Positions 1 through 64,000 of a stretch of DNA of 64,000 nucleotides are shown here, piece by piece. The stretch lies in contig NZ_CP028475.1 in the NCBI RefSeq assembly GCF_003047105.1, positions 2,542,001 through 2,606,000 on the forward strand, written 5' to 3'. The notes below the pieces were generated by a model. The model searched no databases. It was not told the origin of the DNA and saw only the letters and a program-made list of their open reading frames with translations. Position numbers and translations under genes: made by a program. The DNA is from Celeribacter baekdonensis (GTDB lineage Bacteria; Pseudomonadota; Alphaproteobacteria; Rhodobacterales; Rhodobacteraceae). Position 1 is the first letter of the stretch; each line of letters starts with the position of its first letter.

Positions 1-166
1 AATCAATCGGGTTAAGCGGATCTTGGTTTTGCATTTGTACGGTCAGCATTTTGAGAAACGTATCAAAATCGGACCCGACGGCGCTTGACGTGTCATTGGC
101 ATTCGAGGATTTCGAACCTGCGGAGCTTGAGGACGTGGTCGTCGCCGGTGCAATTGTGTTGGTCAT
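1..166 (-). CDS. flgD: Flagellar hook assembly protein FlgD, N-terminal fragment
   Basis: Only the first 55 codons lie in the window and the gene continues past the left edge. The product caps the growing flagellar hook and is needed to add FlgE subunits. The translation has a Ser/Thr/Ala-rich start followed by FLKMLTVQMQNQDPLNPID, the typical N-terminal signature of FlgD. The start is the ATG read leftward from 166, preceded by AAGGAG at a normal distance. It follows fliK on the same strand after a gap of about 100 bases, the usual fliK-flgD order, so the two are probably co-transcribed. Confidence 0.93.
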   Translation of the reverse strand, partial: MTNTIAPATTTSSSSAGSKSSNANDTSSAVGSDFDTFLKMLTVQMQNQDPLNPID

Positions 167-263
167 CTGGTGCTCCTTTAGAGTCTAAGATCCATGCCGG
201 AGGTCGCATCAAGCGAAAGGCGCACGGGCTGAATTTGTGGGCTGGTAACGGGTGGAGTGGCGG

Positions 264-2294
264 TCAAACTCTCCGCAGATGTTCCACCAAAACTGTCAAA
301 TTTTTGTTGATCGCCCCCTGAGATCCTTGATCAAAACTCTGAAAAGAGAACCCACTGTTTTCATATCCAAGGTCACGGAATTCGCTCATCAGACTGTCGA
401 TATTGCGCCGCAAAAGATCAAGCGTTTCACCCCGTTCCGCCGCAATCACCACATGCATCGCACCGCTTTCGGACAACTGAAAAGAAAGCCGAACCTTGCC
501 CAATTCTTCAGGGGAGAGGGTGATTTCAACAGGACGATCCGGCAGTTGCCGTGCCGCATCAGCAAGCTGCATCGCGACCCGAGTGGGCAGATCCGCTTTT
601 GTAACCATGCTCGCCGGTGAAGTCGCTTCATTCGCACGATCAGCGACAGACAAGACATGCGCATGTTCGCCAAGCCTCTCGGAGATACCTTCGACGCCCG
701 CTTTAAGCTCTTCGGCTTCCGCGTTCGTCAAGGGCGTGATTGAAGACATCGCGAGAGGCGGAGGCGCAACAGAAGATGCGCCGGGTGTCGCTGTTATACG
801 CGTTGTAGTGTCGGCCCCGCCGTCGTCCTGATGCGTTCTTTCTGGCGCGTCTACATCCCCATGACGCCCGACGCGTGTATTGCCACTGTTTTGTTGAGTG
901 ACGATATTCGCAGCGACAGATTGGTCTATGCCCTCTGTCGCATGCAGCGTGTTTTGTTGGGCAATCGTTGACGTTGGTGTGGCGATCTTTGGCGCTTCAA
1001 TATGGCTCACACCCTCGGGTACGCCTTTCGACATCAGTGGCGTGAGTGTCGTCTTTTCTGAACCAGAAGGGGTAGCACTTCTTCCGGCTTGATCTGCCGT
1101 GCCTTTGAGAGCATCCGTGCCACCTTTTGGCCCGATCAAATCAGTCTCCAGCGCGACCTCGCCACCTTTCAACGTAAGGTTCCCGTTCGATTGGGCCTCG
1201 GATGTTTGATCAATTGTGGTGTCTGCCTGCAAAAGAACGGACGAGATCGCAAGTTTGACATGTGCATTGGCTGTGGTCTCAGGAGGGGTGCCTGGCTTTT
1301 CAACCGCTTTTGAAATCGTGGTTTGCTCTGCATTCGACACTGTATCATCTAACGCAAAATTCATGCCCAAAGGCGCTGTTTCATTACGGCTCATTGCAGC
1401 CGCACCACCCCAGGAGGACACTAGGCGTTGGATTTTAGCACTCTCAACAGTGGATTTTAGAGAATCATTTTTGTACGCAGCGACGTCAAAAGAGCGATCC
1501 TGTCCAACCATCTGTCCAGAGGAGATTGTGCCGATGTGGTTTAGTGAGGCCGTGACTTGAGGCATGCCATCTTGGCCGTCAGACTGGTTCGGATAACCCA
1601 GTCTCCCTGATCCATCTTGGGTTTTTTGATCCGCATTTAACCCATCCCCGATCTGATTTTCAGGAAAATCAGCTCCGGCCTCACCAACCGAAAGATCGGC
1701 AATTTCGTCAGTCGGTTTATGAGCAATACCGTCCTTTGCGTCCACCTCACCGTCGTTGATCAAGGGCAGGTTTTTACCCGGCTCAGCTGAAGGCCCGGAA
1801 AGTGCAATATTGGGTTGATCGCCCCCTTGTGCTACAGAGTGCATGTCAACAAATTTCACATCAAGGTTTTGAATAAGCGTGGTTTTGTTGGTTTGGATTG
1901 CATCAAATTGGCTCGCATCGGGCTCAATACTGTCGCCCGGTCCGTCATGCGCCTCACTGCTATCATCATTGGGCGTAACGCCCTCACTCGACACACCCGC
2001 CAACCCATCAAACATATCTTTGGCGGAAGTTTGCAACCTCTGGCCACTTCCAGCAGCGATCGCCACACCCGGCATAATCGCGTCATCGCCACCTTTCTTT
2101 ACCTCGGGTTTTAGTATCTGGCTTTGCTCTCCGAAAACCGCGGCAAAGGTGCTTTCAGGATGTTCGGACAAGACCTCGTCCGGCACAGCCGTGTTTTTGG
2201 AACGGTCTTGACCGTCAGTGCGCGCAATCGCTGCGAAGTCTAAAGTCTGTAATTGCATTTCTTGCATCCGGGATTTCTTTCGCCGTGATGTCAC
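264..2294 (-). CDS. fliK: Flagellar hook-length control protein FliK
   Basis: A protein of 676 residues if the GTG at 2294 is used. FliK is exported by the flagellar type III system, measures hook length and switches export from hook to filament proteins. The first ~570 residues are low-complexity and rich in Ala, Thr, Asp and Gln, as usual for the ruler part. The conserved C-terminal domain starts near residue 584 (LPDRPVEITLSPEELGKVRL) and contains the VEITLxPExLGxV signature. GTG 2294 has GGAGG only three bases upstream; ATG at 2267 or 2258 (MQEMQLQTLDF) are alternatives with weaker ribosome sites. It is divergent from the flgJ-type gene at 2376 and upstream of flgD. Confidence 0.88.
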   Translation of the reverse strand: MTSRRKKSRMQEMQLQTLDFAAIARTDGQDRSKNTAVPDEVLSEHPESTFAAVFGEQSQILKPEVKKGGDDAIMPGVAIAAGSGQRLQTSAKDMFDGLAGVSSEGVTPNDDSSEAHDGPGDSIEPDASQFDAIQTNKTTLIQNLDVKFVDMHSVAQGGDQPNIALSGPSAEPGKNLPLINDGEVDAKDGIAHKPTDEIADLSVGEAGADFPENQIGDGLNADQKTQDGSGRLGYPNQSDGQDGMPQVTASLNHIGTISSGQMVGQDRSFDVAAYKNDSLKSTVESAKIQRLVSSWGGAAAMSRNETAPLGMNFALDDTVSNAEQTTISKAVEKPGTPPETTANAHVKLAISSVLLQADTTIDQTSEAQSNGNLTLKGGEVALETDLIGPKGGTDALKGTADQAGRSATPSGSEKTTLTPLMSKGVPEGVSHIEAPKIATPTSTIAQQNTLHATEGIDQSVAANIVTQQNSGNTRVGRHGDVDAPERTHQDDGGADTTTRITATPGASSVAPPPLAMSSITPLTNAEAEELKAGVEGISERLGEHAHVLSVADRANEATSPASMVTKADLPTRVAMQLADAARQLPDRPVEITLSPEELGKVRLSFQLSESGAMHVVIAAERGETLDLLRRNIDSLMSEFRDLGYENSGFSFQSFDQGSQGAINKNLTVLVEHLRRV

Positions 2295-2308
2295 TATCCT
2301 CCGTGAGT

Positions 2309-2326
2309 GGTTACCGCTTCTTTACC
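2309..2326. promoter_or_regulatory. Possible CtrA-like site between fliK and the flgJ-type gene
   Basis: The divergent intergenic region contains TTACCGCTTCTTTACC, two TTAC half sites separated by seven bases. CtrA of alphaproteobacteria binds TTAA-N7-TTAA, and flagellar genes are common CtrA targets in this order. Each half site has one mismatch, so this is only a candidate. Confidence 0.25.
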
Positions 2327-2375
2327 GAATGGGGGGTATGAGTCGAAAAATACTTCGAATTGGAGTGACCCGACC

Positions 2376-2666
2376 ATGACCCTCAACGCAATCAATGCGA
2401 TTCAACACAGTCAGACTCTAAAGACGCCACAAGATGAAAAGTTACAGAATGCCGCGAACAAGCTTGAGGCAACATTTCTCTCCGAAATGTTGAAAAGTGC
2501 TGGATTCGGCGAAACGCCAGACACATTTGGCGGGGGAACGGGCGAAGATCAGTTTTCGTCCTTTTTGGTTCAGGCTCAGGCAGAAAAGATTGTCGAAGCT
2601 GGCGGAATCGGCCTCGCAGAACACATATTTGACGCTTTAAAGGAGAGTATAAATGGCACTTCTTGA
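2376..2666 (+). CDS. flgJ: Rod-binding protein, FlgJ N-terminal-like
   Basis: A 96-residue protein resembling the rod-binding domain of FlgJ, which helps assemble the flagellar rod in the periplasm. The stretch KLEATFLSEMLKSAG followed by a Gly-rich GGGTGEDQFSSFLVQAQAEKI is characteristic. It lacks the muramidase half found in enterobacterial FlgJ, which is normal for alphaproteobacteria. The ATG at 2376 is chosen because it begins the conserved MTLNAINAIQ segment and has a GGAG upstream. Its 3' end overlaps the next gene by 14 bases, implying translational coupling. Confidence 0.8.
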   Translation: MTLNAINAIQHSQTLKTPQDEKLQNAANKLEATFLSEMLKSAGFGETPDTFGGGTGEDQFSSFLVQAQAEKIVEAGGIGLAEHIFDALKESINGTS

Positions 2667-3006
2667 TGCTTTTCGACCAGCTGCGGCGCTGTCTGATCTT
2701 TTAGATAAAGAAAAATCCGCAATTCTCAAAAGCGACTTTTCAACGCTCGAGAAACTCTCAAAAACCAAAGAATCGCTTCTTATCATGGTGGCCAAAACCC
2801 AGCTGTCCCCAACTGATTTAAAGGCGTTGAAACAACGCTCTGAGGACAACAGCCGTCTTCTTATGGCGTCGGCAAAGGGGATCAAATCTGCGCGGGAAAA
2901 ATTGCTTTCGTTACGCAATACATCACGGAGCTTCACGGCCTATGGACCTGCGGGGAAAACCACTCCGATTGGCAATAAGTCGTTAACCATGAAGAAAAAA
3001 GCATAA
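2653..3006 (+). CDS. FlgN-like flagellar export chaperone
   Basis: A 117-residue, mostly helical protein without signal peptide. Heptad-like helices cover residues 10-90 (LLDKEKSAILKSDFSTLEKL, then KAREKLLSLRN) and a basic tail follows. Size, helicity and its place between the rod-binding protein and flagellin fit the FlgN family, which holds hook-associated proteins FlgK/FlgL before export. Assignment rests on pattern and context because FlgN sequences are poorly conserved. It overlaps the upstream gene by 14 bases. Confidence 0.6.
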   Translation: MALLDAFRPAAALSDLLDKEKSAILKSDFSTLEKLSKTKESLLIMVAKTQLSPTDLKALKQRSEDNSRLLMASAKGIKSAREKLLSLRNTSRSFTAYGPAGKTTPIGNKSLTMKKKA

Positions 3007-3055
3007 GCGTTTGCCCGATTTTTGCCTCAAATTCGAAGCATCAATTGGGAACAGC

Positions 3056-3070
3056 TTAGGGAACTCTTAG
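3056..3070 (+). promoter_or_regulatory. Possible CtrA-like half sites upstream of flagellin
   Basis: TTAG and TTAG are separated by exactly seven bases, about 165 bases before the flagellin start. The arrangement resembles the CtrA motif TTAA-N7-TTAA with one mismatch per half. A TATAAT-like CATAGAT follows about 18 bases downstream. This is suggestive only. Confidence 0.25.
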
Positions 3071-3100
3071 CCTTTAAGCTTCATAGATCAGAGTGCATCC

Positions 3101-3180
3101 CGAGGGGGTGGCACGGTAGACCGGAAGCGGTCACCCGTAATCAGTCAGAATGACGATCCTGAACCTGCCCGTGGGGGTGG
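3101..3180 (+). promoter_or_regulatory. Structured 5' leader of flagellin mRNA
   Basis: The leader contains a stem-loop at 3113-3138: ACGG pairs with CCGT, and inside it GACCG pairs with CGGTC around a GAAG loop. It is flanked by two near-identical G-rich boxes, CGAGGGGGTGG at 3101-3111 and CGTGGGGGTGG at 3170-3180. In Caulobacter, FlbT binds the flagellin leader and controls mRNA stability, and a flbT gene lies 2 kb downstream here. That this hairpin is the FlbT target is inference. Confidence 0.4.
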
Positions 3181-3234
3181 ATCTCGAAACTCATGCGGCG
3201 CAAAATGCGTCCCAAGATCAAAGGAAATTATGCT

Positions 3235-4749
3235 ATGTCCAGCATTCTGACCAACAATGGCGCAATGGTTGCGCTTCAAACGTTGAACTCTATCAACTCT
3301 AATCTTTCCAAGACTCAGAGCATGATCTCGACCGGTAAAGATGTTGCATCCGCCAAGGACAACTCTTCGGTCTGGGCCATCTCGAAAGTCATGGAATCGG
3401 ATGTTGCCGGTTTCAGTGCAATCTCCGACAGCCTTGCTCTCGGCGAATCAACTCTGTCTGTTGCCTCCACAGCAGCTGAAACAGTCACCGACCTTTTGAC
3501 CAACATCAAAGAAAAAGTCGTTGCGTCCCAAGAAGAAAACGTCGACCGCGCAAAAATCCAAACTGACATTGACGCTCTGGTTGGTCAGGTGAAATCGGTT
3601 GTCGGCGCAGCCCAGTTCAATGGTCTGAGCCTTGTTGAGGGCACCGATGATGTTAAAATCTTGTCCTCTTTGGATCGCGCCTCTGACGGCACTGTGACCG
3701 CCTCTGATATCACCGTAAACCGCATGGATCTCTCCACAAGTGCGGGGACCTATGGCTCCGGTACTTCGCTGGCCTCCAACGCCACCGCATCTGCCGCTGC
3801 AGTGTCCAATACCGCAAATACTGCCATTGTGACCGTCGGCAACACCTGGGCTGCGAATGATGTGGCAACGCTGAGTGTTGCGGGTGTTGAGGTGAGCTTT
3901 ACAGCCACCGGCACGGCTGTTGCAGATGTTGGCGATGGCCTCGCGGGCCTTATCAACGGCCTTGGTATCGAAGGCGTTACAGCCACCGGTAATGGCGATG
4001 GCACTCTGACGATCAGTTCCGCCAAAGCGTTTGAAGGCGTGTCTGTAGGTGTGGGCGAAACGACTGCGGGCGATGGTGATGTCTTGATCACGACTCTCAA
4101 TGGTACGGGCTCGCTAACGGCAACGTCAGGTGACATCGACGAACGTGCCGAGAGCATTGCTCTTTCGACCTCCGCTGCCGTAAAAGAGGGCGATGGCTAC
4201 AAAGTTACCGTTGGCGGAAGTTCTTACAATTATATCGCTGGCAAAGGCGAATCGATGGAAGACGTCGCCAAAGGCCTGAAAACCGCAATTGACTCGGCCG
4301 GCCTCACTGACATCAGCACCACCGTTGCCAAAGATGAAACCACTGGACAGTGGTCTCTTAAGGTCGACAACGATGGCTCTTCTCTTGCTTTCTCCGTCAC
4401 GGGCAACGAAGGCGGTAAAGCCTCTGGTGGCCTGTTTGGCCTCGATAGCATTGATGTAACCACCAATTCAGGCGCTGATTCGGCTCTCGGCAATATCGAG
4501 ACTCTTATCAACAACTCGATTGATGCCGCTGCAGCCTTTGGTTCAGCCCAAGGTCGTATCGAAACCCAATCGAGCTTTATCTCAAACCTGACCGATGCTC
4601 TGACGTCCGGTATTGGCTCCATGGTTGATGCTGACATGGAAGAAGCGTCCGCCAAACTCCAGGCACTTCAGGTGCAACAGCAGTTGGGCGTGCAGTCCCT
4701 GTCGATCGCAAACCAAGCGCCACAATCGATCCTATCGCTCTTCGGTTAA
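3235..4749 (+). CDS. fliC: Flagellin
   Basis: A 504-residue filament subunit. The N-terminal D0/D1 helices (MSSILTNNGAMVALQTLN, then SKTQSMISTGKDVASAKDNSS) and the C-terminal D0 helix (LQVQQQLGVQSLSIANQAPQ) are clear. The middle is a long variable insert of beta-rich, Gly/Thr-rich sequence with two similar modules near residues 195-282 and 307-393. An in-frame ATG exists 42 bases upstream, but the ATG at 3235 has AAAGGA nearby and begins at the family's usual residue. A strong hairpin terminator follows, and flaF and flbT lie directly downstream. Confidence 0.95.
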   Translation: MSSILTNNGAMVALQTLNSINSNLSKTQSMISTGKDVASAKDNSSVWAISKVMESDVAGFSAISDSLALGESTLSVASTAAETVTDLLTNIKEKVVASQEENVDRAKIQTDIDALVGQVKSVVGAAQFNGLSLVEGTDDVKILSSLDRASDGTVTASDITVNRMDLSTSAGTYGSGTSLASNATASAAAVSNTANTAIVTVGNTWAANDVATLSVAGVEVSFTATGTAVADVGDGLAGLINGLGIEGVTATGNGDGTLTISSAKAFEGVSVGVGETTAGDGDVLITTLNGTGSLTATSGDIDERAESIALSTSAAVKEGDGYKVTVGGSSYNYIAGKGESMEDVAKGLKTAIDSAGLTDISTTVAKDETTGQWSLKVDNDGSSLAFSVTGNEGGKASGGLFGLDSIDVTTNSGADSALGNIETLINNSIDAAAAFGSAQGRIETQSSFISNLTDALTSGIGSMVDADMEEASAKLQALQVQQQLGVQSLSIANQAPQSILSLFG

Positions 4750-4759
4750 GAGTAATTTT

Positions 4760-4787
4760 CCGGGCGCCAGATCGGCGCCCGGCTTTC
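4760..4787 (+). terminator. Rho-independent terminator after flagellin
   Basis: A perfect 9-bp stem (CCGGGCGCC and GGCGCCCGG) with an AGATC loop and a short CTTTC tail begins 10 bases after the flagellin stop. The tail is weak, so some read-through into flaF-flbT is likely. Confidence 0.75.
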
Positions 4788-4838
4788 ACCGCGGTAAAAC
4801 CCGCGCTGTAGAATTCATTGTCACCGGAAGGATACGAC

Positions 4839-5210
4839 GTGAACGCTCTCCAAATGGCCCGAACGGCCTATTCCAATACCACCGCCCCAATTCGTACTCC
4901 TCGCGGCACCGAATACGAGGCTTTCGCACGCATTACACATCGTCTGCGCCAAGCCTCGGCAGATAAGAAAATATCTTATCCTGATTATGTGAAAGCTCTT
5001 TATGATAATCGCCGCCTCTGGACGCTCCTCGCCTCCAGTGTCGCTGATAAAGACAATCAACTCCCAAAGGAGCTGAGAGCAAAGATCTTCTATCTGGCTC
5101 AATTCACCGCTCAACATACATCGGCGATTCTCTCAAAAAAAGCCAATGAGTCAGCGCTCATTGATATCAACACAGCCATTATGCGCGGCTTGCATCGGGA
5201 GGGTCAGTAA
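4839..5210 (+). CDS. flaF: Flagellar biosynthesis regulator FlaF
   Basis: A 123-residue cytoplasmic protein. In alphaproteobacteria FlaF is required for flagellin synthesis and works opposite FlbT. The N-terminus MNALQMARTAYSN and the conserved core around YDNRRLWTLLASSVADKDNQLP are the family signature. The start is GTG at 4839, chosen because GGAAGGA lies 7-8 bases upstream and because upstream in-frame codons are not conserved. Its TAA is followed immediately by the flbT ATG. Confidence 0.93.
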   Translation: MNALQMARTAYSNTTAPIRTPRGTEYEAFARITHRLRQASADKKISYPDYVKALYDNRRLWTLLASSVADKDNQLPKELRAKIFYLAQFTAQHTSAILSKKANESALIDINTAIMRGLHREGQ

Positions 5211-5618
5211 ATGAGTGGCCTCGTACTAAAGCTCGGCCCAAAAGAGCGGGTTCTGATCAACGGCGCCGTGATTGAAAATGGAGATCGGCGGTCTCGGCTT
5301 TCAATCGTCACGCCAAATGCCAACATTCTCAGACTACGGGATGCCATACATCCCGAAGAAGTAAACACGCCGGTACGCCGAGTATGCTATATTGCGCAAC
5401 TCGTCCTCTCCGGAGATGCCGAGCCGAAAGAGGCGGGCATTCAGCTCATGCGTGGGATTGAGCAACTCAGTCAGGTTCTAACAGACCCCGACAGCCGTAA
5501 AATTTTAAATGCCGCCACATCTGAAGTTCAAAGCGAGCAGTATTACCAAGCACTTAAGTCGCTGCGTGCGCTCATTCCAAGAGAAGAACGGCTCTTGTCT
5601 GCCGCTAAATACCAATGA
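5211..5618 (+). CDS. flbT: Flagellin mRNA regulator FlbT
   Basis: A 135-residue post-transcriptional regulator of flagellin. The N-terminal LVLKLGPKERVLINGAVIENG, followed by RLSIVTPNANILRLRDAI, matches FlbT. In Caulobacter the protein binds the 5' untranslated region of flagellin mRNA and promotes its decay when the hook is unfinished. Start ATG directly abuts the flaF stop, and the stop overlaps the next start (ATGA), so flaF, flbT and the DUF1217 gene form one operon. Confidence 0.95.
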   Translation: MSGLVLKLGPKERVLINGAVIENGDRRSRLSIVTPNANILRLRDAIHPEEVNTPVRRVCYIAQLVLSGDAEPKEAGIQLMRGIEQLSQVLTDPDSRKILNAATSEVQSEQYYQALKSLRALIPREERLLSAAKYQ

Positions 5619-6412
5619 GCTATCAGCCTGTTGTTCCATTTGGTGGCTACGCTGGGTGGGTTGTCCTTCAACGCACAAAGGACAACCAGCAGGAGGCATT
5701 CAATGCCTCGTCTGAAATCAAGCGTGACATAGATTACTTCCGCGAGAATATCGCGGAGGTAAAGTCCGCCGAAGATCTGGTGTCCAATTTTCGCCTTCTC
5801 AAAGTTGCTCTGGGAGCGTTTGGGTTGGATGATGACATCAACAACAAATACTTTATCGAACGTGTTTTAGACGAGGGTACACTCGATTCAGATTCGCTCT
5901 CAAATAAGCTATCCGACAAACGCTATCTCAAGTTCTCAGAAGCATTTGGATTTGGAAACTTTGATATTCCAAACACTGTGCTCAGTGATTTTCCGGATAA
6001 GATCATTTCATCCTATCAAGATAAGCAATTTGAAATTGCCGTCGGTGAACAAAACGATGACATGCGGCTTGCTCTGAATATTGAGACAGAGCTGACAGAA
6101 ATCGCCAACAAAGATACAACGGGAAACGGTCGTTGGTATTCAGTCATGGGAAATGAAGCGGTGAGATCGGTTATGCAAACGGCTCTTGGGCTTCCAAGTT
6201 CTGTCAGCACCTTGGATTTGGACCAGCAGTTGAGTATTTTTAAAGACAAGGCCAAACAATATTTTGGAAACTCTGAAGTCGCGCAATTTTCTGACCCCGA
6301 AAAGCGCGAAGACCTCGTAAAGCTATTTCTCATACGCTCCGAGATCAATGCAGGGTCAACAGGCACCTCAGCAGCATCTAATGCGCTTGCACTTTTGACC
6401 GGATCTTTTTGA
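5615..6412 (+). CDS. DUF1217 flagellar-region protein
   Basis: A 265-residue protein of the DUF1217 family, found in flagellar loci of alphaproteobacteria; its exact role is unknown. Visible features are GYAGWVVLQRTKDNQ near the start, a helical middle containing LKVALGAFGLDDDINNKYFI, and a C-terminal LFLIRSEINAG. No signal peptide or membrane segment is seen. It is translationally coupled to flbT by a 4-base overlap and ends the operon. No clear terminator follows. Confidence 0.85.
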   Translation: MSYQPVVPFGGYAGWVVLQRTKDNQQEAFNASSEIKRDIDYFRENIAEVKSAEDLVSNFRLLKVALGAFGLDDDINNKYFIERVLDEGTLDSDSLSNKLSDKRYLKFSEAFGFGNFDIPNTVLSDFPDKIISSYQDKQFEIAVGEQNDDMRLALNIETELTEIANKDTTGNGRWYSVMGNEAVRSVMQTALGLPSSVSTLDLDQQLSIFKDKAKQYFGNSEVAQFSDPEKREDLVKLFLIRSEINAGSTGTSAASNALALLTGSF

Positions 6413-6659
6413 TTGAAGCGTTTTATTGAAACAACAAAAATGGTGAAATTTATATCAGGGGATGAAGCAATTTCCCTGCGGCCCAGTGGATTTGGATCTG
6501 CATAAAGATTTTGAACAGCTCTCGCGCTCAAACCGAAGTCATTCACAAATGACATCGCTGAAAACACCAAAGGCCATGCTTAAATCGAGCATTTCACCCT
6601 TCAAGCACGGCCCCTGTGATGTTTCGAGCCCTGCAATGAGGGCTTCAAAATTTGCCTGG
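6413..6659. other. Intergenic region between DUF1217 gene and DEAD-box helicase
   Basis: About 250 bases between convergent genes. The only structure seen is a 6-bp stem, AGCCCT and AGGGCT, around a six-base loop (6627-6644). It has no T-run on either side, so it is at best a weak terminator. No coding signal was found. Confidence 0.4.
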
Positions 6660-8708
6660 TTAACTTTTCTGCCGTTTCGGAGTGGCAAATCCGCCGCCCT
6701 GTGCAGCTTTCCCCTTGCTGGGTTTCGCGCCACCCGCTTTAGGCTTAGCTCCCGGCTTGCCAGTCTTTGCGGCATATTTGGCAGCGGGTTTGCCACCATA
6801 GGTTTTCCCCGGTGTATCCCCCGCTCCCTTAGCCCGCTTGGGGGCTGCGCTCGGTTTTCCGGCCGGTTTCGGAGCGCGCTCCGTGCGGGGTTTGGCCGCT
6901 TGATGCGCTTCATCCAATTCGCGGCGTGTCTTCGGAATGCCAGCATTCTTGTGACGCGGCTTTTTGAACTCCCGAGGCGCATCGGAACCATAGGCGCTCT
7001 CTTTACGTGGAGCGTCAAAATCCTTGCGGGGGCCTTTGTCGTAGTCACGACGCGGGGCAGTGTCCACATCCCGACGAGGCGGCTTCGCATCCGAACGCGA
7101 GCCGGAGTTGCTGCGCGGCGCGGTAGCGGAAAATGTCGGCGGACCAGCAAGTTGGCGGGCAATGACGCCTTCTTCAAGTTCACCGCTCCCACCCAGAGAC
7201 GACAAAAATCCAGAAAGGCTGGCTTGCTTGATCTCAACAAAGCTTTCAGATTGCTGAATGCGGATCGCGCCAATGTCGTCTTTCGTCAGGTTGCCTGAGC
7301 GACACAACAGCGGCAAAAGCCAGCGCGGCTCAGCCCGATCATCGCGCCCAACCGAAACGGAAAACCAGACACTCGGACCAAACGGCTTGCGTTCGCGCGG
7401 ATCAGGGCGCGCATCCGGTGGCGTCAAGTCCTCAGGCGCGGATTGACGCGCGCGGAACAGACGCAAATAGGCGGCGGCGATCTGCTCTGGCGAATGCAAC
7501 TCCAAGAGCTTGGCGGCAAAGGCGCTGTGCTCCTCGGTCATTTCCTCAGACCAAACCGGATCGGCCAAAAGCCGTTCCTCGTCGCGCTGGTTGATGTCAT
7601 CGGCGGACGGTGGGGTGGTCCATTCGGCCTGAATTTTTGCAAATTTCAAAAGCTGTTCGGCTTTGCGGATCGAACGCGGCGGAATGATCAGCGCAGAAAT
7701 ACCCTTGCGCCCGGCGCGACCTGTCCGGCCAGAGCGGTGCAAAAGCCCCTCGGCGTTGGTCGGCAAATCGGCATGGATCACCAAATCCAGACCCGGCAAG
7801 TCGATCCCACGCGCCGCAACATCGGTGGCAACACAAACTTTCGCCCGCCCGTCCCGCATTGCTTGCAACGCATGGGTCCGCTCATTCTGGCTCAATTCGC
7901 CAGATAGGGTCACAACAGAAAAACCACGATTGGCAAGCCGCGCGGTCAGGTGATTGACGGCAACGCGGGTGTTGGCGAACACAATTGCGTTTTGCGCATC
8001 GTGAAAACGCAGAAGGTTAAAAATCGCGTTTTCCGAGTCGCTTTGAGCCACACGCAAGGCTTGGTAGCTGATGTCGGCGTGTTGGGTCGTGTTCGACTGG
8101 GTGCTGACGCGCACGGCATCGCGTTGAAATTGCTTCGCCAATTTGGCGATCATCGGCGGCACTGTGGCCGAGAACAACAAGGTACGGCGGTCTGCGGGTG
8201 CTTCGCCCAGCATGAATTCAAGGTCTTCGCGGAAGCCAAGATCAAGCATTTCATCGGCTTCGTCCAAGACGATGGCGCGCAGGCCCGTCATATCCAAAGA
8301 CCCGCGTTGAATGTGATCGCGCAAACGACCCGGCGTGCCGACAACGATATGGGCACCACGTTCCAATTTGCGGCGTTCGTCGCGCATGTCCATGCCACCC
8401 ACACAAGACGCCATCCGCGCCCCGGCTTTGGCATAGAGCCATTCAAGTTCGCGCATGACCTGAAAGGCCAATTCGCGGGTCGGGGCCACAACCAATGCAA
8501 GCGGGGATGAGGCAGGTTCAAGGCGGTCACTGTCGCCCATCAGAGTGTGCGCAATCGCAAGGCCGAAGCCCACGGTTTTGCCCGAACCGGTCTGTGCAGA
8601 CACCAAAAGGTCGGCGTCTTGAAGTTCGGGGGCGTTCACAGCCTCCTGGACCGCAGTCAGCGTGTCATAGCCGCGTTCCGCGAGTGCATCGGAAAGTGTT
8701 TTAATCAT
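6660..8708 (-). CDS. DEAD-box ATP-dependent RNA helicase (DeaD/CsdA type)
   Basis: About 682 residues. It unwinds RNA duplexes during ribosome assembly or mRNA turnover. Motifs in order: AQTGSGKT (I), PTRELA (Ia), GTPGRL, LDEADEML (II), SAT (III), RGIDLPGL (V) and HRSGRTGRAGRKG (VI). A DbpA-like RNA-binding domain lies at roughly residues 470-540 (SVWFSVSVGR to ESFVEIKQA). A very basic Lys/Arg/Pro/Gly tail of about 140 residues follows, as in cold-shock helicases. The ATG at 8708 begins the conserved MIKTLSDALAERGYDTLT; an in-frame ATG at 8747 has the better ribosome site (AGGA) and may be the true start. Confidence 0.93.
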   Translation of the reverse strand: MIKTLSDALAERGYDTLTAVQEAVNAPELQDADLLVSAQTGSGKTVGFGLAIAHTLMGDSDRLEPASSPLALVVAPTRELAFQVMRELEWLYAKAGARMASCVGGMDMRDERRKLERGAHIVVGTPGRLRDHIQRGSLDMTGLRAIVLDEADEMLDLGFREDLEFMLGEAPADRRTLLFSATVPPMIAKLAKQFQRDAVRVSTQSNTTQHADISYQALRVAQSDSENAIFNLLRFHDAQNAIVFANTRVAVNHLTARLANRGFSVVTLSGELSQNERTHALQAMRDGRAKVCVATDVAARGIDLPGLDLVIHADLPTNAEGLLHRSGRTGRAGRKGISALIIPPRSIRKAEQLLKFAKIQAEWTTPPSADDINQRDEERLLADPVWSEEMTEEHSAFAAKLLELHSPEQIAAAYLRLFRARQSAPEDLTPPDARPDPRERKPFGPSVWFSVSVGRDDRAEPRWLLPLLCRSGNLTKDDIGAIRIQQSESFVEIKQASLSGFLSSLGGSGELEEGVIARQLAGPPTFSATAPRSNSGSRSDAKPPRRDVDTAPRRDYDKGPRKDFDAPRKESAYGSDAPREFKKPRHKNAGIPKTRRELDEAHQAAKPRTERAPKPAGKPSAAPKRAKGAGDTPGKTYGGKPAAKYAAKTGKPGAKPKAGGAKPSKGKAAQGGGFATPKRQKS

Positions 8709-8891
8709 GTAATAAGGTCTATCCGTGAGGGGGTCATCGCGGCACATGCCGCCATCCTGCGTCTTTGACTACAGAAGTCGGCACCATTACCGACAGTTTC
8801 GCCGGATGTATACAGCCATTCCGGCGAAAAATCTCTAAAATAAGGGGAACGGCTGTGTTCAAGGCCTGTGCGACCCTTATAGCTCGGCATA

Positions 8892-8919
8892 AAAACGCCG
8901 CCCCAAAGGACGGCGTTTT
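8892..8919 (-). terminator. Rho-independent terminator of ilvD
   Basis: AAAACGCCG pairs with CGGCGTTTT. On the minus strand the hairpin ends in TTTTT and begins about 23 bases after the ilvD stop, so it terminates ilvD. The symmetric A/T flanks could also stop plus-strand transcripts. Confidence 0.85.
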
Positions 8920-8942
8920 CACATCTGATCGTTCGGCTTGGC

Positions 8943-10778
8943 TTACTCGGGCAAAATCCGAACCCCACCTTTGTCAGCCGCAGAGGCAAACAAGGCATAG
9001 GCTTTGAGCGCAGTAGAGACAGCACGCGGACGCACCTCGGCCGGGCCCCAAGGCAGTGGGCCTTTGGCAACACGGCGTTTTTCGATCTCGGCGTCTTCGA
9101 CTTTCAACTCAATCGTGCGATTCGGGATGTCGATCTCGATCACATCGCCCGTTTCCACCAGACCGATCAAACCACCCTCTTCGGCTTCCGGGCTAACATG
9201 GCCGATGGACAGGCCAGAGGTGCCACCAGAGAACCGACCATCGGTCAACAGGGCGCATTTTTTGCCCAAACCTTTGGATTTCAAATAGGACGTCGGGTAG
9301 AGCATTTCTTGCATCCCCGGACCACCGCGCGGGCCTTCGTAGCGGATCACAACGATGTCACCGGCTTCAACTTGGCGGGTCAAAATGGCGTTGACCGAGT
9401 CGTCTTGGGAATCAAACACGCGGGCTTTGCCGGTGAATTTGAGGATGGAGTCGTCCACCCCTGCCGTTTTCACGATACAGCCACGTTCCGCGATATTGCC
9501 GAACAAAACGGCCAAACCACCGTCTTTGGAAAACGCATGTTCGACAGAGCGGATCACGCCATTTTCGCGGTCGGTGTCGAGTTCTTTGTAGCGGTTCTCA
9601 GTGGAAAAAGCCTGTGTCGTGCGCACACCACCCGGCGCTGCCTTGAACAGGCTTTCAGCTTCGGGGTTGTTGGCAACGGAAATATCCCATTTCGCAATGG
9701 CTGCGGCCATCGTGTCGGAATGCACGGTGCTGACATCGCCGTGCAACAACCCGCCACGATACATCTGACCAAGGATCGAAAAGATGCCGCCGGCGCGGTG
9801 GACGTCTTCCATATGCACGTTGGGTACGGAGGGCGCGACCTTGCACAGCACCGGAACTTTGCGGGACAGGCGATCAATGTCATCCATGGTGAAATTCACG
9901 CCGCCCTCATAAGCGATGGCCAAAAGGTGCAGAACCGTGTTGGTCGAGCCGCCCATCGCAATATCAAGGGACATGGCATTTTCGAAGGCTTCAAAACGTG
10001 CGATGTCGCGCGGAAGCAGACCCGGAACCTCGTCTTCGTAATGCTTTTTGGTGATCTCAACGATCTTGCGACCCGCTTCCAAAAAGAGGTGTTTGCGATC
10101 CGCATGTGTCGCCAAAGTCGAGCCGTTGCCCGGCAAAGCCAGACCCAGAGCCTCGGCCAGACAGTTCATCGAGTTGGCAGTGAACATACCAGAGCAAGAC
10201 CCGCAAGTCGGACAGGCGGCGCGTTCAATCGCGTCAACCTGTTCGTCGGTGTATTTGTCATCAGCCGCCGACACCATCGCATCCACGAGGTCGAGCTTTT
10301 GCACGATGTCGCCATCTTGCACTTTGCCCGCTTCCATCGGGCCACCGGAGACGAAAATCACCGGAATGTTGAGGCGCATCGCGGCCATCATCATACCGGG
10401 GGTGATTTTATCGCAATTGGAGATACAGACCATCGCATCGGCGCAGTGCGCATTGACCATATACTCGACCGAATCCGCAATCAGTTCGCGCGAAGGCAGA
10501 GAATAAAGCATCCCGTCATGGCCCATGGCGATGCCGTCGTCGACCGCAATGGTGTTGAATTCTTTCGCCACACCACCCGCATTTTCAATCTCGCGCGCCA
10601 CCATTTGACCAAGGTCTTTGAGGTGAACGTGACCCGGTACAAACTGGGTAAACGAATTCACGACGGCGATGATCGGCTTGCCGAAATCGCTGTCGGTCAT
10701 GCCGGTTGCGCGCCAGAGGCCGCGGGCACCGGCCATGTTCCGGCCATGAGTGGAGCGGCGGGATTTGTAATGGGGCAT
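8943..10778 (-). CDS. ilvD: Dihydroxy-acid dehydratase
   Basis: A 611-residue enzyme that dehydrates 2,3-dihydroxy-isovalerate and 2,3-dihydroxy-3-methylvalerate, the step before the final transamination of valine and isoleucine synthesis. Iron-sulfur ligands are visible in [11 protein letters not shown] and in [38 protein letters not shown] and [18 protein letters not shown] are hallmark segments. Length matches the E. coli IlvD class. The branched-chain aminotransferase gene that completes the pathway lies about 31 kb away at 41890. A LacI-type regulator gene is immediately upstream on the same strand. Confidence 0.97.
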
Positions 10779-10831
10779 AGTTTTGGCTTTCGTTCTGTAA
10801 CGTCAGTTTCATCCGCAAAACGCTGCGGGTC

Positions 10832-10860
10832 TGATGCTCCATACGGCTTTCGGAGCATCA
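10832..10860. other. Hairpin between lacI-type regulator and ilvD
   Basis: TGATGCTCC and GGAGCATCA form a perfect 9-bp stem with an 11-base loop, in the 110-base gap between the two minus-strand genes. On the minus strand there is no T-run after it, so it could be a weak terminator, an RNA processing site or a regulatory palindrome for ilvD. Confidence 0.45.
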
Positions 10861-10892
10861 TTTCCAGTCTGGATGGTGTGGCGCGTACGGGT

Positions 10893-11951
10893 TTAAAGTG
10901 GCTTTTTCTTGCGTTTCAACGTGTCACCAAACTCAAGAGACGGCTCAAGCGTGATGATTTCGCCACCCGGCGCGTCAGGATTGTCGACGCGTTTTGCAAT
11001 AATTTCCGCCGCTGCGCGCCCCACCTCAACCCGACAGGCGTCCATCGTCGCCAGCTTGCGCGGCAAGCCGTCGAGGAACTCAATCCCGTTGAAGCCCGCC
11101 AGCCCAATTTCGCCCGGCACATCAATGCCGTTGTCGAGACAATACAAAAGCCCACCGGCCCCGATCATATCATTGGAATAATAGAGAAAATCCAAAGGCT
11201 CTTCTTGGTTCCGCTGCAACATTGCCTCGGTCATTTCACGGCCTTTGGCCAAGGCCGAGCCGCCCGAATAAAACTCGCTATCCGCGATTTCCAACCCGGC
11301 TTTCGCCAAGGTTTCGGTAAACCCTTCAAACCGTTTGCGCGCCCGGTGATCGAGCGGCATTTTGGTGCCCAGAAACCCGATCCGTTTGTATCCGGCATCA
11401 ATGATCGCCTGCGCCATTTTGCGACCCGCGCGACGGTGCGAAATGCCCACGGCGGAATCAATCGGTTCACCATCCGTGTCCATGATTTCGACAATCGGGA
11501 TGCCTGCGGCCCCCATCATCGCCTTCGCCGCTTCGGTGTGTTCAAGCCCGGCAATGATCACGCCCGAAGGCCGCCAAGACAACATTTGATACAGAACCGT
11601 CTCTTCGCGTTCGGGTTTGTAATTTGTCACGCCCACAACCGGCTGCAATTCGGTGTCATCCAAGATTTGCGAAATGCCAGTCATCACCTCAGGAAACACC
11701 ATGTTCGACATCGACGGGATGATCACGGCAACAAGGTTCACGCGAGAAGACGCCAAAGCACCAGCGATTTTGTTGGGCACATAGCCAAGCTCGCGCGCCG
11801 CTTCCAAAACCTTGGCGCGGGTGGCCTCGGAGACATCGCCGCGGTTGCGCAACACCCGACTGACGGTCATCTCGGACACCCCGGAGGCCTCTGACACGTC
11901 GCGCAACGTCAATGGTCTCTTGGAAGGTGTTTTCCCTGAACCCTGCGACAT
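10893..11951 (-). CDS. LacI-family transcriptional regulator, GntR-gluconate-like
   Basis: A 352-residue repressor-type protein. The N-terminal helix-turn-helix is LRDVSEASGVSEMTVSRVLR, followed by hinge residues LGYVPNKIAGALAS and a periplasmic-binding-protein-like effector domain. The effector domain resembles E. coli GntR/IdnR more than LacI (MLSWRPSGVIIAGLEHTE, AGIPIVEIMD), which suggests a sugar acid ligand. The ATG at 11951 has AGGAGG nine bases upstream; the open frame extends further but lacks conservation. A matching palindrome lies 80 bases upstream. No gluconate genes are in the window, so its targets are unknown. Confidence 0.88.
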   Translation of the reverse strand: MSQGSGKTPSKRPLTLRDVSEASGVSEMTVSRVLRNRGDVSEATRAKVLEAARELGYVPNKIAGALASSRVNLVAVIIPSMSNMVFPEVMTGISQILDDTELQPVVGVTNYKPEREETVLYQMLSWRPSGVIIAGLEHTEAAKAMMGAAGIPIVEIMDTDGEPIDSAVGISHRRAGRKMAQAIIDAGYKRIGFLGTKMPLDHRARKRFEGFTETLAKAGLEIADSEFYSGGSALAKGREMTEAMLQRNQEEPLDFLYYSNDMIGAGGLLYCLDNGIDVPGEIGLAGFNGIEFLDGLPRKLATMDACRVEVGRAAAEIIAKRVDNPDAPGGEIITLEPSLEFGDTLKRKKKPL

Positions 11952-12007
11952 AATCTTAGCCTCCTGTAAAATTTTAAATTTCCACCACTCTACAATATAA
12001 ATCGCCC

Positions 12008-12036
12008 TTGTCCACGCGTTGCAACATGTATATGTT
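12008..12036 (+). promoter_or_regulatory. Possible plus-strand promoter overlapping the operator
   Basis: TTGTCC (12008-12013) and TATGTT (12031-12036) are spaced 17 bases, a loose sigma-70 match. It would start a plus-strand transcript near 12042, with no protein gene before the terminator at 12154-12191. Confidence 0.3.
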
Positions 12037-12046
12037 AACGCTAACA
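12032..12046. promoter_or_regulatory. Operator palindrome for the LacI/GntR-type regulator
   Basis: ATGTTAACGCTAACA is a near-perfect inverted repeat centred on CG. It matches the form ATGTTA-N4-TAACAT known for E. coli GntR/IdnR gluconate operators. It lies 80 bases upstream of the regulator start, consistent with autoregulation, and overlaps the candidate promoter on the opposite strand. Confidence 0.65.
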
Positions 12047-12191
12047 AGTTTGCTCGGTTTCACCACGATCCGTTTTTAGGCGCTGCTGAAATCTGGCATA
12101 AAAAATCCGAATGCCCTGCAAGCTCTCTAACTGTCAGTGCTGTTTCGGATTTCAAAGGGGGAGTGGTGGGCCAAATTCGCTCCCCCTTTTT
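12042..12191 (+). ncRNA. Candidate small RNA with terminator
   Basis: No plus-strand gene lies upstream, yet this stretch has two tandem hairpins. The first pairs AAATCCGAA (12103-12111) with TTCGGATTT (12144-12152). The second pairs AAAGGGGGAG (12154-12163) with CTCCCCCTTT (12180-12189) and ends in TTTTT, a canonical terminator. A promoter-like sequence and the LacI-type operator sit just upstream. Together these suggest a ~150-nt transcript under that regulator. No SD-preceded reading frame was found inside. This is inference from structure. Confidence 0.4.
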
Positions 12192-12303
12192 CACTTTCCT
12201 GATCAAGCATCCCCGCCAATACAGCCCCCACCACCGCCCAGCACAAAACCCACGCTTGGCTCTTGTGTCACAGACCCCTCACCCGCTAAACACCTGCGCG
12301 TGT

Positions 12304-12380
12304 GGTCCCGTGGCTCAACTGGATAGAGCAGCCCCCTCCTAAGGGGCAGGTTGCAGGTTCGAATCCTGCCGGGGTCACCA
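12304..12380 (+). tRNA. tRNA-Arg (anticodon CCT)
   Basis: A 77-nt cloverleaf including an encoded CCA. The acceptor GGTCCCG pairs with CGGGGTC (two wobbles), the anticodon stem GCCCC/GGGGC encloses a CTCCTAA loop with anticodon CCT, and the T arm reads GCAGGTTCGAATCCTGC. It decodes AGG. Confidence 0.95.
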
Positions 12381-12416
12381 AAAACTCTGTAAAGAGGAGA
12401 ATCCCTCCGCCTAACG

Positions 12417-12520
12417 CCCACAAGAACAGCTCTGCCAAAGAGGACGGCATTGCAGTGTCATGAAGCGGTGCGTTGACTCTGCGGGGAGCAGCGTGAGAGT
12501 TTGGTTCATGTTCTTGTGGG
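12417..12520 (+). promoter_or_regulatory. 12-bp inverted repeat that includes the macroglobulin ribosome site
   Basis: CCCACAAGAACA at 12417-12428 is the exact reverse complement of TGTTCTTGTGGG at 12509-12520. The right arm contains the GGG of the GGGAG ribosome-binding site used by the ATG at 12530. If transcribed together, pairing would bury that site. Alternatively the two arms are a protein-binding site. Confidence 0.45.
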
Positions 12521-12529
12521 AGAGTCGTT

Positions 12530-15500
12530 ATGCGTTGTCTTTTTGGTGTTGTTATTGTCCTTCTCAGCCTTGCGACTCCGGCGCTTTCACAGGACCCATT
12601 GCCCGAAAAGCGGTTGATCAACACGCGAAATGTCGACTTTTATGGGGCTGATTTACAATCCATTTTCGACACCACCCTTGAAAGCTGTGAGCGCACCTGC
12701 CTCAACGATGCCCAGTGCAAAGCATTCACGTTCAACGCCCGCTCCGGCGCCTGTTTTCCAAAATCCACGATCTCAGAGCGCAAAGCCTATGACGGCGCCA
12801 TTTCCGGTGAGGTGATTACAATACCGACAGCCACGCGCGATCTGGCGCGGTCCTTGTCCAACGATCTCAAGTTTCTGACAGCATCCGATTTTGAGGCGGC
12901 ACGTCGGCAAACTCAGAGCCTTGGGGCGACGACCTTGGCCGGGAGTTGGTCGGTCGAAGAGATGCTCGACGCCTATTTTGCGCGGCTTGATGCGGGTGAC
13001 ACGGTCACAGCCCTCGATTGGCTGGGAGGGGCAGTGGCACGCACTGATGATCCCGACCTGTGGCAGGTCTATGCCGCCCGCATGATACACCTTGGCGAAG
13101 AGAAGAACCGCAAAAACAACACCCTCCGTGAGGCGATGATGCCAACGGCGATCAATGCCTATCTGCGCCAAACCGACGGAGCCAAACGCACTGAAGCACT
13201 TGTGACATTGGCGCGCGCGCTGGATGTCCTGGACCGGGGTCAAGATCAACTTCCGCCCCTGCGTTTGGCGCAAAGCCTCGCTCCGAGCGCAGAAGGTGCC
13301 CGCCTTTTGGAGCGTGCCGAACGCCTCTATGGGTTTCAAATCACAGATCACACAGTGGACAGCGACATTGCGCTGCCTCAGATTTGTGTGGCTTTCAATC
13401 GAGATTTGGTCCGCACCGGCGTTGACTATGGCACATATGTCGGTCTGGAGGACGCGACGCTTGCGGTGACGGCGGAGGATCGGTCGCTCTGCATCGAAGG
13501 CGTTGAACATGGTGCCCGCTATGCCCTGACCTTTCGCAAAGGCTTGCCCTCAGAGAGCGGCGAAAAATTGGCGCGTGATGTGACGCTCGATGTCTATATC
13601 CGCGATCGTGCACCAGAGATCAGTTTCCCCGGTCGCACCTATGTTTTGCCGCGCACACCGGATGCCGGTCTGCCGGTGGAAACCGTGAACGTGGACCAGT
13701 TGGACCTACGCCTGCGCCGGATCAGTGATCGCAACCTTGTTGCCGCTATCCGCGAAGATTATTTTGGTCGCCCACTGGCCTATTATGAAGAACGCTATTT
13801 CTCTCGCGACTACGCCGAAGATGTCTGGTCCGGGCAGGGCGAGGTTCAGAACACACTTAACAAAACCATGCTCACGCGCCTGCCGCTTGCGGGGCCTCTG
13901 GCCGATTTGGATCCCGGCATCTATGTGCTGAGTGCAGATTTACCGGATGCTGACCCCTATGATGGCACCGGCGCAACCCAGTGGTTTGTGGTGTCTGATC
14001 TCGGCCTGACAAGTCTCAGCGGCACAGAGGGGTTGCATGTCTATGTCCGTAGCTTGGGGAATGCCACCCCGCGCGATGGTGTCGCGGTCGATCTGATTTC
14101 TCGCTCCAACCGCGTGCTTGGCGCGGCGATCACAGATCAAGACGGACATGCGATGTTTGACGCCGGGCTGACGCGTGGCACGGATGGAACCGCACCCGCC
14201 ATGCTCATCGCCCGTGCCAACACGGGTACGGATGCCGAGGATATGGTGTTCCTATCACTGACTGATCCGGCCTTTGACCTGTCTGATCGCGGTGTTGAGG
14301 GGATGCCCCCTGCCCCACCGATTGACGTGTTTCTGGCCACAGATCGCGACGCCTATCGCCCCGGAGAAACCGTTCATGTGAGCGCTTTGATGCGCGACAC
14401 AGAGGTCAAATCCATCTCGGATTTACCGCTCACGGCGATCCTGACCCGACCCGATGGGGTCGAGTATAGCCGTACACTGTCCAAAGCGGCCCGCGCGGGC
14501 GGACATGTGTTTGACCTGCCTTTGGGCACGACGGTGTCGCGTGGCACATGGCGGCTGGACCTGCGTTCCGATCTTGAGGCCCCGGCGCTGGCCTCCACCT
14601 CGCTTTTGGTCGAGGATTTCCTGCCCGAGCGCATTGATTTCGACCTCAGCTTGCCCGATGGCCCTATCCGCGCCGGAGACACGCCGCCACTGACGGTCGA
14701 CGCCCGCTATCTCTTTGGGGCACCCGGCGCGGACCTGTCGGTCGAGGGCACTGTGCGCCTGGCAAGAGCAAACGGGCTGGAGGAATGGCCGGGATTTCTC
14801 TTTGGTCTTTATGACGACGCCGCCAGCCCGGTGACCCGCAGCTTTGGCGATGGTCTCAAAACCGATGCTCAGGGCAGAGCCGTCGTGCCACTTGAGCTTC
14901 CCAACGGCGCAGAGATGACGGACCCTTTGATGGCCACCATCACCACGCGCGTCGCCGAAGGGTCAGGACGCCCCGTTGAGCGCCGCCTCACCCATCCGCT
15001 TGCGCTCTCTGGACCGGTGATCGGCATTCGCCCCGGATTTGATGGGCTTGTGGGTGAAGGCGATGAGGCTCGCTTTGCGGTGATCGGCCTCGATACGGAA
15101 GCGACCGCGACACCCATGCCGCTGCGGTGGACGGTGAACCGTCTCGAACGCCATTACAGATGGTATCAGATCGACGGCTCATGGGATTGGGACGTCAGCA
15201 CCACACGCAAAGCGGTTGCCTCTGGTGATCTGATGACCGGCGCTGATCCCGTCACCCTGTCGGCGCCTGTCGACTGGGGCGAATATGAGCTTGTTGTGGA
15301 GCAGGTGGGTGGGATCTATGCGGCGTCTTCCTATGCGTTTTCGGCGGGCTGGTATGTGCCCGCAGGCGCGGACAGCCCTGACACCTTAGAAATGTCGCTC
15401 GACCGAGACAGCTACACCCCCGGCGACACCGCAAAGTTGCGGCTTATGTCACGCTACGATGGCACGGCTTTGATCGCGGTGATGTCGAACCACGTGATCG

Positions 15501-17977
15501 CCACGCAATCCGTGACGGTGCGTGAGGGCGAAAACATGATCCCGGTGCCTGTGACCAAAGCGTGGGGCACAGGGGCTTACGTGACCGTACAAGCGATCCG
15601 GCCAATGGATGTGTCTGGCGGTTTGAATCCGGCGCGCGCCCTTGGGCTGGTCTATGCCGCAATCGACCCCGGCGCGCGGGCCTTGTCCGTCTCGATCGAG
15701 GCCTCTGACACCGTCGATCCCCGCGGACCGCTGCCGACCGTGGTCCATGTCGAGGGCACGGAAGGCACCGCCTATGTCACCCTCGCGGCGGTCGATCTTG
15801 GGGTGCTCAACCTCACCGGTTTTGACAGCCCCGATCCTATTGCGCATTACTTTGGCCAGCGCCGACTTGGCGTCGAAATCCGCGATCTCTATGGCCGCCT
15901 CATCGACGGCATGAACGGCGCAGCGGGGCAAATCCGCTCTGGGGGCGATGCCTCCGGCGGGATGCAACGCGAAGCGCCACCACCGACCGAAGACCTCGTC
16001 GCCTATTTCAGTGGCCCTGTCGAAATAGGTGCCGATGGCACCGCGCAGATCTCTTTTGACATGCCTTCATTCAACGGCACCGTGCGGCTGATGGCCGTGG
16101 CATGGAGCGACACCGGCGTTGGTGCCGCAGAGCGTGACGTTTTGGTCCGTGATCCGGTGGTGGTCACCGCAAGTTTGCCGCCGTTTCTCGCCCCCGGCGA
16201 CACCGCGCAAATGCTTTTGGAATTTGTGCACACAGAAGGCCCAGCTGGAGACATGGCTTTGGCCGTATCCGCTCCGGGGCTGACCCTTGGCGCTGGCATT
16301 CCCGAAACACTCACCCTCAACGAGCAGAGCAAACTGTCCTTGCGCGTTCCGGTCTCTGCCACCGTGCCGGGCGACTATGAAATGACCGTGTCCCTGACCA
16401 CCCCCGCTGGCAAGGTTTTGACCAAAGACCTGCGTGTTCCGGTGCGGGTGAATGATCCGCAGATTTCCGAAACCCGCCGCTTTGCGTTGCAATCGGGCCG
16501 CAGCTTTACCCTGAACCAAGACGTCTTTACCGCCTTCCGTCCCGGCACAGGATCAGCTCTGATCACCGCTGGGCCTCTGGCTCGGTTTGATGTGCCGGGG
16601 CTGCTGCGGGGCTTGGATTTATATCCTTATGGCTGCACCGAACAACTCACCAGCCGCGCCCTCCCTCTTTTGTATTTTGATGAGGTCGCGCACTCTATGG
16701 GTATGGCCAAAGAGGCGGATCTTGATGTGCGTCTTGCGGAGGCCGTGCGTCGGATTTTGACCCGACAAGACAGCAATGGCGCCTTTGGTCTCTGGCAGCC
16801 AGGCAATGGCGATTTCTGGCTGGATGCCTATGTCAGTGATTTCCTGTCACGAGCCCGTGCACAGGGCGTGGAGGTGCCGGACGTCGCCTTTCGCGCCGCG
16901 ATGGACAACCTGCGCAATCAAATCTCCTACGCCTCTGATTTTGAGGTCGATAGAAATGGCGGCGGCGTGGCTTTGGCCTATGCTTTGATGGTGTTGGCAC
17001 GCGAAGGCGCGGCACGGGTCGGGGATCTGCGCTATTATGCGGATGAAAAATCCACAGATTTCGCCACCCCGCTTGCCCAAGCACAACTGGGCGCGGCACT
17101 GGCCTATTACGGCGATCAACCACGTGCAGACCGTCTCTTTGCCCGTGCGGCATCTACGGTCTCGCAACAGGCCACGCGCCCCGAGCCCGCCGTGTGGCGC
17201 GATGACTACGGCAGCACCCTGCGCGATGCCGCCGGGATCATCAGTCTCGCAGCAGAAGCGGGCAGCGCAGCGGTGGACCTCAATGCCCTTGTCCGGCTGA
17301 TATCCAACCCAGAGCGAGGGCGTTCAACACAGGAAATGACATGGAGCCTTTTGGCCGCGCATGATGTGCTGTCTGATCCAAATACCGCTGGGCTTTCGGT
17401 CGATGGTGCAAATGTGAACGGTGCCTTTGTGCGCTTGCTTGAGGACCAGACAGAGATGAGTCCCATCACACTCACCAACACAGCAAGCACGGACACCGAT
17501 CTGACGTTGACCACCTTTGGTGTGCCCTCTGGTCCGGTGCAGGCATCGGGCTATGGCTTTGCCATCACACGCACCTATTATACCCCTGAGGGGGTACCCG
17601 TAAGCGGCGCTGTGCCACAGGGTACGCGTCTTGTCGTGGTGCTCGACATCGCCCCATCAGAGGCCCAAGGTGGGCGGCTGATGATCGACGATCCACTGCC
17701 TGCCGGGCTTGAAATCGACAACCCGCATCTGATTTCGTCGGGAGATATGTCGGATATGGAGTGGCTTGAAACGGCTTATGTCGAGCATGCCGAATTCCGC
17801 TCCGATCGGTTCTTGGCCCAAGTGAACCGTACCGATGCCAAGCGGTTCCAATTGGCCTATGTTGTGCGCGCCATCACCCCCGGCACGTATCATCAACCGG
17901 CGGCTTCCGTCGAGGATATGTACCGACCGCAATACATGGCGCACACCGCCTCCGGTCGGTTCATCGTGACCGAATGA
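12530..17977 (+). CDS. Bacterial alpha-2-macroglobulin with N-terminal PAN/apple-like domain
   Basis: A 1815-residue periplasmic protein thought to trap proteases that breach the envelope. Residues 1-20 are a signal peptide (VVIVLLSLATPALS) with no lipobox Cys, unlike E. coli YfhM. A PAN/apple-like Cys-rich domain follows (residues ~35-75; SCERTCLNDAQCKAFTFN). Then come tandem macroglobulin beta domains and the thioester motif YPYGCTEQ with Cys1369, Glu1371 and Gln1372, within an alpha/alpha toroid (RQDSNGAFGLWQ). The gene is followed within 25 bases by pbpC, the classic pairing that links protease defence to cell-wall repair. GGGAG lies seven bases before the ATG. Confidence 0.93.
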   Translation: MRCLFGVVIVLLSLATPALSQDPLPEKRLINTRNVDFYGADLQSIFDTTLESCERTCLNDAQCKAFTFNARSGACFPKSTISERKAYDGAISGEVITIPTATRDLARSLSNDLKFLTASDFEAARRQTQSLGATTLAGSWSVEEMLDAYFARLDAGDTVTALDWLGGAVARTDDPDLWQVYAARMIHLGEEKNRKNNTLREAMMPTAINAYLRQTDGAKRTEALVTLARALDVLDRGQDQLPPLRLAQSLAPSAEGARLLERAERLYGFQITDHTVDSDIALPQICVAFNRDLVRTGVDYGTYVGLEDATLAVTAEDRSLCIEGVEHGARYALTFRKGLPSESGEKLARDVTLDVYIRDRAPEISFPGRTYVLPRTPDAGLPVETVNVDQLDLRLRRISDRNLVAAIREDYFGRPLAYYEERYFSRDYAEDVWSGQGEVQNTLNKTMLTRLPLAGPLADLDPGIYVLSADLPDADPYDGTGATQWFVVSDLGLTSLSGTEGLHVYVRSLGNATPRDGVAVDLISRSNRVLGAAITDQDGHAMFDAGLTRGTDGTAPAMLIARANTGTDAEDMVFLSLTDPAFDLSDRGVEGMPPAPPIDVFLATDRDAYRPGETVHVSALMRDTEVKSISDLPLTAILTRPDGVEYSRTLSKAARAGGHVFDLPLGTTVSRGTWRLDLRSDLEAPALASTSLLVEDFLPERIDFDLSLPDGPIRAGDTPPLTVDARYLFGAPGADLSVEGTVRLARANGLEEWPGFLFGLYDDAASPVTRSFGDGLKTDAQGRAVVPLELPNGAEMTDPLMATITTRVAEGSGRPVERRLTHPLALSGPVIGIRPGFDGLVGEGDEARFAVIGLDTEATATPMPLRWTVNRLERHYRWYQIDGSWDWDVSTTRKAVASGDLMTGADPVTLSAPVDWGEYELVVEQVGGIYAASSYAFSAGWYVPAGADSPDTLEMSLDRDSYTPGDTAKLRLMSRYDGTALIAVMSNHVIATQSVTVREGENMIPVPVTKAWGTGAYVTVQAIRPMDVSGGLNPARALGLVYAAIDPGARALSVSIEASDTVDPRGPLPTVVHVEGTEGTAYVTLAAVDLGVLNLTGFDSPDPIAHYFGQRRLGVEIRDLYGRLIDGMNGAAGQIRSGGDASGGMQREAPPPTEDLVAYFSGPVEIGADGTAQISFDMPSFNGTVRLMAVAWSDTGVGAAERDVLVRDPVVVTASLPPFLAPGDTAQMLLEFVHTEGPAGDMALAVSAPGLTLGAGIPETLTLNEQSKLSLRVPVSATVPGDYEMTVSLTTPAGKVLTKDLRVPVRVNDPQISETRRFALQSGRSFTLNQDVFTAFRPGTGSALITAGPLARFDVPGLLRGLDLYPYGCTEQLTSRALPLLYFDEVAHSMGMAKEADLDVRLAEAVRRILTRQDSNGAFGLWQPGNGDFWLDAYVSDFLSRARAQGVEVPDVAFRAAMDNLRNQISYASDFEVDRNGGGVALAYALMVLAREGAARVGDLRYYADEKSTDFATPLAQAQLGAALAYYGDQPRADRLFARAASTVSQQATRPEPAVWRDDYGSTLRDAAGIISLAAEAGSAAVDLNALVRLISNPERGRSTQEMTWSLLAAHDVLSDPNTAGLSVDGANVNGAFVRLLEDQTEMSPITLTNTASTDTDLTLTTFGVPSGPVQASGYGFAITRTYYTPEGVPVSGAVPQGTRLVVVLDIAPSEAQGGRLMIDDPLPAGLEIDNPHLISSGDMSDMEWLETAYVEHAEFRSDRFLAQVNRTDAKRFQLAYVVRAITPGTYHQPAASVEDMYRPQYMAHTASGRFIVTE

Positions 17978-17987
17978 GGATGGCCGA

Positions 17988-18005
17988 ATGACACAGACAG
18001 CATGA
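17988..18005 (+). other. Five-codon mini-ORF overlapping the pbpC start
   Basis: GAGGA at 17976-17980 is ideally spaced from an ATG at 17988 that opens ATG ACA CAG ACA GCA TGA. Its stop overlaps the pbpC ATG (GCATGA). pbpC itself has no good ribosome site, so it may be translated by reinitiation after this peptide. Confidence 0.35.
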
Positions 18006-20071
18006 AAGCCCAATTGAAAACGCGAGGGCATGCGCGCTGGATTTTCTTTCTCGCGGTGGGTTTTTATGCTGGGGCGATTTTCGGCGATGCGGGCCGCAAC
18101 TGGGTGGCTCGTACCGAACTGCCCTCCTTAAACCCCGCGACCTCTGCGGAAATGCTGGCAGCCGATGGCACGCTTTTACGGGCCTTTACCGTTGAGAACG
18201 GGCGCTGGCGTTTGGCCGTCGATGCCGCGCATGTTGATCCGCGCGTGATTGCCATGCTCATTTCCTATGAGGACAAACGGTTTTACACCCACGCGGGTGT
18301 CGACCCTCTCGCGCTAATGCGCGCTGTCAGCCAAGCTTTGCGTCATGGCCGCATTGTCTCCGGCGGCTCAACCCTGACCATGCAGGTCGCACGGCTGTTG
18401 GAAAACAGTGGCACAGGGACATGGTCGGGAAAACTGCGTCAAATCCGAGTTGCTCTGGCCTTAGAGCAGCGGCTGAGCAAAGACGAAATCCTCAATCTCT
18501 ACATGACTTTGGCACCCTATGGCGGCAACATCGAGGGGTTGAGGGCCGCCGCGCGAATGTGGTTTGACAAAGAACCCACGCGCCTGACGCCTGCGGAAGC
18601 GGCGCTGCTTGTCGTTTTGCCACAGGCACCAGAACGGCGTCGCCCGGATCGCCACCCAGACACCGCCCTTGCCGCCCGCCAGGCCGCACTTGCCCGGTTC
18701 GTAGAGGCCGGCCTTCTCACAGCCGAGGATGCGCGCACGGCCATGACCGAAGCCCTACCGCAGACACGCCACGACTTTCCGGCACTGGCCCCGCATCTGA
18801 CCGCCCGGTTACACCGCGACGCGCCAGAGCGAGCGATGACACGGCTGACCATCGCGGCCAAGCTTCAGTCCGATCTGGAACGGTTGGCGACACAATCTCT
18901 GATCGGACGCGATCGGCAAAGTTCGGTGGCGATCATGGTTGCCGACTATCACACAGGCGCGGTTCTGGCCTCTGTTGGCTCGGGCGGCTGGGACCGCCCC
19001 GCTGGCTTTGTCGATATGACCCGCGCGTTGCGCTCACCCGGCTCGACCCTCAAACCATTGATCTATGCGCTGGCCTTTGATCAGGGTTTGGCCCATCCAG
19101 AGACCTTGATCGCCGATCGGCCTACGGCCTTTGGTCGCTATGCGCCGCAGAATTTCGATGGAACCTATCGCGGCGAGGTCCGGGTCGCGGAAGCGTTACG
19201 CCTATCTTTAAACATTCCCGCCGTGACGCTGACAGACGCCCTTGGCCCGGCCCGCCTCATTGCCGCCATGCGCCAGTGCGGCGCAGAAACGGCCTTGCCC
19301 AATGGTGAGGCTCCGGGGTTGGCGGTGGCGCTTGGCGGCGTTGGCATGACGCTTGAAGGGCTTATGGAGATTTACGGGACTTTGGCACGAGGTGGCCGGG
19401 CATTGCCTCTGACCTATTTGGCCGATCAAAGCCCCGAACCGGGCCGCGACGTGGTCAGCCAATCCAGTGCGTGGCAGGTGGGCCATATCCTTGCGGGTCT
19501 GTTGCCGCCCGGCGGTGAGCCTCCCGGACGCATTGCCTATAAGACAGGTACATCCTATGGCAATCGCGACACTTGGGCGCTTGGCTTTGACGGACGATAT
19601 GTTGTCGGCGTGTGGTTGGGGCGGCCAGATGGGACACCTGTGCCGGGCGCCTTTGGGGCCAGTGTCGCCGCTCCGTTGGTGTTTGAAGTGTTTCAACGCA
19701 TTGCCCCAGACACCGTCCCTTTGCCACCCCCGCCTCCTGAGGTGCTTTTGGTCGAAAATGCCGCTCTGCCACCGCCTTTGCAACGGTTTCGTGGGCGTGG
19801 CGCACTGTTCGCGCCTGAGGCGGATGCGCCCAAGCTGACCTTTCCGCCCAATGGGGCCATGCTTTTGCTGGATGGTCAGCCTGTGACGTTGCGCTTGCGC
19901 GATGGGGTGCCACCCTTTGCCATCCTCCTCGACGGCCAGCCCGTTGTAACGGGTGCGCGCCGGCGGGAACTGTCGCTGCCCTCACCGGGTCCGGGATTTG
20001 CGACCCTCTCCGTGATTGATGCCCAAGGCCGATCCGATCGCGTCCAGATCGGGTTTACAGCCCTGCCTTAG
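18002..20071 (+). CDS. pbpC: Penicillin-binding protein 1C
   Basis: A 689-residue bifunctional peptidoglycan synthase anchored by one N-terminal membrane segment (WIFFLAVGFYAGAIFG). The glycosyltransferase domain shows EDKRFYTHAGVDP (motif 1) and GGSTLTMQVARL (motif 2). The transpeptidase has SPGSTLKP (active Ser and Lys), SLN and KTGTS. A C-terminal BiPBP_C beta domain is at roughly residues 600-689. It is in an operon with the alpha-2-macroglobulin gene, as in E. coli yfhM-pbpC. The ribosome site is 21 bases upstream, so translation may be coupled through the mini-ORF. Confidence 0.95.
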   Translation: MKAQLKTRGHARWIFFLAVGFYAGAIFGDAGRNWVARTELPSLNPATSAEMLAADGTLLRAFTVENGRWRLAVDAAHVDPRVIAMLISYEDKRFYTHAGVDPLALMRAVSQALRHGRIVSGGSTLTMQVARLLENSGTGTWSGKLRQIRVALALEQRLSKDEILNLYMTLAPYGGNIEGLRAAARMWFDKEPTRLTPAEAALLVVLPQAPERRRPDRHPDTALAARQAALARFVEAGLLTAEDARTAMTEALPQTRHDFPALAPHLTARLHRDAPERAMTRLTIAAKLQSDLERLATQSLIGRDRQSSVAIMVADYHTGAVLASVGSGGWDRPAGFVDMTRALRSPGSTLKPLIYALAFDQGLAHPETLIADRPTAFGRYAPQNFDGTYRGEVRVAEALRLSLNIPAVTLTDALGPARLIAAMRQCGAETALPNGEAPGLAVALGGVGMTLEGLMEIYGTLARGGRALPLTYLADQSPEPGRDVVSQSSAWQVGHILAGLLPPGGEPPGRIAYKTGTSYGNRDTWALGFDGRYVVGVWLGRPDGTPVPGAFGASVAAPLVFEVFQRIAPDTVPLPPPPPEVLLVENAALPPPLQRFRGRGALFAPEADAPKLTFPPNGAMLLLDGQPVTLRLRDGVPPFAILLDGQPVVTGARRRELSLPSPGPGFATLSVIDAQGRSDRVQIGFTALP

Positions 20072-20165
20072 CGAGGACATGAGTGCGAAGAAAATGATAC
20101 CGTTCGACATCAAATTGGCGCGTTTAGACACTTGGTTTTGCGTCTCCGAATTTGGCTCACTGAGC

Positions 20166-20551
20166 CTATTGATCCCGGACCAGAAGCGCCGAGAGGGTAA
20201 ATCCGGGGGAATGCATATCGACATAGCCATGCATAAACTCGAAATAGTAAAACATTACAGCAAGGTCTCAAGCTCTGCACCAGTCGGGATCCGCCACCCG
20301 TCTCCGGCATTGGCTGCGTCGTCGTAAGCCGCGTTCAGATCCAGTCCTTCAGGTTCGCCGATACAACGGCTTTCATTTGCAGCCCATTCCATGCCGATGG
20401 CGCATCTTTGCCAGACAAGGCCCGACGTTTGGTCGGTCACGAATGCTCCACTTGCGACAAGATCATCATTTGCCTCTATGATGCACGCTGCTGATATTGG
20501 ACGAGTGCAGAGGGTGAGGAGCAATCCCGCGAGGACGAATGAACGTTGCAT
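20166..20551 (-). pseudogene. DUF1566-family secreted protein, internally deleted
   Basis: The intact start is ATG 20551, with AGGA upstream. It encodes a signal peptide (MQRSFVLAGLLLTLCTRPISA) and the family's first half: GLVWQRCAIGMEW, LDLNAAYDDAANAGDGWRIPTGAELETLL, then stop. Immediately after, in a shifted frame, comes FYYFEFMHGYVDMHSPGF and a LSALLVRDQ end, which is the usual C-terminus of such proteins. The middle of the domain is missing. So the gene was broken by an internal deletion with frameshift and is not a full protein. This reading comes directly from the two frames. Confidence 0.75.
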
Positions 20552-20832
20552 GGTGAATCCTGAATGGCTAAAAAACGGCCTTTGAACCGGCAGATACCGC
20601 GCCTTTTTTTGAAATGTAAGTGCACAGCCCCCCCCCTCAGTTTTACGAACAGATGTGGATGGCAGTTCGGTTGCGGAAAGGGATGTGCTCGGACCAATGG
20701 CACGCAAAAGCCCAAAAGCCGTGACACTTCAAAGACTGCGACCAAACGCGAACCTGTATATATTGAAACACCAAATCCTTTTCTAAAGCGAGAATGTTGA
20801 CAACCCCGGCGCGGTTATCTGGGGCGGCAGCC
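20552..20832. other. Non-coding stretch upstream of the DUF1566 pseudogene
   Basis: No supported gene. It contains a 9-C run near 20628 and a 7-T run near 20604. Short open frames here have no ribosome site or recognisable sequence. It probably held the promoter of the broken DUF1566 gene. Confidence 0.4.
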
Positions 20833-21069
20833 TCATGGCACCGCAATGCTGCGCTCCAGCGCCTCCAGAAAGCCCTCAGCGCTATACCCTGCAACGCGCC
20901 AGATCGTTTGTTCAAAGCCCTACACTGAGGCCTCTGCGATCAACGCATTCTTGGAGGTGAAGTGATTATAGAACCCGCCATGCGTCAGCCCAGCGCGCTC
21001 CATCACTTCGGCGACGCCAACCCCACCGAACCCGCGCTCGCGAAACAGCTCCGAGGTAGCCACGACGAT
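20833..21069 (-). pseudogene. TetR-family regulator remnant
   Basis: The minus strand reads SELFRERGFGGVGVAEVMER, AGLTHGGFYNHFTSKNALI and AEASV, the helix-turn-helix of a TetR repressor without its start codon. A stop follows, then in frame GFEQTIWRVAGYSAEGFLEALERSIAVP, a plausible C-terminal end. The ligand-binding middle (about 100 residues) is gone. Only 79 codons remain of about 190. Confidence 0.7.
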
Positions 21070-21070
21070 C

Positions 21071-21151
21071 CTGCCCTACAAGATGCCACTGATCCTCGGC
21101 CATGACTTGGCCGGGGTGGTCGAGGCCGTCGGCGTGTCAACGGCGGAGTAA
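21071..21151 (+). pseudogene. Zinc/NADP oxidoreductase (MDR) N-terminal remnant
   Basis: The plus strand reads LPYKMPLILGHDLAGVVEAV then GVSTAE and stop. LILGxDLAGVVxxVG is the GroES-like domain signature of the medium-chain dehydrogenase/quinone oxidoreductase family. Both ends are missing. It abuts the TetR remnant with one base between, so a once divergent repressor-oxidoreductase pair seems to have lost its whole intergenic region. Confidence 0.6.
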
Positions 21152-21628
21152 AAACCTACCAAAGGGCGGCGCAAAAGTAGACCACTTGCGCGAAATCGGC
21201 CGCTGCCTCAGGTTTGGTATACTGATTCATATCTACTCTTCACCGCTATCTGATGCACTTTGTTCGGCAGTATGCCGCGCAGAGCCATGACCAAGATATT
21301 AGAGCGGACCCTCGAGCCTCGTGTAGGATATGACGGCTTCGTCTGTTGTGCTGCCGATCGCAACTGATTGGATTATGCAGCTGCAACGAACCCACGCGTC
21401 CCTGAAGCCTTCAAGGCTATGCAACAAGTCGAGCTTTCACAGCTAACGGCAGCACTCATGGTGCATGACCCTGAGCGGTAGGGACAGTTGTGCAAAGCGT
21501 TTGCAAATTTGAATCGGCTTTTGGTTCAGAACGCTTCAGCTTGAGCTTGAAGCGACAATCCCAATGTCGAAAACACCAAATTCCTATCATTAAGAGACAA
21601 ACTTAGTGTCGTCTTACAATGGAAGGAG
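21152..21628. other. Degenerate region beside tRNA-Lys
   Basis: No intact gene. One plus-strand stretch (21368-21481) reads like real protein for 37 codons: LDYAAATNPRVPEAFKAMQQ, then VELSQLTAALMVHDPER and stop. It has no start or ribosome site and I do not recognise it. The rest shows stops in all frames. The region lies directly against the 3' end of tRNA-Lys, a common integration point for mobile DNA, but no integrase or repeat was seen. Confidence 0.45.
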
Positions 21629-21704
21629 TGGTGAGCCGGTCGGGATCCGAACCCGAGACCTACTGATTAAAAGTCAGTTGCTCTACCAACTGAGCTACCG
21701 GCCC
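21629..21704 (-). tRNA. tRNA-Lys (anticodon TTT)
   Basis: A 76-nt cloverleaf with encoded CCA. Acceptor GGGCCGG pairs with CCGGCTC, D arm is TAGCTCAGTTGGTAGAGC, the anticodon arm CTGACTTTTAATCAG carries TTT, and the T arm is TCGGGTTCGGATCCCGA. Confidence 0.96.
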
Positions 21705-21817
21705 ACTCTCTTTGCCTCTCGGCTGTGCCGGGGGAACTACAGTTGCAGCGCGGGGGCGTCAAGCAGAAATCAGAGATTTTCTTGGAAAAGGTTCGAACAA
21801 GGTTTATATGCCCGCAC

Positions 21818-22651
21818 ATGCAACATGAGCACCCCCCTTCCCGCCTCCCCTTTTTGAAAATGCACGGGCTTGGCAATGACTTCGTGATCTTTGATTCTCG
21901 GGGCCGCACTGCTGTGGTCACACCAGAGCTTGCGCGCGCCATTGGCGACCGCAACCGAGGCGTGGGATTTGACCAGTTGGCAGAGATCAGATCGTCAGAC
22001 ACGGCGGATATTGATCTCGACTTCTGGAATTCGGACGGCTCGCGCGCGGGTGCCTGCGGCAATGCCACGCGCTGTGTCGGGCGGTTGATTTTGGATGAAA
22101 CCGGCAAAGACGAGGTGACGATTCGCACCGAACGCGGGATTTTGATTGCCCAGCGTGCGGGCGATGAGGTGTCAGTCAACATGGGGCATCCGCAATTGAT
22201 GTGGGATGAGGTGCCACTATCTCGCCCTGTGGATGTGGAGCATCTGCCACTCAATGGCGATCCTGTTGCTGTTGGTATGGGCAACCCCCATGCGGTGTTC
22301 TTTGTAAAGAGTGCCGAGGAAACCGATGTCGCCGGATGGGGCCGCAAGGTCGAATTCGACCCGCTGTTCCCGCAACGCACCAATGTGGAATTTGCCGAAA
22401 TACGCGCGCGTGATGAGATCAGGATGCGGGTCTGGGAGCGCGGCACGGGAATCACGCTGGCCTGTGGGTCGGGTGCCTGTGCCACGGCTGTTGCCGCCAA
22501 CCTGCGTGGTCTCACCGATAAAAAGGTGCGGATGGAGGTCGATGGTGGCTGGCTGACGCTCGATTGGCGTAAGGATGGCGTTTGGATGACCGGACCGACA
22601 CAATTGGTGTTCAAAGCAGAATTTGATGCCTCCTTTCTGGAGCGCATCTGA
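21818..22651 (+). CDS. dapF: Diaminopimelate epimerase
   Basis: A 277-residue cytoplasmic enzyme converting LL- to meso-diaminopimelate for lysine and peptidoglycan. Both catalytic cysteines are present, in ACGNATRC and [10 protein letters not shown], and [13 protein letters not shown] is the N-terminal signature. The chosen ATG ([14 protein letters not shown]) lacks a strong ribosome site. With one more C in the run at 21832-21837, the ATG at 21825 would be in frame and give [12 protein letters not shown], so the start may be obscured by a sequence error. The TGA overlaps the next ATG (TGATG). Confidence 0.94.
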
Positions 22652-23912
22652 TGTCCACCAGCCCACCGATCTTTGCGACACTCGGCTGTCGCCTTAATGC
22701 CTATGAAACCGAAGCGATGAAAGACCTTGCCGCCAAGGCCGGGGTTGAAAACGCCGTGGTGGTCAACACCTGTGCCGTGACCGCAGAAGCCGTGCGCAAA
22801 GCCCGGCAAGAGATCCGCAAACTCAGACGCGACAATCCCGAGGCCAAAATCATCGTCACGGGCTGTGCCGCCCAGACTGAGCCAGAGACCTTTACCAAAA
22901 TGGCCGAGGTCGATTTGGTCATCGGCAACACGGAAAAGATGCAACCTGAAACCTGGTCCCGCATGGGCCCGGATTTCATCGGCCAAACGGAACGCGTTCA
23001 GGTCGATGACATCATGTCGGTGACGGAAACCGCCGGACATTTGATTGACGGGTTCGGCACCCGCTCGCGCGCTTATGTTCAGGTGCAAAATGGCTGCGAT
23101 CACCGCTGCACCTTTTGCATCATCCCCTATGGCCGCGGCAATTCCCGCTCTGTGCCCGCAGGCGTCGTGGTCGATCAGATCAAGCGGCTGGTGGACAAAG
23201 GCTACAATGAGGTCGTGCTGACCGGGGTCGATCTAACCTCTTGGGGGCGGATTTGCCTGCGAAACCGCACTTGGGCGATCTGGTGATGCGGATTTTAAAA
23301 TTGGTGCCGGATCTCCCACGCCTGCGGATCAGTTCGATTGATTCGATCGAAGCCGATGACATGTTGATGCAAGCGATCGCGACAGAACCGCGTTTGATGC
23401 CGCATTTGCACCTGTCGCTTCAGCATGGCGATGACCTGATCCTCAAACGTATGGCCCGCCGTCATTTACGCGACGATGCGATCCGGTTTTGCGAAGAGGC
23501 CCGCAAACTGCGCCCGGATATGACCTTTGGCGCCGATATTATCGCCGGGTTTCCAACCGAATCTGACGCGCATTTTGAGAATTCGCTGAATCTGGTACAC
23601 GAATGCGACCTCACTTGGCTGCATGTCTTTCCCTATTCCAAACGCGAAGGCACGCCCGCCGCAAAGATTCCCAATCAGGTGAATGGCACTGTCATCAAAG
23701 CCCGCGCTGCACGGTTGCGGGAGGCCGGAGATGTTCAAGTGCAACGCCACCTTGAGGCGCAGGTTGGGCGAGAGCACATCATTCTCATGGAAAACCCGCA
23801 CATGGGGCGGACCGAACAATTCACCGAAGTCACCTTCGACACGCCGCAGACCGAAGGCGCGATTGTCAGAGCCAAAATACTGGGCCTCAAAGGCACGCAA
23901 CTCTTAGCCTAG
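22651..23912 (+). pseudogene. mtaB: tRNA t6A37 methylthiotransferase MtaB, split by one-base frameshift
   Basis: A radical-SAM enzyme that adds a methylthio group to t6A37 of tRNA. The first part has the N-terminal cluster cysteines (TLGCRLNAYE, NTCAVTAEA, TGCAAQTEP) and the SAM motif CDHRCTFC. The frame then breaks after GVDLTSWG at a GGGGG run (23243-23247) and resumes one base off as ADLPAKPHLGDLVMRIL to the end. Adding one G restores a continuous 420-residue protein of normal length, ending in a TRAM-like segment. Everything else looks intact, so either this copy is mutated or one G is missing from the assembly. Translationally coupled to dapF. Confidence 0.9.
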
Positions 23913-23924
23913 GGACATGCGAAC

Positions 23925-24551
23925 ATGAGGCCGATCCTGTACTCCTTTCGCCGCTGCCCCTATGCGATGCGCGCACGTTTGGCGATTTTAAGTGCCGGAA
24001 TTGAGGTCGAACTGCGCGAGATCCTGTTGCGCGACAAGCCGCAAGAGATGTTGGCCGCCTCGCCCAAAGGCACCGTGCCCGTATTGATCGTTGGCGATCA
24101 AGTGATTGACGAAAGCCGCGACATTATGGACTGGGCCTTGGCACAAAATGACCCTGAGGGGCTTTTGGATATGCCGCCGCAGGCTCAGGATTGGATCGCA
24201 GCGGTCGAAGGCCCGTTCAAATCCGCTTTGGATCGTTACAAATACGCCACCCGCTATGCGGGCGCTGACCCGATGGCAGAACGCGACACAGCGGCACAGA
24301 TTTTGCAGCGCATAGAGGCACAACTCCAAAACACCCCATGGCTCTACGGAGACCAGCCGAGCTTTGCTGATCTGGCGACGATCACCTTCGTGCGGCAATA
24401 CGCAAATGTAGATCGCGCCTGGTTCGATGTGCAGGACTGGCCGGGGGTGCGCGGATGGCTTGAACGTTTTCTGTCCTCGGATCGCTTTGCGGCCATCATG
24501 GTGAAGTCTCCCAAATGGGAAACCTTAGCGATTCCGGTGGTTTTTCCTTAA
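23925..24551 (+). CDS. Glutathione S-transferase family protein
   Basis: A 208-residue two-domain protein. The N-terminal thioredoxin fold shows RRCPYAMRARLAI, with a Cys-Pro active-site-like pair as in omega/beta GSTs, then GTVPVLIVGDQVIDES, the glutathione gamma-glutamyl binding segment. A helical C-terminal domain follows (SFADLATITFVRQYANVD). The substrate cannot be told from sequence. It follows mtaB after 12 bases and probably shares its transcript. Confidence 0.85.
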   Translation: MRPILYSFRRCPYAMRARLAILSAGIEVELREILLRDKPQEMLAASPKGTVPVLIVGDQVIDESRDIMDWALAQNDPEGLLDMPPQAQDWIAAVEGPFKSALDRYKYATRYAGADPMAERDTAAQILQRIEAQLQNTPWLYGDQPSFADLATITFVRQYANVDRAWFDVQDWPGVRGWLERFLSSDRFAAIMVKSPKWETLAIPVVFP

Positions 24552-24581
24552 GTTAGGGCATTTTCAGTTTCGTTAGCGGTC

Positions 24582-24641
24582 ACAGATCGCGCGAAACCCA
24601 AAATGTCGTTCCCCTTACGCCACACCGCGACAGATCGCGCG
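24582..24641 (+). repeat. Two direct repeats ACAGATCGCGCG upstream of petA
   Basis: The same 12 bases occur at 24582-24593 and 24630-24641, exactly 48 bases apart, in the 220-base region before petABC. The spacing is close to a whole number of helical turns (4.6 at 10.5 bp, so not ideal). They may be regulator sites; PetR is a candidate but untested. Confidence 0.45.
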
Positions 24642-24772
24642 TCCCTGCGCCCCATTGTATGCTGGACGTGAGCGCATCGCCTCGCTAAAAGCGGCCCGGA
24701 AGGGCTGCATCGAATTGCGGCCTCTCATGCATTCGCCGGACGGACCCGGCTTGAGACAATGGAGATTTGCTC

Positions 24773-25336
24773 GTGTCCCATGTAGAAGAACACGAAGGCA
24801 CCCGCCGCGATTTCCTGTACTACGCCACTGGTGGCGCAGGTGCAGTCGCCGCAGGCGCCGCCGTCTGGCCGCTGGTCAATCAAATGAACCCCTCTGCTGA
24901 CGTTCAGGCGCTGTCGTCGATCCGCGTTGACATCAGCGGCGTCGACGTCGGCACACAGTTGACCGTCAAATGGCGCGGCAAGCCGGTGTTTATCCGCCGC
25001 CGCACCCAAGAGGAAATCGACATGGGCCGCGCAGTTGAACTGAGCGATCTTGTTGATCCCAACGCCGAAAACGCCAACATCGCGGCTGACGCAACAGCCG
25101 CTGACCAAAACCGTACGCTCGATGAAGCGGGCGAATGGTTGGTGATGATGGGCGTATGTACCCACCTTGGCTGTGTGCCTCTGGGTGATGGCGCTGGTGA
25201 CTTTGGTGGTTGGTTCTGCCCCTGTCACGGGTCGCATTATGACACCGCTGGTCGTATCCGCAAAGGACCGGCGCCGCGCAACCTGCCCGTTCCAGTCGCT
25301 GCCTTTGATGGCGACACTGAAATCGTTCTGGGCTGA
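24773..25336 (+). CDS. petA: Ubiquinol-cytochrome c reductase iron-sulfur (Rieske) subunit
   Basis: A 187-residue Rieske protein of the bc1 complex. It carries electrons from ubiquinol to cytochrome c1 on the periplasmic side. A twin-arginine-type N-terminus ([20 protein letters not shown]) serves as the membrane anchor. The 2Fe-2S ligands are in CTHLGC and [12 protein letters not shown] at 24773 is chosen because GGAG lies eight bases upstream and it gives the usual MSHVEEHEG start. petB follows after 11 bases. Confidence 0.97.
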
Positions 25337-25347
25337 GGGAGGAACTT

Positions 25348-26661
25348 ATGTCTGGTATTCCGCACGACCATTATGAGCCCAAGACGGGCTTCACCAAGGC
25401 GGTCGAGTCCCGCCTTCCGATCATCGGCCTGATCCATGGCACCTTGATGATCCCGACCCCGAAAAACCTGAACTGGATGTGGATCTGGGGCATTGTGCTC
25501 GCGTTCTGCCTCGGGCTTCAAATCGTCACCGGCATTGTTTTGGTGATGCACTACACGCCGCAGGTCGATTTGGCCTTTGCCTCCGTCGAACACATCATGC
25601 GTGACGTGAACGGCGGGCATATGCTGCGCTACTTGCACGCCAACGGCGCGTCGTTGTTCTTCTTTGCCGTGTACCTCCACATTTTCCGCGGTCTCTACTA
25701 CGGGTCTTACAAAGCCCCGCGCGAGATCACCTGGATCATCGGCATGATCATCTACCTCTTGATGATGGCCACCGGCTTTATGGGCTACGTTTTGCCTTGG
25801 GGTCAGATGTCGTTCTGGGGTGCTACCGTGATCACCGGCCTGTTTGGCGCGATCCCCTTTGTGGGCGAACCGATCCAAACTTGGCTCTTGGGTGGGCCGG
25901 CTGTGGACAACGCCACGCTGAACCGCTTCTTTTCGCTGCACTATTTGCTGCCCTTCGTGATTGCTGGCCTTGTGATCGTTCACATCTGGGCCTTCCACAC
26001 CACCGGCAACAACAACCCAACGGGTGTTGAAGTGCGCCGGACTTCCAAAGCCGAAGCCAAGAAAGACACCCTGCCTTTCTGGCCGTATTTCGTGATCAAA
26101 GACCTCTTCGCGCTCGGCGTGGTTTTGGTCGTGTTCTTCGCGATTGTTGGCTTTATGCCAAACTTCCTCGGCCACCCCGACAACTACCTCGAAGCAAACC
26201 CGCTTTCGACACCTGCGCATATTGTGCCGGAATGGTACTTCTTGCCGTTCTACGCCATCCTGCGTGCCTTCACTGCGGATGTTTGGGCTGTGCAAGCGGT
26301 CTCCTTCATCACCGGCGGCATCGTTGATGCGAAATTCTTCGGCGTCTTGGCCATGTTCGGCGCGATCATCGCCATGGCGCTTGTGCCTTGGCTCGACACA
26401 TCGTCGGTGCGTTCGGGCAAATACCGCCCGATGTTCAAATGGTGGTTTGCGCTGTTGGCCGTCGATTTCGTTGTGCTGATGTGGGTGGGCGCCATGCCGA
26501 CCGATGGGATTTACCCGTATATCTCGCTGATCGGTGCAACCTATTGGTTCGGATACTTCTTTGTTATCCTCCCACTTTTGGGTGTGATCGAAAAACCGCT
26601 GCCGACCCCGGCCACGATCGAAGAAGACTTTGCCGCCCACTACCCGGGCGCGGCCGAGTGA
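25348..26661 (+). CDS. petB: Cytochrome b of bc1 complex
   Basis: A 437-residue integral membrane subunit with eight or more hydrophobic helices, binding two b hemes and both quinone sites. Heme-ligand histidine pairs occur in helices near [19 protein letters not shown] and near [20 protein letters not shown]. The Qo-site PEWY motif appears as [12 protein letters not shown]. Length equals that of other Rhodobacterales cytochrome b. Preceded by GGAGG. Confidence 0.98.
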
Positions 26662-26678
26662 GAAAGGAAACAGGGACT

Positions 26679-27494
26679 ATGATGAAGAAACTTACCCTCT
26701 CCGCCCTCACCGCGCTGGCTTTGTCCACCGGTGGGGCCATGGCCTCCGAAGGCGGACACGTCCATGATGTGGATTTCTCCTTCGAAGGGCCGTTCGGTAA
26801 ATTTGACCAGATGCAGCTTCAACGCGGTCTGCAAGTTTACACCGAGGTCTGTTCGGCGTGCCACGGCATGAAATTCGTGCCGATCCGCACACTTGGCGAC
26901 AAAGGTGGGCCGGAGCTTCCCGAAGATCAGGTCCGCGCTTATGCGGCTCAGTTCCCGGTGAACGACGAAGCCTCCAACATGCAGCTTTTCGACTACAACG
27001 AAGGCGCTGCACGTCCGTTGACTGCGAACGATCACTTCCCGGCCAACCACTCGATGAACGCACCCGACCTGTCCTTGATGGCCAAAGCACGTGCAGGCTT
27101 TCACGGTCCTTACGGCACGGGCATCAACCAATTCCTCAAAGGCATCGGTGGCCCGGAGCACATCGTCTCCATCCTGACCGGCTACACCGGTGAGGAAAAG
27201 GTCGAAGCAGGCACCACCTATTACGAGAACACCGCGTTCTCGACCGGTTGGATCGCCATGGCTCCGCCGCTGTACGGGGAAGACGTCGAATATGCTGACG
27301 GTCACTCCAATGAGCTGCACCATGAGGCCGAAGACGTGGCTGCCTTCTTGATGTGGGCCGCCGAGCCGAAGATGATGGCACGCAAGCGGGCTGGCTTTAT
27401 GGCCGTGACCTTCTTGATCCTGCTGACCTCTTTGCTCTACCTGACCAACAAAAAACTCTGGGCACCGCATAAGGGCAAAAAGACATCGCTCTAA
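26679..27494 (+). CDS. petC: Cytochrome c1
   Basis: A 271-residue periplasmic c-type cytochrome anchored by a C-terminal helix ([20 protein letters not shown]). A signal peptide occupies about the first 22 residues ([19 protein letters not shown]). The heme motif is CSACHG, and the axial Met is probably in the IAMAPPLYG segment. Two adjacent ATG codons (26679 and 26682) are possible starts. It is the last gene of petABC and is followed by a strong terminator. Confidence 0.97.
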
Positions 27495-27517
27495 TTGAGC
27501 CAGGAGTTCGAAATGAG

Positions 27518-27545
27518 AAAGCGCCCCAATTTGGGGCGCTTTTTT
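27518..27545. terminator. Bidirectional terminator between petC and thiQ
   Basis: GCGCCCC and GGGGCGC form a stem flanked by AAA on one side and TTTTTT on the other. It lies 24 bases after petC and directly after thiQ, so it can serve both convergent operons. Confidence 0.9.
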
Positions 27546-28240
27546 CATGTGCCAATGTAGTCCAAAAGGCCCTGTGGCGGCTCAGACATCATCTCCGTCC
27601 AAGGTCGCGGCGGATGACAGAGACCCTCCTCAACCCAAATCACCAAATCGGCGAAACGGTCCACATCAGATACATCATGGGTGACCATCAACATCGTCGC
27701 CTCTAAGCGCGCGGAGACCTCTTTCGCCAGATCAATCATCTCATGGCGCATCGCCGGACCAAGCGCCGAAAACGGCTCATCCAACAGGATCAACGGCTTT
27801 TGCTGCACAAGGACGCGCGCCAAAGCCACGCGACTTTGCTGTCCACCCGAAAGTGCGCCGGGACGCCGAGCTTCTAAACCCTCAAGCCCCACCGCTCGCA
27901 GAGCCTCTGAGACAGTGTCCTTGTCTGACTTCGACAATCTTAAGTTTGGTTTCAGCCCAAGACCAACATTCTGCGCCGCGGTCATATGGGCAAAAAGCGT
28001 GTTGTCCTGAAACAGATGAGAAATCGGACGTTCAAAAGGTGCCGATCGACCAAAGGGTTTGCCCTGCCAAAGAATGTCACCGTCATCAGAGGCTTCAAAT
28101 CCCCCGATAAGCGACAAAAGCGTCGACTTCCCCGCGCCTGACGCACCAATCACCGCCACCCGCGCGCCTTTTGGCACTTGAAAATCAGCGGTGAGGGTAA
28201 AATCGCCCTGCGTTAGGCGCAGATTGCGGAACTCAAGCAC
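27545..28240 (-). CDS. thiQ: Thiamine ABC transporter ATP-binding protein
   Basis: A 231-residue ATPase with Walker A GASGAGKST, signature LSGGQQSRVALAR, Walker B PLILLDEPFSALG and switch His in VTHDVSD. It drives thiamine or thiamine diphosphate import with ThiP and ThiB. The start overlaps the end of thiP by 8 bases. Regulated at the RNA level by the TPP riboswitch at the head of the operon. Confidence 0.94.
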   Translation of the reverse strand: MLEFRNLRLTQGDFTLTADFQVPKGARVAVIGASGAGKSTLLSLIGGFEASDDGDILWQGKPFGRSAPFERPISHLFQDNTLFAHMTAAQNVGLGLKPNLRLSKSDKDTVSEALRAVGLEGLEARRPGALSGGQQSRVALARVLVQQKPLILLDEPFSALGPAMRHEMIDLAKEVSARLEATMLMVTHDVSDVDRFADLVIWVEEGLCHPPRPWTEMMSEPPQGLLDYIGT

Positions 28241-29777
28241 GGCGTCTCCCCCAAAGATCGAAGATGTAAAACAGAGCCAAACTCAGCCCAAGAAGCAGTA
28301 ACGCCGCCCCCATCGCCTGATCCATTCGATAAGATCCCATCAAGCGGTAGATTTGCAGCGGCAGCGTTGCGGAGTCAGGGCGCGCAAAAAGGGCGATCAC
28401 GCCCAGATCGCCCATCGACAGCGCCGCAGCAAGCCCAGCGGAAAAGCCCACAGGCCCGCGCAACCGAGGCCACAGCACAAGCCGCACACGGGTCCATCCC
28501 GTCAGCCCAAGACTGTCGGACAAGCGCCCATAGTTCCGCTCGGTCGCAGCCAAAGCGGGCCCAATTGCGCGCAAGATAAACGGTAAAGACATCACCGCAT
28601 TGACCAGCCCAGTGATGAACAAAGCCCAATCCGCCGGATCAGCCACAGCAAAAAGCACAATGTAAAGCCCTGTGCCCATGACCAGTGGCGAGGCTGCGAT
28701 GGCCGTCATGCCAACGCCTTCCAACCACCGCCAGCGCAGTGCCGAGAGACTAAGAGACAGGGACAAGATGATCGCCAATGCGGCCGACCCAAGAGCGGTC
28801 ACAAGGGAACGCAGGGCCGCGGACCAAACGGAGCTGGGCAAATCAAACAGCCCATGCGCGCCGCGCAGGACGATAGCCAGAAGCGGCAGGAGCAAAAAGA
28901 GACTGACCATCACGATCCAAAACAGATCCAAACCCCGTGCGCTCAACATGTGAACATCGAACCGCTGCACAGGGCGATCCAAACCAGCGCCACCCACCTG
29001 AGGCACGCGAAATTTGAGCGATACGAAGGCAGCCACAGCACAGATCACCACTTGGATCAGGGCCAAAAGCGAGGCTTTTCCAAGATTGAAATCATAGCGA
29101 AACGCCTCGTAAATCGCGAGTTCAACGGTGGTGGCTTTTGGCCCCCCGCCAAAGGTCAGAGCGACGGCAAACGAGGTGGTGCAAATCAGAAAAATAACCG
29201 CAAACGCGCCGGGCACAATCTCTTTCAACATCGGTCCTTCGATGTGGCGAAAGATGTCGCGCGGGGCGAAATTCAGCGACGCCGCAAGGCGGAACCTCTC
29301 GGACGGGATTGCGCCCCAACCCTGAAGCAACAACCGCGTTGCAAGCGGCAGATTAAAGAACACATGCGCAAGGATCACACCGTGGAACCCGTAGATCGAA
29401 ATAGGCCCTAATCCAGCCCAATTGAGCGCGATCGAGACAAATCCTGTTTTGCCAAACACCGCTGTCAATCCGAGAATGGCCACGATTGTCGGCAAGATGA
29501 ATGGCGCGCCCAAAAGGGTGATCAAAAGACGACGCCCATAAAAATCACGCCGCGCCAAACCACGTGCGACGGGGATCGCCAAAACCACAGACAGGCCCGC
29601 AGAGATCAGTGCCTGAACAACGGTGAACCGCACTGCCATCCAGTCAAATTTAGACAGTGTTGAAAAGCTCTCGGCCCGAAGCGCGACAACGCCCAGAGTG
29701 CCAAGGCTCAAGGCCGCGACCAAAGCCGCCGCGATGAGCCCCGGCCAAAGCCTTATTGCGAAAACGCGGTGCGCCAT
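28233..29777 (-). CDS. thiP: Thiamine ABC transporter permease
   Basis: A 514-residue inner-membrane protein with about 12 hydrophobic helices in two homologous halves, each with an EAA-type cytoplasmic loop. These are the regions near RLLLQGWGAIPSERFRLAAS and RNYGRLSDSLGLTGWTRVRL. The fused two-half layout is typical of ThiP. Its start lies 25 bases inside thiB, and its end overlaps thiQ. Confidence 0.94.
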   Translation of the reverse strand: MAHRVFAIRLWPGLIAAALVAALSLGTLGVVALRAESFSTLSKFDWMAVRFTVVQALISAGLSVVLAIPVARGLARRDFYGRRLLITLLGAPFILPTIVAILGLTAVFGKTGFVSIALNWAGLGPISIYGFHGVILAHVFFNLPLATRLLLQGWGAIPSERFRLAASLNFAPRDIFRHIEGPMLKEIVPGAFAVIFLICTTSFAVALTFGGGPKATTVELAIYEAFRYDFNLGKASLLALIQVVICAVAAFVSLKFRVPQVGGAGLDRPVQRFDVHMLSARGLDLFWIVMVSLFLLLPLLAIVLRGAHGLFDLPSSVWSAALRSLVTALGSAALAIILSLSLSLSALRWRWLEGVGMTAIAASPLVMGTGLYIVLFAVADPADWALFITGLVNAVMSLPFILRAIGPALAATERNYGRLSDSLGLTGWTRVRLVLWPRLRGPVGFSAGLAAALSMGDLGVIALFARPDSATLPLQIYRLMGSYRMDQAMGAALLLLGLSLALFYIFDLWGRRRA

Positions 29778-30727
29778 TCGGCAATCGCCTCGTCCCGCAA
29801 CGCATCCGCTTCGTCTTCATTCAGGAAAATGGCCTTTTCCGGGTAGTTCAATTCAGAAAACGCTTCAGGCCATTGATCACGTGGCAAAGCGGCGGGATAG
29901 GACCAGTTCGCCGTCGGAATAATGTTTTGGAACGTCGGCGAGAGAATAAAAGCCATGAACTCGTCCGCCAGTTCCGGCTGATCGGTGCCTTTCAGTTTCG
30001 CGGCGAGTTCGACCATGAAATAGTGGCCTTCATCAAACAGTGCGGCGGACTTGGTGTTATCTTCTTCGGCGATGATGTGGTAGGCGGGCGAGGTCGTGTA
30101 GGACAGCACCATGTCCACCTCGCCATCAGTGAACAGGCCATAGGCCTCGGACCACCCCTTGGTCACTGTCGTGACTTTCGGTGCCAATTTTGCCCATGCC
30201 GCCTCGGCGTCGTCCCCGAATACCTCTTTGCCCCACAACACCAGAGCCAACCCCGAGATCGACGTGCGCGGGTCTTGGATTGCGATAGACCAGTCCTCGT
30301 CAGAATTCACCAACTCATGGAAAGACGCTGGCGGATTTTTGATTTTGGTGTTGTCGTAGATAAAAGCTGTGTAGCTCCAGTTGAATGGCAAGAACGTGTC
30401 GTCCGTCCACTCAAGTGGCAGGGTCAAAGGTGACAGATCCAGCCCATGCGGCGCGAACAGACCGGTTTCGCGGGCTTTCTTAGTCACATCGGAATTGAAG
30501 CCTATGGCCACATCCGCCTTGGTCCGCTCACCTTCCAACAGAATACGAGGCAGCAAATCACCTGTGACATATTCAATCTCACAGTCACATTCGGCCTCAA
30601 ACGCCGCTTTGATCGCCGGACCCGGCCCCCACTCAGAGGCAAAATAGTCGGGCGCGTAGATTGTCAAAGGGTCTGCAGTGGCCGCAGTGGCCGCAACAAG
30701 CGCTGCAAAAGTCAGTCCATATTTCAT
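29753..30727 (-). CDS. thiB: Thiamine-binding periplasmic protein
   Basis: A 324-residue substrate-binding protein with a signal peptide (MKYGLTFAALVAATAATA). The mature start DPLTIYAPDYFASEWGPGPA and segments DVAIGFNSDVTKKA and MVLSYTTSPAYH are typical of ThiB. ATG 30727 is preferred to ATG 30739 because GGAG lies six bases upstream of it. First gene of thiBPQ, directly behind the TPP riboswitch. The 25-base overlap with thiP is long for this operon class. Confidence 0.94.
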   Translation of the reverse strand: MKYGLTFAALVAATAATADPLTIYAPDYFASEWGPGPAIKAAFEAECDCEIEYVTGDLLPRILLEGERTKADVAIGFNSDVTKKARETGLFAPHGLDLSPLTLPLEWTDDTFLPFNWSYTAFIYDNTKIKNPPASFHELVNSDEDWSIAIQDPRTSISGLALVLWGKEVFGDDAEAAWAKLAPKVTTVTKGWSEAYGLFTDGEVDMVLSYTTSPAYHIIAEEDNTKSAALFDEGHYFMVELAAKLKGTDQPELADEFMAFILSPTFQNIIPTANWSYPAALPRDQWPEAFSELNYPEKAIFLNEDEADALRDEAIAEWRTAFSQ

Positions 30728-30780
30728 GGCTCGCTCCATTCAAAAATGGGCGAAGAAAAAGGCGGCGAATGTCGATCGCT

Positions 30781-30871
30781 GATACCTTCCCTCCGCCGGT
30801 GTTAGCCGGTTCAGGTTCAACGGGTCCGCTTTCGCATCTCAGCCGTGTTGCACACGAGCACCCCGAGGTGT
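30781..30871 (-). promoter_or_regulatory. TPP (THI-box) riboswitch
   Basis: On the minus strand the order CTCGGGGTGC, CGGCTGAGA, ACCCGTTGAACCTGA, CCGGCTAACACCGGCG and GAGGGAAGGT matches the conserved THI-box core. It lies about 55 bases upstream of thiB. Thiamine diphosphate binding should reduce expression of the transporter, most likely by hiding the ribosome site because no terminator follows it. Confidence 0.95.
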
Positions 30872-31097
30872 CGGTCACGCTATTGCCCCTTTGCAGGAAG
30901 TTCAAGCCCCTCCCACATGTCACGAGAGACAGGTTGGTTCATGTTTGTGGGCCAACAGAGCCAATTCTGCTTTGGCGGCTTTATCAATGTGACGATGACA
31001 CCAGACGATGCGATTGATGTGCGTCACAGAGTGATTTCCCTTGATTGCTCAAAGATGTGACATCGGGTAAAGCAGGGGAAACCCTGAGGAGCACCCG

Positions 31098-32204
31098 ATG
31101 AGCATGAACACATTCGGACATCTGTTTCGTTTCACAACATGGGGCGAAAGCCACGGTCCGGCGCTTGGCGCGACGGTGGATGGCTGTCCTCCGGGCATTG
31201 CCATCAATGAAGAGATGCTTCAGGTCTGGCTTGATAAGCGCAAGCCAGGGACATCGAAATACACCACTCAGCGGCGCGAACCGGACCAAGTGGAAATCCT
31301 GTCTGGCGTGTTTGAAGGCAAGACCACCGGTACGCCGATCCAATTGATGATCCGCAACACCGATCAGCGCTCGAAAGATTATGGCGAGATCGCGCAAGCC
31401 TTTCGCCCCGGTCATGCCGATATCACCTATTTCCAAAAATACGGCATCCGCGATTATCGCGGCGGTGGTCGCTCCAGTGCGCGCGAAACGGCGGCGCGTG
31501 TGGCCGCTGGCGGTATTGCACGCGCGGTTTTGGCCGAATTGGTGCCGGGCCTTGAGATCAAAGGCTACATGACCCAGATCGGCCCGCATGGGATCGAAGG
31601 CACGCGTGACATGTCGGAGATCGACAACAACCCGTTTTGGGTGCCCTCCGCCAAAACCGCTGAAAACTGGGCCGCCTATCTCGATGGCGTACGCAAAAGC
31701 GGGTCCTCGATTGGGGCTATTATCGAGGTGGTCGCAAAAGGCGCGCCAGCCGGTCTTGGCGCACCGATTTACGCCAAATTAGACACGGATTTGGCCGCAG
31801 CGATGATGTCGATCAATGCTGTGAAAGGTGTTGAAATTGGCGAAGGTATGAATGCTGCTTGTCTGTCTGGTGAAGAGAACGCCGATGAGATGCGGATGGG
31901 GCCAAATGGGCCCGAATTTGGGTCTAATCACGCAGGTGGTATTCTTGGCGGGATTTCCACCGGACAAGACCTTGTTGTGCGGTTTGCGGTGAAACCCACA
32001 TCCTCGATCCTCACCTCACGCAAAACGATCAATCAGGCGGGCGAAGACACCGACCTGATCACAAAGGGGCGTCATGACCCCTGTGTCGGTATTCGCGCTG
32101 TGCCTGTGGGCGAGGCAATGATGGCCTGCGTGATTTTGGATCACCTTCTGCTGCATCGTGGTCAAGTTGGTGAAGGTTTGCGCGGCACGTTTGGGGCCAA
32201 ATAA
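31098..32204 (+). CDS. aroC: Chorismate synthase
   Basis: A 368-residue FMN-dependent enzyme for the last shikimate-pathway step, 5-enolpyruvylshikimate-3-phosphate to chorismate. Signatures: [39 protein letters not shown] and [26 protein letters not shown] lies upstream of the ATG. It is divergent from the thi operon and convergent with the EamA gene. Confidence 0.98.
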
Positions 32205-32212
32205 GACCCCCA

Positions 32213-33079
32213 TCAGGCCTTCGACATCTGGACGGCAAAAATGCCCGCCATGATGGTCACAACACCGTAAATATCCCATTGGGTGACATGTTCCCCCAAC
32301 AACAGCGCCGCGATCGCGACGCCAAAAAACGGGTTGAGAAAGTGGAATGCTGCGGATTTGACCGTGCCGATCCGCTCGACCAGTTTGAACCAAATCCAAG
32401 TGGCCATGAGTCCCGGCACGAAGGTTGTATAGAGCATCGCCCAAACCAATTTGGCGGACATCGTGAGCTCATATGTGTCTATCGCCGGGGACAATACAGC
32501 AAGTACTGTCGAGCCGATCAGGCTTTGCACGCCAACCACCATCAAAACATTGCCGCCCGCATTCGTAGACCGCAAGGTCAGGGTCGCAACAGCAAGCGCG
32601 ACAGTGCCAACAACGCACATGACAATCCCCGCAAGATTACTGCCAGTCGACAAGCGCGTGCCCATGATGATCAAGACCCCAATGAAGCCCAACACGAGGC
32701 CAAAGATCGCCATAGGTTTAGGTGTTTCGCGCAGGATTAGAGTTGAAAGCAAAGCCACAACAAGCGGCATGGAGGAGGCAAGAACCGCAGCAAGGGAGGC
32801 TTCAACATTCCGCATCGCCAAAAAATACAGACCGAGATAGGCCACGTTTTGGCACAGGCCAAAGACGATAATGCTCTTCCATTGTGAGCGGGTAAAAGTC
32901 CACGATTGGCCAAGCAGTTTGGCCAACGCCACCCCCACCACACCGGACAGGAGAAATCGCACAGACAGAGCGCCAAGCGCGGGCGCATCCGCAACGATGA
33001 TCCGCGCCGACGTGAAGGCCGAGGACCACATTAGCACGAAGGCCACGCCCATTACGATCGCTCTGATATCCATATTCAT
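32213..33079 (-). CDS. EamA/DMT-family transporter
   Basis: A membrane protein of about 288 residues with ten predicted helices arranged as two EamA repeats (start FVLMWSSAFTSARIIVADAP; second repeat NVLMVVGVQSLIGSTVLAVL). This family exports metabolites or amino acids, but the substrate cannot be deduced. Start is ATG 33079 or ATG 33073, both close to AGGG. It ends nine bases from aroC, convergently. Confidence 0.85.
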   Translation of the reverse strand: MNMDIRAIVMGVAFVLMWSSAFTSARIIVADAPALGALSVRFLLSGVVGVALAKLLGQSWTFTRSQWKSIIVFGLCQNVAYLGLYFLAMRNVEASLAAVLASSMPLVVALLSTLILRETPKPMAIFGLVLGFIGVLIIMGTRLSTGSNLAGIVMCVVGTVALAVATLTLRSTNAGGNVLMVVGVQSLIGSTVLAVLSPAIDTYELTMSAKLVWAMLYTTFVPGLMATWIWFKLVERIGTVKSAAFHFLNPFFGVAIAALLLGEHVTQWDIYGVVTIMAGIFAVQMSKA

Positions 33080-33090
33080 AGCCCTAAACG

Positions 33091-33116
33091 AAAAGGGCCG
33101 CGGCAATGCGCGACCC
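33091..33116 (-). terminator. Rho-independent terminator after the HU gene
   Basis: GGGCCGCG and CGCGACCC pair (one G-T) around a six-base loop; on the minus strand TTTT follows. It lies 27 bases after the HU stop and separates HU from the EamA gene. Confidence 0.75.
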
Positions 33117-33142
33117 CTCCCAGAAATAACTCAATCAACCGA

Positions 33143-33430
33143 TTAGCCGTTTACGCTGTCTTTCAACGCTTTGGCGATGGTCATTTTCACAACCTTGTCG
33201 GCGTCTTTCGGCATCTGCTCACCCGTTTGCGGGTTGCGCACCATACGTGCAGGGCGTTCACGGCAATAAATTTTGCCAACACCCGGAAGAGTCACGGCGC
33301 CACCGGCGGACACTTCTTTGGTGATGAGTGCGGTGATTGCATCAAGCGCAACCCCTGCGGATTTTTTGTCTGCGCCCATCTCTTCGGCGAGAGCAGCAAC
33401 GAGTTGGGTCTTGGTCATTGGTTTCGACAT
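33143..33430 (-). CDS. HU-family DNA-binding protein
   Basis: A 95-residue histone-like nucleoid protein. MTKTQLVAALAEEMGADKKSAGVALDAI is the dimerisation helix region, and the DNA-binding arm is LPGVGKIYCRERPARMVRNP. The arm is shortened and contains a Cys, so it is a divergent HU/IHF-like member, not canonical HupA/B. ATG at 33430 has GAGGAG upstream. Expressed alone, with its own terminator. Confidence 0.9.
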   Translation of the reverse strand: MSKPMTKTQLVAALAEEMGADKKSAGVALDAITALITKEVSAGGAVTLPGVGKIYCRERPARMVRNPQTGEQMPKDADKVVKMTIAKALKDSVNG

Positions 33431-33562
33431 GTCTGTATCTCCTCGTAGTCCCCCATGCAGTAGGGGGTTATTGCGCATTTCTAAGCGAATATTGAGGGGC
33501 CGTACAACGCCTAGTGTAACAGTGCGGTCTGTTTTCGCGCATTTTGGGTGAAAAAACCTCCC

Positions 33563-35047
33563 TTAAAGGAAAGCCGTCTCCTCAAAAGACCGCAATTTGC
33601 GGCTGTGGATGCGCTCAATCGGCATGTCGCGGAGAATTTCCATCGACCGAATGCCGATCAAAAGATGCCTCGCAACCTGTGATTTGTAGAAATCAGAGGC
33701 CATGCCGGGCAGCTTTAACTCACCATGAAGCGGCTTATCAGACACGCAAAGCAGCGTGCCATAGGGGACTCGAAACCGAAACCCGTTGGCGGCAATGGTG
33801 GCAGATTCCATATCAAGCGCGATGGCCCGGGATTGGCTGAGCCTTTGAACCGGACCAGATTGATCACGTAATTCCCAATTGCGGTTGTCAATCGTCGCCA
33901 CGGTGCCAGTGCGCATGATCCGTTTTAACTCATAGCCTTCCAATTCGGTCACCTCTTCGACGGCCGTTTCCAAAGAGGTCTGAATTTCCGCCAAGGCCGG
34001 GATCGGCACCCAGACCGGCAGGTCCGCATCCAGCACATGATCCTCGCGCAGATAAGCATGGGCCAAAACGAAATCGCCAAGCCGTTGAGAATTGCGAAGA
34101 CCGGCGCAATGCCCAACCATGATCCAAGCATGGGGCCGCAGCACCGCGATATGATCGGTTGCGGTTTTGGCATTTGACGGCCCCACCCCGATGTTCACCA
34201 ATGTGATCCCGGACCCATCCGCACGCTTCAAATGATAGGTCGGCATTTGCGGCGTTTTGGTCGTGGGCGGAATCTCCGTCTTGGCGTCAAAAATCTCAAC
34301 ATTCCCGGTTGAGACAAAGCTCATATAGCCACTGTTCGGATCGGCCAGAACCTGACGCGCATAGGCTTCGAACTCCGAGACGTAGAATTGGTAGTTGGTG
34401 AACAACACATGGTTCTGAAAATGGCTCGCGTCCGTCGCAGTGTAATGGGACAGGCGGGCGAGCGAGTAATCAATCCGCTGCGCCGTAAAGGGCGCAAGCG
34501 CGGCGGAGCCATCCTCATGCAGAAAGCCAAACCCGTTGACGATATCATCGTGGGTCGTGGTCAAATCCGGCACATCAAACACATCGCGCAGCGGATAGGA
34601 CATGACGCCTTCTTGCGGGATGGTCACAGATTCGTCATTCGCCACAGCAAAATGCACCGGCATCGGCGTGTCAGAGATGCCAATTTCGACACTCACGCCA
34701 TGATTGCGCACGATCTGTTTGATCTGTTGCGTCAGGTAATTGCGAAACAAATCCGGGCGCGTGATCGTTGTGGAATAGATGCCGGGCTTGGCGACATGCC
34801 CAAACGACAAGCGGCTGTCCATTGCGGCATAGGAGGTCGTGACAACACGGATTTCGGGATAAAAGGCCCGGTAGCGCGCTGTGGGTGCCTGCCCGCTGGC
34901 CACTTGGGAAAACTTTTCTGCCAAAAACGATGTGGCTTCGAAATACAACTCTTCGAGGAACGCGACCGCTGCCGCTGGATCGGTAAAATTGCGCGGCTCG
35001 CTCAACGGTGGCATCTCAAGGGCGAGGCTTTTGCTTGTCGTATTCAC
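33563..35047 (-). CDS. amn: AMP nucleosidase
   Basis: A 494-residue enzyme that cleaves AMP to adenine and ribose-5-phosphate. The N-terminal regulatory domain (residues ~1-190) is followed by a nucleoside-phosphorylase fold containing HAWIMVGHCAGLRNSQRLGD and AIALDMESATIAANGFRFRV, the phosphorylase signature. Start GTG at 35047 has AGAGGA eight bases upstream. It is divergent from the epimerase gene at 35202. Confidence 0.94.
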   Translation of the reverse strand: MNTTSKSLALEMPPLSEPRNFTDPAAAVAFLEELYFEATSFLAEKFSQVASGQAPTARYRAFYPEIRVVTTSYAAMDSRLSFGHVAKPGIYSTTITRPDLFRNYLTQQIKQIVRNHGVSVEIGISDTPMPVHFAVANDESVTIPQEGVMSYPLRDVFDVPDLTTTHDDIVNGFGFLHEDGSAALAPFTAQRIDYSLARLSHYTATDASHFQNHVLFTNYQFYVSEFEAYARQVLADPNSGYMSFVSTGNVEIFDAKTEIPPTTKTPQMPTYHLKRADGSGITLVNIGVGPSNAKTATDHIAVLRPHAWIMVGHCAGLRNSQRLGDFVLAHAYLREDHVLDADLPVWVPIPALAEIQTSLETAVEEVTELEGYELKRIMRTGTVATIDNRNWELRDQSGPVQRLSQSRAIALDMESATIAANGFRFRVPYGTLLCVSDKPLHGELKLPGMASDFYKSQVARHLLIGIRSMEILRDMPIERIHSRKLRSFEETAFL

Positions 35048-35201
35048 TCTTATATCCTCTTGCGGTAAGACGGAACCTCAGTCGTTTGGGGTCCGTTTCG
35101 GCGAATGCTGAGAAATCAGCCTTGCTGACCAATTGAGACCAAGAGGGCGACGGGCGCAAGGCCCAGAGATGTGACCTGAGATCAGACACGAAAGGCCAAC
35201 C

Positions 35202-36068
35202 ATGACCCAACCGCACCTGTTTTCCTTCGGCCATGGCTACAGTGCCCAGGCCCTTGCGCGCCGTCTCTTGCCTCAAGGTTGGGCGATCACTGGCACCACC
35301 CGTAGCGCAAACAAGGCACAAGAATTTGACAGCGCAGGTGTGGCCCCGCTGGTGCTTGGACAAGACCCGATTTTACCACGCCTGTCCCAAGCCACCCACC
35401 TTTTGATCTCCGCCGCGCCCGGCCCTGACGGTGACCCAATGTTGCACCATTATCGAGAAGCCTTGGTGGAAGCTGCACCACATTTAACGTGGGTTGGGTA
35501 TCTGTCGACCACCGGCGTTTACGGTGATCACGGCGGGGATTGGGTGACAGAGGAAACGGCCCTCACCCCCGCCACAAAACGCGGGATCGCTCGGGTCGAA
35601 GCCGAGGCCGCTTGGCAGTCTTTTACGCGGGATTTGGGTCTTAATCTGTCGATTTTCCGCCTTGCTGGCATCTATGGGCCTGGGCGCGGTCCGTTTGCCA
35701 AAGTCCGTTCTGGCAAAGCCCGACGGATCATCAAGCCAGGTCAGATTTTTTCCCGCATCCACGTTGAAGACATTGCCCAAGTGGTTGAGGCCGCGATCCA
35801 TAGACCCGAACTCAGCGGCATTTACAATGTCTGCGATGATCTCCCCGTGCCGCCGCAAGACGTAATCGGCTATGCGGCCGAACTTTTAGGTCTGCCTTTG
35901 CCACCAGAAGAAGATTTTGCAACCGCCGACATGACGCCGATGGCGCGCAGCTTTTATGCCGAGAGCAAAAAGGTCAGCAATGAAAAGATGAAGCGCGATC
36001 TCAGCGTGAACTTGATCTATCCCGATTACAAAACCGGCCTAAAGGCGCTTTTAAAGCTGGATCAGTGA
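35202..36068 (+). CDS. NAD-dependent epimerase/dehydratase-like SDR protein
   Basis: A 288-residue extended short-chain dehydrogenase (YeeZ-like). The nucleotide-binding turn is FGHGYSAQALARRL, the first-helix specificity segment GTTRSANK follows, and YLSTTGVYGDHGGDWVTEET is the active-site region in which the usual YxxxK is not evident. The substrate is unknown. It overlaps the MFS gene by seven bases at its convergent end. Confidence 0.82.
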   Translation: MTQPHLFSFGHGYSAQALARRLLPQGWAITGTTRSANKAQEFDSAGVAPLVLGQDPILPRLSQATHLLISAAPGPDGDPMLHHYREALVEAAPHLTWVGYLSTTGVYGDHGGDWVTEETALTPATKRGIARVEAEAAWQSFTRDLGLNLSIFRLAGIYGPGRGPFAKVRSGKARRIIKPGQIFSRIHVEDIAQVVEAAIHRPELSGIYNVCDDLPVPPQDVIGYAAELLGLPLPPEEDFATADMTPMARSFYAESKKVSNEKMKRDLSVNLIYPDYKTGLKALLKLDQ

Positions 36069-37255
36069 CTGTTTTTCCAGTTTCGGCGATGGTCAAGAAC
36101 CGTAACTGCATAAAGAATGACGCCTGCAAAGGTGAGCACAGCACCGACATAGCCTGACGAGGGAAACCCATACCCTTTGGCAATAAAAATCGAAGCTGCA
36201 AAGGGCCCCAAGGCATTGGCAGCGTTAAAGGCCGCATGGTGCAACGAGGCGGCAAGCGACTGTGCGTCGCGCGCGACATCCATCAGCCGGGTCTGGAGCA
36301 AGATCGGATACCCGTTCGCGATGCCCATGACGAGCACCAGCACCGCCATCGCATAGACTTGATCAGCAACCAGCGGGTAGATCAGCAGCAACGCAATGTT
36401 GATGAACAAGGTTGTGAAGACCGAAAAATTGAGCGCTCGGTCCGCCGCCCATCCGGCCAACAGCGCACCAATTGTCATCCCTGTGCCCATCAAAGCGAGG
36501 TAAAGTGGAATGCTACCATCTGAAACATGGGTGACGTCGATCAGCGTCGACGCCAAATAGGTATAAAAGGCGAAAAAGCCACCAAACCCAATGGCTCCGC
36601 TCAAAAGTGTCAAAAGCACCTGACGATTTTTCAGCGCGTCCAACTCGCTCAAGGCGTTGGAGCCCGTGCCAATCTCAGTTTTCGGAGCAAAGATCAGGAT
36701 CATCAGGGCCGTGATCGCCGCCAAAACCCCAACCAGAGCAAAAGCCCAGCGCCAACCGATCGTTTGCCCCAGCACATTCGCAACCGGGACCCCCACGACC
36801 GTCGCGACGGTCAGCCCCAACATGAGCCGCGCCACTGCTTTGCCGCGATTTTTCGGACCTGCCAAAGACGCCGCCATAAGCGCCGCAACACCAAAGTAGG
36901 CACCATGCGGCACACCGCTGAGAAACCGCGCGATCAACATCATCGGATAATTGGCAGCCAAAGCAGACAGAATATGCGCCAGACAAAAGGCGACCATAAG
37001 CCCGATGAGCAAAAGCCGCCGTTCAATCCGTGCCGCCGCCACAGCGATCAAAGGCGCGCCGACAACCACGCCCAGAGCATAGGCCGAAATCAACCGACTT
37101 GCCGTGGCTTCTGTGATGTCCAACCCCTCTGCCAAAAACGGCAAAAGGCTCATCGAGGCAAATTCTGTCGTCCCGATCGCAAACCCGCCCATCGCGAGCG
37201 CAAAAATGACGATCCCCGGTCGCGTACCGGAAGGGGCGTAGGAGGCGATTGCCAT
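36062..37255 (-). CDS. MFS transporter (AraJ/YdhP-like)
   Basis: A 397-residue, 12-helix major facilitator. IVIFALAMGGFAIGTTEFASM is the start typical of the AraJ/sugar-efflux subgroup, and RFLSGVPHGAYFGVAALMA is the helix-4/5 motif of drug and metabolite exporters. ATG 37255 has AGGA nine bases upstream; the open frame reaches 37288 but that extension has no ribosome site. Substrate unknown. Confidence 0.87.
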   Translation of the reverse strand: MAIASYAPSGTRPGIVIFALAMGGFAIGTTEFASMSLLPFLAEGLDITEATASRLISAYALGVVVGAPLIAVAAARIERRLLLIGLMVAFCLAHILSALAANYPMMLIARFLSGVPHGAYFGVAALMAASLAGPKNRGKAVARLMLGLTVATVVGVPVANVLGQTIGWRWAFALVGVLAAITALMILIFAPKTEIGTGSNALSELDALKNRQVLLTLLSGAIGFGGFFAFYTYLASTLIDVTHVSDGSIPLYLALMGTGMTIGALLAGWAADRALNFSVFTTLFINIALLLIYPLVADQVYAMAVLVLVMGIANGYPILLQTRLMDVARDAQSLAASLHHAAFNAANALGPFAASIFIAKGYGFPSSGYVGAVLTFAGVILYAVTVLDHRRNWKNSH

Positions 37256-37373
37256 GGTATGAGATCCTGAACTGAGAGTGTGCGTCACACTTCCCCTATT
37301 CGGCCCTGTGGTTCAACAAGAAGGACGCAATGCTTTGCTCATAGCCGCTTTGCAATTCTGGTAAGGCAGCACT

Positions 37374-39302
37374 TTAGGCGCGTTTGCTCGACAGATCGGT
37401 CACACCAAGAGCGGACAAGACTTTGGCTTCAATGTCGGGCGTGTTGAGACCCGCCATGGCATACATCGCCTCAGGGCTTGCCTGATCAATGAACGTGTCC
37501 GGCAAAGTCATTGAGCGGAATTTGAGACCCCGATCAAACAGACCCTCATTGGCCAGAAAATCGGCCACGTGTGAGCCAAATCCACCGACAGCGCCCTCTT
37601 CAAGCGTGATCAGAGCTTCGTGGTTTGCAGCCAGATCGCGGATCAGATCATGGTCCAGCGGCTTGGCAAAGCGCGCGTCGGCCACAGTACAAGAGATGCC
37701 CTTAGCGGCGAGGTTTTCCGCCGCTTTTAGGCTGGATTCGAGACGTGTTCCAAACGACAAAAGCGCCACGCGTGTGCCCTCACGCACAACACGACCCTTG
37801 CCAATCTCAAGCGGCACACCGCGTTCGGGCATTTGAACCCCCACGCCTTCACCGCGCGGATAGCGGAACGCAATTGGCCCCGCATCATGGGCGGCAGCGG
37901 TGGCAACCATATGGACAAGCTCCGCCTCATCGGCGGCGGCCATCACCACCATGCCGGGCAGGTTGGCGAGAAACGCCACATCAAAAGAGCCCGCGTGCGT
38001 GGCCCCGTCAGCGCCCACAAGCCCTGCGCGATCAATGGCAAAGCGCACAGGCAGGCGTTGGATCGCAACATCATGGACGACCTGATCATAGCCACGCTGA
38101 AGGAAGGTCGAATACATCGTGCAAAATGGTTTCATCCCGCCCGCTGCAAGACCGGCGCAAAAGGTCACGCCATGCTGTTCGGCAATGCCCACGTCAAAAC
38201 AGCGGCTCGGGAAGCGTTCCGCAAAGAGGTTCAACCCCGTCCCATCCGGCATCGCCGCCGTGACGGCGACGATTTTGTCCTCAAACCCGGCCTCTTGGAT
38301 CAGCGCTTTGGCAAACACAGAGGTGTAGGACGGCGCATTGGATTTCGCCTTTTTCTGTTCGCCGGTGACCATGTCGAATTTGCCGGTGGCATGACCTTTG
38401 TCGGGCCGCCCCTCGGCCGGGGCATAACCTTTGCCTTTTTGAGTGATTGCATGGATCAAGATCGGTCCAGTGGCACGCGCTTTCACGGTCCGCAAGACAG
38501 AGAGGAGTTGATCCAAATCGTGGCCGTCAATCGGCCCGACATAAGAAAATCCCAGCTCTTCAAACAAGGTGCCACCGACAGTCATGCCCTTGAGCATTTC
38601 CTTGGCGCGTTTGGCCCCCTCTTGGAACGGATGCGGCAAAAGCGATACGGCCCCTTTGGCTGCGGCCTTGAGCTCTTGAAACGGTGCGCCCGCATAGAGA
38701 CGGGTCAGGTAGGACGACAGCGCGCCTGTCGGCGGTGCAATCGACATTTCATTGTCGTTGAGGATCACGATCAACCGTTTGCCCAAATGGCCCGCGTTGT
38801 TCATGGCCTCAAAAGCCATACCAGCGGACATCGAGCCATCTCCGATCACCGCAATCGCATCACCGATGCCATTCTCGGGCGCTCCGCCCAGATCCCGCGC
38901 CACGGCAAAGCCCAAAGCGGCAGAAATCGAGGTCGAGCTATGCGCCGCACCGAACGGGTCATAGGGGCTTTCCGAGCGCTTGGTGAAACCGGACAGGCCA
39001 CCTTCGGTCCGTAAAGTACGGATACGATCACGACGCCCGGTGAGGATTTTATGCGGGTAGCATTGGTGCGAGACATCCCAAATCAGGCGATCTTTTGGCG
39101 CATCAAATACCGCATGAAGCGCCACGGTCAACTCGACCACGCCCAGCCCAGCACCCAAATGCCCACCCGTCACGGAGACGGCGGAAATGGTCTCCTGCCG
39201 CAACTCATGCGCCAGACGCTTTAGCTCCGGATCTGAGAGGGCCTTGAGATCGGCCGGAACATGAACACGGTCTAGGGTCGGTGTGGCTGGACGGTCAGAC
39301 AT
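37374..39302 (-). CDS. dxs: 1-deoxy-D-xylulose-5-phosphate synthase
   Basis: A 642-residue thiamine-diphosphate enzyme for the first step of the MEP isoprenoid pathway (pyruvate + glyceraldehyde-3-phosphate). Signatures: [16 protein letters not shown], the ThDP motif [18 protein letters not shown], the second-domain [15 protein letters not shown] and the C-terminal [14 protein letters not shown]. It follows ispA by 14 bases on the same strand, so xseB-ispA-dxs form an operon. Confidence 0.97.
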
Positions 39303-39316
39303 AGCGTCTCGCTTTC

Positions 39317-40182
39317 TCAGGTTTCCCGCGAAATAACGAAGCGGGCAAGGTCTCGCAAGGGTTCGGCGCGGCTTCCATAGGGGCTCAATGCCGCACAGGC
39401 TTGCTCCACAAGGCGTTCGGCACGGGCTTTGGCCTCCTCAAGACCAAGCAGCGACACGAATGTGGCTTTGCCAGCCTCGGCATCTTTGCCCACGGCTTTG
39501 CCGGTTTTGGCAACATCGCCCTCTATATCTAGGATGTCATCATGGATTTGAAAGGCAAGTCCCAGCGCCGATGCATAGGCACGCAGTGGCGTAGGATCGG
39601 CCCCCCAAGGATGGCCCCGGCGCAAGCGGACCACTCAATCAGCGCACCGGTTTTATGCCCCTGAAGCTCGGTGATCTGCGCCAGATCAAGCGGTGTCTCT
39701 GAGGTCTCAGCCGCGATATCTTGGGCTTGGCCCAAAACCATGCCTTGAGCCCCGGATGATTTGGCCAAAGAGGCGATCAATTCGACCCGAACTTGGCTCG
39801 AAACGGCCATTTCAGGCCGAGTCAACAACTCGAACGCAAGAGTCTGAAGCGCATCGCCAACCAGCACAGCCGTCGCCTCGTCCCATCGTTTATGCACCGT
39901 TGGCTGACCCCGGCGCAGGTCGTCGTCGTCCATACACGGCAGGTCATCATGCACAAGACTATAGGCATGCAGCGCCTCAATCGCGGCGGCGGCCCAAACG
40001 GAGTGTTCAGCCGATACCCCATGAAGGGTCGCGCCCTCCATAACCAAAAACGCCCGCAACCGCTTGCCACCGTTTAAGGCATAGCGCATCCCCTCCTCGA
40101 CCGGCATGGACCCAAGCGGGGCCAAAGCCGTCTCAAGACAGGCCGCAACAGCCGCTTTGCAGCGTGCGAGATCGTCTTGCAT
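39317..40182 (-). pseudogene. ispA: Farnesyl (geranyl) diphosphate synthase, split by one-base frameshift
   Basis: The enzyme condenses C5 units to farnesyl diphosphate for ubiquinone and undecaprenyl carrier. Part one (from ATG 40182) has the first aspartate motif DDLPCMDDDDLRRG and runs to WSACAGAILGG. There it meets a run of six G (C on the plus strand, 39601-39606) and loses frame. Part two resumes one base off with ADPTPLRAYASALGLAF and the second aspartate motif DDILDIEGD. Adding one G gives a continuous 288-residue protein of normal size. Because the gene is expected to be essential, a missing base in the sequence is more likely than a true null. Start overlaps the xseB stop. Confidence 0.9.
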
Positions 40183-40424
40183 CAGAGGCCTTCGACTTTC
40201 GTGGTGCCAGCGGCGGTGCCATCAGGACCAACAGTGATCTTTTCGACCTTTTCCTCGGCTTCTTTCAGCTTGGTCTCGCAATGCGCTTTCAAAGCAGCAC
40301 CGCGCTCATAGAGTTTGATGCTGTCTTCCAACGCAACATCACCATGTTCCAGCTTGCCGACAACCTGATCAAGTTCGGCCATAGCGGATTCAAAGGACAT
40401 CTCGGATACTGGCGTTTCACTCAT
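40182..40424 (-). CDS. xseB: Exodeoxyribonuclease VII small subunit
   Basis: An 80-residue protein that pairs with XseA to degrade single-stranded DNA. The core SFESAMAELDQVVGKLEHGD, then LEDSIKLYERGAAL, is diagnostic. ATG 40424 has GGGAG upstream; the longer frame to 40475 is not conserved. Its TGA overlaps the ispA ATG (TGATG). The xseB-ispA-dxs order is standard. Confidence 0.95.
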   Translation of the reverse strand: MSETPVSEMSFESAMAELDQVVGKLEHGDVALEDSIKLYERGAALKAHCETKLKEAEEKVEKITVGPDGTAAGTTKVEGL

Positions 40425-40503
40425 TTGATGTGCTCCCGATTGCTTTGTGACCTGCATATAGGGAAACCGCCCCAATTGACCAGTTCCCGTTTGGCTTTTG
40501 GCC

Positions 40504-41202
40504 TTATTCCGGGGTCAGCATATAGCCCGATCCGCGCACAGTTTGAAGGTAACGCGGTTGGCGTGGATCATCCTCGATCTTGCGTCTCAGGCGGGTGATT
40601 TGCACATCAACGGCGCGCTCTTGCGCTTGCCCACCATCGCGCCCAAGCCGTTCAACCAAATCATTGCGCGTTACGGGTTCTGCGGGGGCCGCGGCAAAAA
40701 TCCGCATGAGTTGAGATTCGGTCGCGGTCAAACGCACGATCTGATCCCCTTCCCAAAGCTCCCCGCGCTCCACATCATAGCGAAACCGGCCCAAATGAAT
40801 ATATTTCGGCGCTGTTTCAATCTCTTCGATCTGAGGCATCCGACGCAGAACCGCATTGATCCGCAACAGCAGTTCTTTCGGCTCAAATGGCTTTGGCAAA
40901 TAATCATCCGCCCCCGCCTCAAGCCCGGCAATGCGGTCTTCGGTTTCACCTTTTGCGGTCAAAAGCATGATCGGCGTGGCGATTTTACTGCGCAGATCGC
41001 GGGTCAGACTGATCCCGTCTTCGCCGGGCATCATCACATCCAAAACGATCAAATCGAATTCAAGCCCCGCAAGCAATCGCCGCGCATGAGCAGCATCGCG
41101 CGCGGCGGTCACGCAAAAGCCATGACGGATCAGAAACTTTTGCAAAAGCCCCCGGATCCGTTCATCGTCGTCCACGATCAAAAGGTGAATTTCACCACTC
41201 AC
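40504..41202 (-). CDS. petR: OmpR-family response regulator PetR
   Basis: A 232-residue two-domain regulator. The receiver has acidic DDD near residue 10, the phosphoacceptor in LDVMMPGEDG, Thr/Lys at LLTAKGE and LPKPFEPKELL. The winged-helix DNA-binding domain ends VDVQITRLRRKIEDDPRQPR with YLQTVRGSGYML. Sequence and the adjacent MarR gene match Rhodobacter capsulatus PetR, which is needed there for cytochrome bc1 expression. Its start overlaps the petP end by four bases. No sensor kinase gene is nearby. Confidence 0.88.
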   Translation of the reverse strand: MSGEIHLLIVDDDERIRGLLQKFLIRHGFCVTAARDAAHARRLLAGLEFDLIVLDVMMPGEDGISLTRDLRSKIATPIMLLTAKGETEDRIAGLEAGADDYLPKPFEPKELLLRINAVLRRMPQIEEIETAPKYIHLGRFRYDVERGELWEGDQIVRLTATESQLMRIFAAAPAEPVTRNDLVERLGRDGGQAQERAVDVQITRLRRKIEDDPRQPRYLQTVRGSGYMLTPE

Positions 41203-41717
41203 CCTTTGTCCTCCTTCGTTGCCATGGCATTAAAATATGCGGCCTGATCTGGGTCCATCATTGCCTCAAGTACGCGCCTAAAGCCAGCAACGGCTTCGTG
41301 TCCCGCCTCGCGGTAGGCCACGCGCATCCGGGCGCGCTGCGCTTCTGACAGCTCCGCCTCCAACGCCTTGCCGCTGTCCGACAGGTAGAGATGACGTTCA
41401 CGTTTATCCTGAACCCCCACCCGGCTTTCGACCAAACCGTCCTCAATCAACGCCCGCAGAACACGGTTCAAAGATTGTTTGGTCACCCCAAGAATGCCAA
41501 GCAAGTTGTTCACATTGGTCCCTGGCGCGCGGCTGATAAAATGGATCGCCCGATGATGGGCACGACCATAGCCGTATTTCTCCAAAATGCGATCCGGGTC
41601 GGCGGTAAAGCCACGATAGGCAAAGAACATGGCTTCGATCCCTTTTCGAAGCTGCTCATCTGTCAGAAACAAAAGGGCTTGTCCGCCCTTTGTCCCGCCT
41701 GCTTTGCCGTCCGCCAT
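41199..41717 (-). CDS. petP: MarR-family regulator PetP
   Basis: A 172-residue winged-helix protein. RAHHRAIHFISRAPGTNVNN, then LGVTKQSLNRVLRALIEDGL, is the recognition region and RVGVQDKRERHLYLSDSGKA is the wing. In Rhodobacter the petP-petR pair lies directly before petABC; here it is about 14 kb away. Start ATG 41717. It overlaps petR, so the two are translated together. Confidence 0.87.
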   Translation of the reverse strand: MADGKAGGTKGGQALLFLTDEQLRKGIEAMFFAYRGFTADPDRILEKYGYGRAHHRAIHFISRAPGTNVNNLLGILGVTKQSLNRVLRALIEDGLVESRVGVQDKRERHLYLSDSGKALEAELSEAQRARMRVAYREAGHEAVAGFRRVLEAMMDPDQAAYFNAMATKEDKG

Positions 41718-41749
41718 GTCATGTCCCGTTCAAAAATTGCGTATTTTGA

Positions 41750-41776
41750 AGTCACTTTAAGTCAGTGTTGTTGACA
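41750..41776. promoter_or_regulatory. Candidate PetP operator repeats
   Basis: In the petP-ilvE divergent region AAGTCA occurs twice in direct orientation 11 bases apart, and GTCA pairs with TGAC across GTCAGTGTTGTTGAC. MarR proteins usually bind their own promoter at such short repeats. Whether this is one is inference. Confidence 0.3.
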
Positions 41777-41818
41777 TTCCAAGTTTGAATTGATAGCGAA
41801 ACCGGGATTTCGCGCAAC

Positions 41819-41847
41819 AATAAGTCCTCAAAGAGACCTTATTGCGC
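41819..41847 (+). other. Hairpin in ilvE leader
   Basis: AATAAG pairs with CTTATT, extended by GCGC on both sides across a small bulge, about 45 bases before the ilvE start. No T-run follows it. It may be a leader structure or a protein site. Confidence 0.35.
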
Positions 41848-41889
41848 AACTATCGTGAACTCAAGCGGCGGATAAAAGGGAGGCACCTC

Positions 41890-42759
41890 ATGGCAGGAAG
41901 CTACGAAGACCGGGACGGCAAAATCTGGATGGACGGTGGACTGGTCGATTGGCGAGATGCCAAGGTCCATATTCTGACCCATGCGATGCATTATGCCTCT
42001 TCGGTGTTTGAAGGTGAGCGCTGCTACAATGGCAAGATCTTCAAATCCGTCGAACATTCCGAGCGCCTTCTGCGCTCCGGCGCTTTGCTTGATATGCCGA
42101 TCCCCTACACGGTCGCAGAGATCGAAGCGGCGAAATACGCCGTTCTTGAGGCCAATGGCTGGGACGACGCCTATGTTCGGGTGATCGCATGGCGTGGTGC
42201 GGGTGAGGACATGGGCGTGGCGTCGAACAAGAACCCCGTGCGCATGGCTGTCGCCGCGTGGGAATGGGGCGCGTATTATGGGGATGCGAAAATGAAGGGC
42301 GCTAAGCTCGACATCGCGAAATGGAAACGCCCCTCGCCAGAAACCATCCCGACCGCCGCGAAAGCCGCTGGCCTCTATATGATCTGCACCATGTCCAAAC
42401 ATGCCGCCGAAGCCAAAGGCTGTTCTGACGCGCTGTTTATGGATTATCGCGGCTATGTGGCCGAAGCGACAGGCGCAAACATCTTTTTCGTCAAAAACGG
42501 CGAAGTCCACACGCCGATCCCTGACGCGATCCTCAATGGCATCACCCGTCAGACCGTGATCGAGATGCTCAAACAAAAAGGCATCACCGTGCATGAGCGT
42601 CGCATCCTACCCGAAGAGCTCGACGGGTTCGAACAATGCTGGCTGACCGGAACCGCAGCGGAGGTCACGCCTGTCGGTCAAATCGGGGACTACACATTCG
42701 AAGTAGGCGCTTTGACGCGCGACATCGCGGAAAGCTACGAAATGCTGGTGCGCAGCTAA
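41890..42759 (+). CDS. ilvE: Branched-chain amino acid aminotransferase
   Basis: A 289-residue class IV pyridoxal-phosphate aminotransferase making valine, leucine and isoleucine. HAMHYASSVFEGERCY, AYVRVIAWRG and the PLP region with ATGANIFFVKNGEVHTP and ITRQTVIEMLKQKG are the family motifs; the catalytic Lys is expected near residue 150. ATG 41890 is preceded by GGGAGG. Divergent from petP. Works downstream of IlvD. Confidence 0.93.
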   Translation: MAGSYEDRDGKIWMDGGLVDWRDAKVHILTHAMHYASSVFEGERCYNGKIFKSVEHSERLLRSGALLDMPIPYTVAEIEAAKYAVLEANGWDDAYVRVIAWRGAGEDMGVASNKNPVRMAVAAWEWGAYYGDAKMKGAKLDIAKWKRPSPETIPTAAKAAGLYMICTMSKHAAEAKGCSDALFMDYRGYVAEATGANIFFVKNGEVHTPIPDAILNGITRQTVIEMLKQKGITVHERRILPEELDGFEQCWLTGTAAEVTPVGQIGDYTFEVGALTRDIAESYEMLVRS

Positions 42760-42785
42760 ACTTAACCAAGAAATAAGGCCTTTCT

Positions 42786-42811
42786 GCCAATCTGTTTCTG
42801 AACGGATTGGC
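42786..42811 (+). other. Hairpin between ilvE and the next gene
   Basis: GCCAATC and GATTGGC form a 7-bp stem with a 12-base loop, just before the GGGAGG site of the gene at 42823. It could end ilvE transcripts or limit translation of the next gene. Confidence 0.4.
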
Positions 42812-42822
42812 GGGAGGCGCTT

Positions 42823-43320
42823 GTGCCCAAAAAAGACACCATTGTTATTCTTCTGATCACGGTGTTCATCGTGACCCCGGCTATTCTTGCGCTTGGGGCT
42901 TATTTCGTCACGAAAAACCCCTCATTGCGCCCTCTTGGCATCACCGTTGAGCGCCTGACAGAGGCGGGTCAAATTGAAAACAAAAGCCTGATCGTCGCAG
43001 TGATCGACATCGGGACAGAGACAAAAGACCCGACAAGCAAACAGACCTACAAGCAAGCGATCGAAACAGCGTTTGATCGGCTAGAAACCGAGGCGAGTGT
43101 CAAATTTCGCTCTATACCGGGCAGCTCTCAAACAACGATCACTTATATTGTTGGCGAAAGTCGAATTGGACCTTTTCCTGTCTCACGCGCAGCCGAGGGC
43201 ATTCTGGCCGCGGCTCAGGCAGAACGCATGATCGTGACTCAGCGGCGTGCTGTGGCAAAAGAGCAGGAGCGCAGAGAAAGCCTGTCCAAAAGTGCATTCT
43301 GGCAAAAAGTATTTGATTAA
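42823..43320 (+). CDS. Conserved hypothetical membrane-anchored protein
   Basis: A 165-residue protein I do not recognise with a named family. One N-terminal membrane helix (IVILLITVFIVTPAILALGAY) is followed by a periplasmic-looking domain of mixed alpha/beta sequence (SLIVAVIDIGTETKDPTSKQ, TITYIVGESRIGPFPVSRAA) and a charged C-terminal helix. The start is GTG at 42823 with GGGAGG upstream. It follows ilvE by about 60 bases on the same strand, and its end overlaps the convergent DMT gene by four bases. Confidence 0.75.
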   Translation: MPKKDTIVILLITVFIVTPAILALGAYFVTKNPSLRPLGITVERLTEAGQIENKSLIVAVIDIGTETKDPTSKQTYKQAIETAFDRLETEASVKFRSIPGSSQTTITYIVGESRIGPFPVSRAAEGILAAAQAERMIVTQRRAVAKEQERRESLSKSAFWQKVFD

Positions 43321-44234
43321 ATTGAATCGGTTTTGCGCCGCCGTTCCGCACTCAATCCAAGAGCGCGCTCTCGCAAAATGATCGCAATTCCCGCAGCAAT
43401 CACGATACTCGCGCCAATCAGCATCGGCAGTGTCGGCACCTCGCCAAAAACGGTATAGCCGATGATCAAGGCAAACAACATTGACGCATAATCAAACGGC
43501 GCAAGAAGCGATGCATCCGCATAGCGGTAACACGATGTCAGGCACACCTGCGCGATGCCGCCAATCAGACCGCCGAAAATGAGAAATGTTGCGACGATTG
43601 GGCTCGGCATCACCCAATCTGAGAAAGGAATGGTCAAAAGCCCCGCGAGAGTACAGGACGTAGAGAACCAAAAGACAATTGACGTCGTCGATTCACTGCG
43701 CACCATGTTGCGCACATGCAGTTGTACAATCGCGGCCAAACAGGCGCCACCAAGGGCAACCATCGCTCCCAATTGTTCAAGCGGATCGGGTGCGCCCTGC
43801 AACACAGTGATGCGCGGCAAAAGCACGACAATCACCCCGACAAGTCCGGCCAACACCGCAGAAAACCGAAACAGCCGGACATTTTCACCCGCAAACATCG
43901 CAGCAAAGATCACCAAAAGCAGTGGCGAGGCGTAACCGATGGCCGTCGCCTCCGGCAGCGGCAACAAAGCCAAGGCATAGAAATTCAAAAACATTGCGCT
44001 TGCGCCGATCATCCCACGCCAAACATGCCCCATCGGAGATTTAACCCGAAGTCCCGCAGTGAATTCATGCCGTCGCGCAAGCCAGATAAAAATAATCGGC
44101 AAGGCAAAGAACGATCGGAAAAACACCGCCTCGCCCGGCGGCACCTCATCGCTCGCAGCTTTGATCAGTGCAGCCATAATGACAAAGCAAAATACCGAAG
44201 CGAGTTTGAGGGCAATGCCTCGAAAGGGGGTCAT
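43317..44234 (-). CDS. EamA/DMT-family transporter (second copy)
   Basis: A 305-residue membrane protein with ten predicted helices in two EamA repeats. PPGEAVFFRSFFALPIIFIW and GMIGASAMFLNFYALALLPL mark the first; FGGLIGGIAQVCLTSCYRYA marks the second. It is a different branch from the EamA protein at 32213 and resembles the RhaT/RarD-like metabolite exporters. Substrate unknown. Confidence 0.87.
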   Translation of the reverse strand: MTPFRGIALKLASVFCFVIMAALIKAASDEVPPGEAVFFRSFFALPIIFIWLARRHEFTAGLRVKSPMGHVWRGMIGASAMFLNFYALALLPLPEATAIGYASPLLLVIFAAMFAGENVRLFRFSAVLAGLVGVIVVLLPRITVLQGAPDPLEQLGAMVALGGACLAAIVQLHVRNMVRSESTTSIVFWFSTSCTLAGLLTIPFSDWVMPSPIVATFLIFGGLIGGIAQVCLTSCYRYADASLLAPFDYASMLFALIIGYTVFGEVPTLPMLIGASIVIAAGIAIILRERALGLSAERRRKTDSI

Positions 44235-44279
44235 AAAAGGGATTCCGCGCGCTGATCAGACCACTAAACAGTTTCACGC

Positions 44280-45314
44280 TCAGCCAAGCCGCGCAACGGC
44301 CCATCGCGCTGCGTCGCGCACGGTGGCATCGGCATCTTCGCACAACGCTCGCGCGATGGGTTCAAGATCGGTCACACCCGAATTGCCAATCGCATAAAGC
44401 ACGTTGCGAACAAAGCGGTCGCGTCCAACCCGCTTGATCGGAGAGCCCGAAAACTTTGCACGGAACGCTGCATCGTCCAGCATCGCCAGATCACGTAAAG
44501 GCGGTGAAATGAGATCATCCCGAGCCGCATAACGCAGCTCCTTCGCTGTGACCGCGAACTTATTCCACGGACAGGCCGCGAGACAATCGTCACAGCCATA
44601 AATTCGATTGCCCATCTTTTCGCGTAGTTCAAGGTCTACCGGCCCATGATGTTCGATCGTCAGATACGAAATGCACCGTCGCGCATCGAGTTGAAACGGC
44701 GCCGGAAAGGCCTGAGTCGGACAGGCATCCAAACAGGACCGACAAGACCCACAATGGTCTTTTTCTGCTGGATCAGGGTCGAAACTATGAGTTGTAAAGA
44801 TCGCCCCAAGAAAGAACCAACTGCCCAAATCGCGCGCCAAAAGATTGGTGTGTTTGCCTTGCCAGCCCAGCCCTGCCTGAGCGGCAAGAGGCTTTTCCAT
44901 CACCGGAGCGGTGTCGACAAACACCTTGATCTCCGTCCCCTCGCCCGCCTGCTCTATCAGCCACCGACCCAGTCGTTTGAGCCGCTTTTTGACCATGTCG
45001 TGATAATCGCGATTGCGGGCATAGACGGATATTGCGCCGGATTCGGGTCTGTTTACTGCCTTCATCGGGTCATCGTCAGGGGTGTAAACCTCGGCCAGCA
45101 TGATCACCGATTTTGCCTCAGGCCAAAGGGCCGCCGGATCACCCCGCCACGCCATGCGCTCTTCCATCCACCCCATTTGACCGTGATGCCCCGCGTCCAC
45201 AAAGGCTTTCAGCCGCTCCATGGCGCCGGGCAAATCAGGCCGGGCAAAACCCACCTTAGAAAACCCCTCCTCCAAGGCACGCGCGCGTACTGTTTCTTTG
45301 TCTAATCCAGCCAC
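44280..45314 (-). CDS. queG: Epoxyqueuosine reductase
   Basis: A 344-residue cobalamin and iron-sulfur enzyme for the last step of queuosine synthesis in tRNA. The cluster ligands are [16 protein letters not shown] and [28 protein letters not shown] is the conserved substrate/cofactor region, and a HEAT-like tail (residues ~285-344) follows. Length is slightly below that of E. coli QueG. Lies 39 bases downstream of the GST gene on the same strand. Confidence 0.95.
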
Positions 45315-45353
45315 ATTGCGCCCCTTTAGGGTCAGTTTTCCTTAGATCCGACC

Positions 45354-46019
45354 TTAGAAATCAAGGTCAGCATAATGGGACGGCGGCGGGAAACCGGGAA
45401 CTTGGTCCGCCAAAAGCGACCGAAACGCGGGGCGCGATTTGATCTTTGCGTACCAATCCTTGACCACTTCATGCCGATTCCAATCAACGTCGGAAATATA
45501 GTCCAACGATGACAGATGCGCGGCCGCAGCAAAGTCGGCAAGCGTCATCGCATCACCGGCTAGCCAACGCCGACGCTCCAACAACCACGCCATGTAGTCC
45601 AAATGGTATTTAACCGCTTTCGCCCCGGATTTCACATTGGCGGACACCGGATAGCCGCCCTTCATCAACTTGCGATTGACCCGTTCGTACAAAAGATTTG
45701 CTGTCACCTCACTGTGAAACTTATCGTCGAACCATGCCACCAACCGCCGCACTTCGTAGCGACCATCGAGGTCTTTGGGCATCAAAGGCGGCGTTGGATA
45801 GCGCTCCTCTAAATATTCGCAAATCGGTGTGCTCTCTGCGAGGTGCATATCGTCGATCCGCAACACTGGAACCTTGCCAGCGGGATTGCGGCGCATGAAA
45901 TCGGGGTCGCGTTCCCAATAGCGTTCTTCGACCAGCTCCACCTCAAGCCTTTTCTCCGCCAAGCAGAGACGCACCTTGCGGCAAAACGGGGAAAGGGGGA
46001 CGTGAAAAAGTCGGATCAT
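45354..46019 (-). CDS. Glutathione S-transferase family protein
   Basis: A 221-residue protein. The N-terminal thioredoxin fold reads FHVPLSPFCRKVRLCLAEKR with a Cys at the N-cap, then GKVPVLRIDDMHLAESTPIC (cis-Pro and glutathione-contact segment). The C-terminal helical domain contains LAGDAMTLADFAAAAHLS. Substrate unknown. No strong ribosome site is visible before ATG 46019. Confidence 0.85.
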   Translation of the reverse strand: MIRLFHVPLSPFCRKVRLCLAEKRLEVELVEERYWERDPDFMRRNPAGKVPVLRIDDMHLAESTPICEYLEERYPTPPLMPKDLDGRYEVRRLVAWFDDKFHSEVTANLLYERVNRKLMKGGYPVSANVKSGAKAVKYHLDYMAWLLERRRWLAGDAMTLADFAAAAHLSSLDYISDVDWNRHEVVKDWYAKIKSRPAFRSLLADQVPGFPPPSHYADLDF

Positions 46020-46066
46020 GTTCGCTACTCTTGTTTTCTTCTACTTGCCGCGATTGTGCCGTCAGT

Positions 46067-46794
46067 TCAATGGTCGAAACAAGCTGCGCGACCATCGCGG
46101 GATATTGTCGCGGCCCCATCGACGATCTGGGCGGCTCTCCGCCGAACAAATGGGCCAGGATTGCCCGCATTTCGATCTTTTGGTGCGGGCAAAACAGCCG
46201 CGAGTTGGGCCGACTGTTGCGCCGTGAGGGCCTCTGGGCCGACTCCAAAATAATGGCGCGCCGCAGCCTCTGCACCAAAGACGCCCGCATCAAATTCAGC
46301 AACATTGAGATAGACCTCAAGGATGCGCTTTTTGCTCCATGTCAGTTCAACGATGGGGGTAATGAGGGCCTCAAGCGCTTTGCGAGACCAACTCCGCCCA
46401 TGCCATAAAAAGCTATTTTTGACCACTTGCTGTGTGATCGTCGAGGCCCCACGTTGCCCCCCGAGTCGATTGCGGCACGAATGGCGGTCAGGTCAAACCC
46501 CCAATGGGTACAAAAATTAGCATCCTCCGCAGCAACAACGGAGCGCGCAAGCGCCGGCGATATACGCTCGATCGGGGTCCATTGATAATCCACCGATGCG
46601 CCCTGACGGCCAGATTCGGCCATCATATAGGGTGTCGTCGGCACGGGAAGGACGGAATAGGCCAGAATCCACAGCACACCCACCCCCATGAACAGCGCCA
46701 CCAATCGCAACACCCGCCGCCGAATGCGCCGAAACAGACCGGGACCGGAGGTGGTCGATTTTTTGGTCGATTTTTTCTGTGTCTTGCGTGCCAT
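46067..46794 (-). pseudogene. mtgA: Monofunctional peptidoglycan glycosyltransferase MtgA, split by one-base frameshift
   Basis: MtgA polymerises lipid II without a transpeptidase domain. From ATG 46794 there is a basic N-terminus, one membrane helix (LVALFMGVGVLWILAYSVLP) and motif 1, AAEDANFCTHWGFDLTAIRA. The frame then breaks in a six-G run (six C at 46457-46462). One base off, the sequence continues GASTITQQVVKNSFLWHGRS with WSRKALEALITPIVELTWS, KKRILEVYLNVAEF and the end. One added G yields a continuous 242-residue protein of normal length, so an assembly error is the simpler explanation. Confidence 0.9.
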
Positions 46795-46852
46795 GCGAAC
46801 GAGGAACCACGTGGGCCGTATAAAGGTCAAGTGATCGGATCGACAAAACGAA

Positions 46853-46878
46853 AAAAGCCCCCGAAACCGGGGGCTTTT
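46853..46878 (-). terminator. Rho-independent terminator of gltB
   Basis: AAAAGCCCCCG pairs with CGGGGGCTTTT; on the minus strand TTTTTT follows. It begins 20 bases after the gltB stop. Confidence 0.9.
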
Positions 46879-46897
46879 CGCGAAGTTCGGGTCACAT

Positions 46898-51433
<4,536 letters not shown>

Positions 51434-51487
51434 GTCAGATACCTTTCGGATAAAGGCGGGAGGGCGGACCCTCCTGAAAAACTAGGA

Positions 51488-52921
51488 TTATTCGGCAGCC
51501 ACAGAGACGGATTGGTCGATATACTCGATCATCGCATCCGCCGCTTCGCGCCCGTCACGGATCGCCCACACCACAAGGGAAGCGCCGCGTTGAATGTCAC
51601 CACAGGCATAAACACCCGGAAGCGAGGTCACATGGGATTTGAAATCCGCCATGACAGTGCCCCAACGCGTGACATCAAGACCCTCTACGCCCCAAAGTGT
51701 GGGGAGGTCTTCGGGTTCGAAACCAAGCGCTTTGATCACCAGATCGGCGTCTTCGACGTAATCCGCGCCCTCAATCACTTCGGGCGATTGACGACCGGAC
51801 GCATCAGGTTGGCCGAGGCGCATTTTCTGAACCATGACGCCCGAAACCGGATCGCCCGCAAAACCTTTCGGCGCGGAGAGCCAGACGAATTCGACGCCTT
51901 CTTCTTCGGCGTTTTGGGTTTCGCGTTGTGAACCCGGCATATTGGCGCGGTCACGACGATAGAGACATTTCACCGAAGTGGCCCCTTGGCGGATCGCGGT
52001 GCGGACACAGTCCATCGCGGTATCACCGCCGCCAATCACGACGACCTTTTTGCCCGCCGCGTTCAATTCACCGCTTAGATAATCCTCAACCTCATCACCA
52101 AAGGACACTTTGTTAGAGGCGGTGAGATAATCAAGCGCGCGCACGATCCCAGCGGAGCCAGACCCCGGACCTTTGAGATCGCGGGATTTGTAGACCCCGG
52201 TTGCGATCAGCACAGCATCATGTTTGCCCCGGATCGCATCAAAGGAAATATCTTCGCCGACATTACAGTTCAGCACGAATTCAACACCGCTGTCTTCGAG
52301 TTGTTTCACCCGACGCAGCACGATGTCTTTTTCAAGTTTGAAGCCCGGAATGCCGTACATCATCAGGCCGCCAGCACGATCAGAACGTTCGTAGACCGTC
52401 ACCTTAAGACCCGCACGGCGCAGACGATCCGCAGCGGCAAGACCACCGGGGCCAGAGCCGATGATGCCGACGCTTTCCTCGCGCTCCACGGAGGGGGCGA
52501 TCATTTCGACCCAACCGTTTTCCCACGCGGTATCGGTGATGTATTTCTCAACCGAGCCGATGGTCACTGTGCCATGGCCGGATTGTTCGATCACACAATT
52601 GCCTTCGCACAACCGGTCCTGCGGACAAATGCGACCGCAAATCTCCGGGAAGGTGTTGGTGGCCTGAGACAGTTCATAGGCCTCTTTCAACCGCCCAGTT
52701 GCGGTCAGGCGCAACCAATCCGGGATGTTGTTGTGAAGCGGGCAATGGCTTTGGCAATACGGCACACCGCATTGCGAACAGCGCGACGCCTGTTCTTCGG
52801 CCTTGGCCTCCACGAACTCGCCGTAGATTTCAAGGAAATCGTCTTTACGATCCTCCGCGTCCCGCTTGGATGGCATATCCCTGCCTACGGTCACGAATTT
52901 GAGCATCGGCTCTTTCGCCAT
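51488..52921 (-). CDS. gltD: Glutamate synthase small subunit
   Basis: A 477-residue FAD/NADPH protein with two 4Fe-4S clusters that feeds electrons to GltB. Cluster cysteines appear in ASRCSQCGVPYCQSHCPLHN and EICGRICPQDRLCEGNCV. FAD site: GIIGSGPGGLAAADRL; NADPH site: VVIGGGDTAMDCVRTAIRQG. It is the first gene of the gltDB operon and is divergent from uppP. Confidence 0.97.
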   Translation of the reverse strand: MAKEPMLKFVTVGRDMPSKRDAEDRKDDFLEIYGEFVEAKAEEQASRCSQCGVPYCQSHCPLHNNIPDWLRLTATGRLKEAYELSQATNTFPEICGRICPQDRLCEGNCVIEQSGHGTVTIGSVEKYITDTAWENGWVEMIAPSVEREESVGIIGSGPGGLAAADRLRRAGLKVTVYERSDRAGGLMMYGIPGFKLEKDIVLRRVKQLEDSGVEFVLNCNVGEDISFDAIRGKHDAVLIATGVYKSRDLKGPGSGSAGIVRALDYLTASNKVSFGDEVEDYLSGELNAAGKKVVVIGGGDTAMDCVRTAIRQGATSVKCLYRRDRANMPGSQRETQNAEEEGVEFVWLSAPKGFAGDPVSGVMVQKMRLGQPDASGRQSPEVIEGADYVEDADLVIKALGFEPEDLPTLWGVEGLDVTRWGTVMADFKSHVTSLPGVYACGDIQRGASLVVWAIRDGREAADAMIEYIDQSVSVAAE

Positions 52922-52981
52922 GACACCACATCTCCGAATAGGTTGGTTGTGAGTTTGAGCTTAAATACAAGCAGTCTGAAA

Positions 52982-53023
52982 AAAAGAAAAGTCAGAAGTG
53001 CTGTCTTATTTTTCTTTTCTTTT
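52982..53023. promoter_or_regulatory. A/T-tract inverted repeat in the gltD-uppP divergent promoter
   Basis: AAAAGAAAAG (52982-52991) and CTTTTCTTTT (53014-53023) form a 10-bp inverted repeat with a 22-base spacer, about 60 bases before gltD and 130 before uppP. The A/T tracts stand out in this GC-rich sequence and could be a regulator site or an intrinsically bent promoter. Confidence 0.4.
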
Positions 53024-53151
53024 GGGCCAACTGGTCAAAATTAAGGTCCCGACAGATGATTTTAGGTAATGCATGGTGACCTACATTCATCCTTCTTATT
53101 GATAACAAATGGGTTTACGCTGCCGCAAACCAGTCCAAAGGCGAACCTCCC

Positions 53152-53955
53152 ATGTCTCTCTTTTACCTCCTCATTCTTGCGATTGTTCAAGGCATTACAG
53201 AGTTTTTGCCGATTTCATCGTCTGGCCACCTGATTCTCCTGCCCCACCTGCTCGGAGCACAAGACCAAGGTCAGGCGATTGATGTCGCGGTTCATGTTGG
53301 CACACTGGGCGCCGTCATCGTCTATTTTTGGCGCGATGTGCGCGAGGGCGTTTTAGGCCTTCCCAGACTCGTCACCGGACGCATCGACACCCCCGGATCG
53401 AAACTTGCTTTTCTCCTGCTCATCGCAACCATCCCTGTCGTCTTTCTTGGTCTTGTCCTGAAAGTCACCGGGCTGTCGGACCTGATGCGCTCCACCGCCG
53501 TGATTGGTTGGACCATGCTGATTTTTGGCATCGTTCTGTATTGGTTCGATCAAAAAGGCGCTGAGGAAAAAGAGGCGGGCGACTGGTCGATCAAAGACGC
53601 TGTGAAACTGGGCCTCTGGCAAGCGATCGCTTTGATACCCGGCACATCACGCTCCGGCATCACCATCACCGGCGCGCGCGCCATGGGGTACAAACGCGAA
53701 GACGCCGCAAAGATTTCGATGCTGATGTCGATCCCAACAATCATGGCCTCCGGCATCTTGTTGGGCGCGGAGGTTGTCGGGCAAGCGGATTGGGCGATGA
53801 TGAAAGACGCGGCCATTGGCGCGGTCTTTGCATTTGGCGCCGCCATCCTTGCCCTGTCGCTGATGATGAAGCTTTTGAAATCCGTCAGCTTTACGCCCTA
53901 TGTGATCTATCGTGTGATCTTGGGCGTGGTGCTTTTGGTGATCTCCTACAGCTAA
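53152..53955 (+). CDS. uppP: Undecaprenyl-diphosphatase
   Basis: A 267-residue, about eight-helix membrane enzyme that recycles undecaprenyl diphosphate to the monophosphate carrier. The catalytic motifs are QGITEFLPISSSGHLIL near the N-terminus and PGTSRSGITITGARAMG in the middle. Sequence length is typical of BacA/UppP. The ribosome site is weak. Confidence 0.97.
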   Translation: MSLFYLLILAIVQGITEFLPISSSGHLILLPHLLGAQDQGQAIDVAVHVGTLGAVIVYFWRDVREGVLGLPRLVTGRIDTPGSKLAFLLLIATIPVVFLGLVLKVTGLSDLMRSTAVIGWTMLIFGIVLYWFDQKGAEEKEAGDWSIKDAVKLGLWQAIALIPGTSRSGITITGARAMGYKREDAAKISMLMSIPTIMASGILLGAEVVGQADWAMMKDAAIGAVFAFGAAILALSLMMKLLKSVSFTPYVIYRVILGVVLLVISYS

Positions 53956-53985
53956 TCCAGCCCCGCGACCTGCCGCATAACACAT

Positions 53986-54016
53986 GAAAAAGCGCGCCCA
54001 CTTTCGTGAGGCGCGC
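53986..54016 (-). terminator. Rho-independent terminator after the NDUFA9-like gene
   Basis: GCGCGCC-CAC and GTG-GGCGCGC form a long stem around TTTC (one bulged A). On the minus strand TTTTT follows. It lies 26 bases after the stop of the gene at 54042 and may also stop uppP transcripts. Confidence 0.8.
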
Positions 54017-54041
54017 TGTGCCATTCATCCTGTTAAACAGG

Positions 54042-55025
54042 TCAGATATTCATGTTCTTCGCGCTTTCGCGGATCGCGTCATACTGACCCGACGGGCGAT
54101 AGACCCACATGTAGTCCGGCAAAACAGCCTGAAGCGCGGTCGGCGTCATGCCAAGATCAGCAAAGGTTTTTGCACCTTCTGACACCACATTATCAACCCG
54201 CAGGTTGGCCACCTGATCGCGGGTCAAAACACCGTTATGGAACAGGCCAGCGGTCAGAAATTGCGCCACGGAGAAAACACCGCCCATGATATTGCCCGCC
54301 CAGAACGGCAAGTTCAGGATCAAACGGTTGCGGTGAAGCACGGCGAGCATGTCGCCCATCAGACCCTTGAGCGTGTCCACATCCGGGCCGCCAAGTTCGT
54401 AAACGCCCGCGTCCGCCTGCCCCAAAACCGCTTTCACGGCGACTTGAGCCACGTCATCGACATAGACCGGCTGAAATTTCGTATTACCGCCAACCAAGGG
54501 CAAAACGATGCTTTTCTCAGCCATCTTGCCGAAGCGGTTAAAGAACTCATCCTCTGTGCCAAAGATCACCGAAGGACGCAGGATCACAGCCTTTGGGAAG
54601 GCCGCGAGCACTTTGGCCTCACCTTCCGCTTTGGTGCGGGAATAGGCGCTTTTCGATTGCGCGTCGGCACCAATGGCGGACAAATGAACCAGCCGTTCCA
54701 CGCCTTGCTCGGCGGCAATGCGCGCGATGCGACCCGCGCCATCAGCCTGAATCGCCGCAAAGGAATTTTTGCCGCGCTCGGTCAAAACACCAACACAGTT
54801 CACAACCGCATCCGCGCCAGCCATCGCCGCACGCACAGAGGCGTCATCGCGAATGTTGCAAAAGATCGGTTCGACCTGACCCACTGCGCCGTAAGGTTTT
54901 ACATAAAGCGACTCGTTGGGGCGACGAACCGCGACACGCACACGCCAGCCCTCCTTTGCCATACGACGGGCGATGTACCGCCCGACAAAGCCAGCGCCGC
55001 CATAGATGGTGACCAGTTTCGTCAT
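54042..55025 (-). CDS. NAD(P)H-binding atypical SDR, complex I NDUFA9-like
   Basis: A 327-residue protein. The Rossmann turn is VTIYGGAGFVGRYIARRMAK. VLRPSVIFGTEDEFFNRFGK and FQPVYVDDVAQVAVKAVLGQ are typical of the NDUFA9 (complex I accessory subunit) family in alphaproteobacteria. It lacks a catalytic Tyr-Lys pair at the usual place, consistent with a structural or quinone-related role. ATG 55025 is chosen because GGAG lies six bases upstream. Confidence 0.85.
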   Translation of the reverse strand: MTKLVTIYGGAGFVGRYIARRMAKEGWRVRVAVRRPNESLYVKPYGAVGQVEPIFCNIRDDASVRAAMAGADAVVNCVGVLTERGKNSFAAIQADGAGRIARIAAEQGVERLVHLSAIGADAQSKSAYSRTKAEGEAKVLAAFPKAVILRPSVIFGTEDEFFNRFGKMAEKSIVLPLVGGNTKFQPVYVDDVAQVAVKAVLGQADAGVYELGGPDVDTLKGLMGDMLAVLHRNRLILNLPFWAGNIMGGVFSVAQFLTAGLFHNGVLTRDQVANLRVDNVVSEGAKTFADLGMTPTALQAVLPDYMWVYRPSGQYDAIRESAKNMNI

Positions 55026-55166
55026 CTGCATCTCCAATGCCAATTACCGCTTTTCTTTAGCTTTTAGAGCGGAAATGAACAAGACGCTATTGCTGTTCCA
55101 CAAATCCTTTAAAATCGTCGTTGACAGTGCCCTTCAGGCCTATTACATCGCGGCTCTACGACACCT

Positions 55167-55253
55167 GCCCAGGTGGCGGAATTGGTAGACGCGCTAGCTT
55201 CAGGTGCTAGTATTGGCAACGATGTGGAGGTTCGAGTCCTCTCCTGGGCACCA
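55167..55253 (+). tRNA. tRNA-Leu (anticodon CAG)
   Basis: An 87-nt class II tRNA with encoded CCA. Acceptor GCCCAGG pairs with CCTGGGC. The anticodon stem CTAGC/GCTAG encloses TTCAGGT with CAG, a long variable arm follows (TATTGGCAACGATG), and the T arm is GAGGTTCGAGTCCTC. Confidence 0.95.
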
Positions 55254-55256
55254 AAT

Positions 55257-55276
55257 ACTCTTAAGAATTTAAGAGT
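55257..55276 (+). terminator. Hairpin directly after tRNA-Leu
   Basis: ACTCTTAA and TTAAGAGT form a perfect 8-bp stem with a GAAT loop, four bases after the tRNA CCA. There is no T-run, so it may be a weak terminator or a processing signal. Confidence 0.4.
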
Positions 55277-55439
55277 GACGACCATCCCCCCGATTTTGAC
55301 ATATTGCAGTCTGATCACCCAAACCCTTTGGATTGGTCAAACCACGATCACGACATCAAAGATGTGCGATCCCTTGCCCCGGATGGGCAGAATGCGTATT
55401 GACAGGCGACAGCCAGATTTAGCGCAAAGGCCCCTCTCC

Positions 55440-56051
55440 ATGGCGAATTTCCTTTATAAAAACGATCTCCCTGACGATCTCGACCTTGGTCCGATTGTTG
55501 CCATTGATTGCGAAACCATGGGGTTGAATCCGCATCGGGATCGTTTGTGCCTTGTGCAAATGTCCGGCGGCGACGGCAACGCCCATTTGGTTCAAGTCGC
55601 TCGCGGCCAAACCGAGGCCCCCAACCTGTGCAAAATGTTGGCCGATCCCAATGTGCTAAAGCTGTTTCATTTCGGTCGTTTCGACATCGCCGCGATGTAT
55701 CACGCCTTTGGCACCGTGACCGAACCGGTCTATTGCACCAAAATCGCCTCCAAACTGGTCCGCACCTTCACCGATCGGCATGGGTTGAAAAATCTGCTTG
55801 AGCAGCTTTTGAAGGTCGACATTTCCAAATATCAACAGATGAGCGATTGGGGGGCCGAAGATCTTACCAATGCGCAACTCGATTATGCCGCCTCTGACGT
55901 CTTGTACCTGCACCAACTGCGTGAAAAGCTCAACGTGATGCTGGAACGCGAAGGTCGGATGGAGATTGCTCAGGCCTGTTTCGACTTTCTGCCAACGCGG
56001 GCCAAATTGGACCTCGAAGGTTGGCCCGAAATCGACATTTTCACCCACTGA
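55440..56051 (+). CDS. rnd: Ribonuclease D (single-domain)
   Basis: A 203-residue 3'-5' exonuclease. DEDD catalytic residues are visible in VAIDCETMGL, FHFGRFDIAAM and DYAASDVLYLHQL. It has only the exonuclease domain; the HRDC domains of E. coli RNase D are absent, as is common in alphaproteobacteria. ATG 55440 begins the conserved MANFLYKNDLPDD; the frame is open further upstream into the tRNA but that is not coding. It heads the rnd-kdsD-lptCAB run. Confidence 0.92.
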   Translation: MANFLYKNDLPDDLDLGPIVAIDCETMGLNPHRDRLCLVQMSGGDGNAHLVQVARGQTEAPNLCKMLADPNVLKLFHFGRFDIAAMYHAFGTVTEPVYCTKIASKLVRTFTDRHGLKNLLEQLLKVDISKYQQMSDWGAEDLTNAQLDYAASDVLYLHQLREKLNVMLEREGRMEIAQACFDFLPTRAKLDLEGWPEIDIFTH

Positions 56052-56087
56052 TCTGCTCTTGCCCATTTTGCCACTGAGGAGGTCGCC

Positions 56088-57050
56088 ATGACCCAATCGG
56101 ACGCCTTTATCGCCACCGCCCAGCGCGTGATCCGCCTCGAAGCTGAGGCGCTGACCCAATTGGCCGAAGGCATCGGCGCAAATTTTGCCGAAGCTGTCGG
56201 GCTTATTCTTGCCGCCAAAGGGCGCACGATTGTCACAGGCATGGGGAAATCCGGCCATATCGCCCGCAAAATCGCCGCCACACTGGCCTCCACCGGCACG
56301 CCGTCGCATTTCGTCCACCCCGCCGAAGCCAGCCATGGCGATCTTGGCATGATCGGTAGCGACGATGTGTGTCTGGTTCTGTCCAATTCTGGCGAAACGC
56401 CTGAACTTGCCGACCTCATCACCTACACGCGGCGGTTCAAGATTCCGATGATCGGCGTCGCCTCGAACCCGGACAGCTCATTGATCCGCGCCTGTGATGT
56501 GGCTCTGATCCTGCCGAAAATGCCCGAAGCCTGTGGTCACGGCATCGTGCCGACCACCTCGACCACAATGACACTGGCACTCGGCGATGCCATCGCCGTG
56601 GCTCTGATGGAACAACATGCTTTCACCGCCGACAATTTCCGCGTCTTGCATCCCGGTGGTAAACTGGGCGCACGCCTGACCAAAGTCCGCGCGTTGATGC
56701 ACGAGGATATGCCTTTGGTGACAGCCGAAACGTCGATGCGAGACACGCTTGCAGAGATTTCCGCAAAGGGCTTCGGTGTTGTCGGTGTGGTTAACACCCA
56801 AGGTCATCTGACCGGCATCATCACAGACGGCGATTTGCGCCGCAACATAGACGGATTGCTCGATAAATCAGCAGGCGACATCATGACCGCCGCGCCAATG
56901 ACCATTTCCCCCGATGCCTTGGCCGAAAAAGCCGTGGCGCGGATGGATGAGCGGGCGATCACCTGTCTTTTTGTGCGGGATCCTGCCGAAGATGGCCGTC
57001 CTTGCGGGATTTTGAAAATACAGGACTGTCTTCGCGCTGGCGTCGTGTAA
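56088..57050 (+). CDS. kdsD: Arabinose-5-phosphate isomerase
   Basis: A 320-residue KpsF/GutQ-type enzyme that converts ribulose-5-phosphate to arabinose-5-phosphate for Kdo of LPS. A SIS domain (GRTIVTGMGKSGHIARKIAA; FVHPAEASHGDLGMI) is followed by two CBS domains (residues ~200-320). GAGG lies upstream of the ATG. It sits directly before lptC, as usual. Confidence 0.95.
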   Translation: MTQSDAFIATAQRVIRLEAEALTQLAEGIGANFAEAVGLILAAKGRTIVTGMGKSGHIARKIAATLASTGTPSHFVHPAEASHGDLGMIGSDDVCLVLSNSGETPELADLITYTRRFKIPMIGVASNPDSSLIRACDVALILPKMPEACGHGIVPTTSTTMTLALGDAIAVALMEQHAFTADNFRVLHPGGKLGARLTKVRALMHEDMPLVTAETSMRDTLAEISAKGFGVVGVVNTQGHLTGIITDGDLRRNIDGLLDKSAGDIMTAAPMTISPDALAEKAVARMDERAITCLFVRDPAEDGRPCGILKIQDCLRAGVV

Positions 57051-57059
57051 GACAGCCCT

Positions 57060-57659
57060 ATGGCGCGGTTTGACAACAGCTATTCTCGATTTGTGGCGCT
57101 CGCAAAGATCGTCCTCCCTTTGGCCAGCCTTGTGGTTTTGGCCACCCTATTTTTGTTTGCGCGCGGGCGGGAATTTGAAATGTCGATTCCCTATGCGCAG
57201 GTTGATCTGGAAACACTGGCCCGCGAACAACGCGTTGATGGGCCCTCCTTTGCAACCGTGACCCAAGATGGGGCGCAGTTGGAACTGTCCGCCGACCGTG
57301 TCCGTCCTGACCTCTCCACCAAAGATGTGGTGAACTCGTCGGCCATTCGCGGCGCTCTACGCATTCCGGGAAATGGCTCCGTCACGCTGCAAGCCGATGA
57401 TGGTGTCATTGACGGTCCCGGCAAAATTGCTGAACTGTCCGGCAATGTGCAAATCGAAACATCCACCGGCTACACGATCCTCTCTGACCGCATCGCGACC
57501 ATGCTGGATGTGTCCAACATCGAAAGCCCCGGCACCGTCACCGCCGACGGGCCAACCGGGCATTTGACCGCCGGAGCGATGCAAATCTCCCAAGATGAGG
57601 GGGCAGACACTTACCTTCTGGTTTTCAAGGACGGTGTAAAGCTGGTATATCAGCCATGA
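57060..57659 (+). CDS. lptC: LPS export protein LptC
   Basis: A 199-residue bitopic protein with an N-terminal membrane helix (IVLPLASLVVLATLFLFARG) and an OstA-like beta-jellyroll (VTLQADDGVIDGPGKIAELS, TVTADGPTGHLTAGAMQISQ). It passes LPS from LptBFG to LptA. Its stop overlaps the possible lptA ATG at 57656. Confidence 0.88.
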   Translation: MARFDNSYSRFVALAKIVLPLASLVVLATLFLFARGREFEMSIPYAQVDLETLAREQRVDGPSFATVTQDGAQLELSADRVRPDLSTKDVVNSSAIRGALRIPGNGSVTLQADDGVIDGPGKIAELSGNVQIETSTGYTILSDRIATMLDVSNIESPGTVTADGPTGHLTAGAMQISQDEGADTYLLVFKDGVKLVYQP

Positions 57660-57676
57660 AATTTGAGGAAAAACCC

Positions 57677-58180
57677 GTGCGTATCATTCAAGCCCTTTCC
57701 CTGAGCATGGCGCTGATCATCGCCCTGTCGCTTCACGGCCTCGCAGCACACGCCCAAAGCGCCCAGATCGCATTCGGAGGGTTGAAGCACGACAGTTCGC
57801 AGCCTGTCGAAGTGACCTCCGACCAATTGAGTGTCGACCAAGCAACCGGAAAGGCGCTTTTCGCAGGCAATGTCGTGATTGGCCAAGGCACGCTGCGACT
57901 GACGGCGCAGACCGTTGAGGTTGTTTATGCCAAAACCGGCGGCACAATCGCACGACTTTTGGCCTCCGGCGGCGTGACCATCACCAATGCAGGCGAAACG
58001 GCGGAGGCCGCTCAGGCCGAATATGACCTCGAATCATCGACCGTTCTGCTCACTGGCAACGTGCTTTTGACCCAAGCCGGTAGCGCCCTTTCGGGCGAAC
58101 GCATGGTGATTGACCTCAACACCGGCACCGGTCGCATGGACGGGCGCGTGAAAACGATTTTGCAGCCTGGGAAAAACTGA
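57677..58180 (+). CDS. lptA: LPS transport periplasmic protein LptA
   Basis: A 167-residue periplasmic bridge protein with an OstA fold. The signal peptide is [20 protein letters not shown] ending near AAHAQSA. Mature core: [20 protein letters not shown], then [23 protein letters not shown] 57677 has GAGG eight bases upstream and puts the signal peptide at the N-terminus; ATG 57656, which overlaps the lptC stop, would add seven residues. Confidence 0.9.
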
Positions 58181-58911
58181 TGTCCGACACAACCGGGCTC
58201 AAGGTCCGCAATCTGCGCAAAGGCTATCGCAAACGCACCGTGATCCGCGACGTGTCGCTTGATCTTGGCCGTGGTGAGGTTGTGGCGCTGCTGGGTCCAA
58301 ATGGTTCGGGCAAAACCACCTGCTTCTATTCCATCGCAGGTCTTGTGATGCCGGAAGCCGGAGAGATCACCGTCGATGGCCGCAACATCACGCTTTTGCC
58401 GATGTACCGTCGCGCCAAAATGGGGATCGGATATTTGCCGCAAGAGGCCTCTATTTTTCGCGGCCTTTGCGTTGAGGACAACATCCTCGCGATCCTCGAA
58501 GTGTCCGAATCCGACCCCCTCGTGCGGCGTGAAAAACTTGAAGAATTGCTGTCCGAATTCTCGATCTCTCACCTGCGCCGCGCGCCCGCCTTGTCGCTCT
58601 CCGGGGGCGAACGTCGTCGGGTCGAAATTGCGCGCTGTCTGGCGTCTGACCCCTCTTATGTGCTTTTGGACGAACCCTTTGCCGGCGTTGATCCGATTGC
58701 GGTGGCGGAAATTCGCGGACTTGTGTCCGATCTCAAAAACCGTGGCATTGGCGTCTTGATCACGGATCATAACGTTCAGGAAACGTTAGGAATTATTGAT
58801 CGGGCCTATATTTTGCATGACGGCCAAGTGTTGATGTCCGGCACCACCGAAGACATCGTTGCGGATGAAACTGTACGCCGCGTTTACCTTGGCGACAATT
58901 TCCGGATTTGA
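58180..58911 (+). CDS. lptB: LPS export ABC transporter ATP-binding protein LptB
   Basis: A 243-residue ATPase that powers LPS extraction. Walker [10 protein letters not shown]-loop [15 protein letters not shown] (LptB-specific), signature [15 protein letters not shown], Walker [16 protein letters not shown] and switch [10 protein letters not shown]. The start overlaps the lptA stop (TGATG). The partner permeases lptF/lptG are not in the window. Confidence 0.97.
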
Positions 58912-59157
58912 TCGCGAGTTTCGATTGACATTGACCTAGATTCTGCCGCCAAATGTAACCGATGCATGACGCGCGTTTCACAGTCTGCGCCACGGCAAAT
59001 CAAAGCCTTTGGGCGCCAAAGCAACACCCCGACACACCGTCTGGGTCCTACGGTGAACGCATGCATTCAACTCCCGCTTTATACAAGAACCCAAGGCCCT
59101 GTCAGACGTCGGAGGAGGCGTCGAATATATAGGTCCCAAAGAAAGAAGGAGGTATCA
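58912..59157 (+). promoter_or_regulatory. hpf leader region
   Basis: About 250 bases between lptB and hpf. It carries a TTGACA at 58925-58930 but no convincing -10 element at the right spacing, and a strong ribosome site GAAGGAGG just before hpf. A separate promoter for hpf is likely but cannot be placed. Confidence 0.35.
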
Positions 59158-59733
59158 ATGCGGTACCAAATCAGCGGAAAACAAATCGACATCGGCACAG
59201 CCCTTCAAACGCATGTGAAGACGGAGCTGGGCACCGTTCTTGATAAATACTCGCAGCGTCCGACCGACGCGAATGTCGTGTTTTCAAAAACTGGGGCAGA
59301 ATTCAATTGCGAGGCCGTGGTGCATCTGTCCAGCGGACTGACCGCACAGGCCAGCGCTCATGCCCATGAAATCTACGCGGCTTTTGATGACTGCGCGGAA
59401 AAAATGGACAAGCAGCTGCGTCGCTACAAACGCCGTTTGAAAGATCACCACAAGGATCGTGCCGAGCCGGTTGAACTCTTCGGCGCTTCCCAGTATATCC
59501 TCGCCGCATCAGACCATGATGAGGATCAGGAACCCGAAAGCCTTCAGCCGATGATCATCGCTGAAATGGAGGCGAAGATTCCGACCCTGACGGTTGGCGA
59601 AGCAGTGATGCAAATGGAATTGGCCGGCGCTCCTGTTCTTGTGTTCCACAAGGATGGAAAAACCGGAGTAAACGTGGTCTACCGCCGTGCCGATGGGAAC
59701 ATCGGTTGGGTTGACCCTAACAACGCGACATAG
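59158..59733 (+). CDS. hpf: Ribosome hibernation promoting factor (long form)
   Basis: A 191-residue protein. The N-terminal S30AE/YfiA domain (MRYQISGKQIDIGTALQTHV, then FNCEAVVHLSSGLTAQASAH) binds the 30S decoding region. The C-terminal domain (MELAGAPVLVFHKDGKTGVN, then VVYRRADGNIGWVDP) dimerises 30S subunits and forms 100S particles. ATG 59158 follows a near-perfect AAGGAGG site. ptsN follows. Confidence 0.95.
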   Translation: MRYQISGKQIDIGTALQTHVKTELGTVLDKYSQRPTDANVVFSKTGAEFNCEAVVHLSSGLTAQASAHAHEIYAAFDDCAEKMDKQLRRYKRRLKDHHKDRAEPVELFGASQYILAASDHDEDQEPESLQPMIIAEMEAKIPTLTVGEAVMQMELAGAPVLVFHKDGKTGVNVVYRRADGNIGWVDPNNAT

Positions 59734-59776
59734 CAAAACTGGCCCGCCTCGACGGGTCGGGGCGGGTACATTTCAT

Positions 59777-60241
59777 ATGGATATATCTAAGATCTTGGAT
59801 CCGCAGGCCATCAAGCTGGTCGGAAAGATGACGAGTAAGAAACGTCTCTTTCAGGATCTTGGTGAAATCGCAGCGAGTGCCTATGGCCTGTCGCTCAACG
59901 ACACGGTTGATGCTCTGCAAGAGCGCGAAAGCCTTGGCCCAACAGGTGTGGGCCATGGCGTTGCTCTACCGCATGCCCGTATTGAGGGATTGGATCGCGT
60001 CGTGGGTGCTTTTATGCGCCTTGAAAACCCGATGGATTTCGATGCGGTGGACCGCCAGCCGGTCGATTTGATCTTCGCGCTCTTTGCCCCTGCGGAATCT
60101 GGGGTCGATCACCTCAAAGCGCTGGCTCTTGTGTCACGCACCATGCGTGATGGCGATATCTGTACCAAACTGCGCGCCAACGGCGAGGCCGCGACCCTTC
60201 ATGCCATTCTCACTGAAGCCCCCGCGACAAAGGCCGCTTAA
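59777..60241 (+). CDS. ptsN: Nitrogen PTS EIIA component
   Basis: A 154-residue EIIA-Ntr regulatory phosphocarrier. The phosphorylated His is in GVALPHARI, and RESLGPTGVGHG precedes it, both diagnostic. It acts in the PTS-Ntr chain that reports nitrogen and potassium status. The ATG at 59777 begins the conserved MDISKILDPQ; its ribosome site is poor, so coupling to hpf is likely. Confidence 0.93.
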   Translation: MDISKILDPQAIKLVGKMTSKKRLFQDLGEIAASAYGLSLNDTVDALQERESLGPTGVGHGVALPHARIEGLDRVVGAFMRLENPMDFDAVDRQPVDLIFALFAPAESGVDHLKALALVSRTMRDGDICTKLRANGEAATLHAILTEAPATKAA

Positions 60242-60337
60242 ACACGGCCTCTGCGTGTTTCGACCTGACGCATGAAGCACAGAGCGCGCAGCACGGCTTT
60301 CACCTCCACTTTTGAGACCCGCGTATAGCGACACACT

Positions 60338-61767
60338 TTAAGTCTGTGACCAGGACTTAAAGCCGAACATCATGTAATCGCGCTGATAGGCGGCCCTTAC
60401 GGCATCTTCGACCTCATCGTCATAGATATCCGCAAGGGTGAAGGGCATATCGTCCAGCTCCGCTTTTGCGGCGAGGCCCGACACCCCAATGCTCGTCCCA
60501 AGATAGCCGAGACCCTCGGCAAGACTTTCCTCACGCAAGATCATGTCAGGCAATGAAAAATCCGCGAAACCTTTGATCACTTCCGATTGTGACGCCCAAG
60601 TGCCATCCACGCGCACGGATGTTTGGCCATTGAGATTGCCTTTGACGAAGTCCGCAAATTTCAGGAACGCTTCCCGGTGCTGATCCCGGCTATACCCCGC
60701 GTCTGGTTGGCCCACGGGATCGGAAGTTTATAGGTGCCACGCAATGTCTCTCGAATTTCCCCATAAGTCAGTTCGCTCAGATTCAAAATATAGCGACAAA
60801 ACGTGCGATGGAGTCGCAAAGCCGGGTGCGAAATCACCGTAAAGCTACGATGACCTTTGTGTTGCCGCTTCCACTGGCGGAGCGTCTTTTGGGTAAAGCC
60901 TTTGCTCAAAGCGGCGGGATCGCCCTTGTCCAAACCCGCCAGCCAAACCTGCACCGCCTGTTCTGGTCCACTGCGCACCGGCATGTAGAGCAAAGGCGCC
61001 GTCTGACCAGCCACATAGGTCGGGACCCCAGGGCCACGGCGCGGCTCGAAATTTGGCGTGTTGGATAGATTGAAATGATCGACATTGGAGAGCGCGGACA
61101 CCATCTCCGCGTAGTTCACAACCTTATCCTCAAGGCGCGAGGGGTTTTGAACCTTGGTCTTTTGCGTGGTCTTGCCCCGCTCCTCAAAAACGCCCAGGAA
61201 ATGCGCCAAACCATTGAGAACCTCAATGTCCTGAATATCGTCATAGTTGATATAGAACGCAGTTTGGCCTGTGGTTTGTAGCGCCCGTTGCAGCGAGAGT
61301 TGAAAACCTTTCAGCTCGTCCAACAGGCCTTCGAATTCGCGTTTATCAAACACGACCTTAGCCGATTTAGCATCTTTCAAATCACCAAGTCGCCATTGCC
61401 CGGTCTCGCCCGCAATCTTGCGCGACACATAGCTGTCGAGCGGATTGCGTGTGAGGATAATCTTGGCACAGTTCGGGTCTTTCAAGACATGCGCCAGAAT
61501 GCGCGGATCGTGATCATGGAAAAACCGAAACCCGGCCAATCCCTCGGTTGCATCGCGCATTTTGCGCAGCAAAAGCGTCGGGTCCGCCTCGCGCATGATC
61601 AGGCTCACGCCCAACATGTCTTTCTGTTTCGACTTCCCGATGAAGGCCGGGTTGAACACCTCGCCCCAACATTTCAACCCAGGGTAGGAATTGATGTTTT
61701 CTTCGAGAAAGTTCGACCCGGTTCGCATTTCAGCGAAAATCACGAAATAGTCGTACTGCTTAGACAT
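60338..61767 (-). pseudogene. Sulfotransferase family protein, split by one-base frameshift
   Basis: A roseobacter sulfotransferase-type protein (often labelled NodH-like). The PAPS-binding P-loop region is MRTGSNFLEENINSYPGLKC near residue 15, and a 3'-phosphate segment LTRNPLDSYVSRKIAGETGQ follows. The frame breaks in KLPIPWANQ (about 60711-60715) and resumes one base off as GQPDAGYSRDQHREAFLKFA to the stop, with GNLNGQTSVRVDGTWASQSE and RAAYQRDYMMFGFKSWS. One added base (for example one more G in GTGGGCC) gives a continuous 476-residue protein. Three bases downstream of the GT14 gene. Confidence 0.8.
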
Positions 61768-61770
61768 GCG

Positions 61771-63468
61771 CTACTTTACCAGATAGGGCCGTTTGCTCTC
61801 GCGGGGGCGGGCATCAGGCTCGTTACCCATGGGGAAATCGCCCATGAGGTGGGGTTTCATCCCCTGATTTTTCAGATTTTGCAGGAACTGACCAAAGCCT
61901 GTCAAATCCCGCATCTTGGGGGCTTCGGTCAAACGCCGGACATTGCGCGGACCGATCTCATCAATAATCGCCTGCAAAGGCTCCATCCGGCTTTCGATGA
62001 AATCCGCCATGGTCCAAATCCGCACGCGCGCTTTGATATGTTGGGACCGCAGAATGTCGATATGCTCTGCCTCGATCCGTTGCAGCCGCGCCGCCTCGCG
62101 ACGAATATCGGAAAAATTGCGGTTTGAACGGAACAGCGTCACGGCCCAAGCCCCGGAAATCACCGAAATCTGAGCATTTGGATCGGTGGCAATGAGCCAA
62201 TTGATCTCCTGATTGTCGCGAGGTCCGAACATAAAACATTGTCGCTCGCCGCGCGTGTTCCAGATCAGCGATGTGAGAAAGCCGCAAGGGTTATAATCCC
62301 GCAACGCTGCATGGTTTGAGAGCGCGCCAGAAAACACCTTTTGGCCCCCGGCAAACTCTGCGCCGTCGGGGCTAAAAAGATGACCATGGACCCGCGCGCC
62401 GACTGCACGCGCCAGCCACTCATCAAAATCCTCGAACAGATCAGAGAAGCCCTCAAACACGGAATAGGGCGCACCGGTTTTGCCGTGACCCTGACCATGC
62501 CCCGGCATCCGACTTTGCATATATAGCCCTTCACGCCCCATAGTGCGACGTTCCACAGCCTTTGAAAAGATGCGGTCGATTTTGCCCGGATTGGGCTCAG
62601 CCCCCTTCATCGGATTGCTGTCAGAGTTCAAAAACGTTGTGTAAAGACGATCCGCCTGAGGCCATATTTTGCGCGCCACAAAGCAATCCGAGCGCCGCAG
62701 TAGTTGCAGGTGATCATCGTAGAAAATATGCGGTTTGCCCTGATAGTCGAATTTGGACAGGGTCAGAGAACGGCTCTCGATATTGTTGGAATAAAGCCGC
62801 ACCAAGGTTTGGTAATAGCTTTCATCCGGGATCCAGACCCTTTTGAAATAGGCGTCATAGGCCTTGCGATCCGGGTCTTCGAGAATAGCCGACAGGGTCT
62901 GGCGCGTCAGACACCACCATTGCGATCCAAGATGCGGGATCAAGCCGTCCGGGATTTTGCGTTTATACCGGAATTTACGTTGAAGCGTGACGTAACGGTC
63001 AAACAGCCGCCGCTGCTTTTTCCACGAAAACGGGAACCGAAGCGTGAAGCGTTCGGCATCCAGCCCGCCGACAGTCCAAGGCACATCCTCGGTCGTGACA
63101 CTTTCGATGAAATTCGTCATCGGCCGCGCCGCAAGATATTGTTTCAGGTCCTCCACAGGCCGCAGCGGCAAACAGGAGCCAGACGACAGGTAGACATGCC
63201 GCACATCGCGAAACCGATCAAGCATCAGCTCCGAGGCGTCCTGTGAGGCCGCAACGAGCGACCACGTGCCCCAATCGCACGCATGTCGTTTGCTAAAAAT
63301 CACCGTATCGAGATCAGAGAGGCTCTCCACAAAGGGTTGATAGACATCCTTTTTAACCCGACGATCCACATGGATCACTACAGGGCAGCCATGGCTCGCC
63401 CAGTGGCGTGCCACCTGTTCGGCGCGATCAAGGGCGGTATGAACAAGCATCACAAACCCGACTGTCAT
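61771..63468 (-). CDS. GT14 (core-2/I-branching-like) glycosyltransferase with DUF5927
   Basis: A 565-residue protein. Residues 1-~230 are a beta-xylosyl/N-acetylglucosaminyl-transferase fold (VGFVMLVHTALDRAEQVARH, VVIHVDRRVKKDVYQPF, HVYLSSGSCLPLRPVEDLKQ, SQWWCLTRQTLSAIL). The C-terminal ~300 residues are a separate DUF5927-type domain (RVHGHLFSPDGAEFAGGQ, CGFLTSLIWNTRGERQCFMF), common in Rhodobacterales. It probably adds a sugar to a surface glycan. ATG 63468 has AAGGGGAA upstream; its ATGA overlaps the stop of the upstream GT2 gene. Confidence 0.88.
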   Translation of the reverse strand: MTVGFVMLVHTALDRAEQVARHWASHGCPVVIHVDRRVKKDVYQPFVESLSDLDTVIFSKRHACDWGTWSLVAASQDASELMLDRFRDVRHVYLSSGSCLPLRPVEDLKQYLAARPMTNFIESVTTEDVPWTVGGLDAERFTLRFPFSWKKQRRLFDRYVTLQRKFRYKRKIPDGLIPHLGSQWWCLTRQTLSAILEDPDRKAYDAYFKRVWIPDESYYQTLVRLYSNNIESRSLTLSKFDYQGKPHIFYDDHLQLLRRSDCFVARKIWPQADRLYTTFLNSDSNPMKGAEPNPGKIDRIFSKAVERRTMGREGLYMQSRMPGHGQGHGKTGAPYSVFEGFSDLFEDFDEWLARAVGARVHGHLFSPDGAEFAGGQKVFSGALSNHAALRDYNPCGFLTSLIWNTRGERQCFMFGPRDNQEINWLIATDPNAQISVISGAWAVTLFRSNRNFSDIRREAARLQRIEAEHIDILRSQHIKARVRIWTMADFIESRMEPLQAIIDEIGPRNVRRLTEAPKMRDLTGFGQFLQNLKNQGMKPHLMGDFPMGNEPDARPRESKRPYLVK

Positions 63469-64000
63469 GCCCAATTCCCCTTGGACATGAGACCGAGAAT
63501 CTCAAGTTGCCGCCAATTGATGTATTTTTCCGACCAGTTGCACCACAGATCAGGATCATCCTTGATCCGGCTGCTGTAGGCGAGGTATTCGCGGCTTCCG
63601 GCATAATGCTGACGACGTTTTAATTCCTCTTCGGTCTTTTGCACGAATGTGTTGAGGAACTTGGCATGCAACAGCGCGCCAGAGGCCATTTCGCCGCCAT
63701 GGCTGTCATAGACTTTGTTCAATCGCCGCGGCAAAAGCATATGGGTCGAATGCAGATACACATAGCTGCGATCCCATTTGACCAATGGGATTTTGTTCAA
63801 CGATGGCGCGTTGATCGGGTCGTTGTGAAAAAACAGCCGCGCTCGGGGGCCACCCTGAATCCACAGGTTTTCATACTCCCAATTGGTCGAGAGCATGTAA
63901 TTTCCACTGTCAAACCATTCGGCAATCTCAAACGGATTTTGCCCATCCACATAGGGCTGCGCATCAATCGGACCTTTAGGATACATGTCGATCAACATGG
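63465..64000 (-). CDS. Glycosyltransferase family 2-like protein, C-terminal part
   Basis: The first part of the gene lies beyond the right edge. Visible are LIDMYPKGPIDAQPYVDGQN with PFEIAEWFDSGNYMLSTNWE and a C-terminal region rich in Trp, Tyr and Arg (KTEEELKRRQHYAGSREYLA). This resembles the distal half of roseobacter GT2_4-type transferases. It overlaps the GT14 gene by four bases (ATGA), so the three genes GT2, GT14 and sulfotransferase are one transcript. Confidence 0.75.
   Translation of the reverse strand, partial: MLIDMYPKGPIDAQPYVDGQNPFEIAEWFDSGNYMLSTNWEYENLWIQGGPRARLFFHNDPINAPSLNKIPLVKWDRSYVYLHSTHMLLPRRLNKVYDSHGGEMASGALLHAKFLNTFVQKTEEELKRRQHYAGSREYLAYSSRIKDDPDLWCNWSEKYINWRQLEILGLMSKGNWA

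Follow-up and report, generated by a model that had tools for sequence, protein, structure and literature searches.

We conclude that the breaks dividing four unrelated genes between two reading frames are very probably residual long-read consensus errors in the genome record of the marine bacterium Celeribacter baekdonensis LH4 and that, in the organism, all four genes are most likely intact. This reading draws on the open copies of the genes in two close relatives, an excess of the same kind of break in four regions of the chromosome (26 of 291 genes), a split rpoB, selection that stays the same past the breaks, nearly identical proteins elsewhere that are intact, and a published sequencing method that was PacBio only. 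The earlier note on this DNA had preferred systematic deletions in the assembly to four independent pseudogenes, and the evidence bears out that preference.

Four split genes and their open counterparts in relatives

The study genome (G000; 4.44 Mb in six contigs) contains the window, that is, the whole 64,000-nucleotide stretch that was analyzed (G000:C4:2542001-2606000). We compared it with its two closest relatives, G012 and G013 (91% in mtaB). Alignment showed that positions 21592-64000 of the window are collinear with both, and this part was used for the three-way test. Two other parts lie outside the three-way test: positions 6592-12380, which aligned to G012 alone, and positions 12381-21590, for which the fetched stretches of the two relatives gave no alignment.

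The note had described mtaB, ispA, mtgA, and a sulfotransferase-like gene as each being read in two frames, and this is what the sequence holds (Table 1). The comparison with close relatives that it had proposed found the shift in neither G012 nor G013 at the four sites: by alignment, each relative is one base longer there, with a single open frame throughout. For mtaB and the sulfotransferase-like gene, the sites were compared in these two genomes only; 80 ispA loci were used solely for placing the family.

Table 1. Features of the window (positions are those of the window)
Feature	Position	Strand	Reading frames	Break or remark
mtaB (tRNA methylthiotransferase)	22651..23912	+	22651-23286 and 23241-23912	G run 23243-23247 (G5)
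ispA (farnesyl diphosphate synthase)	39317..40182	-	39529-40182 and 39317-39634	39601-39606, six-base run (C on +)
mtgA (monofunctional transglycosylase)	46067..46926	-	46342-46926 and 46067-46426	46457-46462, six-base run (C on +)
Sulfotransferase-like gene	60338..61767	-	60661-61767 and 60338-60715	60711-60715 (CCCAC on +), not a long run
fliK (weaker fifth candidate)	264..2294	-		Lacks one base at 308-322 that both relatives have
Long ORF	8943-10778	-		Overlaps the next ORF
Long ORF	9198-11894	+		Overlaps the previous ORF
tRNA-Arg	12304-12380
Bacterial alpha-2-macroglobulin with PAN domain	12530-17977			In the unaligned stretch
Penicillin-binding protein with PbpC-type C terminus	18002-20071			In the unaligned stretch
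tRNA-Lys	21629-21704

In mtaB, the Pfam domain UPF0004 and the N part of Radical_SAM lie in the first frame and the C part of Radical_SAM lies in the second, and the 420-aa copy of G012 scores above the cut-off of the NCBIfam model TIGR01579 (MtaB). The Pfam polyprenyl_synt match of ispA is divided over the two frames (5-162 and 170-231), and the 288-aa copy of G013 is above the cut-off of the NCBIfam FPPsyn model NF045485; G000 has one further PF00348 gene, with an open frame of 365 aa. Pfam Transgly is split in the same manner in mtgA (11-53 and 73-172), the G012 copy of which meets TIGR02070. Neither half of the sulfotransferase-like gene, whose relatives are called NodH by the sources, has a Pfam match, and the intact G012 copy matches only below the Pfam cut-off.

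The breaks had been placed mostly in G runs. This holds for mtaB, ispA, and mtgA but not for the fourth gene, where CCC stands beside GTGGG and there is no true homopolymer. The note had also proposed that one added G restores mtaB, ispA, and mtgA; in mtgA, both G012 and G013 carry a different base inside the run. In the fifth candidate, fliK (identified by a Flg_hook match), the missing base falls at nt 1990 of 2109, next to a run of five C on the + strand, and only the last residues are altered.

The unaligned stretch 12381-21590 lies between a tRNA-Arg and a tRNA-Lys gene. The sequences on its two sides are found at separate locations in G012, which makes the stretch a breakpoint in gene order as well. 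It contains the alpha-2-macroglobulin and the penicillin-binding protein of Table 1, and no PADLOC match was found for the island proteins of the window. Two long ORFs overlap on opposite strands in front of it, and the 898-aa ORF of this pair has no Pfam or PADLOC match.

Private frame breaks across the chromosome

We counted genes that are open in two of the three genomes but whose frame is broken in the third by an indel private to it and not close to either end of the gene. This test was run on four chromosome regions and covered 291 G000 genes (306,240 bp). Filters removed ORFs shorter than 100 aa or without a coding-like codon-position signal, together with events close to gene ends, so that the filtered counts leave out some further G000 gaps, including that in fliK. 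Private breaks affect 26 of the 291 G000 genes (12/141, 1/7, 5/61, and 8/82 by region), as against 3/276 genes in G013 (Fisher 1e-5) and 1/266 in G012 (Fisher 4e-7). One of the 26 events, at position 53 of a glyoxalase-type gene, may precede the true start. The deletions measured in G000 amount to 0.0075% of coding bases, or roughly one in every 13 kb of coding sequence, and extrapolation from the four regions gives a genome-wide total of perhaps 300 errors.

The G000 events consist of 23 one-base deletions and three insertions, and hand sorting of the printed contexts showed that 22 of the 23 deletions adjoin a G/C run of at least 3 bases. The relatives have four private events between them, and no such run holds any of these. 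When G/C runs were grouped by their observed length in the first three regions, those affected numbered 2/4238 at length 3, 3/851 at length 4, 8/204 at length 5, 2/27 at length 6, and 1/5 at length 7, which means that the affected share climbs from 0.05 to 20%. Interior deletions in runs of at least 5 bases were found in 11/236 G/C runs vs. 0/586 A/T runs in the same regions (p 9e-7). Some breaks adjoin runs of just 3 or 4 bases. A single deletion in a T run, close to the start of an ORF, falls outside the count margin, and A or T runs that differ by one base were also seen between genes.

A global shortening of runs was considered and rejected, the number of G/C runs per length being roughly equal in G000, G012, and G013. 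Since these counts are alike, the losses concern no more than a few percent of the long runs. Comparison of the rRNA operons was uninformative: the cores of the three 16S genes and of the three 23S genes, which contain 10 G/C runs of at least 5 bases, are identical and show no copy-to-copy error. On the G strand, 9/11 affected runs of at least 5 bases are followed by C, vs. 116/236 in the background (hand count), and it is possible that the error has a sequence context, namely C after a G run.

Genes hit, selection, and intact copies

Naming the other broken genes from the intact copies of the relatives gave RsmG, TruB, trimethylamine N-oxide demethylase, a FlgL-like protein, an AraC-type regulator, a LysE-type exporter, a GDSL lipase, dihydrofolate reductase (DHFR), MutL, and RpoB. 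The G000 rpoB is in two frames of 1080 and 306 aa, the protein being 1381 aa in both relatives, and genome searches found no second copy of rpoB or DHFR in G000. The breaks are thus blind to the importance of a gene, with rpoB, ispA, and DHFR all split. The note had argued from the essentiality of ispA, which is weaker than it claimed (E. coli does not strictly require ispA); the split single-copy rpoB carries the point better. mutL (G000:C4:2947478-2949096) is likewise divided, into frames of 484 and 318 aa, through the lack of one base next to a G run, and is open in both relatives. For MutS, the frame of 943 aa is free of stops.

Five family searches that had not been picked for known breaks found 2/19 G000 genes split (rpoB and mutL) and no internal stops in MutS, five tRNA-synt_1 genes, and eleven GTP_EFTU genes. 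This share is near the overall 9%, and most of the indispensable genes examined are intact, as expected at such a rate.

Selection beyond the breaks was assessed in 18 broken genes, using margins slightly unlike those of the break counts. The share of differences at third codon positions was 0.751 for G000-G012, 0.765 for G000-G013, and 0.749 for G012-G013, i.e., constraint on G000 beyond its breaks is no looser than between the relatives. Unbroken genes gave 0.79 and 0.81, and the broken genes are slightly less constrained than average in every comparison, that between G012 and G013 included. Beyond its break, rpoB shows 1, 0, and 24 differences at codon positions 1, 2, and 3, respectively. 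There is no excess of nonsense codons in G000, with 7 compared to 7 in G013 and 8 in G012.

Intact proteins resembling the split products were also found. A 476-aa sulfotransferase-like protein (P0001) is 100% identical over 95% of the N part and matches 122/125 residues of the C part. For MtgA, there are intact 242-aa proteins (P0241-P0244) at 96-97%, with 113/116 for the N part and 117/119 for the C part, the closest of which is named Celeribacter baekdonensis by the sources. An intact 288-aa IspA, at 96% and with 88/95 for the C part, is perhaps from another species. The small amino acid differences show that these proteins come from other strains. They prove the existence of intact copies close by but not the state of the genes in LH4.

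Probable consensus error and competing explanations

The LH4 announcement gives PacBio RS II P6-C2 sequencing, HGAP 3.0 assembly, about 215x coverage, and 99.99% concordance, and leaves short-read polishing unmentioned (PMC5958252). This concordance predicts ~31 errors in 306 kb, where we found 26 frame-breaking indels with a test blind to substitution errors. All six published LH4 replicons are exactly 100 bp longer than the matching G000 contigs (PMC5958252).

In the mechanism that we propose, the PacBio-only assembly of LH4 would read some G/C runs one base short, longer runs more often, and the residual errors, about one per 13 kb of coding DNA, would shift the frame of whichever gene they strike. 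Reads or an independent sequence of LH4 would then be expected to show the longer run. As to the cause, a mismatch between older consensus software and the newer chemistry is a guess.

The available portions of the reports on Kastor (PMC12007338) and Homopolish (PMC8011154) deal with unpolished long-read assemblies of bacteria in which indels at homopolymers break up genes. G000 resembles those assemblies in its short homopolymer-tied indels, the prominence of deletions, the many false frameshifts, and the way in which relatives reveal them. It differs in being a PacBio RS II record, whereas those assemblies are mainly from Nanopore, and the restriction to G/C runs that we measured is not described in the available portions of either report. 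Our literature search found no paper on homopolymer errors of PacBio P6-C2/HGAP and none joining "Celeribacter baekdonensis LH4" with "frameshift."

Some observations go against consensus error. At a coverage of about 215x, the errors would have to be systematic. Three of the 26 events are insertions, some of the runs have only 3 bases, one deletion is in a T run, A or T runs also differ by one base between genes, and the rRNA cores are clean. Moreover, a one-G deletion in another PacBio genome, of Propionibacterium, was backed by 9/10 reads, according to the part of that report that is available (PMC5644110). Finally, mutL is split like the other genes, which a true mutator would be predicted to show as well.

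The last point leads to the best rival to consensus error, that LH4 is a real mismatch-repair mutator in which mutL is broken and G/C runs genome-wide have lately lost single bases through replication slippage. Mismatch-repair mutators accumulate frameshifts in mononucleotide runs through one-base changes, at a rate rising with run length, as slippage itself does. G000 is like them in its one-base run changes, in the climb with run length, and in its mutL, which is split beside a G run and open in both relatives. It is unlike them in that its breaks strike the indispensable rpoB, spare A/T runs of at least 5 bases, and are nearly all deletions. Furthermore, MutS is open, and LH4 grows as a pure culture (PMC5958252; also the available part of PMC8245480). 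The mutL break is itself a change of the kind that is in doubt. Since loss of the single rpoB would be lethal, a mutator cannot be the whole answer, and we consider this explanation very improbable. Even less credence is due to the possibility that LH4 truly has about 300 G/C-run deletions, a mutL mutator, and a split rpoB (as two polypeptides or by slippage).

Two explanations rank lowest, both so improbable as to be almost negligible. Four genuine, recent, and independent pseudogenes would account for genes that are all out of frame in the given sequence but not for the same type of break in 26/291 genes, rpoB included, nor for the lack of a nonsense excess (7, 7, and 8) and of relaxed selection (0.751 vs. 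0.749). The other explanation, in which genes truly out of frame still give full-length products because G runs cause programmed frameshifting or transcript slippage, would suit the several sites with G5 or G6 runs, and runs are known to permit recoding in general, but the genes struck are unrelated, some runs are merely 3 or 4 bases long, and neither relative has the shift at the four sites.

Taken together, these findings favor residual consensus errors; very probably, the breaks are not a real feature of the organism, and we see no new biology in them. They do mean that in a closed, published genome roughly 9% of the compared genes appear broken, rpoB and mutL among them. Pseudogene counts, essential-gene lists, mutator claims, and metabolic reconstruction based on this record would mislead, and the case offers a clear worked example of how relatives separate consensus errors from gene decay.
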